Assembly: GCA_030407315.1 (NCBI GenBank) | Contig: JALQPE010001869.1 | Coordinates: 1-64,000, forward strand | DNA from: Asparagopsis taxiformis | Taxonomy: Eukaryota; Rhodophyta; Florideophyceae; Bonnemaisoniales; Bonnemaisoniaceae | DNA: 64,000 bases | Reading direction: 5' to 3' | In this document: in pieces, positions 1 through 64,000 of the stretch | Numbering within the stretch: the first letter of the stretch is position 1 | Layout: the number at the start of each line of letters is the position of its first letter | Position numbers and translations under genes: made by a program | Notes under the pieces: model-generated | What the model was told of the DNA's origin: nothing | Databases searched by the model: none | What the model saw: the letters and a program-made list of their open reading frames with translations, nothing else

Positions 1-120
1 TGCGGGAATTTTCGGTACAGGAGATGCTGGGCCACCAAATTGATTTTTCAGAAATTTTAGAATTTCTGGGCTGGACAGCAATGCAACTGAGCTGGACATC
101 CACCGGGCGTCCATTTCAAC
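1..120 (-). repeat. Inverted copy of a dispersed repeat, left of the MTase-SET gene
   Basis: Read on the minus strand, this stretch matches 3865-3960 on the plus strand over about 75 bases: gatgtccagctcag, gcattgctg and agaaattctaaaatttc are shared with few changes. It therefore forms an inverted pair with the copy to the right of the methyltransferase-SET gene. The copy may continue off the left edge of the window, so its outer end and any target duplication cannot be seen. Confidence 0.6.
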
Positions 121-346
121 TTGGTCGTGTATTTTGCATCTGCACGCATAACAGCATCCAAGCAGTCAGGTTCACTGCTCGGACGAAGTGCACCTGGAGT
201 GTGAACGATTGGTTTTTGACAGGCGAGTACTGCTGAATAGGTTTCACCCTGGACTAATGGTGGCTGGACATGCTGCATTATATGATATACTTCAACTCTG
301 GAACGTAGCTTTATTTGTAGTCGAAATGAAAACATCTTTCGTGACC

Positions 347-3300
347 CTAATTCCATGCTCTAAACGCTGTCCCATAATGAACGTAGAGCTCCTGCCCTGG
401 ACGGATATCGCGGATTGCACGTACTAAGATGATCTTCGGATTTTCTAGGTCCTTGGCCTTGAGCTTCTTCCCCGTCGAACCGCTGCTGTAGTTCTCGACA
501 AACTCGACGTTGGCCATCCGCCTGGTGTCTTCCGCCGGAGTGTCCTCACCTCGCAAATACCGCGGGTCGTTGATGAACTGCGCCGAACAGAACGGAGCCG
601 GAACAATCCAAATTGGATGCTCGATGTTTTCGTCGTCCTCCGCTGTTGCATACAGCTTGATGGCATACATCAAGAATGTTTCCTTCGTTATCGCCATGTG
701 ACCCTCTCCGTACGCGAACCTCATCGACTCCTTGCTCATATCAGAGTACACAACAGTTCCGTAGTATGCACATACTTCGTCGCCAACATTAAATGTCTGT
801 TCAGCGAAGAGCCCTCTTCCTGCATTTGGATGCTTAATCAGCGATGGTCGAACGCTCAATTTTTTCGCAACACAATCGTGTGCCCGCATCACGCGAGGGT
901 TTTCAGTTTGCAACCAGCGGCGCAGGGAAGGTGGCCAATAATGTACCGGTTTTTCCATGTGCTCGTGCGACGCAATCGACTCTGGGCACAGCTGCCAGAG
1001 GTACTGCCGAATATATTTCGGGAACCTCTGGTACAGGGGAAGGCCAGGTGGGGGTTCGATGATCCTGCGTTCCCTCTGCGTACGCATCGTGACAGAGGGG
1101 GACGCCAAGAACTTCTCAGCACTCTGTTTCGCTTCTGTCGTGACCCTCATGTCAGTGTTGTTTGAAAGAATTACACGTGACATGACTGCACACAGCTTTG
1201 GAAGCGATCGTGCCACACACAATTTGTCCATGTCACTGCCGACGAAAACACTGTGCTCAGGCGAGCTCATAGCTGCTTTTCCCGTTGCGAAAGTGCCAGA
1301 GAATGGATCGACAACAATATCACCAGGCTGTGAATGCTGGCTGATCAACTCCATCATGAGAGCGACGCTCTTCTGCTCTGCACGAACTCTGACCGTAGCA
1401 CCGGTTGTGCTCCTTGTTCGCCACACCATCTCATTCGAATCGATGGCGGGCATATTGATGGTGACGTTGCACCACGCCGGGTACGTGCCGTCCATGTATC
1501 CGTGGTTCCTATAGGCCACCATCTCGCTTCCGGTCTTGAACGGAACACCTCGCTTCCAGAAGTGGATAGCGACCTCTGCCATGTTCATGCGTTGGTACCT
1601 CTTCCGCCCCGGCATTTGATAGAGGTGCCCAGGTAGTCGGACAAACAACAGAGGTACCTCGTCAACGAAGAAAACTGAATTCCGAACGACGTCCTCCTCC
1701 TCATCTGCACTTTCTTCGCCACTCTGCTGCGATGCTTCGGAGTCCGAATTCATGGACGTAACCTCTTCTTCATCCGGCCCGTCATCACTGGCAGCATCAT
1801 CGGTTGGGCCTTCTGACTGCGGTCCTTTGTACGTTTCCAAGTAATGGAACCATTCGTAGAACTGCAGAACGGAGCAGAACACGATGCCGTGGCCACCGGG
1901 GCGCAACAGCTCGTCAAACACTTCGATGCTAGCCTGCATATCTTCTGCAGTTAGACTGTCGTACGAAGAGTTGGAATCGTTCCTCTTACGACGAACATTG
2001 TAGGGCGGATCAGTCAGAATGAGCTGAACGTTGCCCGTGATGGGCACGTGTTCTCGGCTCTCGTCGGCACTGACCAAATCTTCGAAAGGGACGTCGTACA
2101 CCCGGCAATACTGACTCATTTTCGAAAGAAAGTCCTTTGCGAGAGCCTGCCCTTCACTTTCCTGCTCTTCTGTCGCATGGGGTGACGGTGACGGGGGAGA
2201 CGGCCCTTGGGCAGTAAGACTGGTCCTCCCAGGCCCAAGTTGAAGCCTGGTTGTGTGTCTTGTCGACGGAACCAAACCTCTCCTTCCTGTGTTGCGACGA
2301 GTGGGAGTGTCATCAACCGGCTTGGGGACCTTTTCTGCGTCCGCGGCTTGTGGTGCCGGGCGGAGGACAGCCATAACGTCTTCGTCGAGGGTGTCAAAGT
2401 ACGCTGGCAGCTTGTCCGGATTTCCGCTTGACAAGTATATTTCCAGCGCCCCCCAGCGGTCGGACTCCGGCCAGGTGTACAGGTCCGGGTTGACGATAAG
2501 AAACTGCAACCGGTCGAAGAACTTCCTCACAAGGTCCCTAAATGCACTGTGCTGCGCACTGGTTCTTGTCTCTACTTTTCCACCATATCCATCAGGATGA
2601 GATAGGGGAGCTTTGTCGTGGTAGAGATCTAGCTTCTGCTCCATCGGTGCGAATAGACCTTCATCGAGCACGTCAAACCAATGCTCACTGCTGTCGAAAA
2701 TGATGTACGGCGCCATCAACTCTTCGAAGCTGGAAAACTTTGCGGCGTAGGCCACATCGGTCCAAGCATGGTATAAAACTTGAACCACGTAACAAGCTCG
2801 ATTAGTGCTTTTCCGATGGGCTGGGACGCGTGCGGCTTCGTTCCCCTCTTCGGCCGCGTCGCCTATTCGGCGACGCGGCAGGTTCTTGTTGTGATTTCGG
2901 ATGATAGACAACGCTTGGAAATACATCAATACCTCGAACGTTTCCGGTGGAGCAAGAACGAAGGCGCTTGGTTCCCCGCGCTGCGGCGCCTGTAGTGGCG
3001 AAGGAAGCATGTTACATCCAATAAGGAAGGTCTGCGGCACGATCCCAGAAAGGATGCAGTGCTCAACCCATTGCCCGATACGCTCATCCTGTCTTGAAAA
3101 CTCGGCAATGGGTAATGCCAGACGAACAATCTGCTTGGCTCGCTCAACGTTCATCTCTGCCATGACGATTTCGGCAACATCCGCCTCGACTCCAGCATTC
3201 TTCGAACGACCGCTGAAGGCCATGCTGAGTCGACCTTGCAGCGCCGCAAATTGTTCTTCCGTGCCCTGCGCAACCCAAGCGCCAAGGTCCGCGTATGTGA

Positions 3301-3529
3301 AACCTCCCGGCTTGTCCGTCAAGTCTGCGAAACTTGAGTGGGCGAACAAATCCAGCAAGAGGCGGAGGAAGTCTTTGCCAGCGAGAGTAGTTTCGCGGGC
3401 GGCGCGACCTACGTTTCGACGTGTACCCATGTCACTAGAAACCTCCCAAGGGCTAGCGGGTTCGCGCAGAATTGGCACGGTTGCGTCGTCAACGATCGGA
3501 TTGCTGTTGCGCCTGCGCTTATTCGTCAT
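347..3529 (-). CDS. DNA methyltransferase (beta class) fused to a SET domain
   Basis: Predicted dual methyltransferase of 1060 residues; ATG at 3529-3527 and no internal stop. Residues 1-490 are an N-terminal region I do not recognise. Motif IV (LTDPPYN) is at 505-511, followed by FDELLRPGGHGIVF. An acidic Ser/Glu/Asp-rich insert spans about 570-615. Motif I (VVDPFSGTFATG) is at 739-750 and is followed by an acidic residue (SDMDK). The order IV then I defines the beta class of amino-methyltransferases (6mA or 4mC on DNA). Residues 895-1055 read as a SET domain: AGRGLFAEQ, QFINDPRY, ANVEF and ELYVHYG. The usual N-H-S-C core reads N-D-P-R, so its lysine methyltransferase activity is uncertain. 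The gene is visibly richer in G+C than the DNA to its right. Inferred role: coupling a DNA mark to a histone mark, either host-encoded or carried by a mobile element. Confidence 0.85.
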   Translation of the reverse strand: MTNKRRRNSNPIVDDATVPILREPASPWEVSSDMGTRRNVGRAARETTLAGKDFLRLLLDLFAHSSFADLTDKPGGFTYADLGAWVAQGTEEQFAALQGRLSMAFSGRSKNAGVEADVAEIVMAEMNVERAKQIVRLALPIAEFSRQDERIGQWVEHCILSGIVPQTFLIGCNMLPSPLQAPQRGEPSAFVLAPPETFEVLMYFQALSIIRNHNKNLPRRRIGDAAEEGNEAARVPAHRKSTNRACYVVQVLYHAWTDVAYAAKFSSFEELMAPYIIFDSSEHWFDVLDEGLFAPMEQKLDLYHDKAPLSHPDGYGGKVETRTSAQHSAFRDLVRKFFDRLQFLIVNPDLYTWPESDRWGALEIYLSSGNPDKLPAYFDTLDEDVMAVLRPAPQAADAEKVPKPVDDTPTRRNTGRRGLVPSTRHTTRLQLGPGRTSLTAQGPSPPSPSPHATEEQESEGQALAKDFLSKMSQYCRVYDVPFEDLVSADESREHVPITGNVQLILTDPPYNVRRKRNDSNSSYDSLTAEDMQASIEVFDELLRPGGHGIVFCSVLQFYEWFHYLETYKGPQSEGPTDDAASDDGPDEEEVTSMNSDSEASQQSGEESADEEEDVVRNSVFFVDEVPLLFVRLPGHLYQMPGRKRYQRMNMAEVAIHFWKRGVPFKTGSEMVAYRNHGYMDGTYPAWCNVTINMPAIDSNEMVWRTRSTTGATVRVRAEQKSVALMMELISQHSQPGDIVVDPFSGTFATGKAAMSSPEHSVFVGSDMDKLCVARSLPKLCAVMSRVILSNNTDMRVTTEAKQSAEKFLASPSVTMRTQRERRIIEPPPGLPLYQRFPKYIRQYLWQLCPESIASHEHMEKPVHYWPPSLRRWLQTENPRVMRAHDCVAKKLSVRPSLIKHPNAGRGLFAEQTFNVGDEVCAYYGTVVYSDMSKESMRFAYGEGHMAITKETFLMYAIKLYATAEDDENIEHPIWIVPAPFCSAQFINDPRYLRGEDTPAEDTRRMANVEFVENYSSGSTGKKLKAKDLENPKIILVRAIRDIRPGQELYVHYGTAFRAWN

Positions 3530-3861
3530 AATGGAATGAGTGGAAATCCGGTACAGGATGGCGACCGCTCGGCGAGACAGTCAAATTTGACGACGTATCT
3601 CGTGACGTTTGCACTCTTTCGTGAGGAACACTGGTTGATATCGAACGGAACAGAATATACGGGTACACAGCACTGGAAAGGTCTTGAAACCCGTAACCGG
3701 TGTAGGTAATAAGTAGTGACGGATACGTGGTAGAGAAAAATTTTAAAACGATTGTGATTACCTGTCTTTAAGTGTTGTACTGCACGGCCGCCATGGCGGC
3801 TGTGACTGCAGTCACATAGGTTGTCACAGGTTCATCACGCTTACCAGGTGAGCGACATCCG
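3530..3861. other. Upstream region of the MTase-SET gene
   Basis: No supported gene. It holds the presumed promoter and 5' leader of the minus-strand methyltransferase-SET gene. The only notable sequence is a short G+C-rich palindrome, ggccgccatggcggc, near 3787-3801. Confidence 0.3.
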
Positions 3862-4060
3862 GACGGCCACTGGACATGGGGATGTCCAGCTCAGATGCAT
3901 TGCTGGCCAGACGAGAAATTCTAAAATTTCGGGCAGAAAAATATTGCAAAAACCACCGATTTGGGCGGTCGATTGTGCCGTACGGCACATCCCCATCTCA
4001 AAAACATGTTCACATGTGCATGTTTTTGAGAATAGCCCAAATTTTAATTCAAATCAGGAT
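3862..4060 (+). repeat. Dispersed repeat, middle copy
   Basis: This copy shares about 155 bases with 5185-5340 in direct orientation and about 75 bases with 1-120 in inverted orientation. Its end contains ctcaaaaacatg and catgtttttgag around cacatgtg, an inverted repeat that could form a hairpin. That hairpin sequence is also conserved in the copy at 5277-5312. Confidence 0.7.
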
Positions 4061-4319
4061 GCAGATATTCGTCTTCTAGCATTGTCAGAACACATTCGTA
4101 TAACCACATTTGGAGAACCTGAGCCCAGAGCTATCGGTTTTGGCGGGAGCTAAGCCATATCTCATATAATCAGTAACTACTTCCCGCCAGCTGAGTGGTG
4201 GAACCCCTGCTATTTCTACCAACGAGACATACGGGGTGTCAACTCGGCAATCGTATATGATTCGGGTGCTAAATTTATTCAAGAGACGAATGGGCTTCGA
4301 AAAGGAGCCCAACAACGTT

Positions 4320-4690
4320 TTCTTGTGATCCATGGGTATAGGACTATTCTATTCTTCTCCAGGCTTCCACCATAGCCTCCTCCACCTCTGTTAATGGAAA
4401 TAATATCCGAACCGCACCTGAACATGTTCTTCTTGTGATCCATGGGTACTGACATCTCACATGCTCTCCAGGCTTCCACCATAGCCGCCTCCGGAGGCTT
4501 AACGTCCGTTAATGGCAACAATATGCGAACCGGACCTGAACATGTTTTTCTTCTCATCCATGGGTACTGACATCTCACATGTTGAACATGTGAGATGTCA
4601 GTACCGGAGAAATTCTCCAGGCTTCCTCCGTAGCCACCTCCTCCACCTCCGTCTGTGGGAATCAACAAGACATCACCACTGCGTCTTACC
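4320..4690 (+). repeat. Three tandem units of about 110-118 bp
   Basis: The landmark ccatgggta begins at 4330, 4440 and 4558. Each unit continues through ctccaggcttcc and a cctcc-rich stretch, then toward gaaccg and acctgaacatg. Unit 3 differs from unit 2 by a 43-base inverted duplication at 4563-4605. The minus strand has a Gly/Tyr-rich open frame across the array (4279-4815), which I read as a by-product of the repeats and not as a gene. Confidence 0.75.
4563..4605. repeat. 43-base palindrome with one-base centre
   Basis: The arms ggtactgacatctcacatgtt and their exact complement flank a single g at 4584. The neighbouring tandem unit (4440 onward) has only one arm, followed directly by ctctccaggc. 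The second arm therefore looks like an inverted duplication gained in this unit. Confidence 0.85.
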
Positions 4691-5184
4691 TCACATCCAC
4701 ATCTCTCCGGGATGAAAACGGACGGACGACATAGGGTTTGTTCCGCTCCGTAGACGTTTAGAATCTTGTTAGAAAAAAGTAAACGAAAGAGAATGACATC
4801 TCGTCCCTGTCGCAATATGTTCCATTTTCAATTTCTCGGGTTGCATACCCATCATGGGTGAACAAGGCCTGGATCGAACCCTCTTCGATGGATAGGACAG
4901 ATAGTGGAAGGCTTTTAAGCCTGTGACCAAGCGGCTATTGATTGGTTGGAGGAAATAAATTACGGAGGAAATATAGCTGAGTACGGTGCTCGCGATAGCT
5001 GTTAGGTTAAAGTCAAATATGTTTTTCGATTATTTTTCGTACGGAAATGCCTTGGAAAAGACGATGCTTTGTCGTTCTCTTGGAGGGAGTCTGTTGCATT
5101 GCACTCAATTCGAGAGCATCGTCATGAAGGAGAGGATTCTTTCTGCTTGTTAGAATCGGTTTAGAGCAGATAGCTATTGCATTA
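4691..5184. other. Gene-free stretch
   Basis: I see no supportable gene, repeat or RNA here. Its open frames are short and lack recognisable motifs. Confidence 0.3.
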
Positions 5185-5340
5185 CTGGCCAGCCCAGAAA
5201 TTCTAAAATTTCGGGCACAAAAAATCTTGCAAAAAACCTTGATTTCAGCGGGTCGATTGTGCCGTACGGCACACCCCCATCTCAGAAACATGTTCACATG
5301 TGCATGTTTTTGAGAATAGCCCAAATTTTAACTCAAATCA
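5185..5340 (+). repeat. Dispersed repeat, right copy
   Basis: Direct copy of 3900-4060, including tcgattgtgccgtacggcac and the hairpin caaaaacatg/catgtttttg, with scattered substitutions. The two direct copies bracket about 1.1 kb that contains the tandem array. Confidence 0.7.
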
Positions 5341-5690
5341 GGGTGTTTCCCGGATAAAGGGGTGCTCGCAGCCGCCCCAAAAGCCGCCTAGCTTGACAGC
5401 TGTAATTTTAACACATTACACATCAAGGACACTGCCTGTTTCACGCCACCTCGTCAGGCTTCGAGAGCCCGACTCGGGCCCGTTCCGAACGGACACTCAC
5501 ATCTCGATTGCCTCTCTCGCATTCCAGCGGTCATGATACGTGTGTACCTAACAAAATTTCGGTTGTATTGTGTTATTATTTCCAGCGATTGGCGTTCACG
5601 ACCATTCTTCAACGCAACGTGAAACATACCATCCACATCACTCCAATACGTCAACGTCAACCATCTCTTTCCCTTTCCAACTCAACAACC

Positions 5691-6092
5691 ATGGCGGATA
5701 CGCATTTCAGCAGTTTGTTTTCAACAGTTTGCGGCGATCAAGTGAGCGCGTCAGCGGAGTCGCGCGGACTCAAGCGCGGCGTCGATGTCAATTTGTTTGC
5801 GGACGTGGACGGTGCGGCTGTGCATATTGGGACGGCTTCGGTGAGCACTGCTCGTGGCGATGTTGGCCTTCCGCGCACGCTGCACAACCACAAGCTGCCG
5901 GAAACCGACGAGGCCGACTACATCGTCGTGCGCAACATTGCGACTAAGGACAAGTTCAAGGACCTCCCGTTCCCGTACATGTTTGATGGCGCCGAGGGAC
6001 CGCCGGAGACGATGGGTGGAGCATACGCCGCGGCGTTTTACCCTTGGGATACTCGGATGATGCGCGCGTGTGGTTCTATATCTATCAACTAG
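5691..6092 (+). pseudogene. Unrecognised gene, 3'-truncated by a copia remnant
   Basis: The frame opens at an ATG in a good eukaryotic start context (caacaaccATGGCGG) and runs 133 codons. I do not recognise the product. It has a hydrophilic N-terminus and a segment reading TLHNHKLPETDEADYIVV. Base use is G+C-rich, like the methyltransferase-SET gene and unlike the A+T-rich DNA downstream. The last dozen or so codons run into sequence that belongs to the copia remnant, so the natural 3' end is probably missing. It could be the first exon of a host gene or part of a mobile element. The upstream 5341-5690 holds no other gene and is probably its promoter and leader. Confidence 0.4.
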
Positions 6093-6987
6093 GACTAGGC
6101 CCCACATTGCTACAGTTGTGTCTATCCTATCAAGATACACTGCGAAACCTACACCATTTGTAATGAAATGTGCTCTTTGTACTGGGGGATATCTGAAGCA
6201 AACTATTCACTACGGCCTTCCATACAGCAAGGAAAACAGACATTACCTCAAAGTAGAATTTTTGTTGACGCAGACTATTCAGGAGGTGAGAAGGATTGTA
6301 AGTCTAGGACAGGATGGATTGACAGACTGAACGGTTGTGAGTTTACCAGGAATAGCAGGAATAAATCCTGTGTTTCTCTCTTCACCACAGAGGCTGAGAA
6401 TAGGGCATTCAGTGATTGCTGTAGGGAAATGAAGCGTGTTCGCGATATCCTTCTAGAGCTGTTCTTTATGTGCAAGAAACACCAATGAGGAAAGGAGACA
6501 AAATGGCAACTATATCATGGGCTAAGAGTATATAGAGTTTGCAAAAACCCGAGTAGACATTTGTATGTATTTAGAGTACTTTTGGGGGTCGATAAGAGTA
6601 CAAAGGGGTCAGAAGCATGCTAAATGGAGGATATAGAACCTCGTGAGAATTATTTTTCTGTAATAAAATTTTTGGGGGTCAAAACCATACTGAGTGGAGG
6701 AGTTAACGACGATATTTGGATTCTTTCGAGAGCATTCACCTTTTATTTGGAGCATAGGTGGAAGTCTATAGAATCATCCATATATGCTCCATAAAACCGT
6801 GTAAATGTCCGCTAGGGAAAGAAAAGTATATTGAGTTGCGCTACTATGGAACGTGCACGTTGTCAGGGAGTGTGTAGAAAGTGGTATAGTGAAATTGGAA
6901 TACGTTCCATCTCGCGACAATTTCGCTGACATATTCACGAAATCACTGGATCGAACTGAGTTTGAAAAGTTTGTCAGCATGATCTGA
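6076..6987 (+). pseudogene. Ty1/copia Pol remnant (RT end plus RNase H)
   Basis: Successive frames read like the end of a copia polyprotein. RTRPHIATVVSILSRY corresponds to the TRPDI region after reverse transcriptase. DADYSGGEKDCKSRTGW and SLFTTEAENRAFSDC correspond to the RNase H Asp and TTEAE motifs. EYVPSRDNFADIFTKSLDR corresponds to the conserved C-terminus, ending at a TGA at 6985-6987. The pieces lie in different frames and the rest of Pol is missing, so this is a dead fragment. I could not place an LTR. Confidence 0.8.
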
Positions 6988-7966
6988 TTAACAGAAGCCA
7001 AATGATTTCGGTACGCCAGGGTACCTTTACTTTTTAGGCCTGTAAACTCATGATTGCGGTCTTCCTCTCATTACTTTCCTGCTATGGCCTGAGATAAATT
7101 CGGTTGTTGAGCCTCACACAGTCTGCCGCTCCGAAAAAGCATGGAACAGTTCGGTATTTTCCAATAGATATGGAATCTAGGTCTATCTTAGATTTATGGT
7201 CTATTTTTCAAGAGATTCATCTCTCTTGTATGAACCACATGGGATATCTGTACGAAAAGTTGAAATCATGAGTAGAAATCGTAGCGTGTAATGGTACACT
7301 ATCGGACTGCTGACCAATCATTCCCGGTCGTTATGATAGTACAGTCACATGTGCTGATTGGATTTGAATAGTTATATCTATCTTGATTATCATATATGCC
7401 TAATTGTGATATATAATCATCTGATAGATGGTAGTTTAATCTTTCGATTGCCAGCTATAGTCGCTATAGCTGTAGTTTGTACACCTAAGTATTCGTAACC
7501 CTCCTTTTTCCTATGCCAGTGATTAGTACAAAGCATTTTAAGCAGAGGAAAGGATAGAATACTCGTCGTTCTATTGAAACAGACATTATCCATCCAGCCG
7601 AGTAAAAGTTTCTGTCATGTATTACACCTATCGTGCCTCGGCCCTGGAAACAAGTGGAAAATCAATCATTTACATTCTAGCCTTTTGTACTGTAATTTTT
7701 CGCAGATAGACCATACTATGGTTCTGCACTCCAGACCGTTAAAATGACCGGCTGTTGTACATAAACGGTTTCGAAGTAAATTTATTTAACAACCGTTCAT
7801 CCCATATAAAACTGGGTGGAGGCTCCGCGTTTCCTGTAGAGGCTCACAGCAATACTGAGCTCGGAAGAATCTTTGGAAACTGAAATAAACCTCCTCAATA
7901 CTGGAAACTATTTGAAAGCCAGAATATTAAAAAAATTCTGAAAGGGTAATTATAGTTACATAATCA
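6988..7966. other. Gene-free A+T-rich stretch
   Basis: No gene or repeat is supported. The degenerate 3' end of the upstream copia element could extend into it, but no LTR ends are visible. Confidence 0.3.
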
Positions 7967-8245
7967 ATGGGAAAAAGCCATCAAAAGTCATACAAAAGCT
8001 CTAAATCTAGTGATGCAAACCTTGGGAGCACATACTTTGAGAACTTTGGTATGCATTCTTCGGAGAAGAAGGGTGCATCCTACAGTGCTTCTGGATCCTC
8101 TAGATATGGAGAATCCCGTCAATCCGTTCACGGAATGGGAAAATGGGAGAACCAGTCGTCTGGAAATTCTGGAATTCCTGGCAATGGTTCCTCTTCAAAA
8201 AGTAGATCATCCCGAAAGCAGAAGGGATATCCCTCACATTTCTAG
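7967..8245 (+). CDS. Small low-complexity Ser/Gly/Lys-rich ORF, doubtful
   Basis: An ATG-started frame of 92 codons, rich in Ser, Gly and Lys and lacking hydrophobic segments or known motifs (SKSSRKQK near the end). An overlapping open frame of similar size exists, which lowers confidence that it is coding. It may be a chance frame in A+T-rich spacer. Confidence 0.15.
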   Translation: MGKSHQKSYKSSKSSDANLGSTYFENFGMHSSEKKGASYSASGSSRYGESRQSVHGMGKWENQSSGNSGIPGNGSSSKSRSSRKQKGYPSHF

Positions 8246-10115
8246 CATTTGAAATACATTTGTCAGCGGATGGAGTGAAAGTGGAGGTATGAAATTTTGA
8301 AGTAGTGTTATTAACAAATAGAATTTTTATCTAGTATCTTATCTTATTCGCATATATCTATTCTCGGGAAAAGTTCTTGCACTTCTCCAGCTATCTTAAT
8401 ACACTGCACTCACTCAATTTTTCTAGTTTGGATAATAGACGGAAAACATGGTTAGTAGTTTTGTAGTTTTTGACGTACTCCATACCTGCCCCAACTGTAC
8501 TCCGCCTGTACCCCGAAATTCCTCCTTACGATTAGTCCTGGAAGAGAAACATTAGAATTGGAAAATTTCTCGGCTAAATTTTGTTATTATGGGCAAGCAA
8601 CAACAGTATTACAGGTTACAGGAACTTTTTTTTAGTTAAGCTGTTTTTGAGTTCTTCACATAAAGGGTGAAAGTTTTATTGTTGTCTTCATTCAAAACTA
8701 TATAGCGAAAGATAGAAAAAATGAAAGACAGGAAGAGATAACTCAGGCTCAACCAAGAAAAGGTCAACTTGACATTTCCCAGCTGAGAACAGATGAAAAC
8801 ACCTATGAGGCCATATCAAAGTATCTGAATCTCCATATAGAAGTAACAGCGGAAACAGAGTACTACAGATTTAATCAAATGTGTAATGAAAAGCTTGTTC
8901 ATGAAAAAAATAAAACTAAACTGACTTGACGAAAACCAACTCCAAAGGCGAGTAATTCGCAGTGGCTTCACCGGCCAGAAAACTGCTTTCTTCAACGATA
9001 TGGTTTTTGTAAATCATCACGGAGGTGTGAGTAGCGGGTTTGTTGGGCATACAGGTAAAAGAAGTTCACTAGAAAGTATTTAAGTATTTTGGAGCACTGA
9101 AATCAATATCTGAAAATATAAAATTAACATGCCGAAAATATTACTGGAATTGTATATGAACCATTCAAAAAGAAGGTGAAATGTCCCTGATTTGATGATC
9201 CAATAACATTGATTAGATTTTCAATAGTTTCACTGATTTTTCGATGAAAATATTAGTTTTTGTTACTTCAATAATTAATTTAACGAAACAGTTACAATCC
9301 TAGGCCTCTTTTCTGGTAGTGAAAGTATTTTGACGAAACATCCATTCATTGTTTATGGATCAATACAAAACCTGTCTGCAAATACTGATTTGGCAAGCCA
9401 AGAATCGAAGTAAAATTGAATGGGAAGTACTGAAAAGAGATAATGCACTTTTTATAATTCATTATCACATAAATATTGAATAGACGTATTCAAATTCATT
9501 TCTTGATAAAATAGTTCAAACAAGTGTTCAATTTCCAGTCACTATTTCTGTGTATGAGTTCTATTTTTCAGTGTATAGAGAATATATAGTAAATGATGAT
9601 AGTAAAGTAAAGCTGTTTTTATCTTCCGAAGTTCTCGATTTGAAATTTTGTCGTTACTACTGCATAGTTCTCGGAAAGCTCATAAAATATTGGAATCATC
9701 AATTCATTATTGTGAGATCCATAATCCAACGATGTGTGGTCCAATCTACATTGTTTCTGAGACAGTGTAGACACTTTTCTGATAGTGATATTCATTATTT
9801 CCACTCGGTAATACTTATTTATTGTTGTTGTTGTCGCCAGGAATAGGTCTTGTTGGCAGGAAAACAATGCATTGTCCGCTTTGCTCTAATTTGATGAATT
9901 TCATAAACTGAATGCTTCTGGAAAAATAATATATGATTTTCAGTCACATTAATAGCTTTGAAAACAATGACTGTTGCTTATAAAAATATTCCCGAGCGAA
10001 AATGGAATATTGAAAGCTGTGCTCCTGAGCACTGTTTTGTTACCATTGGGAAAAGTCACTCAATAGAATGATACCTGCATATTTTGTTGCTCTGTGGACC
10101 AGATTTTCATATACA
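8246..10115. other. Gene-free A+T-rich stretch left of element E
   Basis: No coding sequence is supported; frames are short and shift constantly. It should hold the terminal part of element E downstream of its transposase, but I cannot find a terminus resembling CACAG here. Confidence 0.3.
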
Positions 10116-13100
10116 TTAGGCCATCCTTGGAGGATACCCGCACTCCCTCGTCAGAACATAGACGGAACCACCGGAGAGCAAGAAACGGAGAGGGTCCTCT
10201 TGTATATGAATTGGATCAGAAAGATCTGTTTGTCTTTCTCTTTGGGGCGTTTCAAATTGAACTACGAAACCGATTCGGTGTACACCACTGTTAAGCTGTA
10301 GAAATTGTAGACGTGATGATGAATCAATGGAAACAAGATATTCAGAAGATTTCTTGCACCTTCTGACAACAGCAATAGGGCCTTTGTAAAGTGTGGAGGG
10401 AATTTCCATAAATCCCAATACAACAAAAAGAAATACGCTTGAGTGTTCGTAGAGGTAATGTTTTCCGCTCTCCGAGAAGGGCTGTTCCAGTATTTGGGCC
10501 TTTCCTTCTCCATAAATCAATGCTTGAACCATTACACCTCGTTTGATGTAATGAATCTCACTTGTAGAAACTACCTTGCTTCCATACATTGCAGTGGATA
10601 CCTTTTGTTTCTTTGCCGAAAGGTAGAACCTTATTTCGATGTTTTCCTCTCCTGAGAATAAAGCTTCATCAGAGATGATTTTTCTGATTTCGTGCATTTC
10701 TGACCTAGTGATCGATTCTGAAGAGAAGTTTTCACCCCATAGGCTTTTCAGCACCCATTTCCAGTTTGATGGAAGAGGGAACGTAGTTGTCATAGTGCTC
10801 GAGAGGAGCTTCCGGACAAGACAGTAGTCGATCTTGTCCGTATCACGAAATGAACCCTGTGACGAGACCAAATTCTATTTAGATATTGGAGCAGTATTCG
10901 AATGAATAGGAAGTCCGAGAAGAGGGCGAAGAGCGAGAGGAAAATCCGCAGAGTCGCTATCAGATATGTAGTACTTAAACAAGGTCGCCAATCTGTGTTT
11001 CCAATCATCATATAAGCATTGCTTCATTGCTTGGAGATGTGGAAGTTTGTGGTTTGACCGAGAGATGGCTCTCTTGAGGGGTTGGTGAGTGTTCTCAAAC
11101 ACCAACTCTCCGAAGTGTCGCGTGTGTCCCATTGCTGGAATGGAGTGGTAGAAAAGCTCCAGCAAACGATGACAGTTTGGTTTATCGAGCTGTGACCTCG
11201 CGACTGAAGAAAGTCGGCACAATATATCACAGTTGTGCAGAAATTGACATACTCTCTGCTGAAGAAATAGCTGCCATGATTTCCCTTCATTTCTGTTGAA
11301 GCGAGAAACTGCTTCTAAACCATCGTTTTCAATTGTCGGAAACCAGTATGTCCTTGAAACTAATTTGGAGTACTCAATAAGGAGTGCCGCCGCTTTCTCA
11401 TGAATTATTGTACTCTCAAAGTTCACTGATCCTCGTGATCCGTTCGCACCTGGAGGCAGCTGTTTGTGTTTCTCGGTACGGATATGAAGGCAGATTGATT
11501 TGAATGCCGGTGCTGCTAGAAGAAGAGTAGAAAATGTCCCAGATATCGTAGTGTTAAAAAGGCCCTTCTGCTTTCTCGAAAAGATTTTTTGCTGTTGTAC
11601 CAACCGGTTTGATCGTAGCGAGAAACATATAAGCTTATCTGCAATGTTTTGGTACATTTCGTTCGACAACAATAGAAAACATGTTGTGATAACATTCTTT
11701 GCGATTACTGCCAGTACGTGATCTGGTGAAATAAGCGAAGAGCGATAGGGGTCAAACCCAGGAGAGACAACAGGTATTCCATCAGATGTTTTCGGTATCT
11801 GTTCTTTGCATGTTTCCCTCAATGAGTTATAGATTGCGAAAAGGGGACTTCTAGCCGTGTTTTCCGAATTGCGTTTCAAGCCTATTGCGGTAGCTTGGGG
11901 AATAGATATCCCTGCTTCACGAATTGCAATAGTCCTTGGTGCAGTACGAAGGAATGATGAGTCAAAGGAGTGTACATTCGTGTTGGAAGCATACATACTA
12001 CCAAATGAAGGATCCCCGGTGTATCTTCGGAAAGCACAAAGATGGCATGGAGATGTAGCGTTATGGGCCAAGAAATCTAGAGCATGTGTTATCTCCGGAT
12101 AGTCTCCAATAAATCCTACCAAATCTAAGAACAACATGATGTCATTCCCATCTCCATTTCTCGTTTTTATGCCAACTGTGGAGGCGTGTACTATATCTTG
12201 GACAATTTCATGCAGAACAAAATTTGTAGAAACGCCTGGGGGAGCTAGAGAAATCACTCGTACTCCACGACGTGACGAACGAATTTCTGATGGGATGTTC
12301 AGGGGCATGATATAAACAACTTCAGCCGATCCCTTCCGATCCTGATACTGTGAGAAACCATCACAATAAAGTAAAAAGCGATAAACAAAGTATTCTGTAC
12401 CGTCCATCAAGTTTCCGTAGGAAGGCGGTGACTTGGTGCTTGAAGAAAAATCAGGATATGGGAGAGATGAGTTGTCTGGGTGTGAAAATTTGGGATGGAC
12501 TGAAATGACAGACTGTTTTCTGGCATTGAGGAGAAACGAATGATCAGAATTGCTGGAAGCGTATGTCCATACACAAATGGTTGGGGTATAGTCTGCGCTT
12601 ATCCTCGCGTGTCTATGTACAAGAATACAAATGATTTCTGGCTCCTGCGTATCTTTAGCCCCCGTTGTAGGAGTGAGCAAAGTACATAAATCACCGGCAC
12701 TCCAAAGACATCTGAGGATTGATAGATTAGATTCGTAGATCAACCAAGAACGATGGAGAGAAACATTATGAAAATCAGGAGCATTATTTGTTTTCCTGAC
12801 TAAGAACGTCTCCCCAACAATCGTCTCCAGAAATACCTGAGATCCAATGCTTGGTTTCCTAAACTGGAACCATTCTTGCAAATTTCCCGAGTCTTGAGGC
12901 ATACTTCGGAACTGTAGAGAAACTGGTACTCCGGGGGCTAGAATGGTGTTGTGTCGACAAGGCTCCGCGACCAAATCGTTTTGTAAATTAACAGGGGTGT
13001 ATATAGCCCTGGTGGCGTTGAGAAACGCTTCCCGGTTACGAACAATCCTGATATCATCTATATCTTGGAACTTTGTTTCAAAGGTAGCATTTTCAGTAGA

Positions 13101-14068
13101 CATGATCCTATTTCCCTTCAATTGGTCCCATATTGGTTTAAACATTATATCATGTATAGCCCACTGGGAAGGAAGTATTACCGACACAGGGGTCGTTCCT
13201 GAATTTTTTCTTGACCATGTGGAAGTGTTTCTGGATAGGTAGAAAGAGCCTACATTACAGGCCCCCGACTTGGTCTCATCGACAGGGAACTGGAACTGTA
13301 GAACATTTGGCAAACAAAATTTTCTCATGTACTGAAGAATCGCTCTCTGAAGTTTCGAATAGGATGGGATCTGGGACATAGCAGAATCACATGTTTCAAG
13401 AACCCAGTTAATGGAGGTGCGGAAGAAATCGTATTGCTGAACAGTGTAGCGGCCAGACCCAGTGACTGCCAGTATTGAAATTAGCGACTGCCATGAATTT
13501 AGAACGTTGCCATTTTGGGGAAGCTCTTCGGAGAATCTTCTTGAAGGTGAGGACTAGATTCTCGCTCAAGTGTATCATCCATAAGTAAATCTGTTGTGGT
13601 GAGTTCCAGGCGTTCTTCTTCGTTCTGCGAGGAGTTGTGAAGCAAGGTAGGAACCAGAAACGGGTCTGTTCCAGATTCTGGGTAGATTCTCGGTGAAATT
13701 TCGTTTTCGAACGATTGCAATACAGAATCTATCATTTCATTCATGTTCTCAGAAGACATATGGATGAGGCTGGGGTCATCAGAAATAGGAAAAGAGGTGG
13801 AGATGTCCCCACCTCTGATATGGCTTTCTCCATTGTGCACAACGTCGATATTTCCTGAAACGTTATAGTTGCAATGGACGATGTTGGTTTCTTCTAAATT
13901 ACAATGTGCGGATGACTCATCCAATAATTGTAGAGCTTCAGAAGTCTGTTTCAGAGTTTCGCTATGATTGAGTCCACTTCTCTCCATCACAGTAGGCCAC
14001 ATTGATGAGAACCTTCTCTTGCTGAGCCGTTTCTGGCGTCCGTGTTTCAATACCCGACGCCGAAACAT
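10116..14068 (-). pseudogene. Element E transposase, CACTA-like, broken
   Basis: This is the same family as 20061-23765: IPSYSKLQRAI and VSVILPSQWA match IPHYTTVNRTV and VVIILPSEYA. The shared core reads YFVYRFLLYCDGF, then LAPPGVSTNFVLHEI, FLDLVGFIGDYPEITHALDFL and HNATSPCHLC. A conserved GHTRHFGELVFENTHQPLKR follows, and the end VLTRECGYPPRMA matches ITREHGYPPRAG. The middle is reminiscent of Tnp2-type (CACTA/EnSpm) transposases. The 834-codon frame opens at ATG 13379 but stays open upstream to 13553. The true N-terminus (basic, from ATG 14068) lies in another frame, so a frameshift or intron falls within 13499-13553. An in-frame TAG at 10877-10875 separates the last 251 codons. It is probably inactive, unless the breaks are introns. 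Confidence 0.7.
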
Positions 14069-15940
14069 ACTTGCAGGAGAACGAACTGCGGTTTGAGGCT
14101 CGAAAAGTCAGAGGAAGCGAGTCGCATGTAGCCAGTGAGCTCATTCTGGGTGGAGACTGCTAAAATATGAAACAAAACTTACTGGGTTCTGGTCTATCAT
14201 GATCACGAGAAATTCGGAGGTGAGGCGCAGTACATGGTCAAGGTTTCCCACACGAGCTGTTTTACCTGGCATAAAGTCTCCAATGCTCAGATTATTCCTT
14301 GGAGATGAGTTAACTCCCAGTGTTCCTTGTTCGTGAATTGTTTGATGACTTCGATGTGTAGCCCTAGGAGTGGGACTGACTGCGCTTTGCTGAACCTCCA
14401 AGGACTTGAGTTCTTCTTCAATCAAGCTCCGGAAGACCAGAGCGATACGATAAATAGATCTGAAAGAGCTTCTTTGTACTGATAGGATATCAAAGACATC
14501 CTTTGCATGGGAAAATGCGAGTAGGAAATTCAGAGCAACCTCGAGGAGGCTGATATCCCTAACTAATTCTTTCTCCATTAAAGGAGCATCTTTTCGAACT
14601 TTTGTCGTTGAAGAAGAAGAAACCTGAACCTTGTGACTGGCCTCAACAACCATTTCTCTCCTTTCTGCAAGTAGTTTGCGGAGGGTTTCTTCGTTCCGTT
14701 TCTGACAATTTTCCGAGGGAGCAACATGAGAATTTGGTATTTCCAGGCAGGAAATAGGCTCTTCATGAGAATAGAGGAAGCGTACAGTAGGCCTTTCGTA
14801 TTCTTCGTCTATATAGGGGCACTCATTCCAGTCAGAGAAAAGATACCCCAATTCTTCGAAGAAACGACATTTGCTTCGATCCTTAGCTTTCCGCAAGAAC
14901 TCCATGACACAGATATAAGCAGTAGAAGCTAGGAAGATAGGAATTTTCGCATCCTCAGCGATTCGAATCTTTCGTGTTTCCTCCCTGGGTTTCTCAGTGT
15001 GCTCGCGTGCTGTCCGAACATGTCCATTCGTGACTCTCCTCAGATTCGACGCAATAGTGGTAGGATTGTTTTCCATATCAGCGGAAGAAACTGCTGTCCA
15101 GAGATTGAGGGATGGTCCGTTGAAAAGCATTTCTCGTCTTCTTGAGCCTCATAAATGACGTTGAGAACCAACCAGAAGCGGAAATCGCAGTGCGCTTTCC
15201 CTATTCCTCTCAGAAGTGCGTCCTTAGTCATTTTCACTCCTAGACCGTACATAATTGCCCTCAAAAGTTTTGCATAAATCATGGGAGACTCTTCGACAGA
15301 TGAAACCTTGTCGAAATAAAGCAAGATGGTTTTAGCGGTGATTGAAGATATGACATCCAATGTAAAACATTTTGCAGCTTCGTATTGCAGCACTGGGTCG
15401 ATGCTTTCCATTTCAGCCCTCAAGCCTTTCTGAGGTTGTATTCTGAATATCCGATGCTGTGTACACCCAGAGGAGGACGGTAAGGGTTGTTGAGCTTTTC
15501 GCTGCAGCGTAGCGACAGTTCCAGCTAATATTTCAATCTCTTTTGCAATGGAATCTAGTTTTTCATCAATTTTTGTTGAGACTGCTGATATTTGAAGCGA
15601 TATTTTCTGTTCTGCGGAAGAAAGAAGTGATCGTAAGGCTTGTATTGGGGCTGGCAGTGTATTTTTTTGGTGCAGAGAGAGCACAGCTGCTCGTTCATTC
15701 ACGGTAGATTGACTTGGGTTTAAATTATGTTCTGCGTCCAGGTCATCAGGGGGGCTATGCACCAAAGGATTCCCATTTCTAGCTTCGGCTGGGTCTATAC
15801 CTCGGACTTGAGAACGATCCGCTCTGGGCTCCGGATGGTAGTCGACTCTGTGGAGATATTCCTGGCTATTATTGACCTGTATTGGTGCTGTGAGAGTAGA
15901 AGAAGCGGGGGCACCGGAGATCTTTGCGTGAAAAGCACAG
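10116..15940 (-). mobile_element. Element E, degraded CACTA-like DNA transposon
   Basis: Defined by its transposase and accessory gene, both on the minus strand. The right edge is near 15930-15945, where sequence changes abruptly into a plus-strand pogo transposase. The left edge is unknown. I found no clear terminal repeats, so the coordinates are the coding span only. Confidence 0.5.
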
Positions 15941-16089
15941 AAAAATTGTCCTAACACTAGACGGTTACAGTGCGCATATGAGTTACAAAGTTCTTCGGTT
16001 GTTGAGCGATTATGGTGTCGTAGTGGTTGCACTGCCATCACATACCAGTCATCATACTCAGGTTCTGGACTATTCGGTTCTCTCTCCAT
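14141..16089 (-). pseudogene. Element E accessory gene, split in two frames
   Basis: Two minus-strand frames overlap at 15040-15130: 349 codons from ATG 16089, then 329 codons from 15130. They are probably one gene with a frameshift or intron in the overlap. The upstream part has a likely coiled coil (SAEQKISLQISAVSTKIDEK), then a helical region (VISSITAKTILLYFDK). The downstream part is basic near its start and helical later. The first 45-50 codons lie antisense on a pogo transposase fragment, so the visible start may not be native. The string ELCNSYAHCNRL with CAFH after it resembles a small zinc knuckle, but it sits on that junction. The function is unknown. It sits upstream of the transposase on the same strand. 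Confidence 0.45.
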
Positions 16090-16720
16090 TCAAGACTTAT
16101 TTTGGGAATGAGATCAACAGAAGAACTCTCAATGTTAATGAAAACTCGCGCAATGATGTTTACACACTATGTGAGATGTTGACAGCGGCGTACAGGAAGG
16201 TAGTAACATATGAAAATATTACTAGTGGTTTCCGTAGCGTTGGTATTTGGTGTTCCCAACGAAGAGTTGTTTTCCTGATGCTATCAGATGCACTTACATC
16301 ACGAAAATAACCGGTTTTGAAAGCCAAACACATGCACACATGTCGTACAAAGAGTTAGTAGAGCGTTTGAAGAATACAAGCAACTTACTACGAGCAGATG
16401 GGGACGTATTAACGAATGGAACAATTAATACTGGTGAAGAATTAATTCTTCACGTCCTTCGAAGACAACAACAATTGTTGTTGTCTTCGAAGGACGTGCT
16501 GAGATGCATAGGGCAGAGAGAAGAAGACAGGGAAAGGTAAATTGCGGAAAGAGCTACGCGGTCGGTCGCTGCAGAACTAAAACGAGCAGAACGCCAGGAA
16601 AAGGCAGTATAAAAAGCATTGGAGGACCCGTGAGAAGGAAAAGCGCGAAAAAGCACGCAATTTGGCTATCAAATCGATTCATAAGGTCAAGGATACTAAA
16701 GCAAACGAGTAAATAGCGGA
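15940..16720 (+). pseudogene. 5'-truncated pogo/Tigger-type transposase (DDE_1)
   Basis: The frame starting near 15940 reads IVLTLDGYSAHMS, then VVVALPSHTSHHTQVLDYSVLSPFK. This is the second catalytic Asp region and the third Asp (LD) region of the DDE_1 superfamily. The first Asp and the N-terminal DNA-binding part are missing, cut off at element E. The frame stops at 16310, and a second frame continues with SYKELVERLKNTSNLLRADG, so there is a frameshift near 16300. A 48-bp palindrome lies within the tail at 16451-16498. Beyond it only a degraded Lys/Glu/Arg-rich tail is readable. Confidence 0.75.
16451..16498. repeat. 48-bp perfect palindrome in the pogo fragment
   Basis: Centred between 16474 and 16475, with arms beginning cacgtccttcgaagac. 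All 24 base pairs match. It interrupts the transposase tail and belongs to the palindrome class seen at several other places in this window. Confidence 0.9.
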
Positions 16721-16905
16721 GAGTGCGGGCTCGGTTACGATCGGCTTCCAGGTGAGCGGATACCGAAATAGTACCTCCAAATTATTCAACTAAATAAAGA
16801 ATGGATTTCATCTGCTGCTTGAATTTGACCCATATTTTGCCACATTGAGGTTCCCTGGAGTGCTACCGAGTCCATTCTCGCCTTCCTGCCCCCTCTGCCA
16901 CTAAA
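16721..16905. other. Short gene-free junction
   Basis: Spacer between the decayed pogo tail and the copia LTR. Nothing else is recognised. Confidence 0.3.
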
Positions 16906-17155
16906 TGTTGATGGAACATGGACCGCCGCGAACCGTCCTCTTTCGGATGGAACTTCCGATTGAACAAGGAATAAGCACTGTTGGAAGAGAGACTCTTGGT
17001 TCGTTTATTTGGTCCTATGGTTAGGTTGTTTATATGTTACCTCTGATCTCAGGACCGTCGGCGGTCTCTTCGACAGGCTGTCCATTATTATTATCCTGGC
17101 AAGGAAGCGAGTGGGCGCTTGGCGACATTGTGATGTTGTTATTATTTTCCTGACA
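16906..17155 (-). repeat. 3' LTR of a Ty1/copia element (250 bp)
   Basis: In the element's orientation (minus) it begins TGTCAGGAAAATAATAACA directly after a purine run, ggcgacagggggg, which fits a polypurine tract at 17156-17168. It ends ...TTCCATCAACA at 16906, giving canonical TG...CA ends. The upstream LTR is not in the window, so the call rests on the ends, the tract and the position just after Pol. Confidence 0.6.
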
Positions 17156-18017
17156 CCCCCCCTGTCGCCAAGGGTCGGCGAGGTTAGTTGTTGGGATTGG
17201 TTGCATGTATAGCCGTTCGGAAAGGCGTTTAAATGCTTTTGTAGGGATGGGTTTGGTAAATATCTCGGCTAGCATGTCCTCGGATGGTAGGTATTGTAGT
17301 GTGATTTGGCCTTTCTCTATATTGTCGATGAGGTGATGGAAGCGTATGTCGATGTATTTCGGGCGCTTGGTGGGGGCGGTCTGGGAGGCAACTTTGATAG
17401 CTGATTGGGAGTCAGTGAAAGTTGTGATAGGGTTGTTGTCCGGTATGAGGTCGAGCTCAGAGAGCATTCCTGCGAGCCAGTTGGTTTGGCGGGTTGTGTC
17501 GGATGCTGCGATGATCTCTGCCTCGCACGTGCTCAGGGCTACCATGGATTGGCGTTGAGATCCCCAGCTGATCGGGGAGCCGTGGAAGGTATGAACCGAG
17601 CCTGAGATGGATTTCCTTGATGTTGTGTCGTTCGCGAAGTCGGCGTCCGTGTAGGCTAGGAGAGGGGTGGAATGCGGTGGATTAGGGAATGAGATGCCCA
17701 GCGTGGGTGTGTGTTTTAGGTATCTAATCAGCCGTTTGAGGTGTTTCCAATGGCGTTGAGTTGGTTTGCGACAGGCTCTGGCGAGGCAGTTGGTGTAAAA
17801 TTGGATATCTGGCCTAGTTGAATCGGTGAGGTATCGAATTTCGCCGAGTGCTTCTTGGTACGGTGTGGGGATGTCTTGGTCAAGGGAGTCGGACTCTGAT
17901 GGGGGCGATAGGTCTATGCCGTCGGAATAGAGGTTGCTAAGGGGTTTGACACTTTCCATGTGCGTTTTAGAGATGATGGATTGGATGAGTTGGGGTTGTG
18001 ATATGGTGATACCGGAA
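17030..18017 (-). pseudogene. Ty1/copia Pol, 3' part (end of RT and RNase H)
   Basis: A single open frame reads YQEALGEIRYLTDSTRPDI, then RHWKHLKRLIRYLKHTPTLG, YTDADFANDTTSRKSISG, ALSTCEAEII, FTDSQSAIKVA, KYIDIRFHHL and EDMLAEIFTKPIP. These are the copia RT end, the RNase H catalytic residues (Asp, Glu, Asp, Asp) and the conserved C-terminus. The frame has no internal stop and runs into the LTR. Its upstream end is cut at 18017/18018 by the CACAG terminus of element D1, so capsid, protease, integrase and most of RT are missing here. Confidence 0.9.
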
Positions 18018-18039
18018 CACAGCATGAGCAAAAATGGCT

Positions 18040-18860
18040 ATTTTTCCAGCCCAGATTTTAGTTCTTACAGTGGTGAAAAACCAGGCCACGTCGCTGGTTA
18101 AAACGATCCCCAACCTCTGGATAAGCCCCATCGAATATTTTAGTAAATTTGCTGGTGAAATTCCAGTGTATGTACAGTACGGGTGGCCTGGTTGAAAAAC
18201 AGTGGATTGGATGGTTTGGCCAGGGGGTACTGGTTTGCACCAGGCCACGGCGGTGGGTCGGACAGTGGTTATGATCCAGCGTACTGTGCTGGTTAATTTT
18301 AGGAGGTGATCTGGATCTAGACCAGCCAATGGAGTGGAGTATACCCGTGTTGGAGATGGAATATGACCAGAGGGCAGGCTGGTTGTAAGCGCAGTGAGTG
18401 CTGGTGTGCCATCAGTGGGCCCAGTGGATATATGATCGCTAGCGAGTAGAAATAAACTAGAATTTGTAGTGGTAGAGTACAGTAGCAGGGCTGGTTTGCA
18501 ACCAGTGTGCCTGGGCCAGTATGGGATGGTTTAAAACCAGAGGTATCGTCTAGTCCTAGTGATGGGTCATTCCAGCGAGTGCGGTAGTACAGAGAGTGTC
18601 GGGGCTGGCTGTAAACCAGTGGGATGGCTGGTTCCAGGCACAGTGAGTGCTGGTTGAAAACCAGCACATCAGCTGGTTGAAACCAGCCTACCCACTGGTT
18701 TACAACCAGACCCGACAATGGTTTGAAGCAGTCGAAAGACTGGAATAATTCCATAGTCGGAAGTAGATTCTACCAATGTACTTGTAGGTTTTTTCTATCA
18801 TATTGTATGGATTTTTGTTGCAGCGTAATGGTTGCAAACCAGCAGTATAGGTGGATTGTA
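18040..18860. repeat. Subterminal CTGGTT/AACCAG motif cluster of D1
   Basis: The hexamer CTGGTT and its complement occur many times in both orientations. They are often paired a few bases apart (ctggttgaaaaccag, ctggtttgcaaccag, ctggttgaaaccag). Closely similar clusters lie inside both ends of D2. Arrays of short subterminal motifs are typical transposase-binding regions of CACTA elements; binding here is inference. Confidence 0.7.
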
Positions 18861-19611
18861 GTATTGATTTAACTGGTATAGTACCATCAAGAAGGGTGGT
18901 TGAAGGGCGGAAAGGAGTGGACATTTACCAGCGGACGGGACGGAATGGATACGGTGGGACGCTGGCTTTCGGCGGGTGGGAGACGCCACTATTCCAATCA
19001 TAGGATCTATAGGATGGAAAGGGTAGGACGGATAAGAACTGAAAATAGGACAGATTGGTCATGAGAATTGCGTCTTCTTCCTGGTACGGAAGGAGACAGA
19101 AAGTTTATTTTGAAAGAGCTCTGAATTAAACTATTGGTAGTGCTACCAATACAACTCTACAGAACTGCTATCTGCGTACTACGAACTATGAACAACTAAT
19201 GCCTCTTTCCTATTTCGGAGTAGAGTAGAGACGGAATGAAGTATGGAAATGATCAATAGAGGAAAAGCTAGAAATTGAAATGAACCCATAGCTGTTGAAG
19301 AGAAGGTGAAAATACATACCGAAAGGGGAGCGGAAGGGGAGAATGAGAAGAAAGAACCGAAGTATGGGGGAGAGAAAGTCTGTTAGTATTTGTTGTAGCG
19401 TATAGGCCAGAGTAGAGATGGAGAGAGAGAGAACTTACATGGGAAGGGAAAGGGTAATGAGAAAGCAGAAGGGGATCCCATAGAATGCGAAGCACGATAT
19501 CACCCAGTTTTGCCGCTCTCTACTGAGAAGATAGTAGAGAGTGGAAAGACTGGGTGATAACGTGAGAGAGTGACGAGAAGAGTGGAAAAGAGTGACGGTA
19601 GGCGCGCTTAA
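18861..19611. other. D1 spacer without a supported gene
   Basis: A purine-rich stretch alignable by eye with 62613-63300 of D2 in inverted orientation. It contains a hairpin around 19505-19556 with arms close to cccagt...ctctctact and agtagagag...actggg. Confidence 0.4.
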
Positions 19612-19806
19612 ATGTCCAGCGAAGGTGGCCGTGGCGGTCAGAAACGACGCTTGGCACGACGCTTGGCGAAACTAAAGCGCGCACTTTTTTCTATTTCAAA
19701 AAATGGCGGACAATTGTGCCACACAGCAGAAGAAGACGTCCAAGATGGCAACGAGACCTACAACGCACCATGCGCCGTGTGTATTGTGGAAGAACAATTA
19801 TGTTGA
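19612..19806 (+). CDS. Small Arg/Lys-rich ORF conserved between D1 and D2
   Basis: 64 codons from an ATG. The start MSSEGGRGGQKRRLARRLAK is matched in D2 (minus strand from 62612) by MSTEGARGGQKRRLARRLAK. Both continue with KLKRALFSISKNGGQLC, then diverge. It lies on the strand opposite the transposase and converges on it. The N-terminal 50 or so codons are preserved with few replacements although the surrounding DNA has changed, which favours a real small gene or a first exon. The highly basic N-terminus suggests nucleic-acid binding or nuclear localisation. No family is recognised. Confidence 0.45.
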   Translation: MSSEGGRGGQKRRLARRLAKLKRALFSISKNGGQLCHTAEEDVQDGNETYNAPCAVCIVEEQLC

Positions 19807-20060
19807 ATGAATAGGAATGACGTCAGAAGGGTGAATACGAAAGGATGCAGTATGGAATAAATGTAGAGAGGGATGTACAAGTAGTTGCTAGAAAGTATAA
19901 AAAGAGATTAGAGTGTAGGTACGTATAGGTTCAATGATTCGTTAACAGTGAACAGAGCAGAAGAGACGTTGTGGGAAAGATATCATGTTTTGTGAGGTGG
20001 GAAGAGTAGAAAAGGGAAGATAGATTCTTTATTGTATGGAGTAGTAGTAGTAGTAGAAAG
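19807..20060. other. Spacer between the small ORF and the transposase 3' end
   Basis: No gene seen. The corresponding D2 segment (62102-62400) has gained palindromes at 62306-62374 that are absent here. Confidence 0.35.
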
Positions 20061-23000
20061 CTAGCCAGCCCTGGGAGGGTATCCATGTTCTCTAGTGATG
20101 ATAGAAAAAGATCCACCATCGAGGAAAGATGGACCACCATGTGTCATAGAACGAGTTGTAAAGTTGATGGAGCATAGTTCAGGAGTACAGTTGTGGATAA
20201 GACCGACCTTTCGAACTCCAGCGGTAAGAGGAAGAAACCAACTTCCCATGAGCTTCTGTACCTTGTAATTTTGAGATTCATTATTTGAGACAGGATAGAC
20301 CAGGGCACATGGATGTAGAGGACATGAAACGGTTTCGGAAAAAGTAGTCTGATTTTTTCTCTGCTCTGGAAGAAATACTTCCAGGACTATCCAGAGTGTA
20401 GGACTAGATGACTTGGAAAGCACAGGAGTCGAAGACGGAAACTGATAGCACGCCTGAAGTACAGAGCCGTTTGTGACCTCCTCAGGTTTGGAGAAATCAC
20501 GGGAAGCAGAAGCAGTGGAGGTACCGGATGTTTGGTGAGAAGAGGTCCATCGCGCGCCTTTTGCAGGATACCCCGAGATTGCGTGAGAAGTAGTTTTGCT
20601 TGCACATTTGAAAACAGATATAGAACTGGAGAGCTTCACCGTCACCCACGAGTACTGGTTGTACGGGGAGGAGAAGCACGGGTGGAAGGATGTGCGAAGA
20701 TGATTGAGAAGTGGGTGTTGACAGAGATTAAGGAGGAGATAGTCTGGTATGTCCGAGGTAGAATCGACGTGTTGTCTACCGAAAAGAAGGCGGAGCAGGA
20801 AACGACGGTTGACTTTCTTCTGCTCAGCTGTATTGTTTGAATGTAGCAAAGACGAGAGTGCAAGGTGCAGTCGTGATTTCCAGTCATTTCCAAGTGCTGC
20901 GAGCATAGCATCGAGCTGTCTATCATAAGCTGGTGGCGCAGATGATCTACGCCACCAGCTTGTTCGAGCCCACGCTTCATGGTCTGATGAGTAGCTTCGA
21001 AAGCGAGCTCAGCAACTTGTCTAGCATGACCTACTAGTGGTATTGTCTGTTCGTACGCTTCAACCAGACGATGAAGGTTTGGTTTGTTGTCCAAAGTCCT
21101 TCGCGGACGAAATCCTGTGCCTTTAGTCTCGTAAGCGTCGGCTTCTGAGTCTGGAGCAATAGAAGCTCCAGAGTCTAGCTTTCTTTTCTTTCGAAAAGAA
21201 CCTTTTCGCTGCCTGGGGGGTGCAGTGCGAACGAGCTCGTCGACTTTGCGGGCATACTGCTTAGACAGCTGCTGCAAATGTTTAAAGTGAGCTATACCTG
21301 AATTCTTTGTTGCATTTTGAACTGCAGGCTTACCGTCTATGTCCATCCTCGGCAAGTGGTAGGTAGCGGAAATTAGATTGGACAATAGATTAACAAGATC
21401 AAGGGAAAGAGTCCTCTGGTGATCGGATGCCGCTGTAGAGGAAGATTTGGGTGGGTGGCCGGGGGAGCGGGAGAAGATGAGTGGTTTTTGAAAGCCCGTT
21501 GGAGCGACAAGAATGACGGAGAAGAGCTCGCTCATACCCATTGTGTATGTCTCCGAGCTGGAGTGGTTGTAAACCGTCTTTTGTTGCTGTAGACCGAGTG
21601 CTTTCAAAGCATCGACGATGAAATGATTAGCAAAATGTCTTGCATCATCTGTAGGGAGGCTGCAGAAAGCATTGTCCAACGCATCCTTTGCCAAACCCTG
21701 AAGGAGATGGTCGACACCAACGAAAGTGGAGCGGTAGCAGTCTATAATAGCTGGCACCACCGGGGAGGGTTCTTTTGAACCTGCTTTGAGAGGAACACGT
21801 TCGGTGTCACGTGCTTCTCGAAGGAGGTCTTCAATGAGAAGAAGTGGAATTTGGTTGATGTATTCTATGGATTTCAAGCCCAGCCTTTTATGGTAGAGAG
21901 CAGCTCCTTGATGAGCACTGGTTCGTAACGCCTTTGTACGCTCTGAAGTGCGGAAAGTGGAGTCTGTAGAGGAGTATATGTTGGGATTATAACCGAATTG
22001 GGAGTTTTGTGAAAACTTATCGCCCCTCGGGAATGTACAAACATGGCACGGGACGTCGCTGATATGCCCCATGACGTCTAGCACGTGTGAGCAGGCCGGA
22101 TAGTCGGAAACGAAACCGATAAAGTCGAGGAAGATGACGCAGTCATTACCGTAAGGGTCTTTGTCTCGGAAACCAGATGTGCAGCCTTGAACGATGTCTC
22201 TCGCAATGTAGCGGAGCACATGGTTGGTGCTGACTCCGGGACTGGTGACACCAAGAACGCGGACAGCAGAGGTGCTACGGCGGCAGTCTAGAGGGAGACC
22301 CATGGGGAGCATGTAACACCCACCTGCGCTTCCTTTTTTCCTGTTGCCTCATTGAAGTCGTCACAGTAGAGCAGAAAAGGATAGACGTAGTAGATAGTTC
22401 CATCGTCTAAAGTTCCTTTGATTTGCGTGGCGGGAGAGGCCGGAGAAGGGGCGGGAGAAGTTATAGATATAGCATGGACGGATCTAGTTCCACCAATGAG
22501 AGACACAGAAACGTTTGAATAGGCGAAGAAAAGAAGTTTCTGAGAGGGAGGAGGGCGGGGGTAACTGATGATGAGGCCAAAGAAGATGGGGTAATCCTCT
22601 TCTTTGTGGGGATTGACGGGGGATAGAACTGTAAGATGGTCTCCAAGTATTGCATATCGAAAAAAATACTCTTGGAAATGGAGAAGGAAGGTTTGTAGGT
22701 ATGGGTGGAGACAACGTCTGACTTGCTTCTAGTGTCGCCTAGAATCCAGGATGCAGATGTGGATGCATCATAAATTTCGTTGAAGTGCTGAATCTGCTGC
22801 TGCCGAAAGCAGAGGGCAGCTTGAGGAGGTAGCGGGACAGCTTTCTGACCTGCTGTAACTGATATTTGGACAGTAGAGCCGGCGAAAGCGGTGGAGGCGG
22901 TGCCTGTTGCGTCGAAAGACCGCAGTGCGATGTTTTGCGATTTCAAGAGTACCTCTCTATGTTTTCCCAGATTGGTGCAGTATATGTTTCCATGCATTGA

Positions 23001-23765
23001 AGATATAGACTCGGCTGAATCTTTAGAGAAGCCATCTGGTCTCCATACGAGATTGAAGAAATCTGGCGTTGCGATGTCTGCGCGTGCATATTCACTTGGG
23101 AGAATGATGACTACGGGGGCAGTAGAAGTTTTACTTTGTACTTCAATGCGACTTTTACGTAGAAGTGCATCTGAAGAAACTCTAGCACCACTGCTGTCGA
23201 CGTTGACGGGGAAATGGACGGTTTCGGAACGGAGCCAGGAATTATGGAAGAGCCATCTTCTGACTGTACGATTAACCGTTGTGTAATGTGGTATAGCGCT
23301 TTGAACGTGTGGATTTTTGGAATCCTTCCTGCCATGATTGTAAAGAATGGAAGCTTCTTCGAGGCTTTCGACGGTGGTTTTGTTAGAACCAGAAAGTCTG
23401 GCCGCGGCATAGAGGGAAGTCCATTGTAGCATGAATTTGCGAGCTTTCTTCTCGATACAGTACTTTTGGATGAAGTCGGCTGTGACGAGGTTGCGAGAGG
23501 CGGCAACTTCTCGACGAAGAATGTCGTCGGATTGTGTTTTTGGAAAGCATGGATATATATTGCGGGATTCCGGGTTGTCAGAATTGTCGTTGCTAGAAGA
23601 AGAAATTGTGCCCTGCTGTTGGTCGATTTTTTGACGAGAGAGGTGTTGAGGGGAGGGTGGATCTGAGACGGTTCTGGACGCAGACGCTCGAAGGGCAGGA
23701 TTGGAGACCGTGCGTGGCGCATAAAGAAGGCGATGACCACGGCGGGACTTTCTTGTGCGAGGCAT
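20061..23765 (-). pseudogene. D1 transposase, CACTA-like, with three frame breaks
   Basis: Starts at ATG 23765 with a basic N-terminus (MPRTRKSRRGHR). Three long frames must be joined: 23765-22461, 22312-20642 and 20906-20061. A short bridging frame at 22506-22288 reads YYVYPFLLYCDDF, which corresponds to YFVYRFLLYCDGF in element E. The core contains VTSPGVSTNHVLRYIARDIV, FLDFIGFVSDYPACSHVLD and HISDVPCHVC, then LVGHARQVAELAFEATHQTM, and ends ITREHGYPPRAG. Breaks lie near 22480, near 22300 and near 20920. These could be mutations or short introns, but as it stands the frame does not read through. The protein would be about 1230 residues. It is presumed to bind the CTGGTT-rich ends and mobilise D elements. 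Confidence 0.7.
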
Positions 23766-23829
23766 TTCGGGAAAAAAGAGTGAAAGTGGATGGACGGGAG
23801 CTGGAGGTAGGCGTCGTAAGACTTGCCAA

Positions 23830-24000
23830 GCGGATAAAAATGAACATGGTGGTGGGGATGGAGATAAGGAACGAACGAAATGTCATGAAAGAAACGAAAC
23901 GGGAGGTGATTGGGACGAGGGACGAAATGTCATGAAGGAAACGAAACGGGTGGTGATGGGGATAAAAGAAGAAGTGTCATGAAGGAATCGAAACAGGTAT
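23830..24000 (+). repeat. 47-bp tandem repeat, about 3.5 units
   Basis: The landmark gaaatgtcatgaa begins at 23877 and 23924, with gaagtgtcatgaa at 23971, giving a period of 47. A partial unit precedes them. Each unit carries gaaacgaaacgg and ggtgatgggga. It sits just upstream of the D1 transposase start, so it may be promoter DNA. Confidence 0.75.
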
Positions 24001-24027
24001 GAGGTATGCTGTTCTGCTGCGTTCAGC

Positions 24028-24088
24028 TTGGTCGAGTAATACTCAATCCGACAATCTCCGAATACCGGATTGTGTATTGCTCGACCAA
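24028..24088. repeat. 61-bp hairpin, copy 1
   Basis: Begins ttggtcgagtaatactcaat and ends with the near-complement attgctcgaccaa. The arms are about 24 bases around an unpaired centre. It belongs to a six-copy family in this window. Confidence 0.8.
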
Positions 24089-24197
24089 CTGTTAAAGTCT
24101 CCAGTGGGCCGAAAAGTTTGTAAATAATTTCTTTAATTGTAAAATTTTATATTTCGAAATATTTATGAATTTTCGTAAATGTTGGAAGCTGTGTAAA

Positions 24198-24258
24198 TTG
24201 GTCGAGCAAAACTCAATCCGGCATTGTGAAATTGTCGGATTGAGTTTTACTCGACCAA
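24198..24258. repeat. 61-bp hairpin, copy 2
   Basis: Arms begin ttggtcgagcaaaactcaat and close attgagttttactcgaccaa with one mismatch. It is followed by gtccagtatgaca, which also flanks other copies. Confidence 0.85.
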
Positions 24259-24315
24259 GTCCAGTATGACAAATGCCTGCTGACAGGCATGTGTAAGCAA
24301 TTACAGCCAAGAAAC

Positions 24316-24376
24316 TTGGTCGAGTAGAACTCAATCCGACAATTTCACAATGCCGGATTGAGTTTTGCTCGACCAA
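24316..24376. repeat. 61-bp hairpin, copy 3
   Basis: Essentially the inverse of copy 2: ttggtcgagtagaactcaat at the left and attgagttttgctcgaccaa at the right. Copies 2 and 3 are separated by 57 bases holding a small palindrome (atgcctgctgacaggcat). The remaining 24377-24541 of D1 shows no gene. Confidence 0.85.
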
Positions 24377-24541
24377 ATGGAGTATGATACACCAGCTATG
24401 GAAGGGAACATGAGCTCCATGGCTTCAGCTCCATGGCTGATTGTGGCTAACTGCGCAGATGGACACAATTAGCTGATTCCATTAGTACTATAGTACTACC
24501 GTATACGGGAGAGGGAAAGTTGAAAACGGGGACCTGACATA

Positions 24542-24990
24542 CACAGCATGAGCAATTTTTGAGAAAACCATTGATTTCACTGGTTTGAACCAGTAGATTT
24601 CGATGGAATAGCCGGCCAGAGCAAAATTTATAAATTTTATTGGAAAAAAACCACGCGACGTGGCTGGATACAGTAGAGAAATGGGATGGAAAAAAACCAG
24701 AGGAAAGCATTGGTCAGGCCAGGCTGAAAGGCTGGTTCTGTACTGTAGTTGGGTATGATTTTTTTGATGGTTCTAGATTTGCGCCCGTCCATTCGCTGAC
24801 GGCCAGCAGGGGGTGGGATAAAACCATTGAAATTATTAATTTTGGCTATGGAATGACGGGAATGGCAAACCAGCGACGGATACAGTACGGAAGGTGGTTG
24901 AAACCAGTGCATGGACTAGTTTGGGAGGCTGGTTTCGCTGGTCCTGGTGGTTCCATTACAGTAGGTGTAGTGTGGGACATGGTGTAAATG
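24542..24990. repeat. D2 left subterminal region
   Basis: Begins with the CACAG terminus. It holds several CTGGTT/AACCAG motifs (cactggtttgaaccag, ggctggttctg, ggtggttgaaaccag) and the phrase aaaaaaccacgcgacgtggc. The latter echoes aaaaccaggccacgtcgc at the D1 left end and its counterpart in the D2 right end. Confidence 0.65.
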
Positions 24991-25581
24991 AACTTACGCA
25001 TGAGCAATGTCTTGGGGTGCGCTGCTTGTAGGCTAGGTGCATGTATGAAATTGTTTCTTGGAATATATTCTGGTGTTGCCATGAAGGAGGGAAATTTCCT
25101 ATGTTGAGGTAGGTTAGAAGGTAGAAAGCTAGGAAATAATTGATAGGTAGTATAGAATTGTAGTACTGGAAGGGAGGTGAATTGGGCGGTGGGGTCGGAG
25201 TGAACACGGGAATTACAATGAAGAGTGGAGCGATTGACGTTGTACAGTAGGTCAGGAAATGGTTTGGCATCGCGGTCATAATCTGCATATATGCAGATTG
25301 GCATTCCACTACTTCCACCGCGTATGCATACGGATCGGTACAAACGCAATTCTTCCAGTTACCAAGATAGATTTTGAACGACCAATATGCCCGCTCGCAT
25401 GCACCAGATCTCTTATAGGAGGATGTAGAAAGGTGCTAGTAGAAGGAAGGAGGTGAAAGCAGTAAAATGGGCACTTACTAAGTATGAAGGTGACAACAAA
25501 CATAAAGTTTTACGGCAGGGTTTGAAGTAGCTAGCTCTAGGTATGGGGCAAGACTCACTTTACGAGGGATATTACAAGCTG
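24991..25581. other. D2 spacer, no supported gene
   Basis: Pyrimidine-rich on the minus strand. It contains a 20-bp palindrome aatctgcatatatgcagatt near 25284. No coding motif is recognised. Confidence 0.35.
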
Positions 25582-26625
25582 TTAATCTTCGTAGAGAGGT
25601 TGCAAATCTTCTGTGGCGTTGCAGGAAGGATTGGGGTCTTCAGACGCCGGAGAGTGAAGGTCAGATTCATCAAATTTGATGGTCTCATATTCATGGGCAG
25701 ATACGTTCCTCTTCGTCCGAATCAAACTGGAGAGTAGCTCGCCACCCGGGATGTAGTCGCGAATGTCGAGGCAGCCGTGATGTCCAACACATGGGAAGCC
25801 ATCTTCTGCATAATCTTCTGCATTGAGCATTGTGCAGAAGAAGGACTTCAAACATAGAGCAATTTTGTAAGCGGCGGGAATACTTTGCGTGCTGTAACAG
25901 AGAATGTGACGTTGATTGCACTGAGTGAGACTGCTGAGAAGAATCATGGCGGTAATGAGGAAGGAGAATTTTATCACCGCTTTTCTCTGCTTTGAGGTAC
26001 TGGGGGATGAGGAGACAGCATCTGTATCTGTGACGGAAACAGTATAGGTGAGCTGAACCATGAGCTCCTCACAGCCGAGTGTGAAAGCGTTGAAGATTTT
26101 GTCGTTTTCTTCATAAACTTTGTGTGCTTCGGCACTGTTTCCATGTCGGAGTCGGTAGATAGTCTTTTCCGCTTTGAAGGGGGCACGAAGAGGTTGTCTT
26201 CGTCGGTAGGCATCGCGAGAGCAAATGCTTCGCGAAGAGCTTGAGTTGGGAGGCGCACCCAGGCGGGCTTGTTCAGAGGCACAACAGTCGCGTTTCGAAG
26301 TGGATAGCTGCGGAGTTCTGTCGACATTTTAAGGTCATCTTCTTCTCCAGGGTCTGCTAGTCCTGCCTTGCGCATGGTTGAATCCTTCCACCTAACGATA
26401 TGGTCATTGGCCATCGACAAGAAAGCAGAGCCGACGATGGACCGCTGAAGGTAGACGTGTTTCTTCCCGACAGGGCTGGTGATGAGGGACCGCTTGGACT
26501 GTGTGGTGTCTGAAGGGGCGGAAGAGAATTGGGAGAAGGGCAACGCGGCGAGGAGCAGAGCTGGACATGAATTGGAAGGTTGAGAAGGGTTTGCAGAGGA
26601 GTTTTCGAACGGAGTGCCAGTCCTC
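25582..26625 (-). pseudogene. D2 accessory gene, 3' part (split by element A)
   Basis: Continues in frame from 37883 across element A once one CCTC copy is removed; the junction codons read ELAR-TGTPFENSS. The first frame runs to 25974 and includes a basic stretch (SKRKRLSTDSD) that could be a nuclear localisation signal. A second frame then gives SAEAHKVYEENDK and NAFTLGCEELMVQLTY and extends to 25582. A frameshift or intron therefore lies near 26120. The family is not recognised. It may correspond to the accessory gene of element E: VVNSIFTNKATVSRF can be laid against VISSITAKTILLYF, a weak resemblance. Confidence 0.5.
26622..26625. other. Target-site duplication of element A, left copy (CCTC)
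   Basis: CCTC immediately precedes the AACGCACGTTTCGAGC terminus and recurs at 37883-37886 just after the inverse terminus. Removing one copy restores the interrupted frame. Confidence 0.85.
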
Positions 26626-28608
26626 AACGCACGTTTCGAGCGGAACAGAACAGTACTTTTGAAAAACAGAATAGAAAAAGAGGGAATGAAGTAACTGTGT
26701 CACGCTGATATGTCACGCACGGAGTGGAAGTCCGGGTGACAATGACGATACTAATCGATATCATACTTCTGTATCAAGTTATTCGATACCCTTGCACCAT
26801 TGGGGCATTACTCTAGGAAGAATTATATTTATAGCAAGTGACGAACCACTTTTATGGTGAGTGGTGTACACTTCAGATATGGCTGTAAGGATACACTGCC
26901 AATGTTCCGGTTTCAGTGTGAGTCCGATTGGCTATCGATGATCAAATTAGTTTACAAAGATAAATTGCACCGATATGGTAAATGTAATTGAAATATTTGA
27001 ATGAAATCGACGTATCAGAGGCCTGAGTTGGATAAACATATTTTCGATGATAGTACATTTGTCAACCTGCTATTGGTAGTAAAACAAGATATGTATACCT
27101 CTCGGAACTTGAGGCTATAGTTAGGGTTATTCTTCCGGCGCCAATGCCGCGCGTTGACAAATACAGTGTGGTCTACCAGCAGTGATGGCAGTTGGGCTGT
27201 GTGAGTATCGGGGTATTTGCGTGGTGTGCCTAGCCAGACACAACCTGGTTTGCACTTTCACAGTATCATTCGATCCGCAGAGTGGCCGTCCCCATCACTC
27301 GTGCACTGTGGAGCAACTCAAGGCGATTGTCAGCACCAATTGGTTACATTCGTGGGTCAGGAATGCAAAGCATTGCGTATATTGAAGTAAGCATGTCTGT
27401 ATCACTGCCTGATGTACACAAGTATGTTCTACGAAAAAAACTGACTGTCATGCGCATCAAAAAGTATCTTGTCTAGAAGCCCGTGGTGATCTTTACAGGA
27501 ATGATTCCCAAGGTCAGCTTTTCAGCCTGGTTTAGTCCAAACGCATTTCATTTGTTACCAGTATGATGAATCGAGCGATGAAAAACCTGTGAGCACACAA
27601 GAAGGTACGCGCAAATGTGTCAATACTTCCCATGCTTGGGTGTTCAGACCATGTCCACATATCTAGCCGAGTACAAGTTCTGGCACCTCTAATCCTTCGT
27701 TTTAAGACAACTCCCTGCATAAGCTTTGGACGTTAAATTCGCATGGATGATCTGGCGTATGGGAATCACAATACTTCGGATACGTCTATGGAAATTGTGT
27801 GCTGTACAGAGAACTTTTGGGCTGGGATGACAGTCATGTCAACATTGGCGTATTCCCTATTAATTTCACTGCCATTATCAAATCACGTACTGCATTCATA
27901 TATTGCTACATCCATGCTAGACGTGCAGATAGTACAAGAAATTTATTCACAGGGCTGGCTTGACCCAAACGCATGCAAAGCGCAACAACACCTTAACCTT
28001 ACCAGTTCACGGCAATGGCTACTGACCATGGCTACTGAATTATCTTAGTTGCATACAACATGTTTCAACTTAGCAGATGCTGACAGGTTACATGCGTGGT
28101 GAAGAGATGCACAGCAGCAGCAATTAAGAGTTCTGGCTCTATTGTTATAGGACTAGCTCTGAAGCATACAAGAATCGTAGCCTCTGCAGACACACACAGG
28201 TCTTGATTCTAAAGCTGTTATTATTCGAACAATTCATCGCTGCACTGTGTTGTGCCATTAAGAATGGCACAAATGCACATTCTTACATGCTTGCATGCAT
28301 GTCTATAGACATAGCATACTGTGTAATGGACGTTGGGCAAGTGAAATAATCGCGGAGATACACTAACCATTGAGAATTTTATACAATCGAGACACGCGCC
28401 AAAACTTCTATTCATTTGCTGAAGCACATTTCTCGGTGTACAGGCGCATATTCATATGATCAGTCGAAAACATTCAAGATTCAAGACCCTGGCACATCGA
28501 ACAGATGCCAGTGCAATGGCATGTACTCTAATCGTTTCCAGCTTCCCCACATGTGAGGAGTGGAGAATCATTTCCGTTCTCAGTTTTCTCTCGGTCTGAT
28601 TCGAATTG
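26626..28608 (+). repeat. Element A left terminal inverted repeat (about 1.98 kb)
   Basis: Every position x pairs with 64508-x, with no net length change through to 28608/35900. I noted two single-base differences well inside the arms (near 27460 and 27955) and two at the inner edge. The open frames within it recur in the mirror arm and are not supported as genes. The 201 bases 28609-28809 between it and the transposase stop hold nothing recognisable. Confidence 0.9.
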
Positions 28609-28809
28609 GACAATCTTGCGTTGCGAACTACCTATGATCTAACCGAAACTTAAACTCCACTACTAGTTCCTTCTTTGTAAGCAACGAGTTCATTTATCTA
28701 ATCTTTCTGCTTTTGTAGAGGTCTCTGTCAGCCGAATTAAGAGCTTTAATCGTTGGTGATATCTTTATGTCGTGATAACTTCCGGAGAGTGCTCACGCTT
28801 GGCCAGGGA

Positions 28810-31311
28810 CTACAAGAATATTTCCTGTAGCGTCTTCACTACACTCATACGTAGAGCACCGCTCCTTGTTAGATCTTCAAACTCTACGATAACGGAGGCT
28901 GTGGAAATCGTATCGCGCCAAGGTTGGGGACTCTTCTTTGACCTGTAAGCAATATATGACGGGCTATATTTGCACCGGTAGATATTTTTGCCTTCGGCTG
29001 GTTGGTACCAGTGAACATGTAGTCTATGAGCATCTCCCACAGAGTCGTACAACACATTACAAATTTTCCCTATCCAGAAAGGGCATTGAGAAGAAGTGGT
29101 GTTGTGCTTGACTGCAACAAAGCGATTCTTCTCATATATGTATCTTTTTCTTGGTCTTGCAGCTGGGTACACGTCGGAATCTTCTGAGTCTTCCGATTTT
29201 GTATCTGTAGAATTTAAGTCTCTTGAAATCCAGCTATTAAGTTCCACACAGTTTCCCATATCCCAATGAAACTTCTCTTCTCTGGAATCGAAAACATGAT
29301 CAAGTAGGTTTGTTAGTTCTCTCATCTTATCACTGTCGTTAATTCGACCTTCTTCAGAGCGCAATCTCAATTCAATCTCACGCCGCCCATCTGGACATGT
29401 CAAAACAGTTGGTGGAGTTTCCCGAATATCTGGAATACCAGCTAGGAAAGAGTCCGGGATGTTCTTTTCCCTGTGACTCATCAGTTTCCACTCGTCCGAG
29501 GACATTATTTTCACATAACATACTGTGGTACTGGCGTGGGGAGAAGGCAGTTTGCCACTGTCTTCAGTGAACTTGAAGTACCTGAAATCAGAAAAGTTTC
29601 GGGCTCTGGTTAAGTGTTTCTTCTCTTGACAAAGCCCTGCAAAATTTGCCACGTGACGGATATTGGTGACAGCTGGAGTAGGAGTATAAGACATGCGGAG
29701 CTGCTCGTGAAGGTCTCGTAGAGTGATTGCATCGTTGGAGCGTAGACGGCCAGAAGTACAACTAAATGCTTGATCAATATCGCTGTGAGTATGCCCGATG
29801 GGCAGGAAGGAGGCATGAACTTCACTGAACACTTTCCATGCAACGAGAGACTCAAGGTATGCTAGGAAATACCTATTTTTGTTCTCTCTTGTGCAGTTGT
29901 CAAGCTGCACGTAGAGAGTTTTCGGTAACGCTTTTGTTCTGGCTTTCTCAGCCAGAAACCTGTGAACAGCCTCCACTATGTGGTTGGCTCCAGTAGGAAA
30001 TTCCTCTGTCATTGTAAAAAGATGGAGTTCCTTCTCAACTGCGTGCTCTAGTATACCGATCAGCCTCACCTTCATTGCCCTTCCTGTAGTTTTTTTGGTT
30101 TTAACTGCAAAATGTGGCAGTCCAAAAGCAGATTGATCTGCACCATCGACGCAAATAGAACAGAACTGTTTAGGATTGAGAATTGCTCGCTCTGCCTTCT
30201 TTTGATATTCCATCCTTTCCCTCCACACCATATCCACATGCGCCTTTCTTTGTAGCAACAGATCTTCGGTAGAATATCCAGGTTTAGATGCTTCGAGAAT
30301 TGCAGTTCTAAGGTCTTCACATGTGGAACACTTCGTGAAACGAGAGACCCTTCGAACTTTAATGGATGAACAGTGCTTTTTCCAAACATGGTAGAAGTAT
30401 GACATTGAAGGGGGCTCGGTCGAGTTGAGAATGCTATACTCGTTCTCATACCTCCTGTAGACTTCGGACTTTTTGAAGAACGGAAGGTGTTGCTCAGATT
30501 TATCAGGCATGTTTCCGGCTGTAGAATCCGCTAGCCGTGACAGGAAGATAATGATCGAATCTTTCCGAGCGCTTAAAATATTATTTCCTCTGCCTTTTGC
30601 ATGAACTCGGGCAAGTGCTCTGTCTGTCATCTTCACTTTGCTCTGAAGGTGTCTTGAGAACCGAAAGGCTTTGCAAAGGAATGTGGCACATACTACATTT
30701 CCATTGAAGATGAAGACTTTCCTGTCGCCTGTTGTTGTTTTCTCATAGCCAACCATGCTACTGAGTACATTCCGTCTCTTCGAATTGCTCATACATGCAA
30801 CTTCAGAAATTTCCTGTTTGAGATGGGAAGCATCCACAGCTTGGAAACATCTCCTTTTGCAACAGCGCCCCTCCTCTATCTTCGCTTCTGTCATTTGTAT
30901 TGCAGCATCTAAACGTCTTTTCTTCAGAGTGCTCGGGTATATATCAATGTTCTCGCATTCTCTTTTCTCTCTCTCATTCGGGTCGTATCGAAACCTGCTA
31001 GCATCTCTGAAATCCCCCTCATTTCCAAGAAGACGAGAGGTGGACAGCAGCAAAGATCCATGTTCATTATTCTCCTCATCCAGACTTTCGGAGTTACCAG
31101 AGCTGTTTCTCGATGAAAACGAGGAGCTCACAATTTGTGTATGGTCCATACGATTCATAGGAATCCTATGAGCGCTCATTTTTCGTACCTTATTGCCGAG
31201 GTAGTAGTAGCTGCAAGTGTAACAGCACTTGGAATCAGTCAAAGAACTTCTTGCACTCAAGAGGTACAAAATGGGTGCGCAGAAGCATCCAAAGATCTGT
31301 CGAGCATGCAT
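28810..31311 (-). CDS. Element A putative transposase (DDE-like)
   Basis: 833 codons from ATG 31311, uninterrupted. A cysteine motif RCCKRRC is at about 149-155 and a second Cys pair RFTKCSTCEDLR at about 324-335. The predicted catalytic core has VDGADQSAFGLPHF at 388-401, QLDNCTRENKNR at 469-480 and GHTHSDIDQAFS at 506-517. These acidic positions, spaced on alternating strand-helix sequence, suggest an RNase H-fold nuclease. The layout recalls uncharacterised eukaryotic proteins grouped under names such as DUF7869. The strong case for a transposase is its place inside a precise inverted-repeat element with target duplication, and its recurrence in B and C. It diverges from the methyltransferase gene across 1.2 kb. 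Confidence 0.75.
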   Translation of the reverse strand: MHARQIFGCFCAPILYLLSARSSLTDSKCCYTCSYYYLGNKVRKMSAHRIPMNRMDHTQIVSSSFSSRNSSGNSESLDEENNEHGSLLLSTSRLLGNEGDFRDASRFRYDPNEREKRECENIDIYPSTLKKRRLDAAIQMTEAKIEEGRCCKRRCFQAVDASHLKQEISEVACMSNSKRRNVLSSMVGYEKTTTGDRKVFIFNGNVVCATFLCKAFRFSRHLQSKVKMTDRALARVHAKGRGNNILSARKDSIIIFLSRLADSTAGNMPDKSEQHLPFFKKSEVYRRYENEYSILNSTEPPSMSYFYHVWKKHCSSIKVRRVSRFTKCSTCEDLRTAILEASKPGYSTEDLLLQRKAHVDMVWRERMEYQKKAERAILNPKQFCSICVDGADQSAFGLPHFAVKTKKTTGRAMKVRLIGILEHAVEKELHLFTMTEEFPTGANHIVEAVHRFLAEKARTKALPKTLYVQLDNCTRENKNRYFLAYLESLVAWKVFSEVHASFLPIGHTHSDIDQAFSCTSGRLRSNDAITLRDLHEQLRMSYTPTPAVTNIRHVANFAGLCQEKKHLTRARNFSDFRYFKFTEDSGKLPSPHASTTVCYVKIMSSDEWKLMSHREKNIPDSFLAGIPDIRETPPTVLTCPDGRREIELRLRSEEGRINDSDKMRELTNLLDHVFDSREEKFHWDMGNCVELNSWISRDLNSTDTKSEDSEDSDVYPAARPRKRYIYEKNRFVAVKHNTTSSQCPFWIGKICNVLYDSVGDAHRLHVHWYQPAEGKNIYRCKYSPSYIAYRSKKSPQPWRDTISTASVIVEFEDLTRSGALRMSVVKTLQEIFL

Positions 31312-32506
31312 GCTGCATTTTTTGAGGACATAGGGACCATAATCTATTGAGTTGGAAACTATTCACCCGATGTCAATAAACTTCGTGACAGGTGATGTTG
31401 GAAAAACATAGGTAGGAGTCTATGCCATTGCAGTCATTCCGTTTAACTCAAAACATCACCAATTAGCAAGCCACATCACGTACCTATGTTCTGATATTGA
31501 TATTTGCACAGAGGTAGGAGAAAGACTGATTCAACCTTGTCCCAAATTTGAAGTTATTCTCCCTGGGCATGACCATACGTATCTCAGGAAAGTTTCCATA
31601 CAGAACAAAACTTGCTTTACAAAGGGCCAAAATAGAAATGGGCGGTTGAATACTATATATGAAAGTACCAAGGAGATGGTACCACGTCGTTACATTTGGC
31701 AGTTTTCTGTCAGTAGACAACTAGTCCTATATCTCGATACCGATATTCGAATTTATGAAAGATCTTTGCAGTGCGCCGACCAACAAAAATGAAACATAGA
31801 GTCCGAAATTACAGACACGCGAAATTGTGACAATTGCGTCATATGGTGGTCACTGCGTAGACTTGGGAAAGTTTGTTATCAACACTTCGAGTGTGCATCG
31901 TTATTGACTAATGACCTCGACGAAATGACATGTCTTCGTACCAGTGTATTAACTTAAAATAATTTAAAATGTTCTGACAGATAAAAATTAGAGTGCGACA
32001 AGCTGGGCAATGGGCCTCTCTTCAGAGACAGTTTATCTAGTGAATTACTTCCACTTCAGCACTGAATGGCTAAGTCCCTAGGGTTTTTTACCTTTATGTT
32101 TCAGATCTGGCCATGAATGAGTACAGTTTACCCTTCTGTGAATATCTTCAGACGGGTCACAAGATTATCACCGTTTATCATACGCTACTGTCCTTGATCC
32201 GTCGTGGAAGTTCTGCAGTTGTTCCACGATGACATCATTACTTGTATCCGTGTAAAGGATTACTTTTATGCTTCCCTCAGGCATCCAGTATGTTCATAAG
32301 ATATTTGCAATGCTCGCGTTTTGAATACATTATTCTGGACAAAGCCGATGGGGCCATTGTTATCTTGTAAACTTTTGTTGCGTTCCAGGTGCACTCAGCT
32401 CGATACCTTTCCTGTACATTAATGTTCTGCGTAGATACTATTGCCGTAATACTGTCCGTGATCACTGAGGAAGTATTCTGGACCATTTCAACCTCTGCAC
32501 AAAGAA
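31312..32506. promoter_or_regulatory. Divergent intergenic region of element A
   Basis: 1.2 kb between the two divergently read genes, holding no supported gene. It must contain both promoters. No conserved box can be identified with confidence, and I saw no similarity to the equivalent region of B and C. Confidence 0.4.
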
Positions 32507-35353
32507 ATGAAAGGCTCCCAGAGAAGAACAACTCGACATTCAAATTATATTCCTCTTGTTTCTAAACAAGGTTCTGGTTCAAGAAATGCTCCGGTTGCTC
32601 GCTTCTCATCCGTAATGGATGGTTCTACAAATACGTCTGTCGACCCTATGGCTTGTGTACCAATGACAAACATAAGGCAGATATCTCGATCAGGCGTGGA
32701 TAGACTAAAATCTATTTTCACATCTGAAGGATTTACTTGTGGTTCAGACTTGGGGATAGTTATGAAGCTGAGTGGAGCTCACCGACACCATCTATCTGCC
32801 TATTTCAAGAAACAAGGCCTTTCTGCAAGTGAAACTAAGGAAAAGAGCGAATCGAGGAATGAGTGGTATGGAATAATTGACGGGATGCATCGACACTGTG
32901 CGCTGATAGAGCTTATGGCAGATGACAGCAAAACCTGGAGCGGGTTTCAATGGCCTGTAACTCTTCTTTCGGGAGGTTTTCCATTGTTGACTCTTAAGCA
33001 ACTTGCACGTACTCAGAATGCCAAACATTCCGAGACATTTTACATTGAACCTACTCTATACGACACTTTGTCAGGTCTTAAGGAAGAGCATGAAAGACTA
33101 AAGGGCGAGAAGGATGTCAAGAAGGTAACAATGGCGGAAGTTTCAGCAGCATATGATGGTGCAACACACTCGAAGGAAAGCACAGTGAAGCAGATGGCTG
33201 CTACAGCTGTTAGACTTTCCCGCAGAGTAATTGAAGCAATAGGGGACGTTATGAAGGAAGAGCACCCCGATCTTGCTGTGGTGTATCGAGCTGCCCATGG
33301 AGAGCCCGTTTCAAAGGATAACGTCATGTCAACAGTAGATTGCCGCGTCTTTAGAAAATTCATCAATATTACGTCATTGAAGCAGTCAACAATCTTTATG
33401 AAAGCTGATGATGCACAAGGAGAGGAGATTCAGATCCATACGGTTTATAGGCTTCGAGAGCTTTGTCAAGAAAAGAACTTCAGGCCAGTTTAGCATTCAT
33501 CCGTCTCAGATCAATACAAGAAAGCATCAAGAGCTCTTCAGGAATCAATCAAATTTGAGGAATTTCTTGAAACTACAGTATGGCCGTCTGACATGCAGTC
33601 GGCACGGATCAATCTCCTCCGAAGTACTCGTCTTGATGAGGAAGTTGAAGAGAATCTTGGTAACGATAAAGATATCTTACCCTTCTTGAAGGACTTATAC
33701 CGCAAACTTTATCCTTCTTTAGCGCCACAAAAGGAATCCAAATATACAGCTATCTTCGGTCATTCGGGAGAAGAAGAGGAAGAAAATAAGACGCGAATGA
33801 AAAATGCCGGCTGCACCCCGTTTGAAAAAGATGAACACCAGTCAGACTCATGTGACCTAGTGGCTTCCGCTGGAGATGCGAATGGAAAGAGCGAACGTGC
33901 AAACGAGAAGAATGAGTTTTGGAATAGTAAAGATGCTCCAATTCGCACGAAAAAGACCGATAAAAATGCTGGATCAATTGAGAAATCACTACATCGCTCT
34001 AAACCGGAACAGCCCCACAGCACAGAAGTATCTGAGCGGCTGGAAACAACACTATGTCTTCAAGAAAAGAACAATTCACAGAATCCTGTGACGGGAACAT
34101 CTGTACCTAACACACCTCAGACATCCGAAGACATTCTTGATGATCTCGGGATAAAGTGCTTCCAAATGCGGTGGGAGCAATATGAAAAAGGAAGCAGGAA
34201 ACCAGATAGTGAGCTGTTTGATTTTATATGCACCGATCCCCCTTACGGATTAGAACCGAATGCCTCTGGAGCTGGTCAAAATTTCTCTGACAGATTGGAC
34301 GACAAAGAAATCGCTTCATTTTGCCAGTTTGCCCACAGAATGTTGAAAAGTGGTGGATATGTTTTCATATTTTCTTCCGTGAGATACCTTCAGAAGTGGA
34401 TATCCACTCTCCGTGAGTCAGGTTTCCGAGCTATGAGCCACGTTTATGCTATTGTCAAGAGCTCAGAAAGGTTGCAGCATCACCGACTGTCGTCTTTCCC
34501 TCAGAATCTAGCAGAGTTTGGAGTTGTAGCTCGGAAAAGTGGATCACATCCTCAGCAGTTTTCTCCTGATTTTACCAGTCCCTATCATCGCTTCAAATGC
34601 GCTTCAAGTCGAAGATTTTCTGCTATCACGGACGTTCCTATACCGATCAAAAAGCTAACATTTCCTGGAAAGAAGACCGTCGTCCGGGTTGAAGAAAAGA
34701 GCGTCGATCTCTTGATCGAAATCATGACAACATTCTGTCCAGAAGAAGGTGCAGTCCTAGATGCCTACGCCGGCACCCTAACTACTGCTATTGCATGCCT
34801 CGAAACTAACAGAAAATGCGTCAGCATTGAACAGGATCCAGAATGCTTTCGCGTGGCACATGGGAGACTTCGGCGAAAAGCAGCAGGCTCCAGGAAACGC
34901 CATCAACTAGCCACTGAGAATCCAGGGATAACAAAGAAGCTAAAGACAAACAACAGTTCGCAAAGTATTTCTGTTGGTGTTACAACTGGGGAGAGCGAAA
35001 ATTTGACCGGGAGCGTGGTAACCAAGAACGACAGTGGATGCAATCATCTTACACCTGGCAAGACCGTAGAACTCCTAGTTGACGGAGTCTGCGTAGGTAC
35101 AGCTGAGCTTTCGCTTCCTGCTCAAGGAGAACAGACTCTGGTCAGAAGAACATTGCATGGGTCCGATCTCAATGAATTGAGTGCGCCTGGGCAGTGTCTT
35201 GTAGTAATATGGAGAGTAACCATACTTCCAGAGAATCTTAGCCTTCCTTATACGTACCCATGTCCCGGAACAGATGAGGCTCCTTCCACCCTAGGTGATA
35301 TTACGGATAGCTTCTACGCCTGGGATGCGGGACATATCAGAATGAGAGGATAG
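32507..35353 (+). pseudogene. Element A ParB-methyltransferase, one in-frame TAG
   Basis: ATG at 32507; frame of 948 codons with a single TAG at codon 329 (33491-33493). A ParB/sulfiredoxin-like segment has WYGIIDGMHRHCALIELM near 120-137. A helical region that may be a helix-turn-helix follows (MAEVSAAYDGATHSKESTVK). After the stop comes an acidic linker, then motif IV CTDPPYG near 575-581 and motif I VLDAYAGTLTTA near 750-761: a beta-class amino-methyltransferase. C has a sense codon at the aligned place (PVSFA against PV-stop-H). The break could be mutation, readthrough or removal by splicing; sequence on both sides stays well conserved, so any inactivation is recent. Confidence 0.75.
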
Positions 35354-35899
35354 ATCAAAGGTATACCATCCCGACAGCACTACTGTATGAGCATGATAAT
35401 CATTCAAACCATTAACAGTTCTGCTGCTGATGATATCATCTTTCCAACTCCTCTGAAAGGTAAAATATAGATTACCACTGCTTCCTTGCAATGATTGTAA
35501 GCTGTTGCTTGCGTTTCAGAATGGCAAAAGAGATGCAGAAAACTCAGTGGTTTACATGGATACAAATAATACAGTATCTATGAATGGTTTCGAGCTTCAC
35601 ATACAGACAAGAATGGAGAAAAAGGTTGCGTCCTCTCTGCCCATACTTGAATAAACTCGATCAATATATCATTTCTGTTTTCTCGAGGATGGTACAAGGA
35701 CCAGCACCAACTTCATGTATGTCAATGACTGCGATAGTAATGCTTCATTAGAAACGTAAATGATAAGGTAGCGCAAACTTCATCTCATCATTCTCCGTGG
35801 ACTGTTATCCAGCTCGACTCCAAAGTATCCACCTGCTATTTCCATTCGCCTGATGTTCCAAGTTTATTCCAGTCTGGAAACTCCAATAGCCAAATGTTG
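35354..35899. other. Element A, 3' flank of the methyltransferase gene
   Basis: No gene seen. It runs from the methyltransferase stop codon to the inner edge of the right terminal repeat. Confidence 0.35.
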
Positions 35900-37882
35900 C
35901 AATTCGAATAAAACCGAGAGAAAACTGAGAACGGAAATGATTCTCCACTCCTCACATGTGGGGAAGCTGGAAACGATTAGAGTACATGCCATTGCACTGG
36001 CATCTGTTCGATGTGCCAGGGTCTTGAATCTTGAATGTTTTCGACTGATCATATGAATATGCGCCTGTACACCGAGAAATGTGCTTCAGCAAATGAATAG
36101 AAGTTTTGGCGCGTGTCTCGATTGTATAAAATTCTCAATGGTTAGTGTATCTCCGCGATTATTTCACTTGCCCAACGTCCATTACACAGTATGCTATGTC
36201 TATAGACATGCATGCAAGCATGTAAGAATGTGCATTTGTGCCATTCTTAATGGCACAACACAGTGCAGCGATGAATTGTTCGAATAATAACAGCTTTAGA
36301 ATCAAGACCTGTGTGTGTCTGCAGAGGCTACGATTCTTGTATGCTTCAGAGCTAGTCCTATAACAATAGAGCCAGAACTCTTAATTGCTGCTGCTGTGCA
36401 TCTCTTCACCACGCATGTAACCTGTCAGCATCTGCTAAGTTGAAACATGTTGTATGCAACTAAGATAATTCAGTAGCCATGGTCAGTAGCCATTGCCGTG
36501 AACTGGTAAGGTTAAGGTGTTGTTGCGCTTTGCATGCGTTTGGGTCAAGCCAGCTCTGTGAATAAATTTCTTGTACTATCTGCACGTCTAGCATGGATGT
36601 AGCAATATATGAATGCAGTACGTGATTTGATAATGGCAGTGAAATTAATAGGGAATACGCCAATGTTGACATGACTGTCATCCCAGCCCAAAAGTTCTCT
36701 GTACAGCACACAATTTCCATAGACGTATCCGAAGTATTGTGATTCCCATACGCCAGATCATCCATGCGAATTTAACGTCCAAAGCTTATGCAGGGAGTTG
36801 TCTTAAAACGAAGGATTAGAGGTGCCAGAACTTGTACTCGGCTAGATATGTGGACATGGTCTGAACACCCAAGCATGGGAAGTATTGACACATTTGCGCG
36901 TACCTTCTTGTGTGCTCACAGGTTTTTCATCGCTCGATTCATCATACTGGTAACAAATGAAATGCGTTTGGACTAAACCAGGCTGAAAAGCTGACCTTGG
37001 GAATCATTCCTGTAAAGATCACCACGGGCTTCTAGACAAGATACTTTTCGATGCGCATGACAGTCAGTTTTTTTCGTAGAACATACTTGTGTACATCAGG
37101 CAGTGATACAGACATGCTTACTTCAATATACGCAATGCTTTGCATTCCTGACCCACGAATGTAACCAATTGGTGCTGACAATCGCCTTGAGTTGCTCCAC
37201 AGTGCACGAGTGATGGGGACGGCCACTCTGCGGATCGAATGATACTGTGAAAGTGCAAACCAGGTTGTGTCTGGCTAGGCACACCACGCAAATACCCCGA
37301 TACTCACACAGCCCAACTGCCATCACTGCTGGTAGACCACACTGTATTTGTCAACGCGCGGCATTGGCGCCGGAAGAATAACCCTAACTATAGCCTCAAG
37401 TTCCGAGAGGTATACATATCTTGTTTTACTACCAATAGCAGGTTGACAAATGTACTATCATCGAAAATATGTTTATCCAACTCAGGCCTCTGATACGTCG
37501 ATTTCATTCAAATATTTCAATTACATTTACCATATCGGTGCAATTTATCTTTGTAAACTAATTTGATCATCGATAGCCAATCGGACTCACACTGAAACCG
37601 GAACATTGGCAGTGTATCCTTACAGCCATATCTGAAGTGTACACCACTCACCATAAAAGTGGTTCGTCACTTGCTATAAATATAATTCTTCCTAGAGTAA
37701 TGCCCCAATGGTGCAAGGGTATCGAATAACTTGATACAGAAGTATGATATCGATTAGTATCGTCATTGTCACCCGGACTTCCACTCCGTGCGTGACATAT
37801 CAGCGTGACACAGTTACTTCATTCCCTCTTTTTCTATTCTGTTTTTCAAAAGTACTGTTCTGTTCCGCTCGAAACGTGCGTT
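35900..37882 (-). repeat. Element A right terminal inverted repeat (about 1.98 kb)
   Basis: Mirror of 26626-28608, ending ...GCTCGAAACGTGCGTT at 37882. CCTC follows at 37883-37886. Confidence 0.9.
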
Positions 37883-38245
37883 CCTCGCCAATTCCTTTAT
37901 GGTGCAGTGAGCTACAAAGCGGGAGACGGTGGCTTTGTTGGTGAAAATGCTGTTCACGACCTGGCAAGCAATGTGCATGTCGGGACCGCGGTTCCGGCAT
38001 GAAACGCCACGCGTGTTGGTACCCTCTAGAATGGAAGCGAGATAGCGCAAAGCGGCCAATTCATCATGGATAGGAGCGAGAAACCGTTGAAGAAGTGCGG
38101 AGTACGTCTCTTCTATTTCGCTATTTCGCAGAGCAGGTCGTTGTTTTCGCTGGGAGGAGGCATGAGGGACTTGTATGGTGTGGAGAGGGGCAAAGAGCAT
38201 AGGCGTCGCATCCAAAGCGGGTGAGGCTGGAGGACTAGTAGACAT
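37883..38245 (-). pseudogene. D2 accessory gene, 5' part (split by element A)
   Basis: ATG at 38245-38243. It opens with a Pro/Ala/Ser-rich leader, then a helical segment (EETYSALLQRFLAPIHDELA) and CQVVNSIFTNKATVSRFVAH. The frame runs into the CCTC duplication and resumes at 26621 in the same frame, beyond element A. The product is unrecognised. It lies on the strand opposite the D2 transposase remnant. Upstream DNA (38289-39010) is a dense cluster of hairpins. Confidence 0.55.
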
Positions 38246-38288
38246 GTTGTGGGTGACTATGGATGGACGTTACAGCCCAAAGACTAGT

Positions 38289-38344
38289 TTGGCAATACTC
38301 AATCCGGCGTTGCTTGCTTTCCAGATTGAGTTTTGCTCGACTAA
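38289..38344. repeat. 61-bp hairpin family, copy 4 (56 bp, shortened)
   Basis: Starts ttggcaatactcaatccgg and ends attgagttttgctcgactaa. The left arm lacks the tcgag of the other copies. Confidence 0.7.
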
Positions 38345-38349
38345 TTCCG

Positions 38350-38612
38350 ATATGACAACTTTTTTGACCCCCCCTGCAGATTTCACTCTAGTTTACGAAT
38401 ATGCTGGTAATTTCAATGTAATTGAAGTAATTGTAATTACATTTTCTGGAGCACACTAGATTCTCGAGACCGACTCGCTGGCGAGATAATTACTTTCCGT
38501 AATTAGTAGTTGAAATTGACACTCAATTGCAATTACTTCAATTACAATGTAGTTAATACCATATTCGGAAACTAGAGTGAAATCTACAGGGGGGTCAAAA
38601 AATTTGTCATAC
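38350..38612. repeat. MITE-like inverted-repeat unit X
   Basis: The left part, atgacaacttttttgacccc followed by agatttcactctagttt, is mirrored at the right end by aaactagagtgaaatct and gggggtcaaaaaatttgtcat. In between are alternating taattg/caatta runs and a ctcgagaccgactcgctggc core. No coding capacity. A second copy lies inverted at 38684-38946. Confidence 0.75.
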
Positions 38613-38617
38613 TGGAA

Positions 38618-38678
38618 TTGGTCGAGCAAAACTCAATCCGGGAAACGGACTAGGCCGGATTGAGTTTTGCTCGACCAA
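38618..38678. repeat. 61-bp hairpin, copy 5
   Basis: Arms ttggtcgagcaaaactcaat and attgagttttgctcgaccaa pair perfectly. It is flanked by gtcatactggaa on the left and ttcaggtatgac on the right, which extends the inverted symmetry outward with one mismatch. Confidence 0.9.
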
Positions 38679-38683
38679 TTCAG

Positions 38684-38946
38684 GTATGACAAATTTTTTG
38701 ACCCTCCCATGGAATTTGCTTTAGTTTCTGAATATGGTGGTAATTACATTGTAATTGAAGTAATTGCAATTGAGTGTCCATTTCAACTACTAATTAGGGA
38801 AAGTAATTATCTCGCCAGCGAGTCGGTCTCGAGAATCTAGTGTGTCCAAAAAAATGTAATTGCAATTACTTCAATTACATTGTAATTACCAGCATATTCG
38901 TAGACTAGAGCGAAATCTGCAGAGGGGCCAAATATTTGGCATACTG
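38684..38946. repeat. MITE-like inverted-repeat unit Y (inverse of X)
   Basis: Reads ggtatgacaaattttttgac, then agtttctgaatatggtggta. Its sequence is the inverse of unit X, including gcgagtcggtctcgagaatc read in the opposite direction, and diverges at scattered positions. Confidence 0.75.
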
Positions 38947-38949
38947 GAA

Positions 38950-39010
38950 CTGGTCGAGCAAAACTCAATCCGGACTAGTTTGCTACCCAGATTGAGTTTT
39001 GCTCGACTAA
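38950..39010. repeat. 61-bp hairpin, copy 6
   Basis: Begins ctggtcgagcaaaactcaat and ends attgagttttgctcgactaa. Together with copies 4 and 5 and units X and Y it makes 38289-39010 one composite symmetrical block. The following 39011-39136 holds no gene. Confidence 0.8.
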
Positions 39011-39136
39011 GTCGAGTATGAAAAAACGGCGTCAGGAGGTTCCGAACGGTGTATTGCCCCTCTCTTCGTCTTCCTGGACAAGGGTGTGTCTCAAGTAAAC
39101 CAGTATCCAATATGGTATCTTGGTTTTCTAGTGAAG

Positions 39137-39178
39137 TGGGTCAACGATAGTGCACCATGGTGCACTATCGTTGACCCA
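39137..39178. repeat. 42-bp perfect palindrome at a transposase deletion edge
   Basis: Centred between 39157 and 39158, with arms beginning tgggtcaacgatagtgcacc. Immediately to the right, homology to the D1 transposase (from its counterpart near 20700) begins. The palindrome therefore marks the point where most of the transposase gene is missing from D2. Confidence 0.9.
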
Positions 39179-39313
39179 TTTCTCAATCATCTTTGCACAT
39201 CCTTCCACCCGTGCTTCTTCTCCCTATACAACCACTACTCGTGGGTGACGGTGAAGCTCTCCAGTTCTACAGCTGTTTACGAATGTGCAAGCAAAACTAC
39301 TAGTAGTTAGTAG

Positions 39314-39337
39314 CTTCTCATCCATATGGATGAGAAG
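39314..39337. repeat. 24-bp perfect palindrome
   Basis: cttctcatccat followed by its exact complement. It is absent from the D1 counterpart, which reads actacttctcacgcaatc. Confidence 0.85.
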
Positions 39338-39526
39338 TAGATTTGCCTGAGAATATTCTCGGGTATCTCGCCAAAGATGTCCGGTGGACCTCTTCTGACC
39401 AATTGGTACTGGAGGTACCGGATGGTTAAACATCCGGCACCTCCCGTACTTCTGCTTTCCGTGATTGCTCTAAACCTGAGGAGGTCACAAAGGGTTCTGT
39501 ACTTCAGGCGTGCGGCCGGTTTCTGT

Positions 39527-39530
39527 CTTC
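39527..39530. other. Target-site duplication of element B, left copy (CTTC)
   Basis: CTTC precedes AACAGTATATTCG at 39531 and recurs at 61665-61668 after the inverse terminus. Confidence 0.85.
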
Positions 39531-41118
39531 AACAGTATATTCGTGTAGATGAGAATAAGATTAAAACATGAGAATGAAATTCTTAGTTGGAAATATTGGA
39601 ATATTTTTATAGATTAAATGAGATTGCTGCACGGAAAAAATAATTCCATAGTGATTGAATGCCGCTTCCAGCCGTAGATGTACATTCATATTCACTGCAT
39701 TTGGAACAGATCAGGCAGTAGCGCAGCTGCTTGTTATTGCACCATAACACAATCTTCCTATGGGAACCAATCTCTAGTCAGTAGTCTAGTGCTCCCGCAA
39801 TCTCATAACTAACTAGAGCCACGATCTGAATCTTTCAATTTGCTACCAGTCATTGTCTCAATGCATTTATTCTCACTTGTTTCTTTTACCACAACAGCAT
39901 TCACACTTCATGATTATAAATAGAACCAAACCTGAGCTCATGAAACTTTGGTAAAGCATGAGCAGCATAGTCGATTATCACTGTACCGTGAGGGTCTCGT
40001 CGCAGACCCAAAATGATGCAGATGAAGACACAAATTAGACCACATGAAAACCTGTAGAACATGAACGTCATCATATGAGCATGCATGCTTCGTAGATATA
40101 GACAAACAGGTATGACATCTCAGAAACAGCGCATGTCGCAACAAGGTTGCATACATCAGCATGGCATGGATAAGTATGGGCATGATGGAGAAAATTTGCG
40201 CTGGAGCTGAAGCTAGAGGATCGTCCGAAGCGTGAAGAAGCGTCAAACTCTCCGCGAACCTGCAGCGTAGCTCTGATGCTTCCATATAATGAGGCTAAAA
40301 AGGGCCTATTTTCAGTGATAGTGTGTGAGGGAGCTGTTATATTTGGTCACCAAGCTGGTGGGTGAGTCGTGACTAACATCTTGTGCGATAAAGAGCACTT
40401 TCCAGTGCCTTCGTTGAGATTCAAGAGCGATGTTCAGCCGTATAGTTGGACACTGATGTGGCGAATGGAGTGAGATCGGTAATGGTGGAGCTCCGTAAAT
40501 TATTTGCGCGGCATAGTGGCAGCCAAATCTGTACTTGTGGCTCCGAAAGAGGCGCAGGACGCACAAGAACTGCAGTGGAAAGGCTGGTTGTATAATATGG
40601 GCACGAAAACGAAGCAGTGACCCATATGCTGCCCAGCGGGCAGTAGGTGTGCTATTGTGGGGCTCATTTCGGAACGTTATCAAATTCCTCCTTGAGCAGC
40701 ATGAGCAGTGTTGTAGAAGCAGTATAGCTAGCCACTGGTGTAGATGGATGTATCAAGCTCGTTCGAGCATGATGGATCAGATGATATGACACCATAAGGT
40801 GGAGATGCTGCGTGGTGTGGTGGCAGCTAGAACAGATTATGTCAGTATGGGAACGACGACGAAGCAGTATACCAAAAAATGCATATTGTGTAACAAACAC
40901 ATTGTATACAGCATGCTGATTTGGTGCACCACGCACGGATGATCGTTGTGGAATGAAGGTACATTGCGCTAGATAAAGAGTGAGGCGCACAATAGGAGAG
41001 GAACTGCTGTTGGAAGTACCAGGAAGTGGGCTGCTCGCACGAGATATATGGGCGTGATATGCAGGCAGCGATTCTGTCCGCGTTCCGGGCAGTAGGAATG
41101 CGGCAGCATAATTGCATA
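39531..41118 (+). repeat. Element B left terminal inverted repeat (1588 bp)
   Basis: Pairs with 60077-61664 (coordinates sum to 101195) without length change. The inner part holds diverged internal repeats around cgaagcagt, gggcagtag and gcgctagataaagagtgagg. Its many short frames recur in all four arms only because the arms are copies. Confidence 0.9.
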
Positions 41119-42466
41119 CGTGATGAGGCGCGCAGTGATTTTCTTCATGGTATGAAGACAAATTGCGCTAGATGAAGAGTGAGGCGGAAAACAGGAGAGA
41201 AGCAGTTATTCGAAGCGCGGGGGTTTTGGCGATCTGGATGGGTTACATGGGCGCGGTGTGCGGAAGGTAGGAAGGTAAGTCGAACCGAGCTAGTACGTCA
41301 ACGGCTAGGCCGTCAAAATACAGCAGTAGTTCAATGGTCAAACCTTACGAATTTCTGGAAGCCAACATTTTTCTGTCAAACTGCTATTGGTCATTCACAT
41401 AAACTGTAATCTTCGTAAATTATGACCAATTGATGGTTTGCAGCGGCAATGGTAGCGTATGATTTTTGAGCAGCTTCAAGTAATGATATTCAAACCACGT
41501 GGCAATAGAAATTTTTTCTGATGGGTTCATACACTATGGTGCAGCGGTAATGATTGCAGCCACATCTAATCGCCGATACCAGGAATTTTCAAATGGGAGG
41601 ACGAAGAGAAGCAGTCATATAGTACCATTCCCTAGAGTACTTCGTTGTGGACTGTACATAATAAAATAGACTATGAAATGAAGAGGGTCGACTAGCTATG
41701 AAATCGGGAACGAGTAGAGAACCCTAAGTGGAAAATATGGCTATGAGGAAATGAAGCGCTAACGTCAATTCTGTATATGCTGCTCAGTTTAACGAAGAAA
41801 ATGATTGGAAAGAAGAAGAATGGGGCTGAAGGCTACTGGTGAAAAGTTCTACACGCACGAAATGCCTCGTTCCTCAGCTGCTATCATTTGCAGTATGCCG
41901 GTCATCCAGGAGAGAACAGCTGGTAGAAAGAGTAGAGGCACTTCAAGAACTGTTGATACCAGATACGATCGTTGAAGAAATTTGAAAGTTGTATCGATTA
42001 TCAAAACGGCGACGATGACCTCCGTGGGTTCAGTCAGGCTAGAGCCCTCGAAGATTCAGCAATGCTTCAATGCTGCGAACACATATTGGAGTCAACTTTC
42101 GTTATGAAAGGCAAACTACATACCTGATTTGTCCCATAACGCTTTCCAAGTTTGTCGAAAGAGCAGATGTCATTGCAGATAACTACGACATTTCACAGAT
42201 GGGCGGAGGATTCAATGACATGTCCTGGAGACACCTATCTGCATTTAATGCATTTAGAGGCCTGTGCAGCAGTATTTACATGACCATATCTATCATTCTG
42301 TCGGATTTGGACATTGAAATAGATTCTAAGCGCTTCTCTATCAATCTAAATGTCGACTAGTCTGCCAAAACACCAACGAAATATCGCTGTTTAATTCTAA
42401 TGAGTCGAGGCTGAAGTTGAGTGTGCTAGGAGATAGCAGAACCTTTGTTTCAGCTTCGATACTATC
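41119..42466. other. Element B spacer 3' of the methyltransferase
   Basis: About 1.35 kb between the terminal repeat and the methyltransferase stop. It contains a further diverged unit of the terminal internal repeats (41119-41250). A 96-codon plus-strand frame at 42070-42360, convergent with the methyltransferase, has no recognisable motif. I regard that frame as a weak gene candidate. Confidence 0.4.
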
Positions 42467-44825
42467 CTATACTTCATCACTCTCAGAACCTTTGGATGCT
42501 TCAATATCTTCTCCATCACATTGACTATTTTCACCATCACTCGGGTCATCTTCGGTACTTTCGGTTCTGCTCTGTGTCTGATCTCCATCATCCTGTCGGT
42601 AACGCTTCCTCTTGGTTGACAATTCTGCTGTGATATGTTCAAGTATAGAAGATATCGTTTCAGATGTCTGCCTCACGTTACCATGGGTAGCGGGGTTTCT
42701 GGGTATTTTATCGTTCAGAATGTGCGCGCAAATCCTTTTCAGTCTTTGTAGTGAGAGGTTGTAGCAATGAGGGTCTTTCTCCACAACTATGCATTTTCTT
42801 GAGGTAAAAGCGCATGAGATCGCCGTCGTCATGGTACCCGCGTAGCCGTCGAAGACCAATCCTCTGGGAGGGCAGAACGTGGCTAGTATTTCCGTCAGAG
42901 CGACGGTACTCTTTTCTTCAATACGTACCGGTGACTTCCCTACGCAGAGTTTTTTCGGAACCTTGACATTGTCCAATACACAGAATTTGCGAGAGTGATT
43001 ACACTTAAGTACTGAGTATGAACTGAACAGATCGAGTTTGAATTGATTTGATTTCCCACCTGGTAGATATCCCATCACTGCAGGCTCTACACAGTTCTGA
43101 GGAGCGAAGCTACTCTTGTTCCTTGTCAACGTCGCTGAATCCTTCACAAGTAATAATGGATAACTTGTTACCACCATTCCGGCCTTGCGAAGGGCACTCC
43201 ACCAAGAAGGCAGAAGTTGAAAGGAAGAAAATATGATGAAATAGCAACCTGGCTTCAGTGTACGACGACAGAATCGACTAAAAGATTCTATTTCCTCTTC
43301 ATCGATATAGTCATTGTAGCCTCTCCCAGTAGAGGATTGATTGCATGAACTCAAAGAATAGGGAGGATCAGTTAGAATGAAATCAAACTTGTTGCATTCT
43401 CCATTACTAGTGTTCCGAACAGACAGCTCATACTGCTGCCAAGTCATCTGATAATGCCTTATGCCAGCACGAACCAAGGACTCTTCTCCTTCCATATTGC
43501 CTTCTCCCGATGGATTTCCAGTAGACAACAGACGAGTACAATGTTCACTTTTCTCAGGTGAATCCCCTGAAGTCTCTCGTTCTTGGTGATCGGTAGCATG
43601 GATGTTCTCAGTACCAGATGACTCAAACGGTACAACTTCTGGAGGTTCATCACTATTTTCAGCATCTAGAATGTTAAGAACTGTGTCAGCTTCTTGTCTG
43701 CACAAAGATCCGGACTGCAACGCTGAGGGAGCTTCCTCTGAATCAAATGAAGCTTTGAACTTCGCATGCAATAGAAAAGAGTCATCAGGGAACTTGGAAC
43801 GATGAAGTTCAAGCAGTGGAGGTAGTATGTCTTGCTCGTTTCCTCTATTTGAGTCAATTGCGGCATCGAACAATGTTGTGTGAAGCAAATTTCCCTTCGC
43901 TGCTTTCATTTCCTCTGGCCACAGATCTGTTTGTAAGTACCGCTCAAATTTAATGGCCTCTAGACGCGCTGCAACTGCTGCTGCATATTGCTTCTCGACG
44001 ATTGCAAAGGAGACCGGCTTGTAGTTATTCTGAGAAGCATAATACTTCACTCGCTTCAGGGTGTTGATGGAGTCGGTGATATCTTTGCACTTCATGAAGT
44101 TAGTGGCCTGCTTCAGAGATGAAGAACTAATGATGTCCTTATATATACGACAATCAGGAGTGCCGCGACATCGTCTGTGTGGTGGTAATTGGTTTTGAAG
44201 GGTTTGAGCAAGAGCTGGGTGCTCCGAGTTCAAAATTTCTCCCAGTTCTTCAATGACCTCCTCTGAAAGCCGCGAGGCTGTGCGGGCAAGCTGTGTCATT
44301 GTTGACACCGCCCAATTCTGCCCAACCATTACCTTCTTAGCAATTTGCACTGCACTTGGAGAAGAACCATGTTCTGCAATGTACTTGTTGATTTCGTCTT
44401 TCAAATAACGTAAAGTGTCGTAAGCAGTTTGTACGACCACATACTCTTCTTTTTGCTTTTCATTAACATTGCGCGCAAATGATCGCAGCTCACCGAGATC
44501 CGTTGACTTTATGACCATCACAGTCCAAGAGAAACCGGACCATCGCCGAGGCTCTTCTCTGATCAACTCTTCAATTGCCCTTAATCTGTGAGCACCATCC
44601 ACAACTCCATACCAAACTGGTTGGCTACCAACGATCTTGGAAGCTTCGTTTTCAGATTCTTCATTAGATAATCCTCTTCCTTTCATCACAACTTTCCAGT
44701 ACTCAAGAGGATAGGAGTTGTATGCACCGTCCAGCATGACGACAGTTGGAATCACCCCACCAGATGTAACACCACCATTCCCCTCAATATTACCATGGAA
44801 TGATTCCTTCAGACGTTTGATACCA
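42467..44825 (-). pseudogene. Element B ParB-methyltransferase, 3' part (split by C)
   Basis: Codons from about 65 to the stop of the gene found intact in C. It includes the ParB-like VWYGVVDGAHRLRAIEEL, the LTDPPYS motif IV and the VFDGYAGTMTTA motif I. It looks identical to C at protein level. The frame is cut at the ACCA duplication 44822-44825, where C begins; the first 64 or so codons lie at 55891-56085. Without a start it cannot be expressed as full-length protein. Confidence 0.9.
44822..44825. other. Target-site duplication of element C, left copy (ACCA)
   Basis: ACCA is repeated at 55891-55894. The uninterrupted site is visible in C's own methyltransferase gene as TGGT at 50596-50599, which proves the duplication. 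Confidence 0.95.
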
Positions 44826-46413
44826 AACAGTATATTCGTGTAGATGAGAATAAGATTAAAACATGAGAATGAAATTCTTAGTTGGAAATATTGGAATATT
44901 TTTATAGATTAAATGAGATTGCTGCACGGAAAAAATAATTCCATAGTGATTGAATGCCGCTTCCAGCCGTAGATGTACATTCATATTCACTGCATTTGGA
45001 ACAGATCAGGCAGTAGCGCAGCTGCTTGTTATTGCACCATAACACAATCTTCCTATGGGAACCAATCTCTAGTCAGTAGTCTAGTGCTCCCGCAATCTCA
45101 TAACTAACTAGAGCCACGATCTGAATCTTTCAATTTGCTACCAGTCATTGTCTCAATGCATTTATTCTCACTTGTTTCTTTTACCACAACAGCATTCACA
45201 CTTCATGATTATAAATAGAACCAAACCTGAGCTCATGAAACTTTGGTAAAGCATGAGCAGCATAGTCGATTATCACTGTACCGTGAGGGTCTCGTCGCAG
45301 ACCCAAAATGATGCAGATGAAGACACAAATTAGACCACATGAAAACCTGTAGAACATGAACGTCATCATATGAGCATGCATGCTTCGTAGATATAGACAA
45401 ACAGGTATGACATCTCAGAAACAGCGCATGTCGCAACAAGGTTGCATACATCAGCATGGCATGGATAAGTATGGGCATGATGGAGAAAATTTGCGCTGGA
45501 GCTGAAGCTAGAGGATCGTCCGAAGCGTGAAGAAGCGTCAAACTCTCCGCGAACCTGCAGCGTAGCTCTGATGCTTCCATATAATGAGGCTAAAAAGGGC
45601 CTATTTTCAGTGATAGTGTGTGAGGGAGCTGTTATATTTGGTCACCAAGCTGGTGGGTGAGTCGTGACTAACATCTTGTGCGATAAAGAGCACTTTCCAG
45701 TGCCTTCGTTGAGATTCAAGAGCGATGTTCAGCCGTATAGTTGGACACTGATGTGGCGAATGGAGTGAGATCGGTAATGGTGGAGCTCCGTAAATTATTT
45801 GCGCGGCATAGTGGCAGCCAAATCTGTACTTGTGGCTCCGAAAGAGGCGCAGGACGCACAAGAACTGCAGTGGAAAGGCTGGTTGTATAATATGGGCACG
45901 AAAACGAAGCAGTGACCCATATGCTGCCCAGCGGGCAGTAGGTGTGCTATTGTGGGGCTCATTTCGGAACGTTATCAAATTCCTCCTTGAGCAGCATGAG
46001 CAGTGTTGTAGAAGCAGTATAGCTAGCCACTGGTGTAGATGGATGTATCAAGCTCGTTCGAGCATGATGGATCAGATGATATGACACCATAAGGTGGAGA
46101 TGCTGCGTGGTGTGGTGGCAGCTAGAACAGATTATGTCAGTATGGGAACGACGACGAAGCAGTATACCAAAAAATGCATATTGTGTAACAAACACATTGT
46201 ATACAGCATGCTGATTTGGTGCACCACGCACGGATGATCGTTGTGGAATGAAGGTACATTGCGCTAGATAAAGAGTGAGGCGCACAATAGGAGAGGAACT
46301 GCTGTTGGAAGTACCAGGAAGTGGGCTGCTCGCACGAGATATATGGGCGTGATATGCAGGCAGCGATTCTGTCCGCGTTCCGGGCAGTAGGAATGCGGCA
46401 GCATAATTGCATA
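44826..46413 (+). repeat. Element C left terminal inverted repeat (1588 bp)
   Basis: Pairs with 54303-55890 (coordinates sum to 100716). The match ends sharply after ...attgcata; beyond it, tgtttgcat on this side faces cgtgatgag on the other. Confidence 0.92.
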
Positions 46414-46513
46414 TGTTTGCATATTGTTTCCATTTGGATACGAGATGAAAGTATGATGGAGCGTAGGCTTTTCCAATGCGTTCAGGTCATAGATCAATCA
46501 GGAGTTTCCCTCA

Positions 46514-48712
46514 CTAGGTTCGGAGACACTCTTTTATTTGTTTCCTCACAGAAACACTAAGTCGCCTGTCTGCATTTAAACTGTTGAATTTAACAACAAC
46601 AGCTTGGACTGAAACTTTGTCAGTCCATTGAGTCTCGTTTCCGTTCCTGTCTTGCATGACTGCTACACTGTACTGTCCGGTGTAGATATCCTGACTATTA
46701 TAGCGACTTCTCTTTGTGCAGTACTTCTGATACCATAGAAGTTCAAGATCAGAAACAATATCGCTCTCGTTTTTGTACACACGGAGTATTTTTCCTATCC
46801 AGAATGGGCAGGAGGGTTCTCCCGTCTTCACTGCAACAAACTCGTTTGGGCTATAGCTGTAGTCGCATAAAATGCTTTCCGATAGGCTCAATTTATCATC
46901 GGCCACACCGCTAAGTTCTGCATCATCCTGGGCTGAGATCGATCTGTGCCTTCCATTTAGTTCTGGACATCGCTGAATATCCCAATGGAACCTTTCTTCT
47001 CGAGTACGGTATACTTGGTCTCTCAGCGCTAACAAAGATTTAATCTTTGAATAGTTGGACAAAAATGATTCAACAGACTGTATACGCTTGGTGACATCTT
47101 GAATGTTTGGTGGACATACAATTTTCGTATCCGGGGTTTCACTTAGATCTGGGCAGCTTTTGAGAAATCCTTTTCCTGGAGAGTTTCCCGGGAATGGTTT
47201 CCATTCTTCAGAACAGTCTATTTTGACGGCTAGATGAGTCCGGAAAGGGCTGTGAACGTTGGCGGCTTGAATGGCTCTGGTGAACCGAAAATATCTGAAC
47301 TGCGAAAACGGAGCTGTTCTATTATATACGCATCCACTTTTGGTGAGAAGTCCAGAGAAGTTCGCTATGTTTCGCATTATGGAAACGTTAGGAGTTGGCG
47401 TGTATGATTCACGAAGCTCTTTTGCCAAGTCCTCGATCGTGACAGCATCCCGAATTCGTAAGTGAGTTGCTGTTCTCGAAAACAACTGATCGATATCCTC
47501 ATGGGTGTGGCCAATTGGTAGGAATGCAACGGTTGCCTCCAGGAACACACCCATGGAAACAAGGAATTCAACATAGGATAGGGTGAATCTATTTTTGTTC
47601 TCCCGAGTGCAGTTATCCATCTGCAAGAATAGGGTGTCAGGAAGACTCCCGGTTTGGGATTTGACAGTCAGAGAACGATGTAGAGCTTCCACTACGTGAT
47701 TCGAACCAGTCTCAAACTCCTCGGTCATTAAAAAAAGGTGAGATCGGTTAATAGCTCCATGATCGATCAATCCAATTAGCTTAATCTTCATAGAATGACC
47801 CCTTTCTGCCTTCGTTCTGATGACAAAATGGGGCAAACCGAAGGCAGATTGGTCTGCTCCATCAATTATCATGGAGCAAACTAGAGAAGGATTGTGTGCA
47901 GCCCTCAATCTGTTGCTGTAGTACTCTTGTCTCTCTCTAGCAATGAACTTATGGTGCTCTTTGTACTTCAGAAGTATTGGTGCTGACTTGGACTCGCTCA
48001 TGCCTGCTTTCTCCAGTTTCGAACGAAGGAGTTCACATTCCTCACACTTCGTAAATCTCCGCACCTTCCTGACCTTGATATGGGGATAGTTTTCACGCCA
48101 AACGCGAAGAAAGTACGCATAAGATGGTGGAGCAACCGGTGAACCGCTGCTATCAACTTCTGCAAAGTGCTCCCTGAATGATATATAGGCGTCAAGCTTA
48201 CGAAAAAAAGGAAGATGGACTTCGCTGCAGTCTGGCATCCTTTCAGCATTGTACTGAGCAGTGTGACTGAGAAAGCATAATATTGTGTCACAGTGATTGC
48301 GCCCTCTTCGCAACCTGGGAGGATTCTTAATAGCAGATGACGCCGACGCAGACGGAAGCCGCTTCACTGACCCTTACAGCTGCCTAGAAAATCCAAATGC
48401 TTTTACCAGGAACTCTGTGCATACTCGATCAGAGTTGAACCAGAAAAAGTTGCCTCGCAGCATTTCTGTTAGACTTTGTTTCCTTTCTTCACGAGACATT
48501 GATAGGATGCGCTGCTTCTGAGCATGTAGATATCTTTGATCGGCTTCCAGAATGCATCGACGTTTGCAACATTTTAGGTGACTCATGTCTCTGACAGTTG
48601 CCATCTCTTGGCGACGTTTGTAGAGCATACTGGGAGCCGTATGTTCTCTCCTGGTTCTTGAGGTAAATTTGTACTGCCGTTTCGGGACTTCCTCGTCCAT
48701 AAGGTGCTCCAT
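46514..48712 (-). pseudogene. Element C transposase with a CAA-to-TAA nonsense codon
   Basis: Same gene as 57778-59976 in B, from ATG 48712. The codon at 48376-48374 is TAA where B has CAA (58114-58116), a single C-to-T change on the coding strand (residue 113 counted from the ATG). It truncates the protein before the catalytic motifs (IDGADQSAFGLP, QMDNCTRENKNR, GHTHEDIDQLFS). The remaining frame is intact, so the mutation is recent and probably post-dates C's insertion, or C was moved by a transposase supplied in trans. Confidence 0.9.
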
Positions 48713-50404
48713 TCGTGAGTAATAGTGGTTAATAGACTCTGAACAGCTCTTGTTGACAGTTGCATTTGAGTTAGTGCCTGGAAGATGATCGGAATTTATC
48801 TTCCGGCCATGATTGAAGCAGTCCGGATTTCTGTTAGGGAGTATCCTGTAGAAGGACGAAGTGCAATACAAGAATGTTCTCCATTCCTATGATACACTAG
48901 AGGTACAATAAATGAACAGCTCTACTGGATACACTACAGGCATGTCCAGATGCGGCACTAGGTATACCAAATTCATCTTCAATCTAACAAGTTGTCACGG
49001 AGCAAAGAGGGTTGGAGAGTATTTCATCACACTCAGCTTCCATAGTCTTTTCTCATTTCAACTGACTAGTGATAGACAAACATGAATAATTGTATTCCAA
49101 ATTTCAGCTCAATTGAGTGTGAAAGATGATTTTGCGCAGCCATAACTACTTTCGAAACGTATTGATCGCTAGTTCTACAGTTTAGCATGCCGCATGGAAC
49201 ATCAAAAAGACGTTCTAGTATTCAGGAAGCTCAAATCTCGGCTTTGCACCGACAGGCTCGGTCGAGCCTTGATGGATTATTATTCATGCCCATCGCTGTA
49301 CTCATGACACGTATAGACTCGGAATCTTACCTATCCGCCTTATATTAAAAAATCCTGGCAAGGGGAAATTTCAAAACTTGTTCGACAGTATCATGCCACG
49401 TTGTTCATCTGCGTATGATAAGGAACTCATTCGAAGATTCAATAGTCGCCATCATAATGACACCATACGTCATATGCTCAGACACCATTCCTGGAAGTAT
49501 CCCTCGGGACTAATCTAAATCTATCGTGTTTTATCCAGGTGATTTCAGCAAGTGGGGTGTATTAATACTGCACTTTCACAGATGTGCACATCTATATCAT
49601 CGCGTGCCGTACATTCTCAATTCTGTCTCGACAGAACCGTCACCAGTGTACGCTGGTATTCCCGTGTACGTTCAGCAAAACTGTCAGACAAACTGGCAAT
49701 ATCAATAATGGGCCATATGTGAGCTCTATTTCGCATCCATGAACCTTTTTCAATGATGATATGATGACTCATCAAATGCTCTTTCGCGGTATGTTCAGAC
49801 AAGAATTGTTTCATTGCATTGGAACAACAACTCGTTATGCTTCTTTCTATGAGCTATTGGTGCAATATGAGTATTGGCACATAGCTCTATAGAGATCTCC
49901 TTCAGTATTGAGTATCATTTGTCATGTGAGAAAGTTTGCAGTGCAGCTCACCTCGTCCTCTACCACATTCCAATCAGTGAATTTTTAAGGGCAAACAAAT
50001 TCTAGAGACATACTTGAAATCATCGATGGCGTATATGTCAGTTCGGAAAACCGTGATATGTGACATTCATTGTACGTTACGATAATTTCACCTGTGATGT
50101 TCAACGCATTCTGAGTGAACAGCCGCTTGCTGAATAGGAAAAATTACTAGGCTGAACCAAAAACTTTTGAAGGTTAAATTACATCACGGTTTCCGAGTTG
50201 ACTTTTTTTTGTGCGAGACTTGAGCGTTTTAGAAGATCTCTTCCACGAACGGTCATATATTATTGCTTGCACCCCAACAAAGCTTGAGCTGATTTGTTTG
50301 CACTTGGTCTTCAACTGGAATACCAATACATTCCTGAGCTTAATAAATCCGCTTTCCCGCATTTTGGCAGAACTACCGCTCTGCAGAACACCTCGAAACA
50401 AGCT
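48713..50404. promoter_or_regulatory. Divergent intergenic region of element C
   Basis: 1.7 kb between the two gene starts, with no supported gene. The transposase frame stays open upstream of its ATG to about 48871, and the methyltransferase frame to about 50294. Both lack an earlier ATG, so upstream exons or leaders are possible. gtccttctacagg upstream of the homologous frame in B resembles a 3' splice site. Confidence 0.4.
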
Positions 50405-52954
50405 ATGAGTCGGAAAACAAGATCAGTGACAAAGAAAAGGAAGCAGAATCTTCATGCGGAGGATTTATCAATTGATCCATCGGGTATGGAGGTCGTAAAA
50501 GAGGCCTTCAGAGAACTGGTCAAGGATGCATCAGTAACTACAGTAGACCGAAAATCTTGCATCCCATTTACAAGAGTTCGCAAATTGTCAGCGTCTGGTA
50601 TCAAACGTCTGAAGGAATCATTCCATGGTAATATTGAGGGGAATGGTGGTGTTACATCTGGTGGGGTGATTCCAACTGTCGTCATGCTGGACGGTGCATA
50701 CAACTCCTATCCTCTTGAGTACTGGAAAGTTGTGATGAAAGGAAGAGGATTATCTAATGAAGAATCTGAAAACGAAGCTTCCAAGATCGTTGGTAGCCAA
50801 CCAGTTTGGTATGGAGTTGTGGATGGTGCTCACAGATTAAGGGCAATTGAAGAGTTGATCAGAGAAGAGCCTCGGCGATGGTCCGGTTTCTCTTGGACTG
50901 TGATGGTCATAAAGTCAACGGATCTCGGTGAGCTGCGATCATTTGCGCGCAATGTTAATGAAAAGCAAAAAGAAGAGTATGTGGTCGTACAAACTGCTTA
51001 CGACACTTTACGTTATTTGAAAGACGAAATCAACAAGTACATTGCAGAACATGGTTCTTCTCCAAGTGCAGTGCAAATTGCTAAGAAGGTAATGGTTGGG
51101 CAGAATTGGGCGGTGTCAACAATGACACAGCTTGCCCGCACAGCCTCGCGGCTTTCAGAGGAGGTCATTGAAGAACTGGGAGAAATTTTGAACTCGGAGC
51201 ACCCAGCTCTTGCTCAAACCCTTCAAAACCAATTACCACCACACAGACGATGTCGCGGCACTCCTGATTGTCGTATATATAAGGACATCATTAGTTCTTC
51301 ATCTCTGAAGCAGGCCACTAACTTCATGAAGTGCAAAGATATCACCGACTCCATCAACACCCTGAAGCGAGTGAAGTATTATGCTTCTCAGAATAACTAC
51401 AAGCCGGTCTCCTTTGCAATCGTCGAGAAGCAATATGCAGCAGCAGTTGCAGCGCGTCTAGAGGCCATTAAATTTGAGCGGTACTTACAAACAGATCTGT
51501 GGCCAGAGGAAATGAAAGCAGCGAAGGGAAATTTGCTTCACACAACATTGTTCGATGCCGCAATTGACTCAAATAGAGGAAACGAGCAAGACATACTACC
51601 TCCACTGCTTGAACTTCATCGTTCCAAGTTCCCTGATGACTCTTTTCTATTGCATGCGAAGTTCAAAGCTTCATTTGATTCAGAGGAAGCTCCCTCAGCG
51701 TTGCAGTCCGGATCTTTGTGCAGACAAGAAGCTGACACAGTTCTTAACATTCTAGATGCTGAAAATAGTGATGAACCTCCAGAAGTTGTACCGTTTGAGT
51801 CATCTGGTACTGAGAACATCCATGCTACCGATCACCAAGAACGAGAGACTTCAGGGGATTCACCTGAGAAAAGTGAACATTGTACTCGTCTGTTGTCTAC
51901 TGGAAATCCATCGGGAGAAGGCAATATGGAAGGAGAAGAGTCCTTGGTTCGTGCTGGCATAAGGCATTATCAGATGACTTGGCAGCAGTATGAGCTGTCT
52001 GTTCGGAACACTAGTAATGGAGAATGCAACAAGTTTGATTTCATTCTAACTGATCCTCCCTATTCTTTGAGTTCATGCAATCAATCCTCTACTGGGAGAG
52101 GCTACAATGACTATATCGATGAAGAGGAAATAGAATCTTTTAGTCGATTCTGTCGTCGTACACTGAAGCCAGGTTGCTATTTCATCATATTTTCTTCCTT
52201 TCAACTTCTGCCTTCTTGGTGGAGTGCCCTTCGCAAGGCCGGAATGGTGGTAACAAGTTATCCATTATTACTTGTGAAGGATTCAGCGACGTTGACAAGG
52301 AACAAGAGTAGCTTCGCTCCTCAGAACTGTGTAGAGCCTGCAGTGATGGGATATCTACCAGGTGGGAAATCAAATCAATTCAAACTCGATCTGTTCAGTT
52401 CATACTCAGTACTTAAGTGTAATCACTCTCGCAAATTCTGTGTATTGGACAATGTCAAGGTTCCGAAAAAACTCTGCGTAGGGAAGTCACCGGTACGTAT
52501 TGAAGAAAAGAGTACCGTCGCTCTGACGGAAATACTAGCCACGTTCTGCCCTCCCAGAGGATTGGTCTTCGACGGCTACGCGGGTACCATGACGACGGCG
52601 ATCTCATGCGCTTTTACCTCAAGAAAATGCATAGTTGTGGAGAAAGACCCTCATTGCTACAACCTCTCACTACAAAGACTGAAAAGGATTTGCGCGCACA
52701 TTCTGAACGATAAAATACCCAGAAACCCCGCTACCCATGGTAACGTGAGGCAGACATCTGAAACGATATCTTCTATACTTGAACATATCACAGCAGAATT
52801 GTCAACCAAGAGGAAGCGTTACCGACAGGATGATGGAGATCAGACACAGAGCAGAACCGAAAGTACCGAAGATGACCCGAGTGATGGTGAAAATAGTCAA
52901 TGTGATGGAGAAGATATTGAAGCATCCAAAGGTTCTGAGAGTGATGAAGTATAG
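50405..52954 (+). CDS. Element C ParB-like/HTH/DNA methyltransferase, intact
   Basis: 849 residues from ATG 50405, the first in-frame ATG. The N-terminus is basic (MSRKTRSVTKKRKQ). A ParB/sulfiredoxin-like domain has VWYGVVDGAHRLRAIEEL near 134-151. A ParB-type helix-turn-helix is likely at about 221-258 (AVQIAKKVMVGQNWAVSTMT). An acidic linker spans about 415-510. Motif IV LTDPPYS is near 548-554 and motif I VFDGYAGTMTTA near 721-732, followed by acidic VVEKDPH: beta-class order, as in bacterial and phage enzymes that methylate adenine-N6 or cytosine-N4. The DPPY form is commoner among adenine enzymes. The C-terminus is acidic. ParB-methyltransferase fusions are known in phages and bacteria; here it sits in a eukaryotic transposon. 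Possible roles are marking the element's own ends or chromatin, or regulating transposition. Confidence 0.9.
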   Translation: MSRKTRSVTKKRKQNLHAEDLSIDPSGMEVVKEAFRELVKDASVTTVDRKSCIPFTRVRKLSASGIKRLKESFHGNIEGNGGVTSGGVIPTVVMLDGAYNSYPLEYWKVVMKGRGLSNEESENEASKIVGSQPVWYGVVDGAHRLRAIEELIREEPRRWSGFSWTVMVIKSTDLGELRSFARNVNEKQKEEYVVVQTAYDTLRYLKDEINKYIAEHGSSPSAVQIAKKVMVGQNWAVSTMTQLARTASRLSEEVIEELGEILNSEHPALAQTLQNQLPPHRRCRGTPDCRIYKDIISSSSLKQATNFMKCKDITDSINTLKRVKYYASQNNYKPVSFAIVEKQYAAAVAARLEAIKFERYLQTDLWPEEMKAAKGNLLHTTLFDAAIDSNRGNEQDILPPLLELHRSKFPDDSFLLHAKFKASFDSEEAPSALQSGSLCRQEADTVLNILDAENSDEPPEVVPFESSGTENIHATDHQERETSGDSPEKSEHCTRLLSTGNPSGEGNMEGEESLVRAGIRHYQMTWQQYELSVRNTSNGECNKFDFILTDPPYSLSSCNQSSTGRGYNDYIDEEEIESFSRFCRRTLKPGCYFIIFSSFQLLPSWWSALRKAGMVVTSYPLLLVKDSATLTRNKSSFAPQNCVEPAVMGYLPGGKSNQFKLDLFSSYSVLKCNHSRKFCVLDNVKVPKKLCVGKSPVRIEEKSTVALTEILATFCPPRGLVFDGYAGTMTTAISCAFTSRKCIVVEKDPHCYNLSLQRLKRICAHILNDKIPRNPATHGNVRQTSETISSILEHITAELSTKRKRYRQDDGDQTQSRTESTEDDPSDGENSQCDGEDIEASKGSESDEV

Positions 52955-54302
52955 GATAGTATCGAAGCTGAAACAAAGGTTCTGCTATCTCCTAGCACAC
53001 TCAACTTCAGCCTCGACTCATTAGAATTAAACAGCGATATTTCGTTGGTGTTTTGGCAGACTAGTCGACATTTAGATTGATAGAGAAGCGCTTAGAATCT
53101 ATTTCAATGTCCAAATCCGACAGAATGATAGATATGGTCATGTAAATACTGCTGCACAGGCCTCTAAATGCATTAAATGCAGATAGGTGTCTCCAGGACA
53201 TGTCATTGAATCCTCCGCCCATCTGTGAAATGTCGTAGTTATCTGCAATGACATCTGCTCTTTCGACAAACTTGGAAAGCGTTATGGGACAAATCAGGTA
53301 TGTAGTTTGCCTTTCATAACGAAAGTTGACTCCAATATGTGTTCGCAGCATTGAAGCATTGCTGAATCTTCGAGGGCTCTAGCCTGACTGAACCCACGGA
53401 GGTCATCGTCGCCGTTTTGATAATCGATACAACTTTCAAATTTCTTCAACGATCGTATCTGGTATCAACAGTTCTTGAAGTGCCTCTACTCTTTCTACCA
53501 GCTGTTCTCTCCTGGATGACCGGCATACTGCAAATGATAGCAGCTGAGGAACGAGGCATTTCGTGCGTGTAGAACTTTTCACCAGTAGCCTTCAGCCCCA
53601 TTCTTCTTCTTTCCAATCATTTTCTTCGTTAAACTGAGCAGCATATACAGAATTGACGTTAGCGCTTCATTTCCTCATAGCCATATTTTCCACTTAGGGT
53701 TCTCTACTCGTTCCCGATTTCATAGCTAGTCGACCCTCTTCATTTCATAGTCTATTTTATTATGTACAGTCCACAACGAAGTACTCTAGGGAATGGTACT
53801 ATATGACTGCTTCTCTTCGTCCTCCCATTTGAAAATTCCTGGTATCGGCGATTAGATGTGGCTGCAATCATTACCGCTGCACCATAGTGTATGAACCCAT
53901 CAGAAAAAATTTCTATTGCCACGTGGTTTGAATATCATTACTTGAAGCTGCTCAAAAATCATACGCTACCATTGCCGCTGCAAACCATCAATTGGTCATA
54001 ATTTACGAAGATTACAGTTTATGTGAATGACCAATAGCAGTTTGACAGAAAAATGTTGGCTTCCAGAAATTCGTAAGGTTTGACCATTGAACTACTGCTG
54101 TATTTTGACGGCCTAGCCGTTGACGTACTAGCTCGGTTCGACTTACCTTCCTACCTTCCGCACACCGCGCCCATGTAACCCATCCAGATCGCCAAAACCC
54201 CCGCGCTTCGAATAACTGCTTCTCTCCTGTTTTCCGCCTCACTCTTCATCTAGCGCAATTTGTCTTCATACCATGAAGAAAATCACTGCGCGCCTCATCA
54301 CG
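52955..54302. other. Element C spacer 3' of the methyltransferase
   Basis: Mirror of 41119-42466 in element B. It contains the same convergent 96-codon frame (53061-53351, minus strand), with no recognised function. Confidence 0.4.
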
Positions 54303-55890
54303 TATGCAATTATGCTGCCGCATTCCTACTGCCCGGAACGCGGACAGAATCGCTGCCTGCATATCACGCCCATATATCTCGTGCGAGCAGCCCACTTCCT
54401 GGTACTTCCAACAGCAGTTCCTCTCCTATTGTGCGCCTCACTCTTTATCTAGCGCAATGTACCTTCATTCCACAACGATCATCCGTGCGTGGTGCACCAA
54501 ATCAGCATGCTGTATACAATGTGTTTGTTACACAATATGCATTTTTTGGTATACTGCTTCGTCGTCGTTCCCATACTGACATAATCTGTTCTAGCTGCCA
54601 CCACACCACGCAGCATCTCCACCTTATGGTGTCATATCATCTGATCCATCATGCTCGAACGAGCTTGATACATCCATCTACACCAGTGGCTAGCTATACT
54701 GCTTCTACAACACTGCTCATGCTGCTCAAGGAGGAATTTGATAACGTTCCGAAATGAGCCCCACAATAGCACACCTACTGCCCGCTGGGCAGCATATGGG
54801 TCACTGCTTCGTTTTCGTGCCCATATTATACAACCAGCCTTTCCACTGCAGTTCTTGTGCGTCCTGCGCCTCTTTCGGAGCCACAAGTACAGATTTGGCT
54901 GCCACTATGCCGCGCAAATAATTTACGGAGCTCCACCATTACCGATCTCACTCCATTCGCCACATCAGTGTCCAACTATACGGCTGAACATCGCTCTTGA
55001 ATCTCAACGAAGGCACTGGAAAGTGCTCTTTATCGCACAAGATGTTAGTCACGACTCACCCACCAGCTTGGTGACCAAATATAACAGCTCCCTCACACAC
55101 TATCACTGAAAATAGGCCCTTTTTAGCCTCATTATATGGAAGCATCAGAGCTACGCTGCAGGTTCGCGGAGAGTTTGACGCTTCTTCACGCTTCGGACGA
55201 TCCTCTAGCTTCAGCTCCAGCGCAAATTTTCTCCATCATGCCCATACTTATCCATGCCATGCTGATGTATGCAACCTTGTTGCGACATGCGCTGTTTCTG
55301 AGATGTCATACCTGTTTGTCTATATCTACGAAGCATGCATGCTCATATGATGACGTTCATGTTCTACAGGTTTTCATGTGGTCTAATTTGTGTCTTCATC
55401 TGCATCATTTTGGGTCTGCGACGAGACCCTCACGGTACAGTGATAATCGACTATGCTGCTCATGCTTTACCAAAGTTTCATGAGCTCAGGTTTGGTTCTA
55501 TTTATAATCATGAAGTGTGAATGCTGTTGTGGTAAAAGAAACAAGTGAGAATAAATGCATTGAGACAATGACTGGTAGCAAATTGAAAGATTCAGATCGT
55601 GGCTCTAGTTAGTTATGAGATTGCGGGAGCACTAGACTACTGACTAGAGATTGGTTCCCATAGGAAGATTGTGTTATGGTGCAATAACAAGCAGCTGCGC
55701 TACTGCCTGATCTGTTCCAAATGCAGTGAATATGAATGTACATCTACGGCTGGAAGCGGCATTCAATCACTATGGAATTATTTTTTCCGTGCAGCAATCT
55801 CATTTAATCTATAAAAATATTCCAATATTTCCAACTAAGAATTTCATTCTCATGTTTTAATCTTATTCTCATCTACACGAATATACTGTT
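54303..55890 (-). repeat. Element C right terminal inverted repeat (1588 bp)
   Basis: Inverse of 44826-46413, ending ...CGAATATACTGTT at 55890 and followed by the ACCA duplication. Confidence 0.92.
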
Positions 55891-56085
55891 ACCAGACGCT
55901 GACAATTTGCGAACTCTTGTAAATGGGATGCAAGATTTTCGGTCTACTGTAGTTACTGATGCATCCTTGACCAGTTCTCTGAAGGCCTCTTTTACGACCT
56001 CCATACCCGATGGATCAATTGATAAATCCTCCGCATGAAGATTCTGCTTCCTTTTCTTTGTCACTGATCTTGTTTTCCGACTCAT
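55891..56085 (-). pseudogene. Element B ParB-methyltransferase, 5' part (split by C)
   Basis: ATG at 56085, encoding MSRKTRSVTKKRKQ through RVRKLSASG, about the first 64 codons, and then interrupted by element C. The remainder is at 42467-44825. Confidence 0.9.
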
Positions 56086-57777
56086 AGCTTGTTTCGAGGT
56101 GTTCTGCAGAGCGGTAGTTCTGCCAAAATGCGGGAAAGCGGATTTATTAAGCTCAGGAATGTATTGGTATTCCAGTTGAAGACCAAGTGCAAACAAATCA
56201 GCTCAAGCTTTGTTGGGGTGCAAGCAATAATATATGACCGTTCGTGGAAGAGATCTTCTAAAACGCTCAAGTCTCGCACAAAAAAAAGTCAACTCGGAAA
56301 CCGTGATGTAATTTAACCTTCAAAAGTTTTTGGTTCAGCCTAGTAATTTTTCCTATTCAGCAAGCGGCTGTTCACTCAGAATGCGTTGAACATCACAGGT
56401 GAAATTATCGTAACGTACAATGAATGTCACATATCACGGTTTTCCGAACTGACATATACGCCATCGATGATTTCAAGTATGTCTCTAGAATTTGTTTGCC
56501 CTTAAAAATTCACTGATTGGAATGTGGTAGAGGACGAGGTGAGCTGCACTGCAAACTTTCTCACATGACAAATGATACTCAATACTGAAGGAGATCTCTA
56601 TAGAGCTATGTGCCAATACTCATATTGCACCAATAGCTCATAGAAAGAAGCATAACGAGTTGTTGTTCCAATGCAATGAAACAATTCTTGTCTGAACATA
56701 CCGCGAAAGAGCATTTGATGAGTCATCATATCATCATTGAAAAAGGTTCATGGATGCGAAATAGAGCTCACATATGGCCCATTATTGATATTGCCAGTTT
56801 GTCTGACAGTTTTGCTGAACGTACACGGGAATACCAGCGTACACTGGTGACGGTTCTGTCGAGACAGAATTGAGAATGTACGGCACGCGATGATATAGAT
56901 GTGCACATCTGTGAAAGTGCAGTATTAATACACCCCACTTGCTGAAATCACCTGGATAAAACACGATAGATTTAGATTAGTCCCGAGGGATACTTCCAGG
57001 AATGGTGTCTGAGCATATGACGTATGGTGTCATTATGATGGCGACTATTGAATCTTCGAATGAGTTCCTTATCATACGCAGATGAACAACGTGGCATGAT
57101 ACTGTCGAACAAGTTTTGAAATTTCCCCTTGCCAGGATTTTTTAATATAAGGCGGATAGGTAAGATTCCGAGTCTATACGTGTCATGAGTACAGCGATGG
57201 GCATGAATAATAATCCATCAAGGCTCGACCGAGCCTGTCGGTGCAAAGCCGAGATTTGAGCTTCCTGAATACTAGAACGTCTTTTTGATGTTCCATGCGG
57301 CATGCTAAACTGTAGAACTAGCGATCAATACGTTTCGAAAGTAGTTATGGCTGCGCAAAATCATCTTTCACACTCAATTGAGCTGAAATTTGGAATACAA
57401 TTATTCATGTTTGTCTATCACTAGTCAGTTGAAATGAGAAAAGACTATGGAAGCTGAGTGTGATGAAATACTCTCCAACCCTCTTTGCTCCGTGACAACT
57501 TGTTAGATTGAAGATGAATTTGGTATACCTAGTGCCGCATCTGGACATGCCTGTAGTGTATCCAGTAGAGCTGTTCATTTATTGTACCTCTAGTGTATCA
57601 TAGGAATGGAGAACATTCTTGTATTGCACTTCGTCCTTCTACAGGATACTCCCTAACAGAAATCCGGACTGCTTCAATCATGGCCGGAAGATAAATTCCG
57701 ATCATCTTCCAGGCACTAACTCAAATGCAACTGTCAACAAGAGCTGTTCAGAGTCTATTAACCACTATTACTCACGA
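56086..57777. promoter_or_regulatory. Divergent intergenic region of element B
   Basis: Same sequence as 48713-50404 in inverse. It presumably drives both genes. No supported gene. Confidence 0.4.
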
Positions 57778-59976
57778 ATGGAGCACCTTATGGACGAGGA
57801 AGTCCCGAAACGGCAGTACAAATTTACCTCAAGAACCAGGAGAGAACATACGGCTCCCAGTATGCTCTACAAACGTCGCCAAGAGATGGCAACTGTCAGA
57901 GACATGAGTCACCTAAAATGTTGCAAACGTCGATGCATTCTGGAAGCCGATCAAAGATATCTACATGCTCAGAAGCAGCGCATCCTATCAATGTCTCGTG
58001 AAGAAAGGAAACAAAGTCTAACAGAAATGCTGCGAGGCAACTTTTTCTGGTTCAACTCTGATCGAGTATGCACAGAGTTCCTGGTAAAAGCATTTGGATT
58101 TTCTAGGCAGCTGCAAGGGTCAGTGAAGCGGCTTCCGTCTGCGTCGGCGTCATCTGCTATTAAGAATCCTCCCAGGTTGCGAAGAGGGCGCAATCACTGT
58201 GACACAATATTATGCTTTCTCAGTCACACTGCTCAGTACAATGCTGAAAGGATGCCAGACTGCAGCGAAGTCCATCTTCCTTTTTTTCGTAAGCTTGACG
58301 CCTATATATCATTCAGGGAGCACTTTGCAGAAGTTGATAGCAGCGGTTCACCGGTTGCTCCACCATCTTATGCGTACTTTCTTCGCGTTTGGCGTGAAAA
58401 CTATCCCCATATCAAGGTCAGGAAGGTGCGGAGATTTACGAAGTGTGAGGAATGTGAACTCCTTCGTTCGAAACTGGAGAAAGCAGGCATGAGCGAGTCC
58501 AAGTCAGCACCAATACTTCTGAAGTACAAAGAGCACCATAAGTTCATTGCTAGAGAGAGACAAGAGTACTACAGCAACAGATTGAGGGCTGCACACAATC
58601 CTTCTCTAGTTTGCTCCATGATAATTGATGGAGCAGACCAATCTGCCTTCGGTTTGCCCCATTTTGTCATCAGAACGAAGGCAGAAAGGGGTCATTCTAT
58701 GAAGATTAAGCTAATTGGATTGATCGATCATGGAGCTATTAACCGATCTCACCTTTTTTTAATGACCGAGGAGTTTGAGACTGGTTCGAATCACGTAGTG
58801 GAAGCTCTACATCGTTCTCTGACTGTCAAATCCCAAACCGGGAGTCTTCCTGACACCCTATTCTTGCAGATGGATAACTGCACTCGGGAGAACAAAAATA
58901 GATTCACCCTATCCTATGTTGAATTCCTTGTTTCCATGGGTGTGTTCCTGGAGGCAACCGTTGCATTCCTACCAATTGGCCACACCCATGAGGATATCGA
59001 TCAGTTGTTTTCGAGAACAGCAACTCACTTACGAATTCGGGATGCTGTCACGATCGAGGACTTGGCAAAAGAGCTTCGTGAATCATACACGCCAACTCCT
59101 AACGTTTCCATAATGCGAAACATAGCGAACTTCTCTGGACTTCTCACCAAAAGTGGATGCGTATATAATAGAACAGCTCCGTTTTCGCAGTTCAGATATT
59201 TTCGGTTCACCAGAGCCATTCAAGCCGCCAACGTTCACAGCCCTTTCCGGACTCATCTAGCCGTCAAAATAGACTGTTCTGAAGAATGGAAACCATTCCC
59301 GGGAAACTCTCCAGGAAAAGGATTTCTCAAAAGCTGCCCAGATCTAAGTGAAACCCCGGATACGAAAATTGTATGTCCACCAAACATTCAAGATGTCACC
59401 AAGCGTATACAGTCTGTTGAATCATTTTTGTCCAACTATTCAAAGATTAAATCTTTGTTAGCGCTGAGAGACCAAGTATACCGTACTCGAGAAGAAAGGT
59501 TCCATTGGGATATTCAGCGATGTCCAGAACTAAATGGAAGGCACAGATCGATCTCAGCCCAGGATGATGCAGAACTTAGCGGTGTGGCCGATGATAAATT
59601 GAGCCTATCGGAAAGCATTTTATGCGACTACAGCTATAGCCCAAACGAGTTTGTTGCAGTGAAGACGGGAGAACCCTCCTGCCCATTCTGGATAGGAAAA
59701 ATACTCCGTGTGTACAAAAACGAGAGCGATATTGTTTCTGATCTTGAACTTCTATGGTATCAGAAGTACTGCACAAAGAGAAGTCGCTATAATAGTCAGG
59801 ATATCTACACCGGACAGTACAGTGTAGCAGTCATGCAAGACAGGAACGGAAACGAGACTCAATGGACTGACAAAGTTTCAGTCCAAGCTGTTGTTGTTAA
59901 ATTCAACAGTTTAAATGCAGACAGGCGACTTAGTGTTTCTGTGAGGAAACAAATAAAAGAGTGTCTCCGAACCTAG
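57778..59976 (+). CDS. Element B putative transposase (DDE-like), intact
   Basis: 732 residues from ATG 57778, the first ATG in a frame open from about 57619. A Cys motif LKCCKRRCILEADQ is near 46-59 and a second, RFTKCEECELLR, near 219-230. The predicted catalytic core has IDGADQSAFGLPHF at 283-296, QMDNCTRENKNR at 364-375 and GHTHEDIDQLFS at 401-412. It is homologous to the element A protein across the core. Its family assignment (DUF7869-like, RNase H fold) is from memory of such proteins and unproven. As the only transposase of the B/C type in the window without a lesion, it is the likely source of activity for both. Confidence 0.8.
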   Translation: MEHLMDEEVPKRQYKFTSRTRREHTAPSMLYKRRQEMATVRDMSHLKCCKRRCILEADQRYLHAQKQRILSMSREERKQSLTEMLRGNFFWFNSDRVCTEFLVKAFGFSRQLQGSVKRLPSASASSAIKNPPRLRRGRNHCDTILCFLSHTAQYNAERMPDCSEVHLPFFRKLDAYISFREHFAEVDSSGSPVAPPSYAYFLRVWRENYPHIKVRKVRRFTKCEECELLRSKLEKAGMSESKSAPILLKYKEHHKFIARERQEYYSNRLRAAHNPSLVCSMIIDGADQSAFGLPHFVIRTKAERGHSMKIKLIGLIDHGAINRSHLFLMTEEFETGSNHVVEALHRSLTVKSQTGSLPDTLFLQMDNCTRENKNRFTLSYVEFLVSMGVFLEATVAFLPIGHTHEDIDQLFSRTATHLRIRDAVTIEDLAKELRESYTPTPNVSIMRNIANFSGLLTKSGCVYNRTAPFSQFRYFRFTRAIQAANVHSPFRTHLAVKIDCSEEWKPFPGNSPGKGFLKSCPDLSETPDTKIVCPPNIQDVTKRIQSVESFLSNYSKIKSLLALRDQVYRTREERFHWDIQRCPELNGRHRSISAQDDAELSGVADDKLSLSESILCDYSYSPNEFVAVKTGEPSCPFWIGKILRVYKNESDIVSDLELLWYQKYCTKRSRYNSQDIYTGQYSVAVMQDRNGNETQWTDKVSVQAVVVKFNSLNADRRLSVSVRKQIKECLRT

Positions 59977-60076
59977 TGAGGGAAACTCCTGATTGATCTA
60001 TGACCTGAACGCATTGGAAAAGCCTACGCTCCATCATACTTTCATCTCGTATCCAAATGGAAACAATATGCAAACA

Positions 60077-61664
60077 TATGCAATTATGCTGCCGCATTCC
60101 TACTGCCCGGAACGCGGACAGAATCGCTGCCTGCATATCACGCCCATATATCTCGTGCGAGCAGCCCACTTCCTGGTACTTCCAACAGCAGTTCCTCTCC
60201 TATTGTGCGCCTCACTCTTTATCTAGCGCAATGTACCTTCATTCCACAACGATCATCCGTGCGTGGTGCACCAAATCAGCATGCTGTATACAATGTGTTT
60301 GTTACACAATATGCATTTTTTGGTATACTGCTTCGTCGTCGTTCCCATACTGACATAATCTGTTCTAGCTGCCACCACACCACGCAGCATCTCCACCTTA
60401 TGGTGTCATATCATCTGATCCATCATGCTCGAACGAGCTTGATACATCCATCTACACCAGTGGCTAGCTATACTGCTTCTACAACACTGCTCATGCTGCT
60501 CAAGGAGGAATTTGATAACGTTCCGAAATGAGCCCCACAATAGCACACCTACTGCCCGCTGGGCAGCATATGGGTCACTGCTTCGTTTTCGTGCCCATAT
60601 TATACAACCAGCCTTTCCACTGCAGTTCTTGTGCGTCCTGCGCCTCTTTCGGAGCCACAAGTACAGATTTGGCTGCCACTATGCCGCGCAAATAATTTAC
60701 GGAGCTCCACCATTACCGATCTCACTCCATTCGCCACATCAGTGTCCAACTATACGGCTGAACATCGCTCTTGAATCTCAACGAAGGCACTGGAAAGTGC
60801 TCTTTATCGCACAAGATGTTAGTCACGACTCACCCACCAGCTTGGTGACCAAATATAACAGCTCCCTCACACACTATCACTGAAAATAGGCCCTTTTTAG
60901 CCTCATTATATGGAAGCATCAGAGCTACGCTGCAGGTTCGCGGAGAGTTTGACGCTTCTTCACGCTTCGGACGATCCTCTAGCTTCAGCTCCAGCGCAAA
61001 TTTTCTCCATCATGCCCATACTTATCCATGCCATGCTGATGTATGCAACCTTGTTGCGACATGCGCTGTTTCTGAGATGTCATACCTGTTTGTCTATATC
61101 TACGAAGCATGCATGCTCATATGATGACGTTCATGTTCTACAGGTTTTCATGTGGTCTAATTTGTGTCTTCATCTGCATCATTTTGGGTCTGCGACGAGA
61201 CCCTCACGGTACAGTGATAATCGACTATGCTGCTCATGCTTTACCAAAGTTTCATGAGCTCAGGTTTGGTTCTATTTATAATCATGAAGTGTGAATGCTG
61301 TTGTGGTAAAAGAAACAAGTGAGAATAAATGCATTGAGACAATGACTGGTAGCAAATTGAAAGATTCAGATCGTGGCTCTAGTTAGTTATGAGATTGCGG
61401 GAGCACTAGACTACTGACTAGAGATTGGTTCCCATAGGAAGATTGTGTTATGGTGCAATAACAAGCAGCTGCGCTACTGCCTGATCTGTTCCAAATGCAG
61501 TGAATATGAATGTACATCTACGGCTGGAAGCGGCATTCAATCACTATGGAATTATTTTTTCCGTGCAGCAATCTCATTTAATCTATAAAAATATTCCAAT
61601 ATTTCCAACTAAGAATTTCATTCTCATGTTTTAATCTTATTCTCATCTACACGAATATACTGTT
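60077..61664 (-). repeat. Element B right terminal inverted repeat (1588 bp)
   Basis: Inverse of 39531-41118. The 100 bases before it (59977-60076) follow the transposase stop and hold no gene. Confidence 0.92.
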
Positions 61665-61671
61665 CTTCGAA

Positions 61672-61717
61672 GACATGGAAAGAACAGGAGTTGATCGACT
61701 CGTGTTCTTTCCATGTC
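61672..61717. repeat. 46-base near-perfect inverted duplication
   Basis: gacatggaaagaacaggagt is mirrored with one mismatch by actcgtgttctttccatgtc around tgatcg. D1 has only one arm here (gatgacttggaaagcacagg on the plus strand at 20407). Confidence 0.85.
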
Positions 61718-61924
61718 ATCTTATCCTACACTCTGGATAGTCCTGGAAGTATTTCTTCGGGAACAGAGAACCGATCAGACTACTGCTTCCGATACCGTTT
61801 CATATCCTCTACATCCATGTGCGCTAGTCTATCCTGTCTCAAAGTATGAATCTGGAGAATGCGAGGTACAGAAGCTCATGGGAAGCTGGTTTCGGCCTCT
61901 TACCGCTGGTGTTTGAAAGGTCTG

Positions 61925-61980
61925 TCTCATCCACAACTGTACTCCTGAACTATAGTTCAGGAGTACAGTTGTGGATGAGA
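61925..61980. repeat. 56-bp perfect palindrome
   Basis: Centred between 61952 and 61953, with arms beginning tctcatccacaactgtactc; all 28 pairs match. D1 contains a single arm (20167-20195) followed directly by the downstream sequence, so D2 gained the second arm. Confidence 0.95.
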
Positions 61981-62297
61981 GCATATATGCTCCATCAACT
62001 TTTCTACTCGTTCTATTACACATGGTGGTCCATCTTTCCTCGATGGCGGACCTTTTTCTATCACCACTAGAGGAAATAGACACCCTCCGAGGGCAGGCTA
62101 GCTTTCTATTACTACTCGGTACAATATTGTTCATATAAATTTATATATTGCTAACAATCTATGTGCCCTTCTCTACTTTCCCACCTCACACAACATCAAA
62201 ACATTAAATCTTTACGTGAAAGTCTTTTCTGCTCTGCTCCCTGATAATAACTCATTCCATCTATACGTACTTACACTCTAATATCTTTTTGTGCTTT

Positions 62298-62612
62298 TTA
62301 ACCACTACTTGTACATCCCTCTTTACACATGTGTAAAGAGGGATGTACAAGTATGGAATATGCATATTCCATACCGCGTTCTTTCGACTTCATCCTTCTG
62401 ATTTCATTCTCATTCTCTGAACATCTTTGTTCTTTCACTGTACTCACGGCGCATGGTGCGCTGTAAGATTTGTGAACATCTTGGACGTCTTCATTTGCTG
62501 TGCGGCACAATTGTCCGCCATTTTTTGAAATAGAAAAAAGTGCGCGCTTTAGTTTCGCCAAGCGTCGTGCCAAGCGTCGTTTCTGACCGCCACGGGCACC
62601 TTCTGTCGACAT
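62298..62612 (-). CDS. Small Arg/Lys-rich ORF of D2
   Basis: ATG at 62612. The first 50 or so codons match the D1 ORF at 19612 (GGQKRRLARRLAKLKRAL, then FSISKNGGQLC). Downstream the frame runs through two palindromes (62306-62374), so its C-terminus is altered and probably not native. No known domain. The 196 bases between the transposase stop and this frame (62102-62297) hold nothing else. Confidence 0.4.
   Translation of the reverse strand: MSTEGARGGQKRRLARRLAKLKRALFSISKNGGQLCRTANEDVQDVHKSYSAPCAVSTVKEQRCSENENEIRRMKSKERGMEYAYSILVHPSLHMCKEGCTSSG
62306..62353. repeat. 48-bp perfect palindrome
   Basis: Centred between 62329 and 62330, with arms beginning tacttgtacatccctcttta. D1 has a single arm at the matching place (minus strand near 19885-19865). 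Confidence 0.95.
62351..62374. repeat. 24-bp perfect palindrome, overlapping the previous one
   Basis: gtatggaatatg followed by its exact complement, sharing 3 bases with the 48-bp palindrome. D1 has only the unduplicated ttattccatactgc. Confidence 0.9.
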
Positions 62613-63300
62613 TTAAGCGCCTACCGTCACTCTTTTCCACTCTTCTCGTCACTCTCTCTCGTTATCACCCAGGTTTTTCCCCTATTGGGGATCTCCTTCT
62701 GCTTTCTCAATTCCCTCCCCCTTCCCATGTAACCATTAAGTTCTCCATCTCTACTCTGACCAAGACGCTGCAACAAATACTAACAGACTTTATCTCTCCC
62801 ATAATTCGGTTCTTTCTTCTCATTCTCCCCTCCCGCTCCCCTTTCGGTACGTATTTTCACCTTCTCTTCAACCGCTATGGGTTCATTTCAATTTCTAACT
62901 TTTTCCTCTATTCATCATATCCATACTTTATTTCGTCTCTACTCCGAAATAGGAAATAGGCTTTAGTTTTCTACAGCTCACAGTACATAGATAGCAGTTT
63001 TGTAGAGTAGAAATGGTAGTACTATCAATACTTTAATTCAGCGCTCTTCAGAATAAACTTGCAGTCCCCTTCCCTACCAGGAAGAAGATGTAATTCTGGT
63101 CGACATGACCAATCTGTCATATGTTCAGTTCTTATCTGTCCTACACTTCCCATCCTAGATCCTATGATTAGAATAGTGGCGTCTCCCACCCGCTGAAAGC
63201 CAGCGTCCCACCCTGTCCATTCCATCCCGTCCGGTGGTAAATTTCCCGTCCTTCCATCCCTTCAACCACCTTCTTTGATGGTACTTTACCAGTCAAATCA
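62613..63300. other. D2 spacer, no supported gene
   Basis: Alignable by eye in inverse with 18861-19611 of D1, with many substitutions. Pyrimidine-rich; no gene seen. Confidence 0.4.
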
Positions 63301-63898
63301 GTACTACAATCCATCTATACTGCTGGTTTGCAACCATTACACTGCAACAAAAATCCATACTATATGATGGAAAAAACCTGTGTATACATTGGTAGAATCT
63401 ACTTCAGACGATGGAATTATTCCAGTCTTTCGACTGCTTCAAACCAGTGTCGGGTCTGGTTGAAAACCAGTGGGTAGGCTGGTTTCAGCCAGCTGATGTG
63501 CTGGTTTCCAACCAGCACTCACTTTGCCAACAACCAGCCTACCCTCTGGTCGATTTCCATCTCCAACACGGGTATACTCCACTCCATTGGCTGGTCTAGA
63601 TCCAGATCACCTCCTAAAATTAACCAGCACAGTACGCTGGATCATAACCACTGTCCGACCCACCGCCGTGGCCTGGTGCAAACCAGTACTCCCTGGCCAA
63701 ACCATCCAATCCACTGGTTTTCAACCAGGCCACTCGTACTGTACAGCACTGGAATTTCACCAGCAAATTTACTAAAATATTCGATGGGGCTTATCCAGAG
63801 GTTGGGGATCGTTTTAACCAGCGACGTGGCCTGGTTTTTGACCACTGTACGAACTAAATTCTGGGCTGGAAAAATAGCCATTTTTGCTCATGCTGTGT
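63300..63898. repeat. D2 right subterminal CTGGTT region and terminus
   Basis: Inverse of the D1 left end: paired CTGGTT/AACCAG motifs (ctggttgaaaaccag, ctggtttccaaccag) and the final ...TTTTTGCTCATGCTGTG. The last 102 bases of the window (63899-64000) lie outside D2 and contain no recognisable gene. Confidence 0.75.
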
Positions 63899-64000
63899 AG
63901 TGATGAGTAGAGAGATAGACGGTCATGTATAGGAGAAAAGGTAGAAGTATATGTGTTATACTGAGAAGAAAGTAGTAGAACAAGTAAGAAAAGTTTAATG

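Follow-up and report, generated by a model that had tools for sequence, protein, structure and literature searches.

The window, by which we mean the whole stretch of 64,000 nucleotides of Asparagopsis taxiformis DNA that was analysed, belongs to an assembly of 141.5 Mb and carries three elements, A, B and C, between positions 26626 (left end of A) and 61664 (right end of C). All three are complete DNA transposons of about 11 kb, bounded by long terminal inverted repeats (TIRs) and target site duplications (TSDs), and each has two divergent genes, one for a DUF7869 protein and, on the opposite strand, one for a ParB-like domain joined to a DNA methylase. Their features are as follows.

26626-37882, no strand: element A, 11,257 bp, TSD CCTC at 26622-26625 and 37883-37886
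26626-28619, plus strand: left TIR arm of A, 1994 nt, 2 mismatches in the first 1970
26646-26651, plus strand: end box CAGAAC of A, at +21
26667-26672: second end box of A, CAGAAT, at +42
28810-31311, minus strand: DUF7869 protein (PF25273) of A, 833 aa, E 8.9e-51
32507-35353, plus strand: ParB-like (DGxHR) plus predicted N6_N4 methylase gene of A, in-frame TAG at 33491-33493
35889-37882, minus strand: right TIR arm of A
39531-61664, no strand: element C, in two pieces (39531-44825 and 55891-61664) with B between them
39527-39530 and 61665-61668: TSD CTTC of C
39531-41121, plus strand: left TIR arm of C, 1591 nt
42467-44825, minus strand: ParB-methylase gene of C, 3' part, the 5' part lying within 55891-56202; split by B
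44826-55890, no strand: element B, 11,065 bp, inverted within C, TSD ACCA at 44822-44825 and 55891-55894
44826-46416, plus strand: left TIR arm of B, 1591 nt, GAGAAT boxes at +21 and +40
46514-48871, minus strand: DUF7869 gene of B, in-frame TAA at 48374-48376, 617 aa open after the TAA
50405-52954, plus strand: ParB-like (DGxHR) plus predicted beta-class methylase gene of B, 849 aa, uninterrupted
54300-55890, minus strand: right TIR arm of B, 1591 nt
57619-59976, plus strand: DUF7869 gene of C, 785 aa, uninterrupted, without the TAA seen in B
60074-61664, minus strand: right TIR arm of C, 1591 nt

B is inserted in the ParB-methylase gene of C, and differs from C (with B removed) at a single one of 11,065 positions, the B and C arms being 100% identical. 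Because of the TAG in the methylase gene of A, the TAA in the DUF7869 gene of B and the split methylase gene of C, an intact gene pair is found in none of the three copies. Further copies of the B/C family are present in the assembly, and both A and C are inserted in copies of repeats, for which empty sites could be identified. Of 130 candidate places for the joined flanks of A, 40 were scored, and all 40 match across the junction, each being 6-10 bases shorter than the query somewhere along the match. Of 119 candidate places for the joined flanks of C, 40 were likewise scored, and 36 of these match across the junction over at least 560 bases; of the other four, three span it over 452-487 bases and one is the right flank in the window itself. 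Beyond the window, both ends were resolved in three of ten fetched loci, with TSDs GTCC (C417), ACCA (C1017) and CGAC (C613), so that the TSD is 4 bp in six of six elements with both ends resolved; this count leaves out C2034 and C250, where 4-base matches lie 7-8 bases inward of the repeat boundary, and C2530, where a 9-bp match surrounds a different inverted repeat. TIR arms at resolved ends measure 1.2-2.1 kb, and no common target site is apparent among the six TSDs (CCTC, ACCA, CTTC, GTCC, ACCA and CGAC). An earlier sequence-only reading of this DNA had described a eukaryotic transposon family with TIRs of 1.6-2.0 kb, 4-bp target duplications and a divergent two-gene plan; the complete elements, their TSDs and arms, and the empty sites elsewhere bear this out, and the protein motifs that it named are all found in the sequences.

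The ends of the elements carry a signature that is common to many families: an AAC start, a (C/G)AGAA(C/T) box at exactly +21 and a second box at +38 to +43. Of the 12 families examined, 7 have two-box ends, namely A, B/C and five of the ten fetched loci. No such end was found in the other five, C250 showing one box only and C2034, C2731, C593 and C609 none, although for some of them the end may fall beyond the fetched stretch. Genome-wide, the pattern AACAC-N15-CAGAAT has 273 matches, against 10 for a reversed control (27x), and the 100 matches listed include 21 inward-facing end pairs, 13 of which enclose a listed DUF7869 place. In the ten fetched loci the one-box pattern occurs 21 times, against 10 for the control. 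A conserved end lies 0.5-5 kb from DUF7869 in 19 of 33 places checked, nearly all of them on contigs with a listed end.

DUF7869 is a Pfam domain of unknown function, for which no paper was found in the literature. Across 33 aligned DUF7869 proteins, D389, D471, D511 and D513 are invariant, a DDD-like pattern that may be that of a transposase. One of the 33 members has a weak match to a DDE model (DDE_Tnp_ISAZ013, E 0.0047), and profile searches of these proteins gave no match to Plavaka/EnSpm or KDZ models, nor did the DUF7869 profile meaningfully match PDB. DUF7869 is probably a DDE/D-type transposase, in keeping with the DDE-like nuclease suggested from the sequence earlier, and the domain thus gains a probable role. 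A protein database search identified 161 DUF7869 relatives among 7999 candidates scored; the best 120 of the 161, which were listed, are all unnamed.

In the methylase of B, TDPPY precedes YAGTMTT, which we take to be motif IV and the AdoMet-binding motif I, respectively, and all full-length aligned rows have TDPPY followed by AGTxTT. PF01555 is matched in 10 of 12 members; eight of the 12 match the CcrM model, with scores that do not reach its curated threshold. By the order of DPPY before motif I and by PF01555, the protein is a predicted beta-class N6A/N4C amino-methyltransferase, and the proposed fusion of such an enzyme to a ParB-like domain is probable. The box W-Y-G-x-x-D-G-x-H-R is invariant in 12 aligned rows, with Y nearly so. 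ParB-like profile matches are weak and occur in one of 12 members each (DndB, E 0.0013; GmrSD_N, E 2.3e-4; DGQHR, E 0.04), those to DndB and DGQHR being below their cut-offs, and the ParB-like domain has no meaningful match in PDB. Several fetched loci, among them C417 and C593, have an interrupted methylase reading frame, as does A. Two successive protein database searches, each with 8000 candidates scored, found two and then four ParB-methylase relatives, those listed being unnamed. Among 16 palindromic 4-mers and 16 five-base palindromes, none stands out as a methylase site in TIRs versus flanking DNA; GTAC is enriched in the arms, but also in the interior and the flank. A reading by eye of L044:108-1136 as 2OG-dioxygenase-like found no support on checking.

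The two genes have been held together while diversifying into many families. A divergent DUF7869 place lies within 9 kb of 57 of the 93 listed ParB-methylase places and a convergent one near none, in a count covering 150 of the 502 DUF7869 candidates; by our own arithmetic about 0.4 divergent pairs would be expected. For the other 36 methylase places no partner is among the DUF7869 places listed, and 9 of the 10 fetched DUF7869 loci have a methylase partner. Both gene trees split into the same three clades, and the divergences of the two genes are correlated across 10 families (Mantel r 0.909, 0 of 20,000 permutations). Between families, pN is 0.29-0.35 against pS 0.80-0.84 for the methylase (four comparisons) and 0.32-0.36 against 0.81-0.86 for DUF7869 (five comparisons), with pN/pS of 0.255/0.832 and 0.212/0.918 for C609/C2731, values from which omega is inexact because dS is saturated; the only close pair, C593/C613, gives 0.44 for DUF7869 and 0.61 for the methylase, on few changes. 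Both genes are under purifying selection. The sequence-only reading had noted that the pairing is kept across diverged proteins and argued that the methylase serves the element: the former now extends to many families, and the latter is supported by co-divergence together with purifying selection.

Its statement that no such transposon class was known needs correction, since Sola1-1_Ec32 of Ectocarpus, described in 2025, carries a 1104-aa protein with ParB-like and N4mC/6mA methylase domains on the strand opposite the transposase (PMC12477816). The likeness lies in the ParB-like methylase gene and its strand, within a large DNA transposon. Sola1-1_Ec32 is 21.5 kb, versus about 11 kb for A, B and C, and is reported there as one family, versus the many co-diverging families found here. 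ParB-like methylases are also reported, in work to which the same source refers (Iyer et al. 2011; Petroll et al. 2025), from transposons of green and red algae and from giant red-algal EnSpm elements; unlike the latter, the DUF7869 elements have 4-bp TSDs and no EnSpm/Plavaka match. Sola elements are described as having a 4-bp TSD, a DDD transposase and TIRs of 11-1124 bp (PMC10741241). Sola-1 shares the TSD length of all six resolved elements and the presence of TIRs, but those here (1.2-2.1 kb) exceed that range. Going by the TSDs given in the sources, Sola-2 (AT-rich 4 bp, PMC3627910) does not fit the C-rich TSDs here, and neither KDZ (Zisupton; 8 bp) nor EnSpm/Plavaka (CMCT; 2-3 bp) (PMC12730594) agrees in TSD length or is matched by the DUF7869 proteins in model searches. 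TET/JBP enzymes of fungal KDZ, hAT, EnSpm, Plavaka and other transposons are likewise accessory DNA-modifying enzymes, but are reported to oxidise 5mC (PMC12730594), whereas the enzyme here is a predicted methylase. In each of the five proteins scanned, the methylase domain also matches (E 3.6e-16 to 8.8e-27) the phage DNA methyltransferases of phrog_67, which differ in their phage setting and in having no DUF7869. A prokaryotic or viral origin was rejected: non-exhaustive scans with two short peptide patterns each found no DUF7869 relative in viral_contigs or genome_contigs and no ParB-methylase relative in viral_contigs.

The reading that we favour, with some reserve, is that these are Sola-1-type DNA transposons in which DUF7869 would be the transposase and the ParB-tethered methylase would mark its own element, the mark controlling that element. 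DUF7869, as a DDD-type transposase, would bind the end boxes and cut, the ParB/DGxHR domain would tether the methylase to element DNA, and the methylase would add 6mA (or 4mC) there. More speculatively, the mark may govern transposase access to the ends, timing after replication, or expression. A six-frame search of the assembly, ignoring introns, gave no candidate C5-cytosine methylase (PF00145), with 10 of 14 controls positive; with no such 5mC methylase to evade, the mark would be aimed at the element itself. Only tentatively, and with considerable doubt, do we suggest the wider picture of a transposon superfamily that runs its own sequence-tethered 6mA/4mC methylation in an alga without detectable C5-cytosine methylase genes, its methylase having co-diverged with the transposase, end methylation being part of the transposition cycle, and most DNA methylation genes of the genome being transposon-owned. 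The elements turn a brief brown-algal report into a testable system, with a defined gene pair, defined ends with candidate binding boxes, very young copies and a host background apparently without 5mC methylases. If the methylase does mark the element, red algae would lend themselves to studying the function of 6mA/4mC in eukaryotes.

The ParB-methylase might instead act in transposition, by target choice or end bridging, with methylation secondary. The pairing and co-divergence would fit, and the positions of B, within the methylase gene of C, and of A and C, within copies of repeats, could be due to targeting; however, the TSDs differ among the six elements, and nesting in abundant repeats is expected by chance too, so that we regard this as unlikely. 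That the methylase overwrites or blocks host 5mC silencing, a role suggested for the TET/JBP enzymes of fungal transposons, has the precedent of transposon-borne DNA-modifying enzymes (PMC12730594), but is an improbable purpose given that no PF00145 match was found; silencing through histone marks or small RNAs is still compatible with that result. We give little credence to DUF7869 being no transposase and both genes being cargo moved by a transposase in trans: its RNase H-like fold is putative, the PDB search having given no meaningful match, but it adjoins conserved ends and has DDD-like invariant residues. Stabilisation by addiction, where loss of the element or methylase would harm the cell as in restriction-modification, is very improbable. 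Bacterial restriction-modification systems contain methylases of this beta class. Methylase-endonuclease pairs are also described in Mariner elements of viruses (PMC3627910), but the Pfam matches of both genes include no endonuclease family above cut-off, and copies with broken genes persist. An equally poor prospect is that the B/C palindrome is a misassembly, as its identical arms might suggest, given the clean 4-bp TSDs on B and C, the empty C site elsewhere, the one difference between B and C and the further copies of the family. Elsewhere in the window, at 347-3529, lies a separate methylase-SET protein, possibly in a Plavaka/EnSpm-like context.

Three DNA transposons of about 11 kb each, A, B and C, carry a gene for DUF7869 (PF25273, a probable transposase) and a divergent ParB-methylase gene, in which a ParB-like (DGxHR) domain is fused to a beta-class N6A/N4C methylase:

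26626-37882: element A, 4-bp duplication CCTC
44826-55890: element B, 4-bp duplication ACCA
39531-44825 and 55891-61664: element C, 4-bp duplication CTTC

The inverted-repeat arms are identical or near-identical within each element. B sits inverted inside the ParB-methylase gene of C, and C without B differs from B at 1 of 11,065 positions, a difference that places a TAA in the DUF7869 frame of B. The ParB-methylase frame of A has an in-frame TAG; of three other A copies fetched, two (L002 and L004) are open over the stretch covered and one (L003) is broken. Joining the two flanks of A gives a sequence that all 40 scored places (130 candidates) match through the junction at 96-98% identity, these places being 6-10 bases shorter than the query. 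For C, 36 of the 40 places scored (119 candidates, 94-99%) match at least 560 bases through the junction; three of the remaining four span the junction over 452-487 bases, and one is the window's own right flank. Since the joined flanks match across the junction elsewhere, A and C were inserted into copies of another repeat. With their 4-bp duplications, inverted-repeat arms and, for A and C, empty sites, the transposons that the sequence-only reading had proposed are real and were well described.

The repeat hosting A and C may be bounded by two blocks, perhaps the long inverted repeat of a host transposon, and Plavaka-like frames may be part of the larger repeats around A and C. Other features of the window are as follows:

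18017-20432 and 61695-63898: two blocks in inverted orientation, of 79-96% identity, enclosing A, B and C
10875-13379 and 20642-23765 (-): Plavaka-like frames; PF18759 matches the first at E 0.018, below cut-off, and 10875-13379 is 32% identical to 20642-22312
38369-38927: foldback between A and C, with arms of 273 nt that are 91% complementary and separated by 13 nt
17030-18031 (-): frame resembling by eye the final part of a Copia-type polyprotein, without a Pfam match at E 1

DUF7869 has 502 candidate places in the assembly (141,494,207 bases in 3,156 contigs). The 150 that were scored all exceed the family cut-off, and none of 14 control genomes has a match. Ten loci, each on a different contig, were chosen from the 150 listed, and nine have a divergent ParB-methylase partner, the exception being C2530. 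Inverted repeats bracket the genes in C417, C1017 and C613, with resolved ends and target duplications of GTCC, ACCA and CGAC, respectively, and inverted-repeat pairs surround the genes in C2034, C250 and C2731, where the ends are not resolvable. Within the stretches fetched for C593, C609, C1579 and C2530, no gene-bracketing inverted repeat was recognised, save a 167-nt pair in C609.

The five families with both ends resolved (A, B/C, C417, C1017 and C613) share ends that start with AAC and carry the box (C/G)AGAA(C/T) at exactly +21 and a second at +38 to +43; BLAST found no other similarity among their arms. When the ten fetched loci were scanned, the two-box end was also found at one end each of C1579 and C2530, and a candidate end with a single box in C250, with no end box in the fetched stretches of C2034, C2731, C593 and C609. 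The two-box end is thus present in 7 of 12 families (counting the near-duplicates C593 and C613 separately), and in some of the others the true end may lie outside the fetched stretch. The one-box form, with 21 matches in the ten loci against 10 for its reversal, is weak evidence on its own. In the whole genome, AACAC-N15-CAGAAT was matched 273 times and its reversed control 10 times. Among 100 listed matches there are 21 inward-facing pairs, 10.6-20 kb apart, of which 13 enclose a listed DUF7869 and five have the exact length 10,974 bp; some are formed by dissimilar ends and could be adjacent by chance. The end boxes would be obvious candidates for transposase binding.

A divergent DUF7869 place lies within 9 kb of 57 of the 93 listed ParB-methylase places. 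This is a lower bound, because the listing of DUF7869 covers 150 of its 502 candidates; even B and C count among the 36 scored as unpaired. None of the 93 has a convergent DUF7869 place, and four of the 36 have a same-strand one. An earlier, differently chosen ParB-methylase list gave 38 of 70 paired. Across ten families (omitting C593 as a near-duplicate of C613, and the partnerless C2530), distances in DUF7869 and in the ParB region are strongly correlated (Mantel r 0.909; none of 20,000 permutations as high). Both trees contain the clades (A,(C1017,C250)), (C417,(C609,C2731)) and (B/C,C2034), with support of 0.64 for the C1017-C250 node in the ParB-methylase tree; the positions of C613 and C1579 differ between trees. 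Non-synonymous against synonymous divergence is 0.29-0.35 against 0.80-0.84 for the ParB-methylase (four comparisons) and 0.32-0.36 against 0.81-0.86 for DUF7869 (five comparisons), not all of them independent. The two genes of C609/C2731 give 0.255/0.832 and 0.212/0.918. For the closely related C593 and C613, omega is 0.61 (methylase) and 0.44 (DUF7869), on few changes. DUF7869 and the ParB-methylase are a co-inherited module.

Four aspartates, D389, D471, D511 and D513 (A numbering), do not vary across an alignment of 33 DUF7869 proteins, 26 of which come from a public protein collection. Read by eye, their spacing and the surrounding hydrophobic stretches would be in keeping with an RNase H-like DDD enzyme; a DDE model matched one member weakly (L033, E 0.0047). 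Sola elements are described in PMC10741241 as having 4-bp target duplications and a DDD transposase. On this comparison of described features, the elements here, which share the 4-bp duplication, are most likely Sola-1-like. The suggestion that no transposon class is built on a ParB-methyltransferase fusion was not borne out, as the association has recently been noted (Sola1-1_Ec32 of Ectocarpus, PMC12477816) and is not new in kind; the elements represent it on a larger and more diversified scale. No mention of DUF7869 was found in the literature searched, and DUF7869 as the partner, the end boxes and the co-divergence did not appear in the search listings. The elements are a good entry point for experiments.

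Among 12 aligned ParB-methylase members, several of them truncated by a stop or by the edge of the locus, N6_N4_Mtase matches ten, and the CcrM model eight, below its cut-off. The label "ParB-like" is based on the conserved DGxHR box and on weak matches, each in a single member, to the DndB, GmrSD_N and DGQHR models. In the PDB the best-scoring entries are those of the adenine-specific DpnA (E 3e-4 to 1.2e-3), followed closely by unnamed methyltransferases, and since DpnA leads, 6mA would be somewhat more likely than 4mC as the product. A public protein of 851 aa (P0001), encoded on a 3,336-base contig, is 95% identical to the ParB-methylase of B, and the B family is therefore not confined to this assembly's record.

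As to what methylation may do, protection from host 5mC is unlikely as its purpose, because the C5-cytosine methylase family has no match in the assembly. With moderate confidence, we favour self-marking, which would affect the element's own cycle. A search of the inverted-repeat arms for an over-represented palindromic site found none specific to the arms.

PF01555 has 2,605 candidate stretches in the assembly, and all 150 scored are above cut-off. Other methylases of this genome include a 942-aa ParB-like protein with a Cys-rich C-terminal tail (L045, a sequence fetched elsewhere, 3990-6815, minus strand), whose type has ten like-scoring places, none with a listed DUF7869 partner. At window 347-3529 (minus strand), a 1060-aa frame carries N6_N4 methylase (E 1.6e-14) and SET (E 3.5e-6) domains. 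It is related (BLAST E 7.9e-49) to a 1158-aa ParB-like, methylase and SET protein at 4001-7477 of another fetched sequence, L044 (phrog_1033 ParB, E 0.003), whose family has many like-scoring places in the PF01555 search. Next to the L044 gene, a 343-aa frame (108-1139, plus strand) has an HxD...H pattern by eye, with no family match and no meaningful structure match. The methylase-SET proteins are a second methylase lineage in the same genome, probably transposon-borne.

Phycobilisome families have 13 matches in the assembly, 11 of them on contig C469, where the genes adjoin frames that by eye look like ATP synthase subunits. The nearest PDB entry to a phycobilisome beta chain of C469 is 5y6p, from the red alga Griffithsia. 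On this basis the organism is most likely a red alga; C469 may be a contaminating contig.
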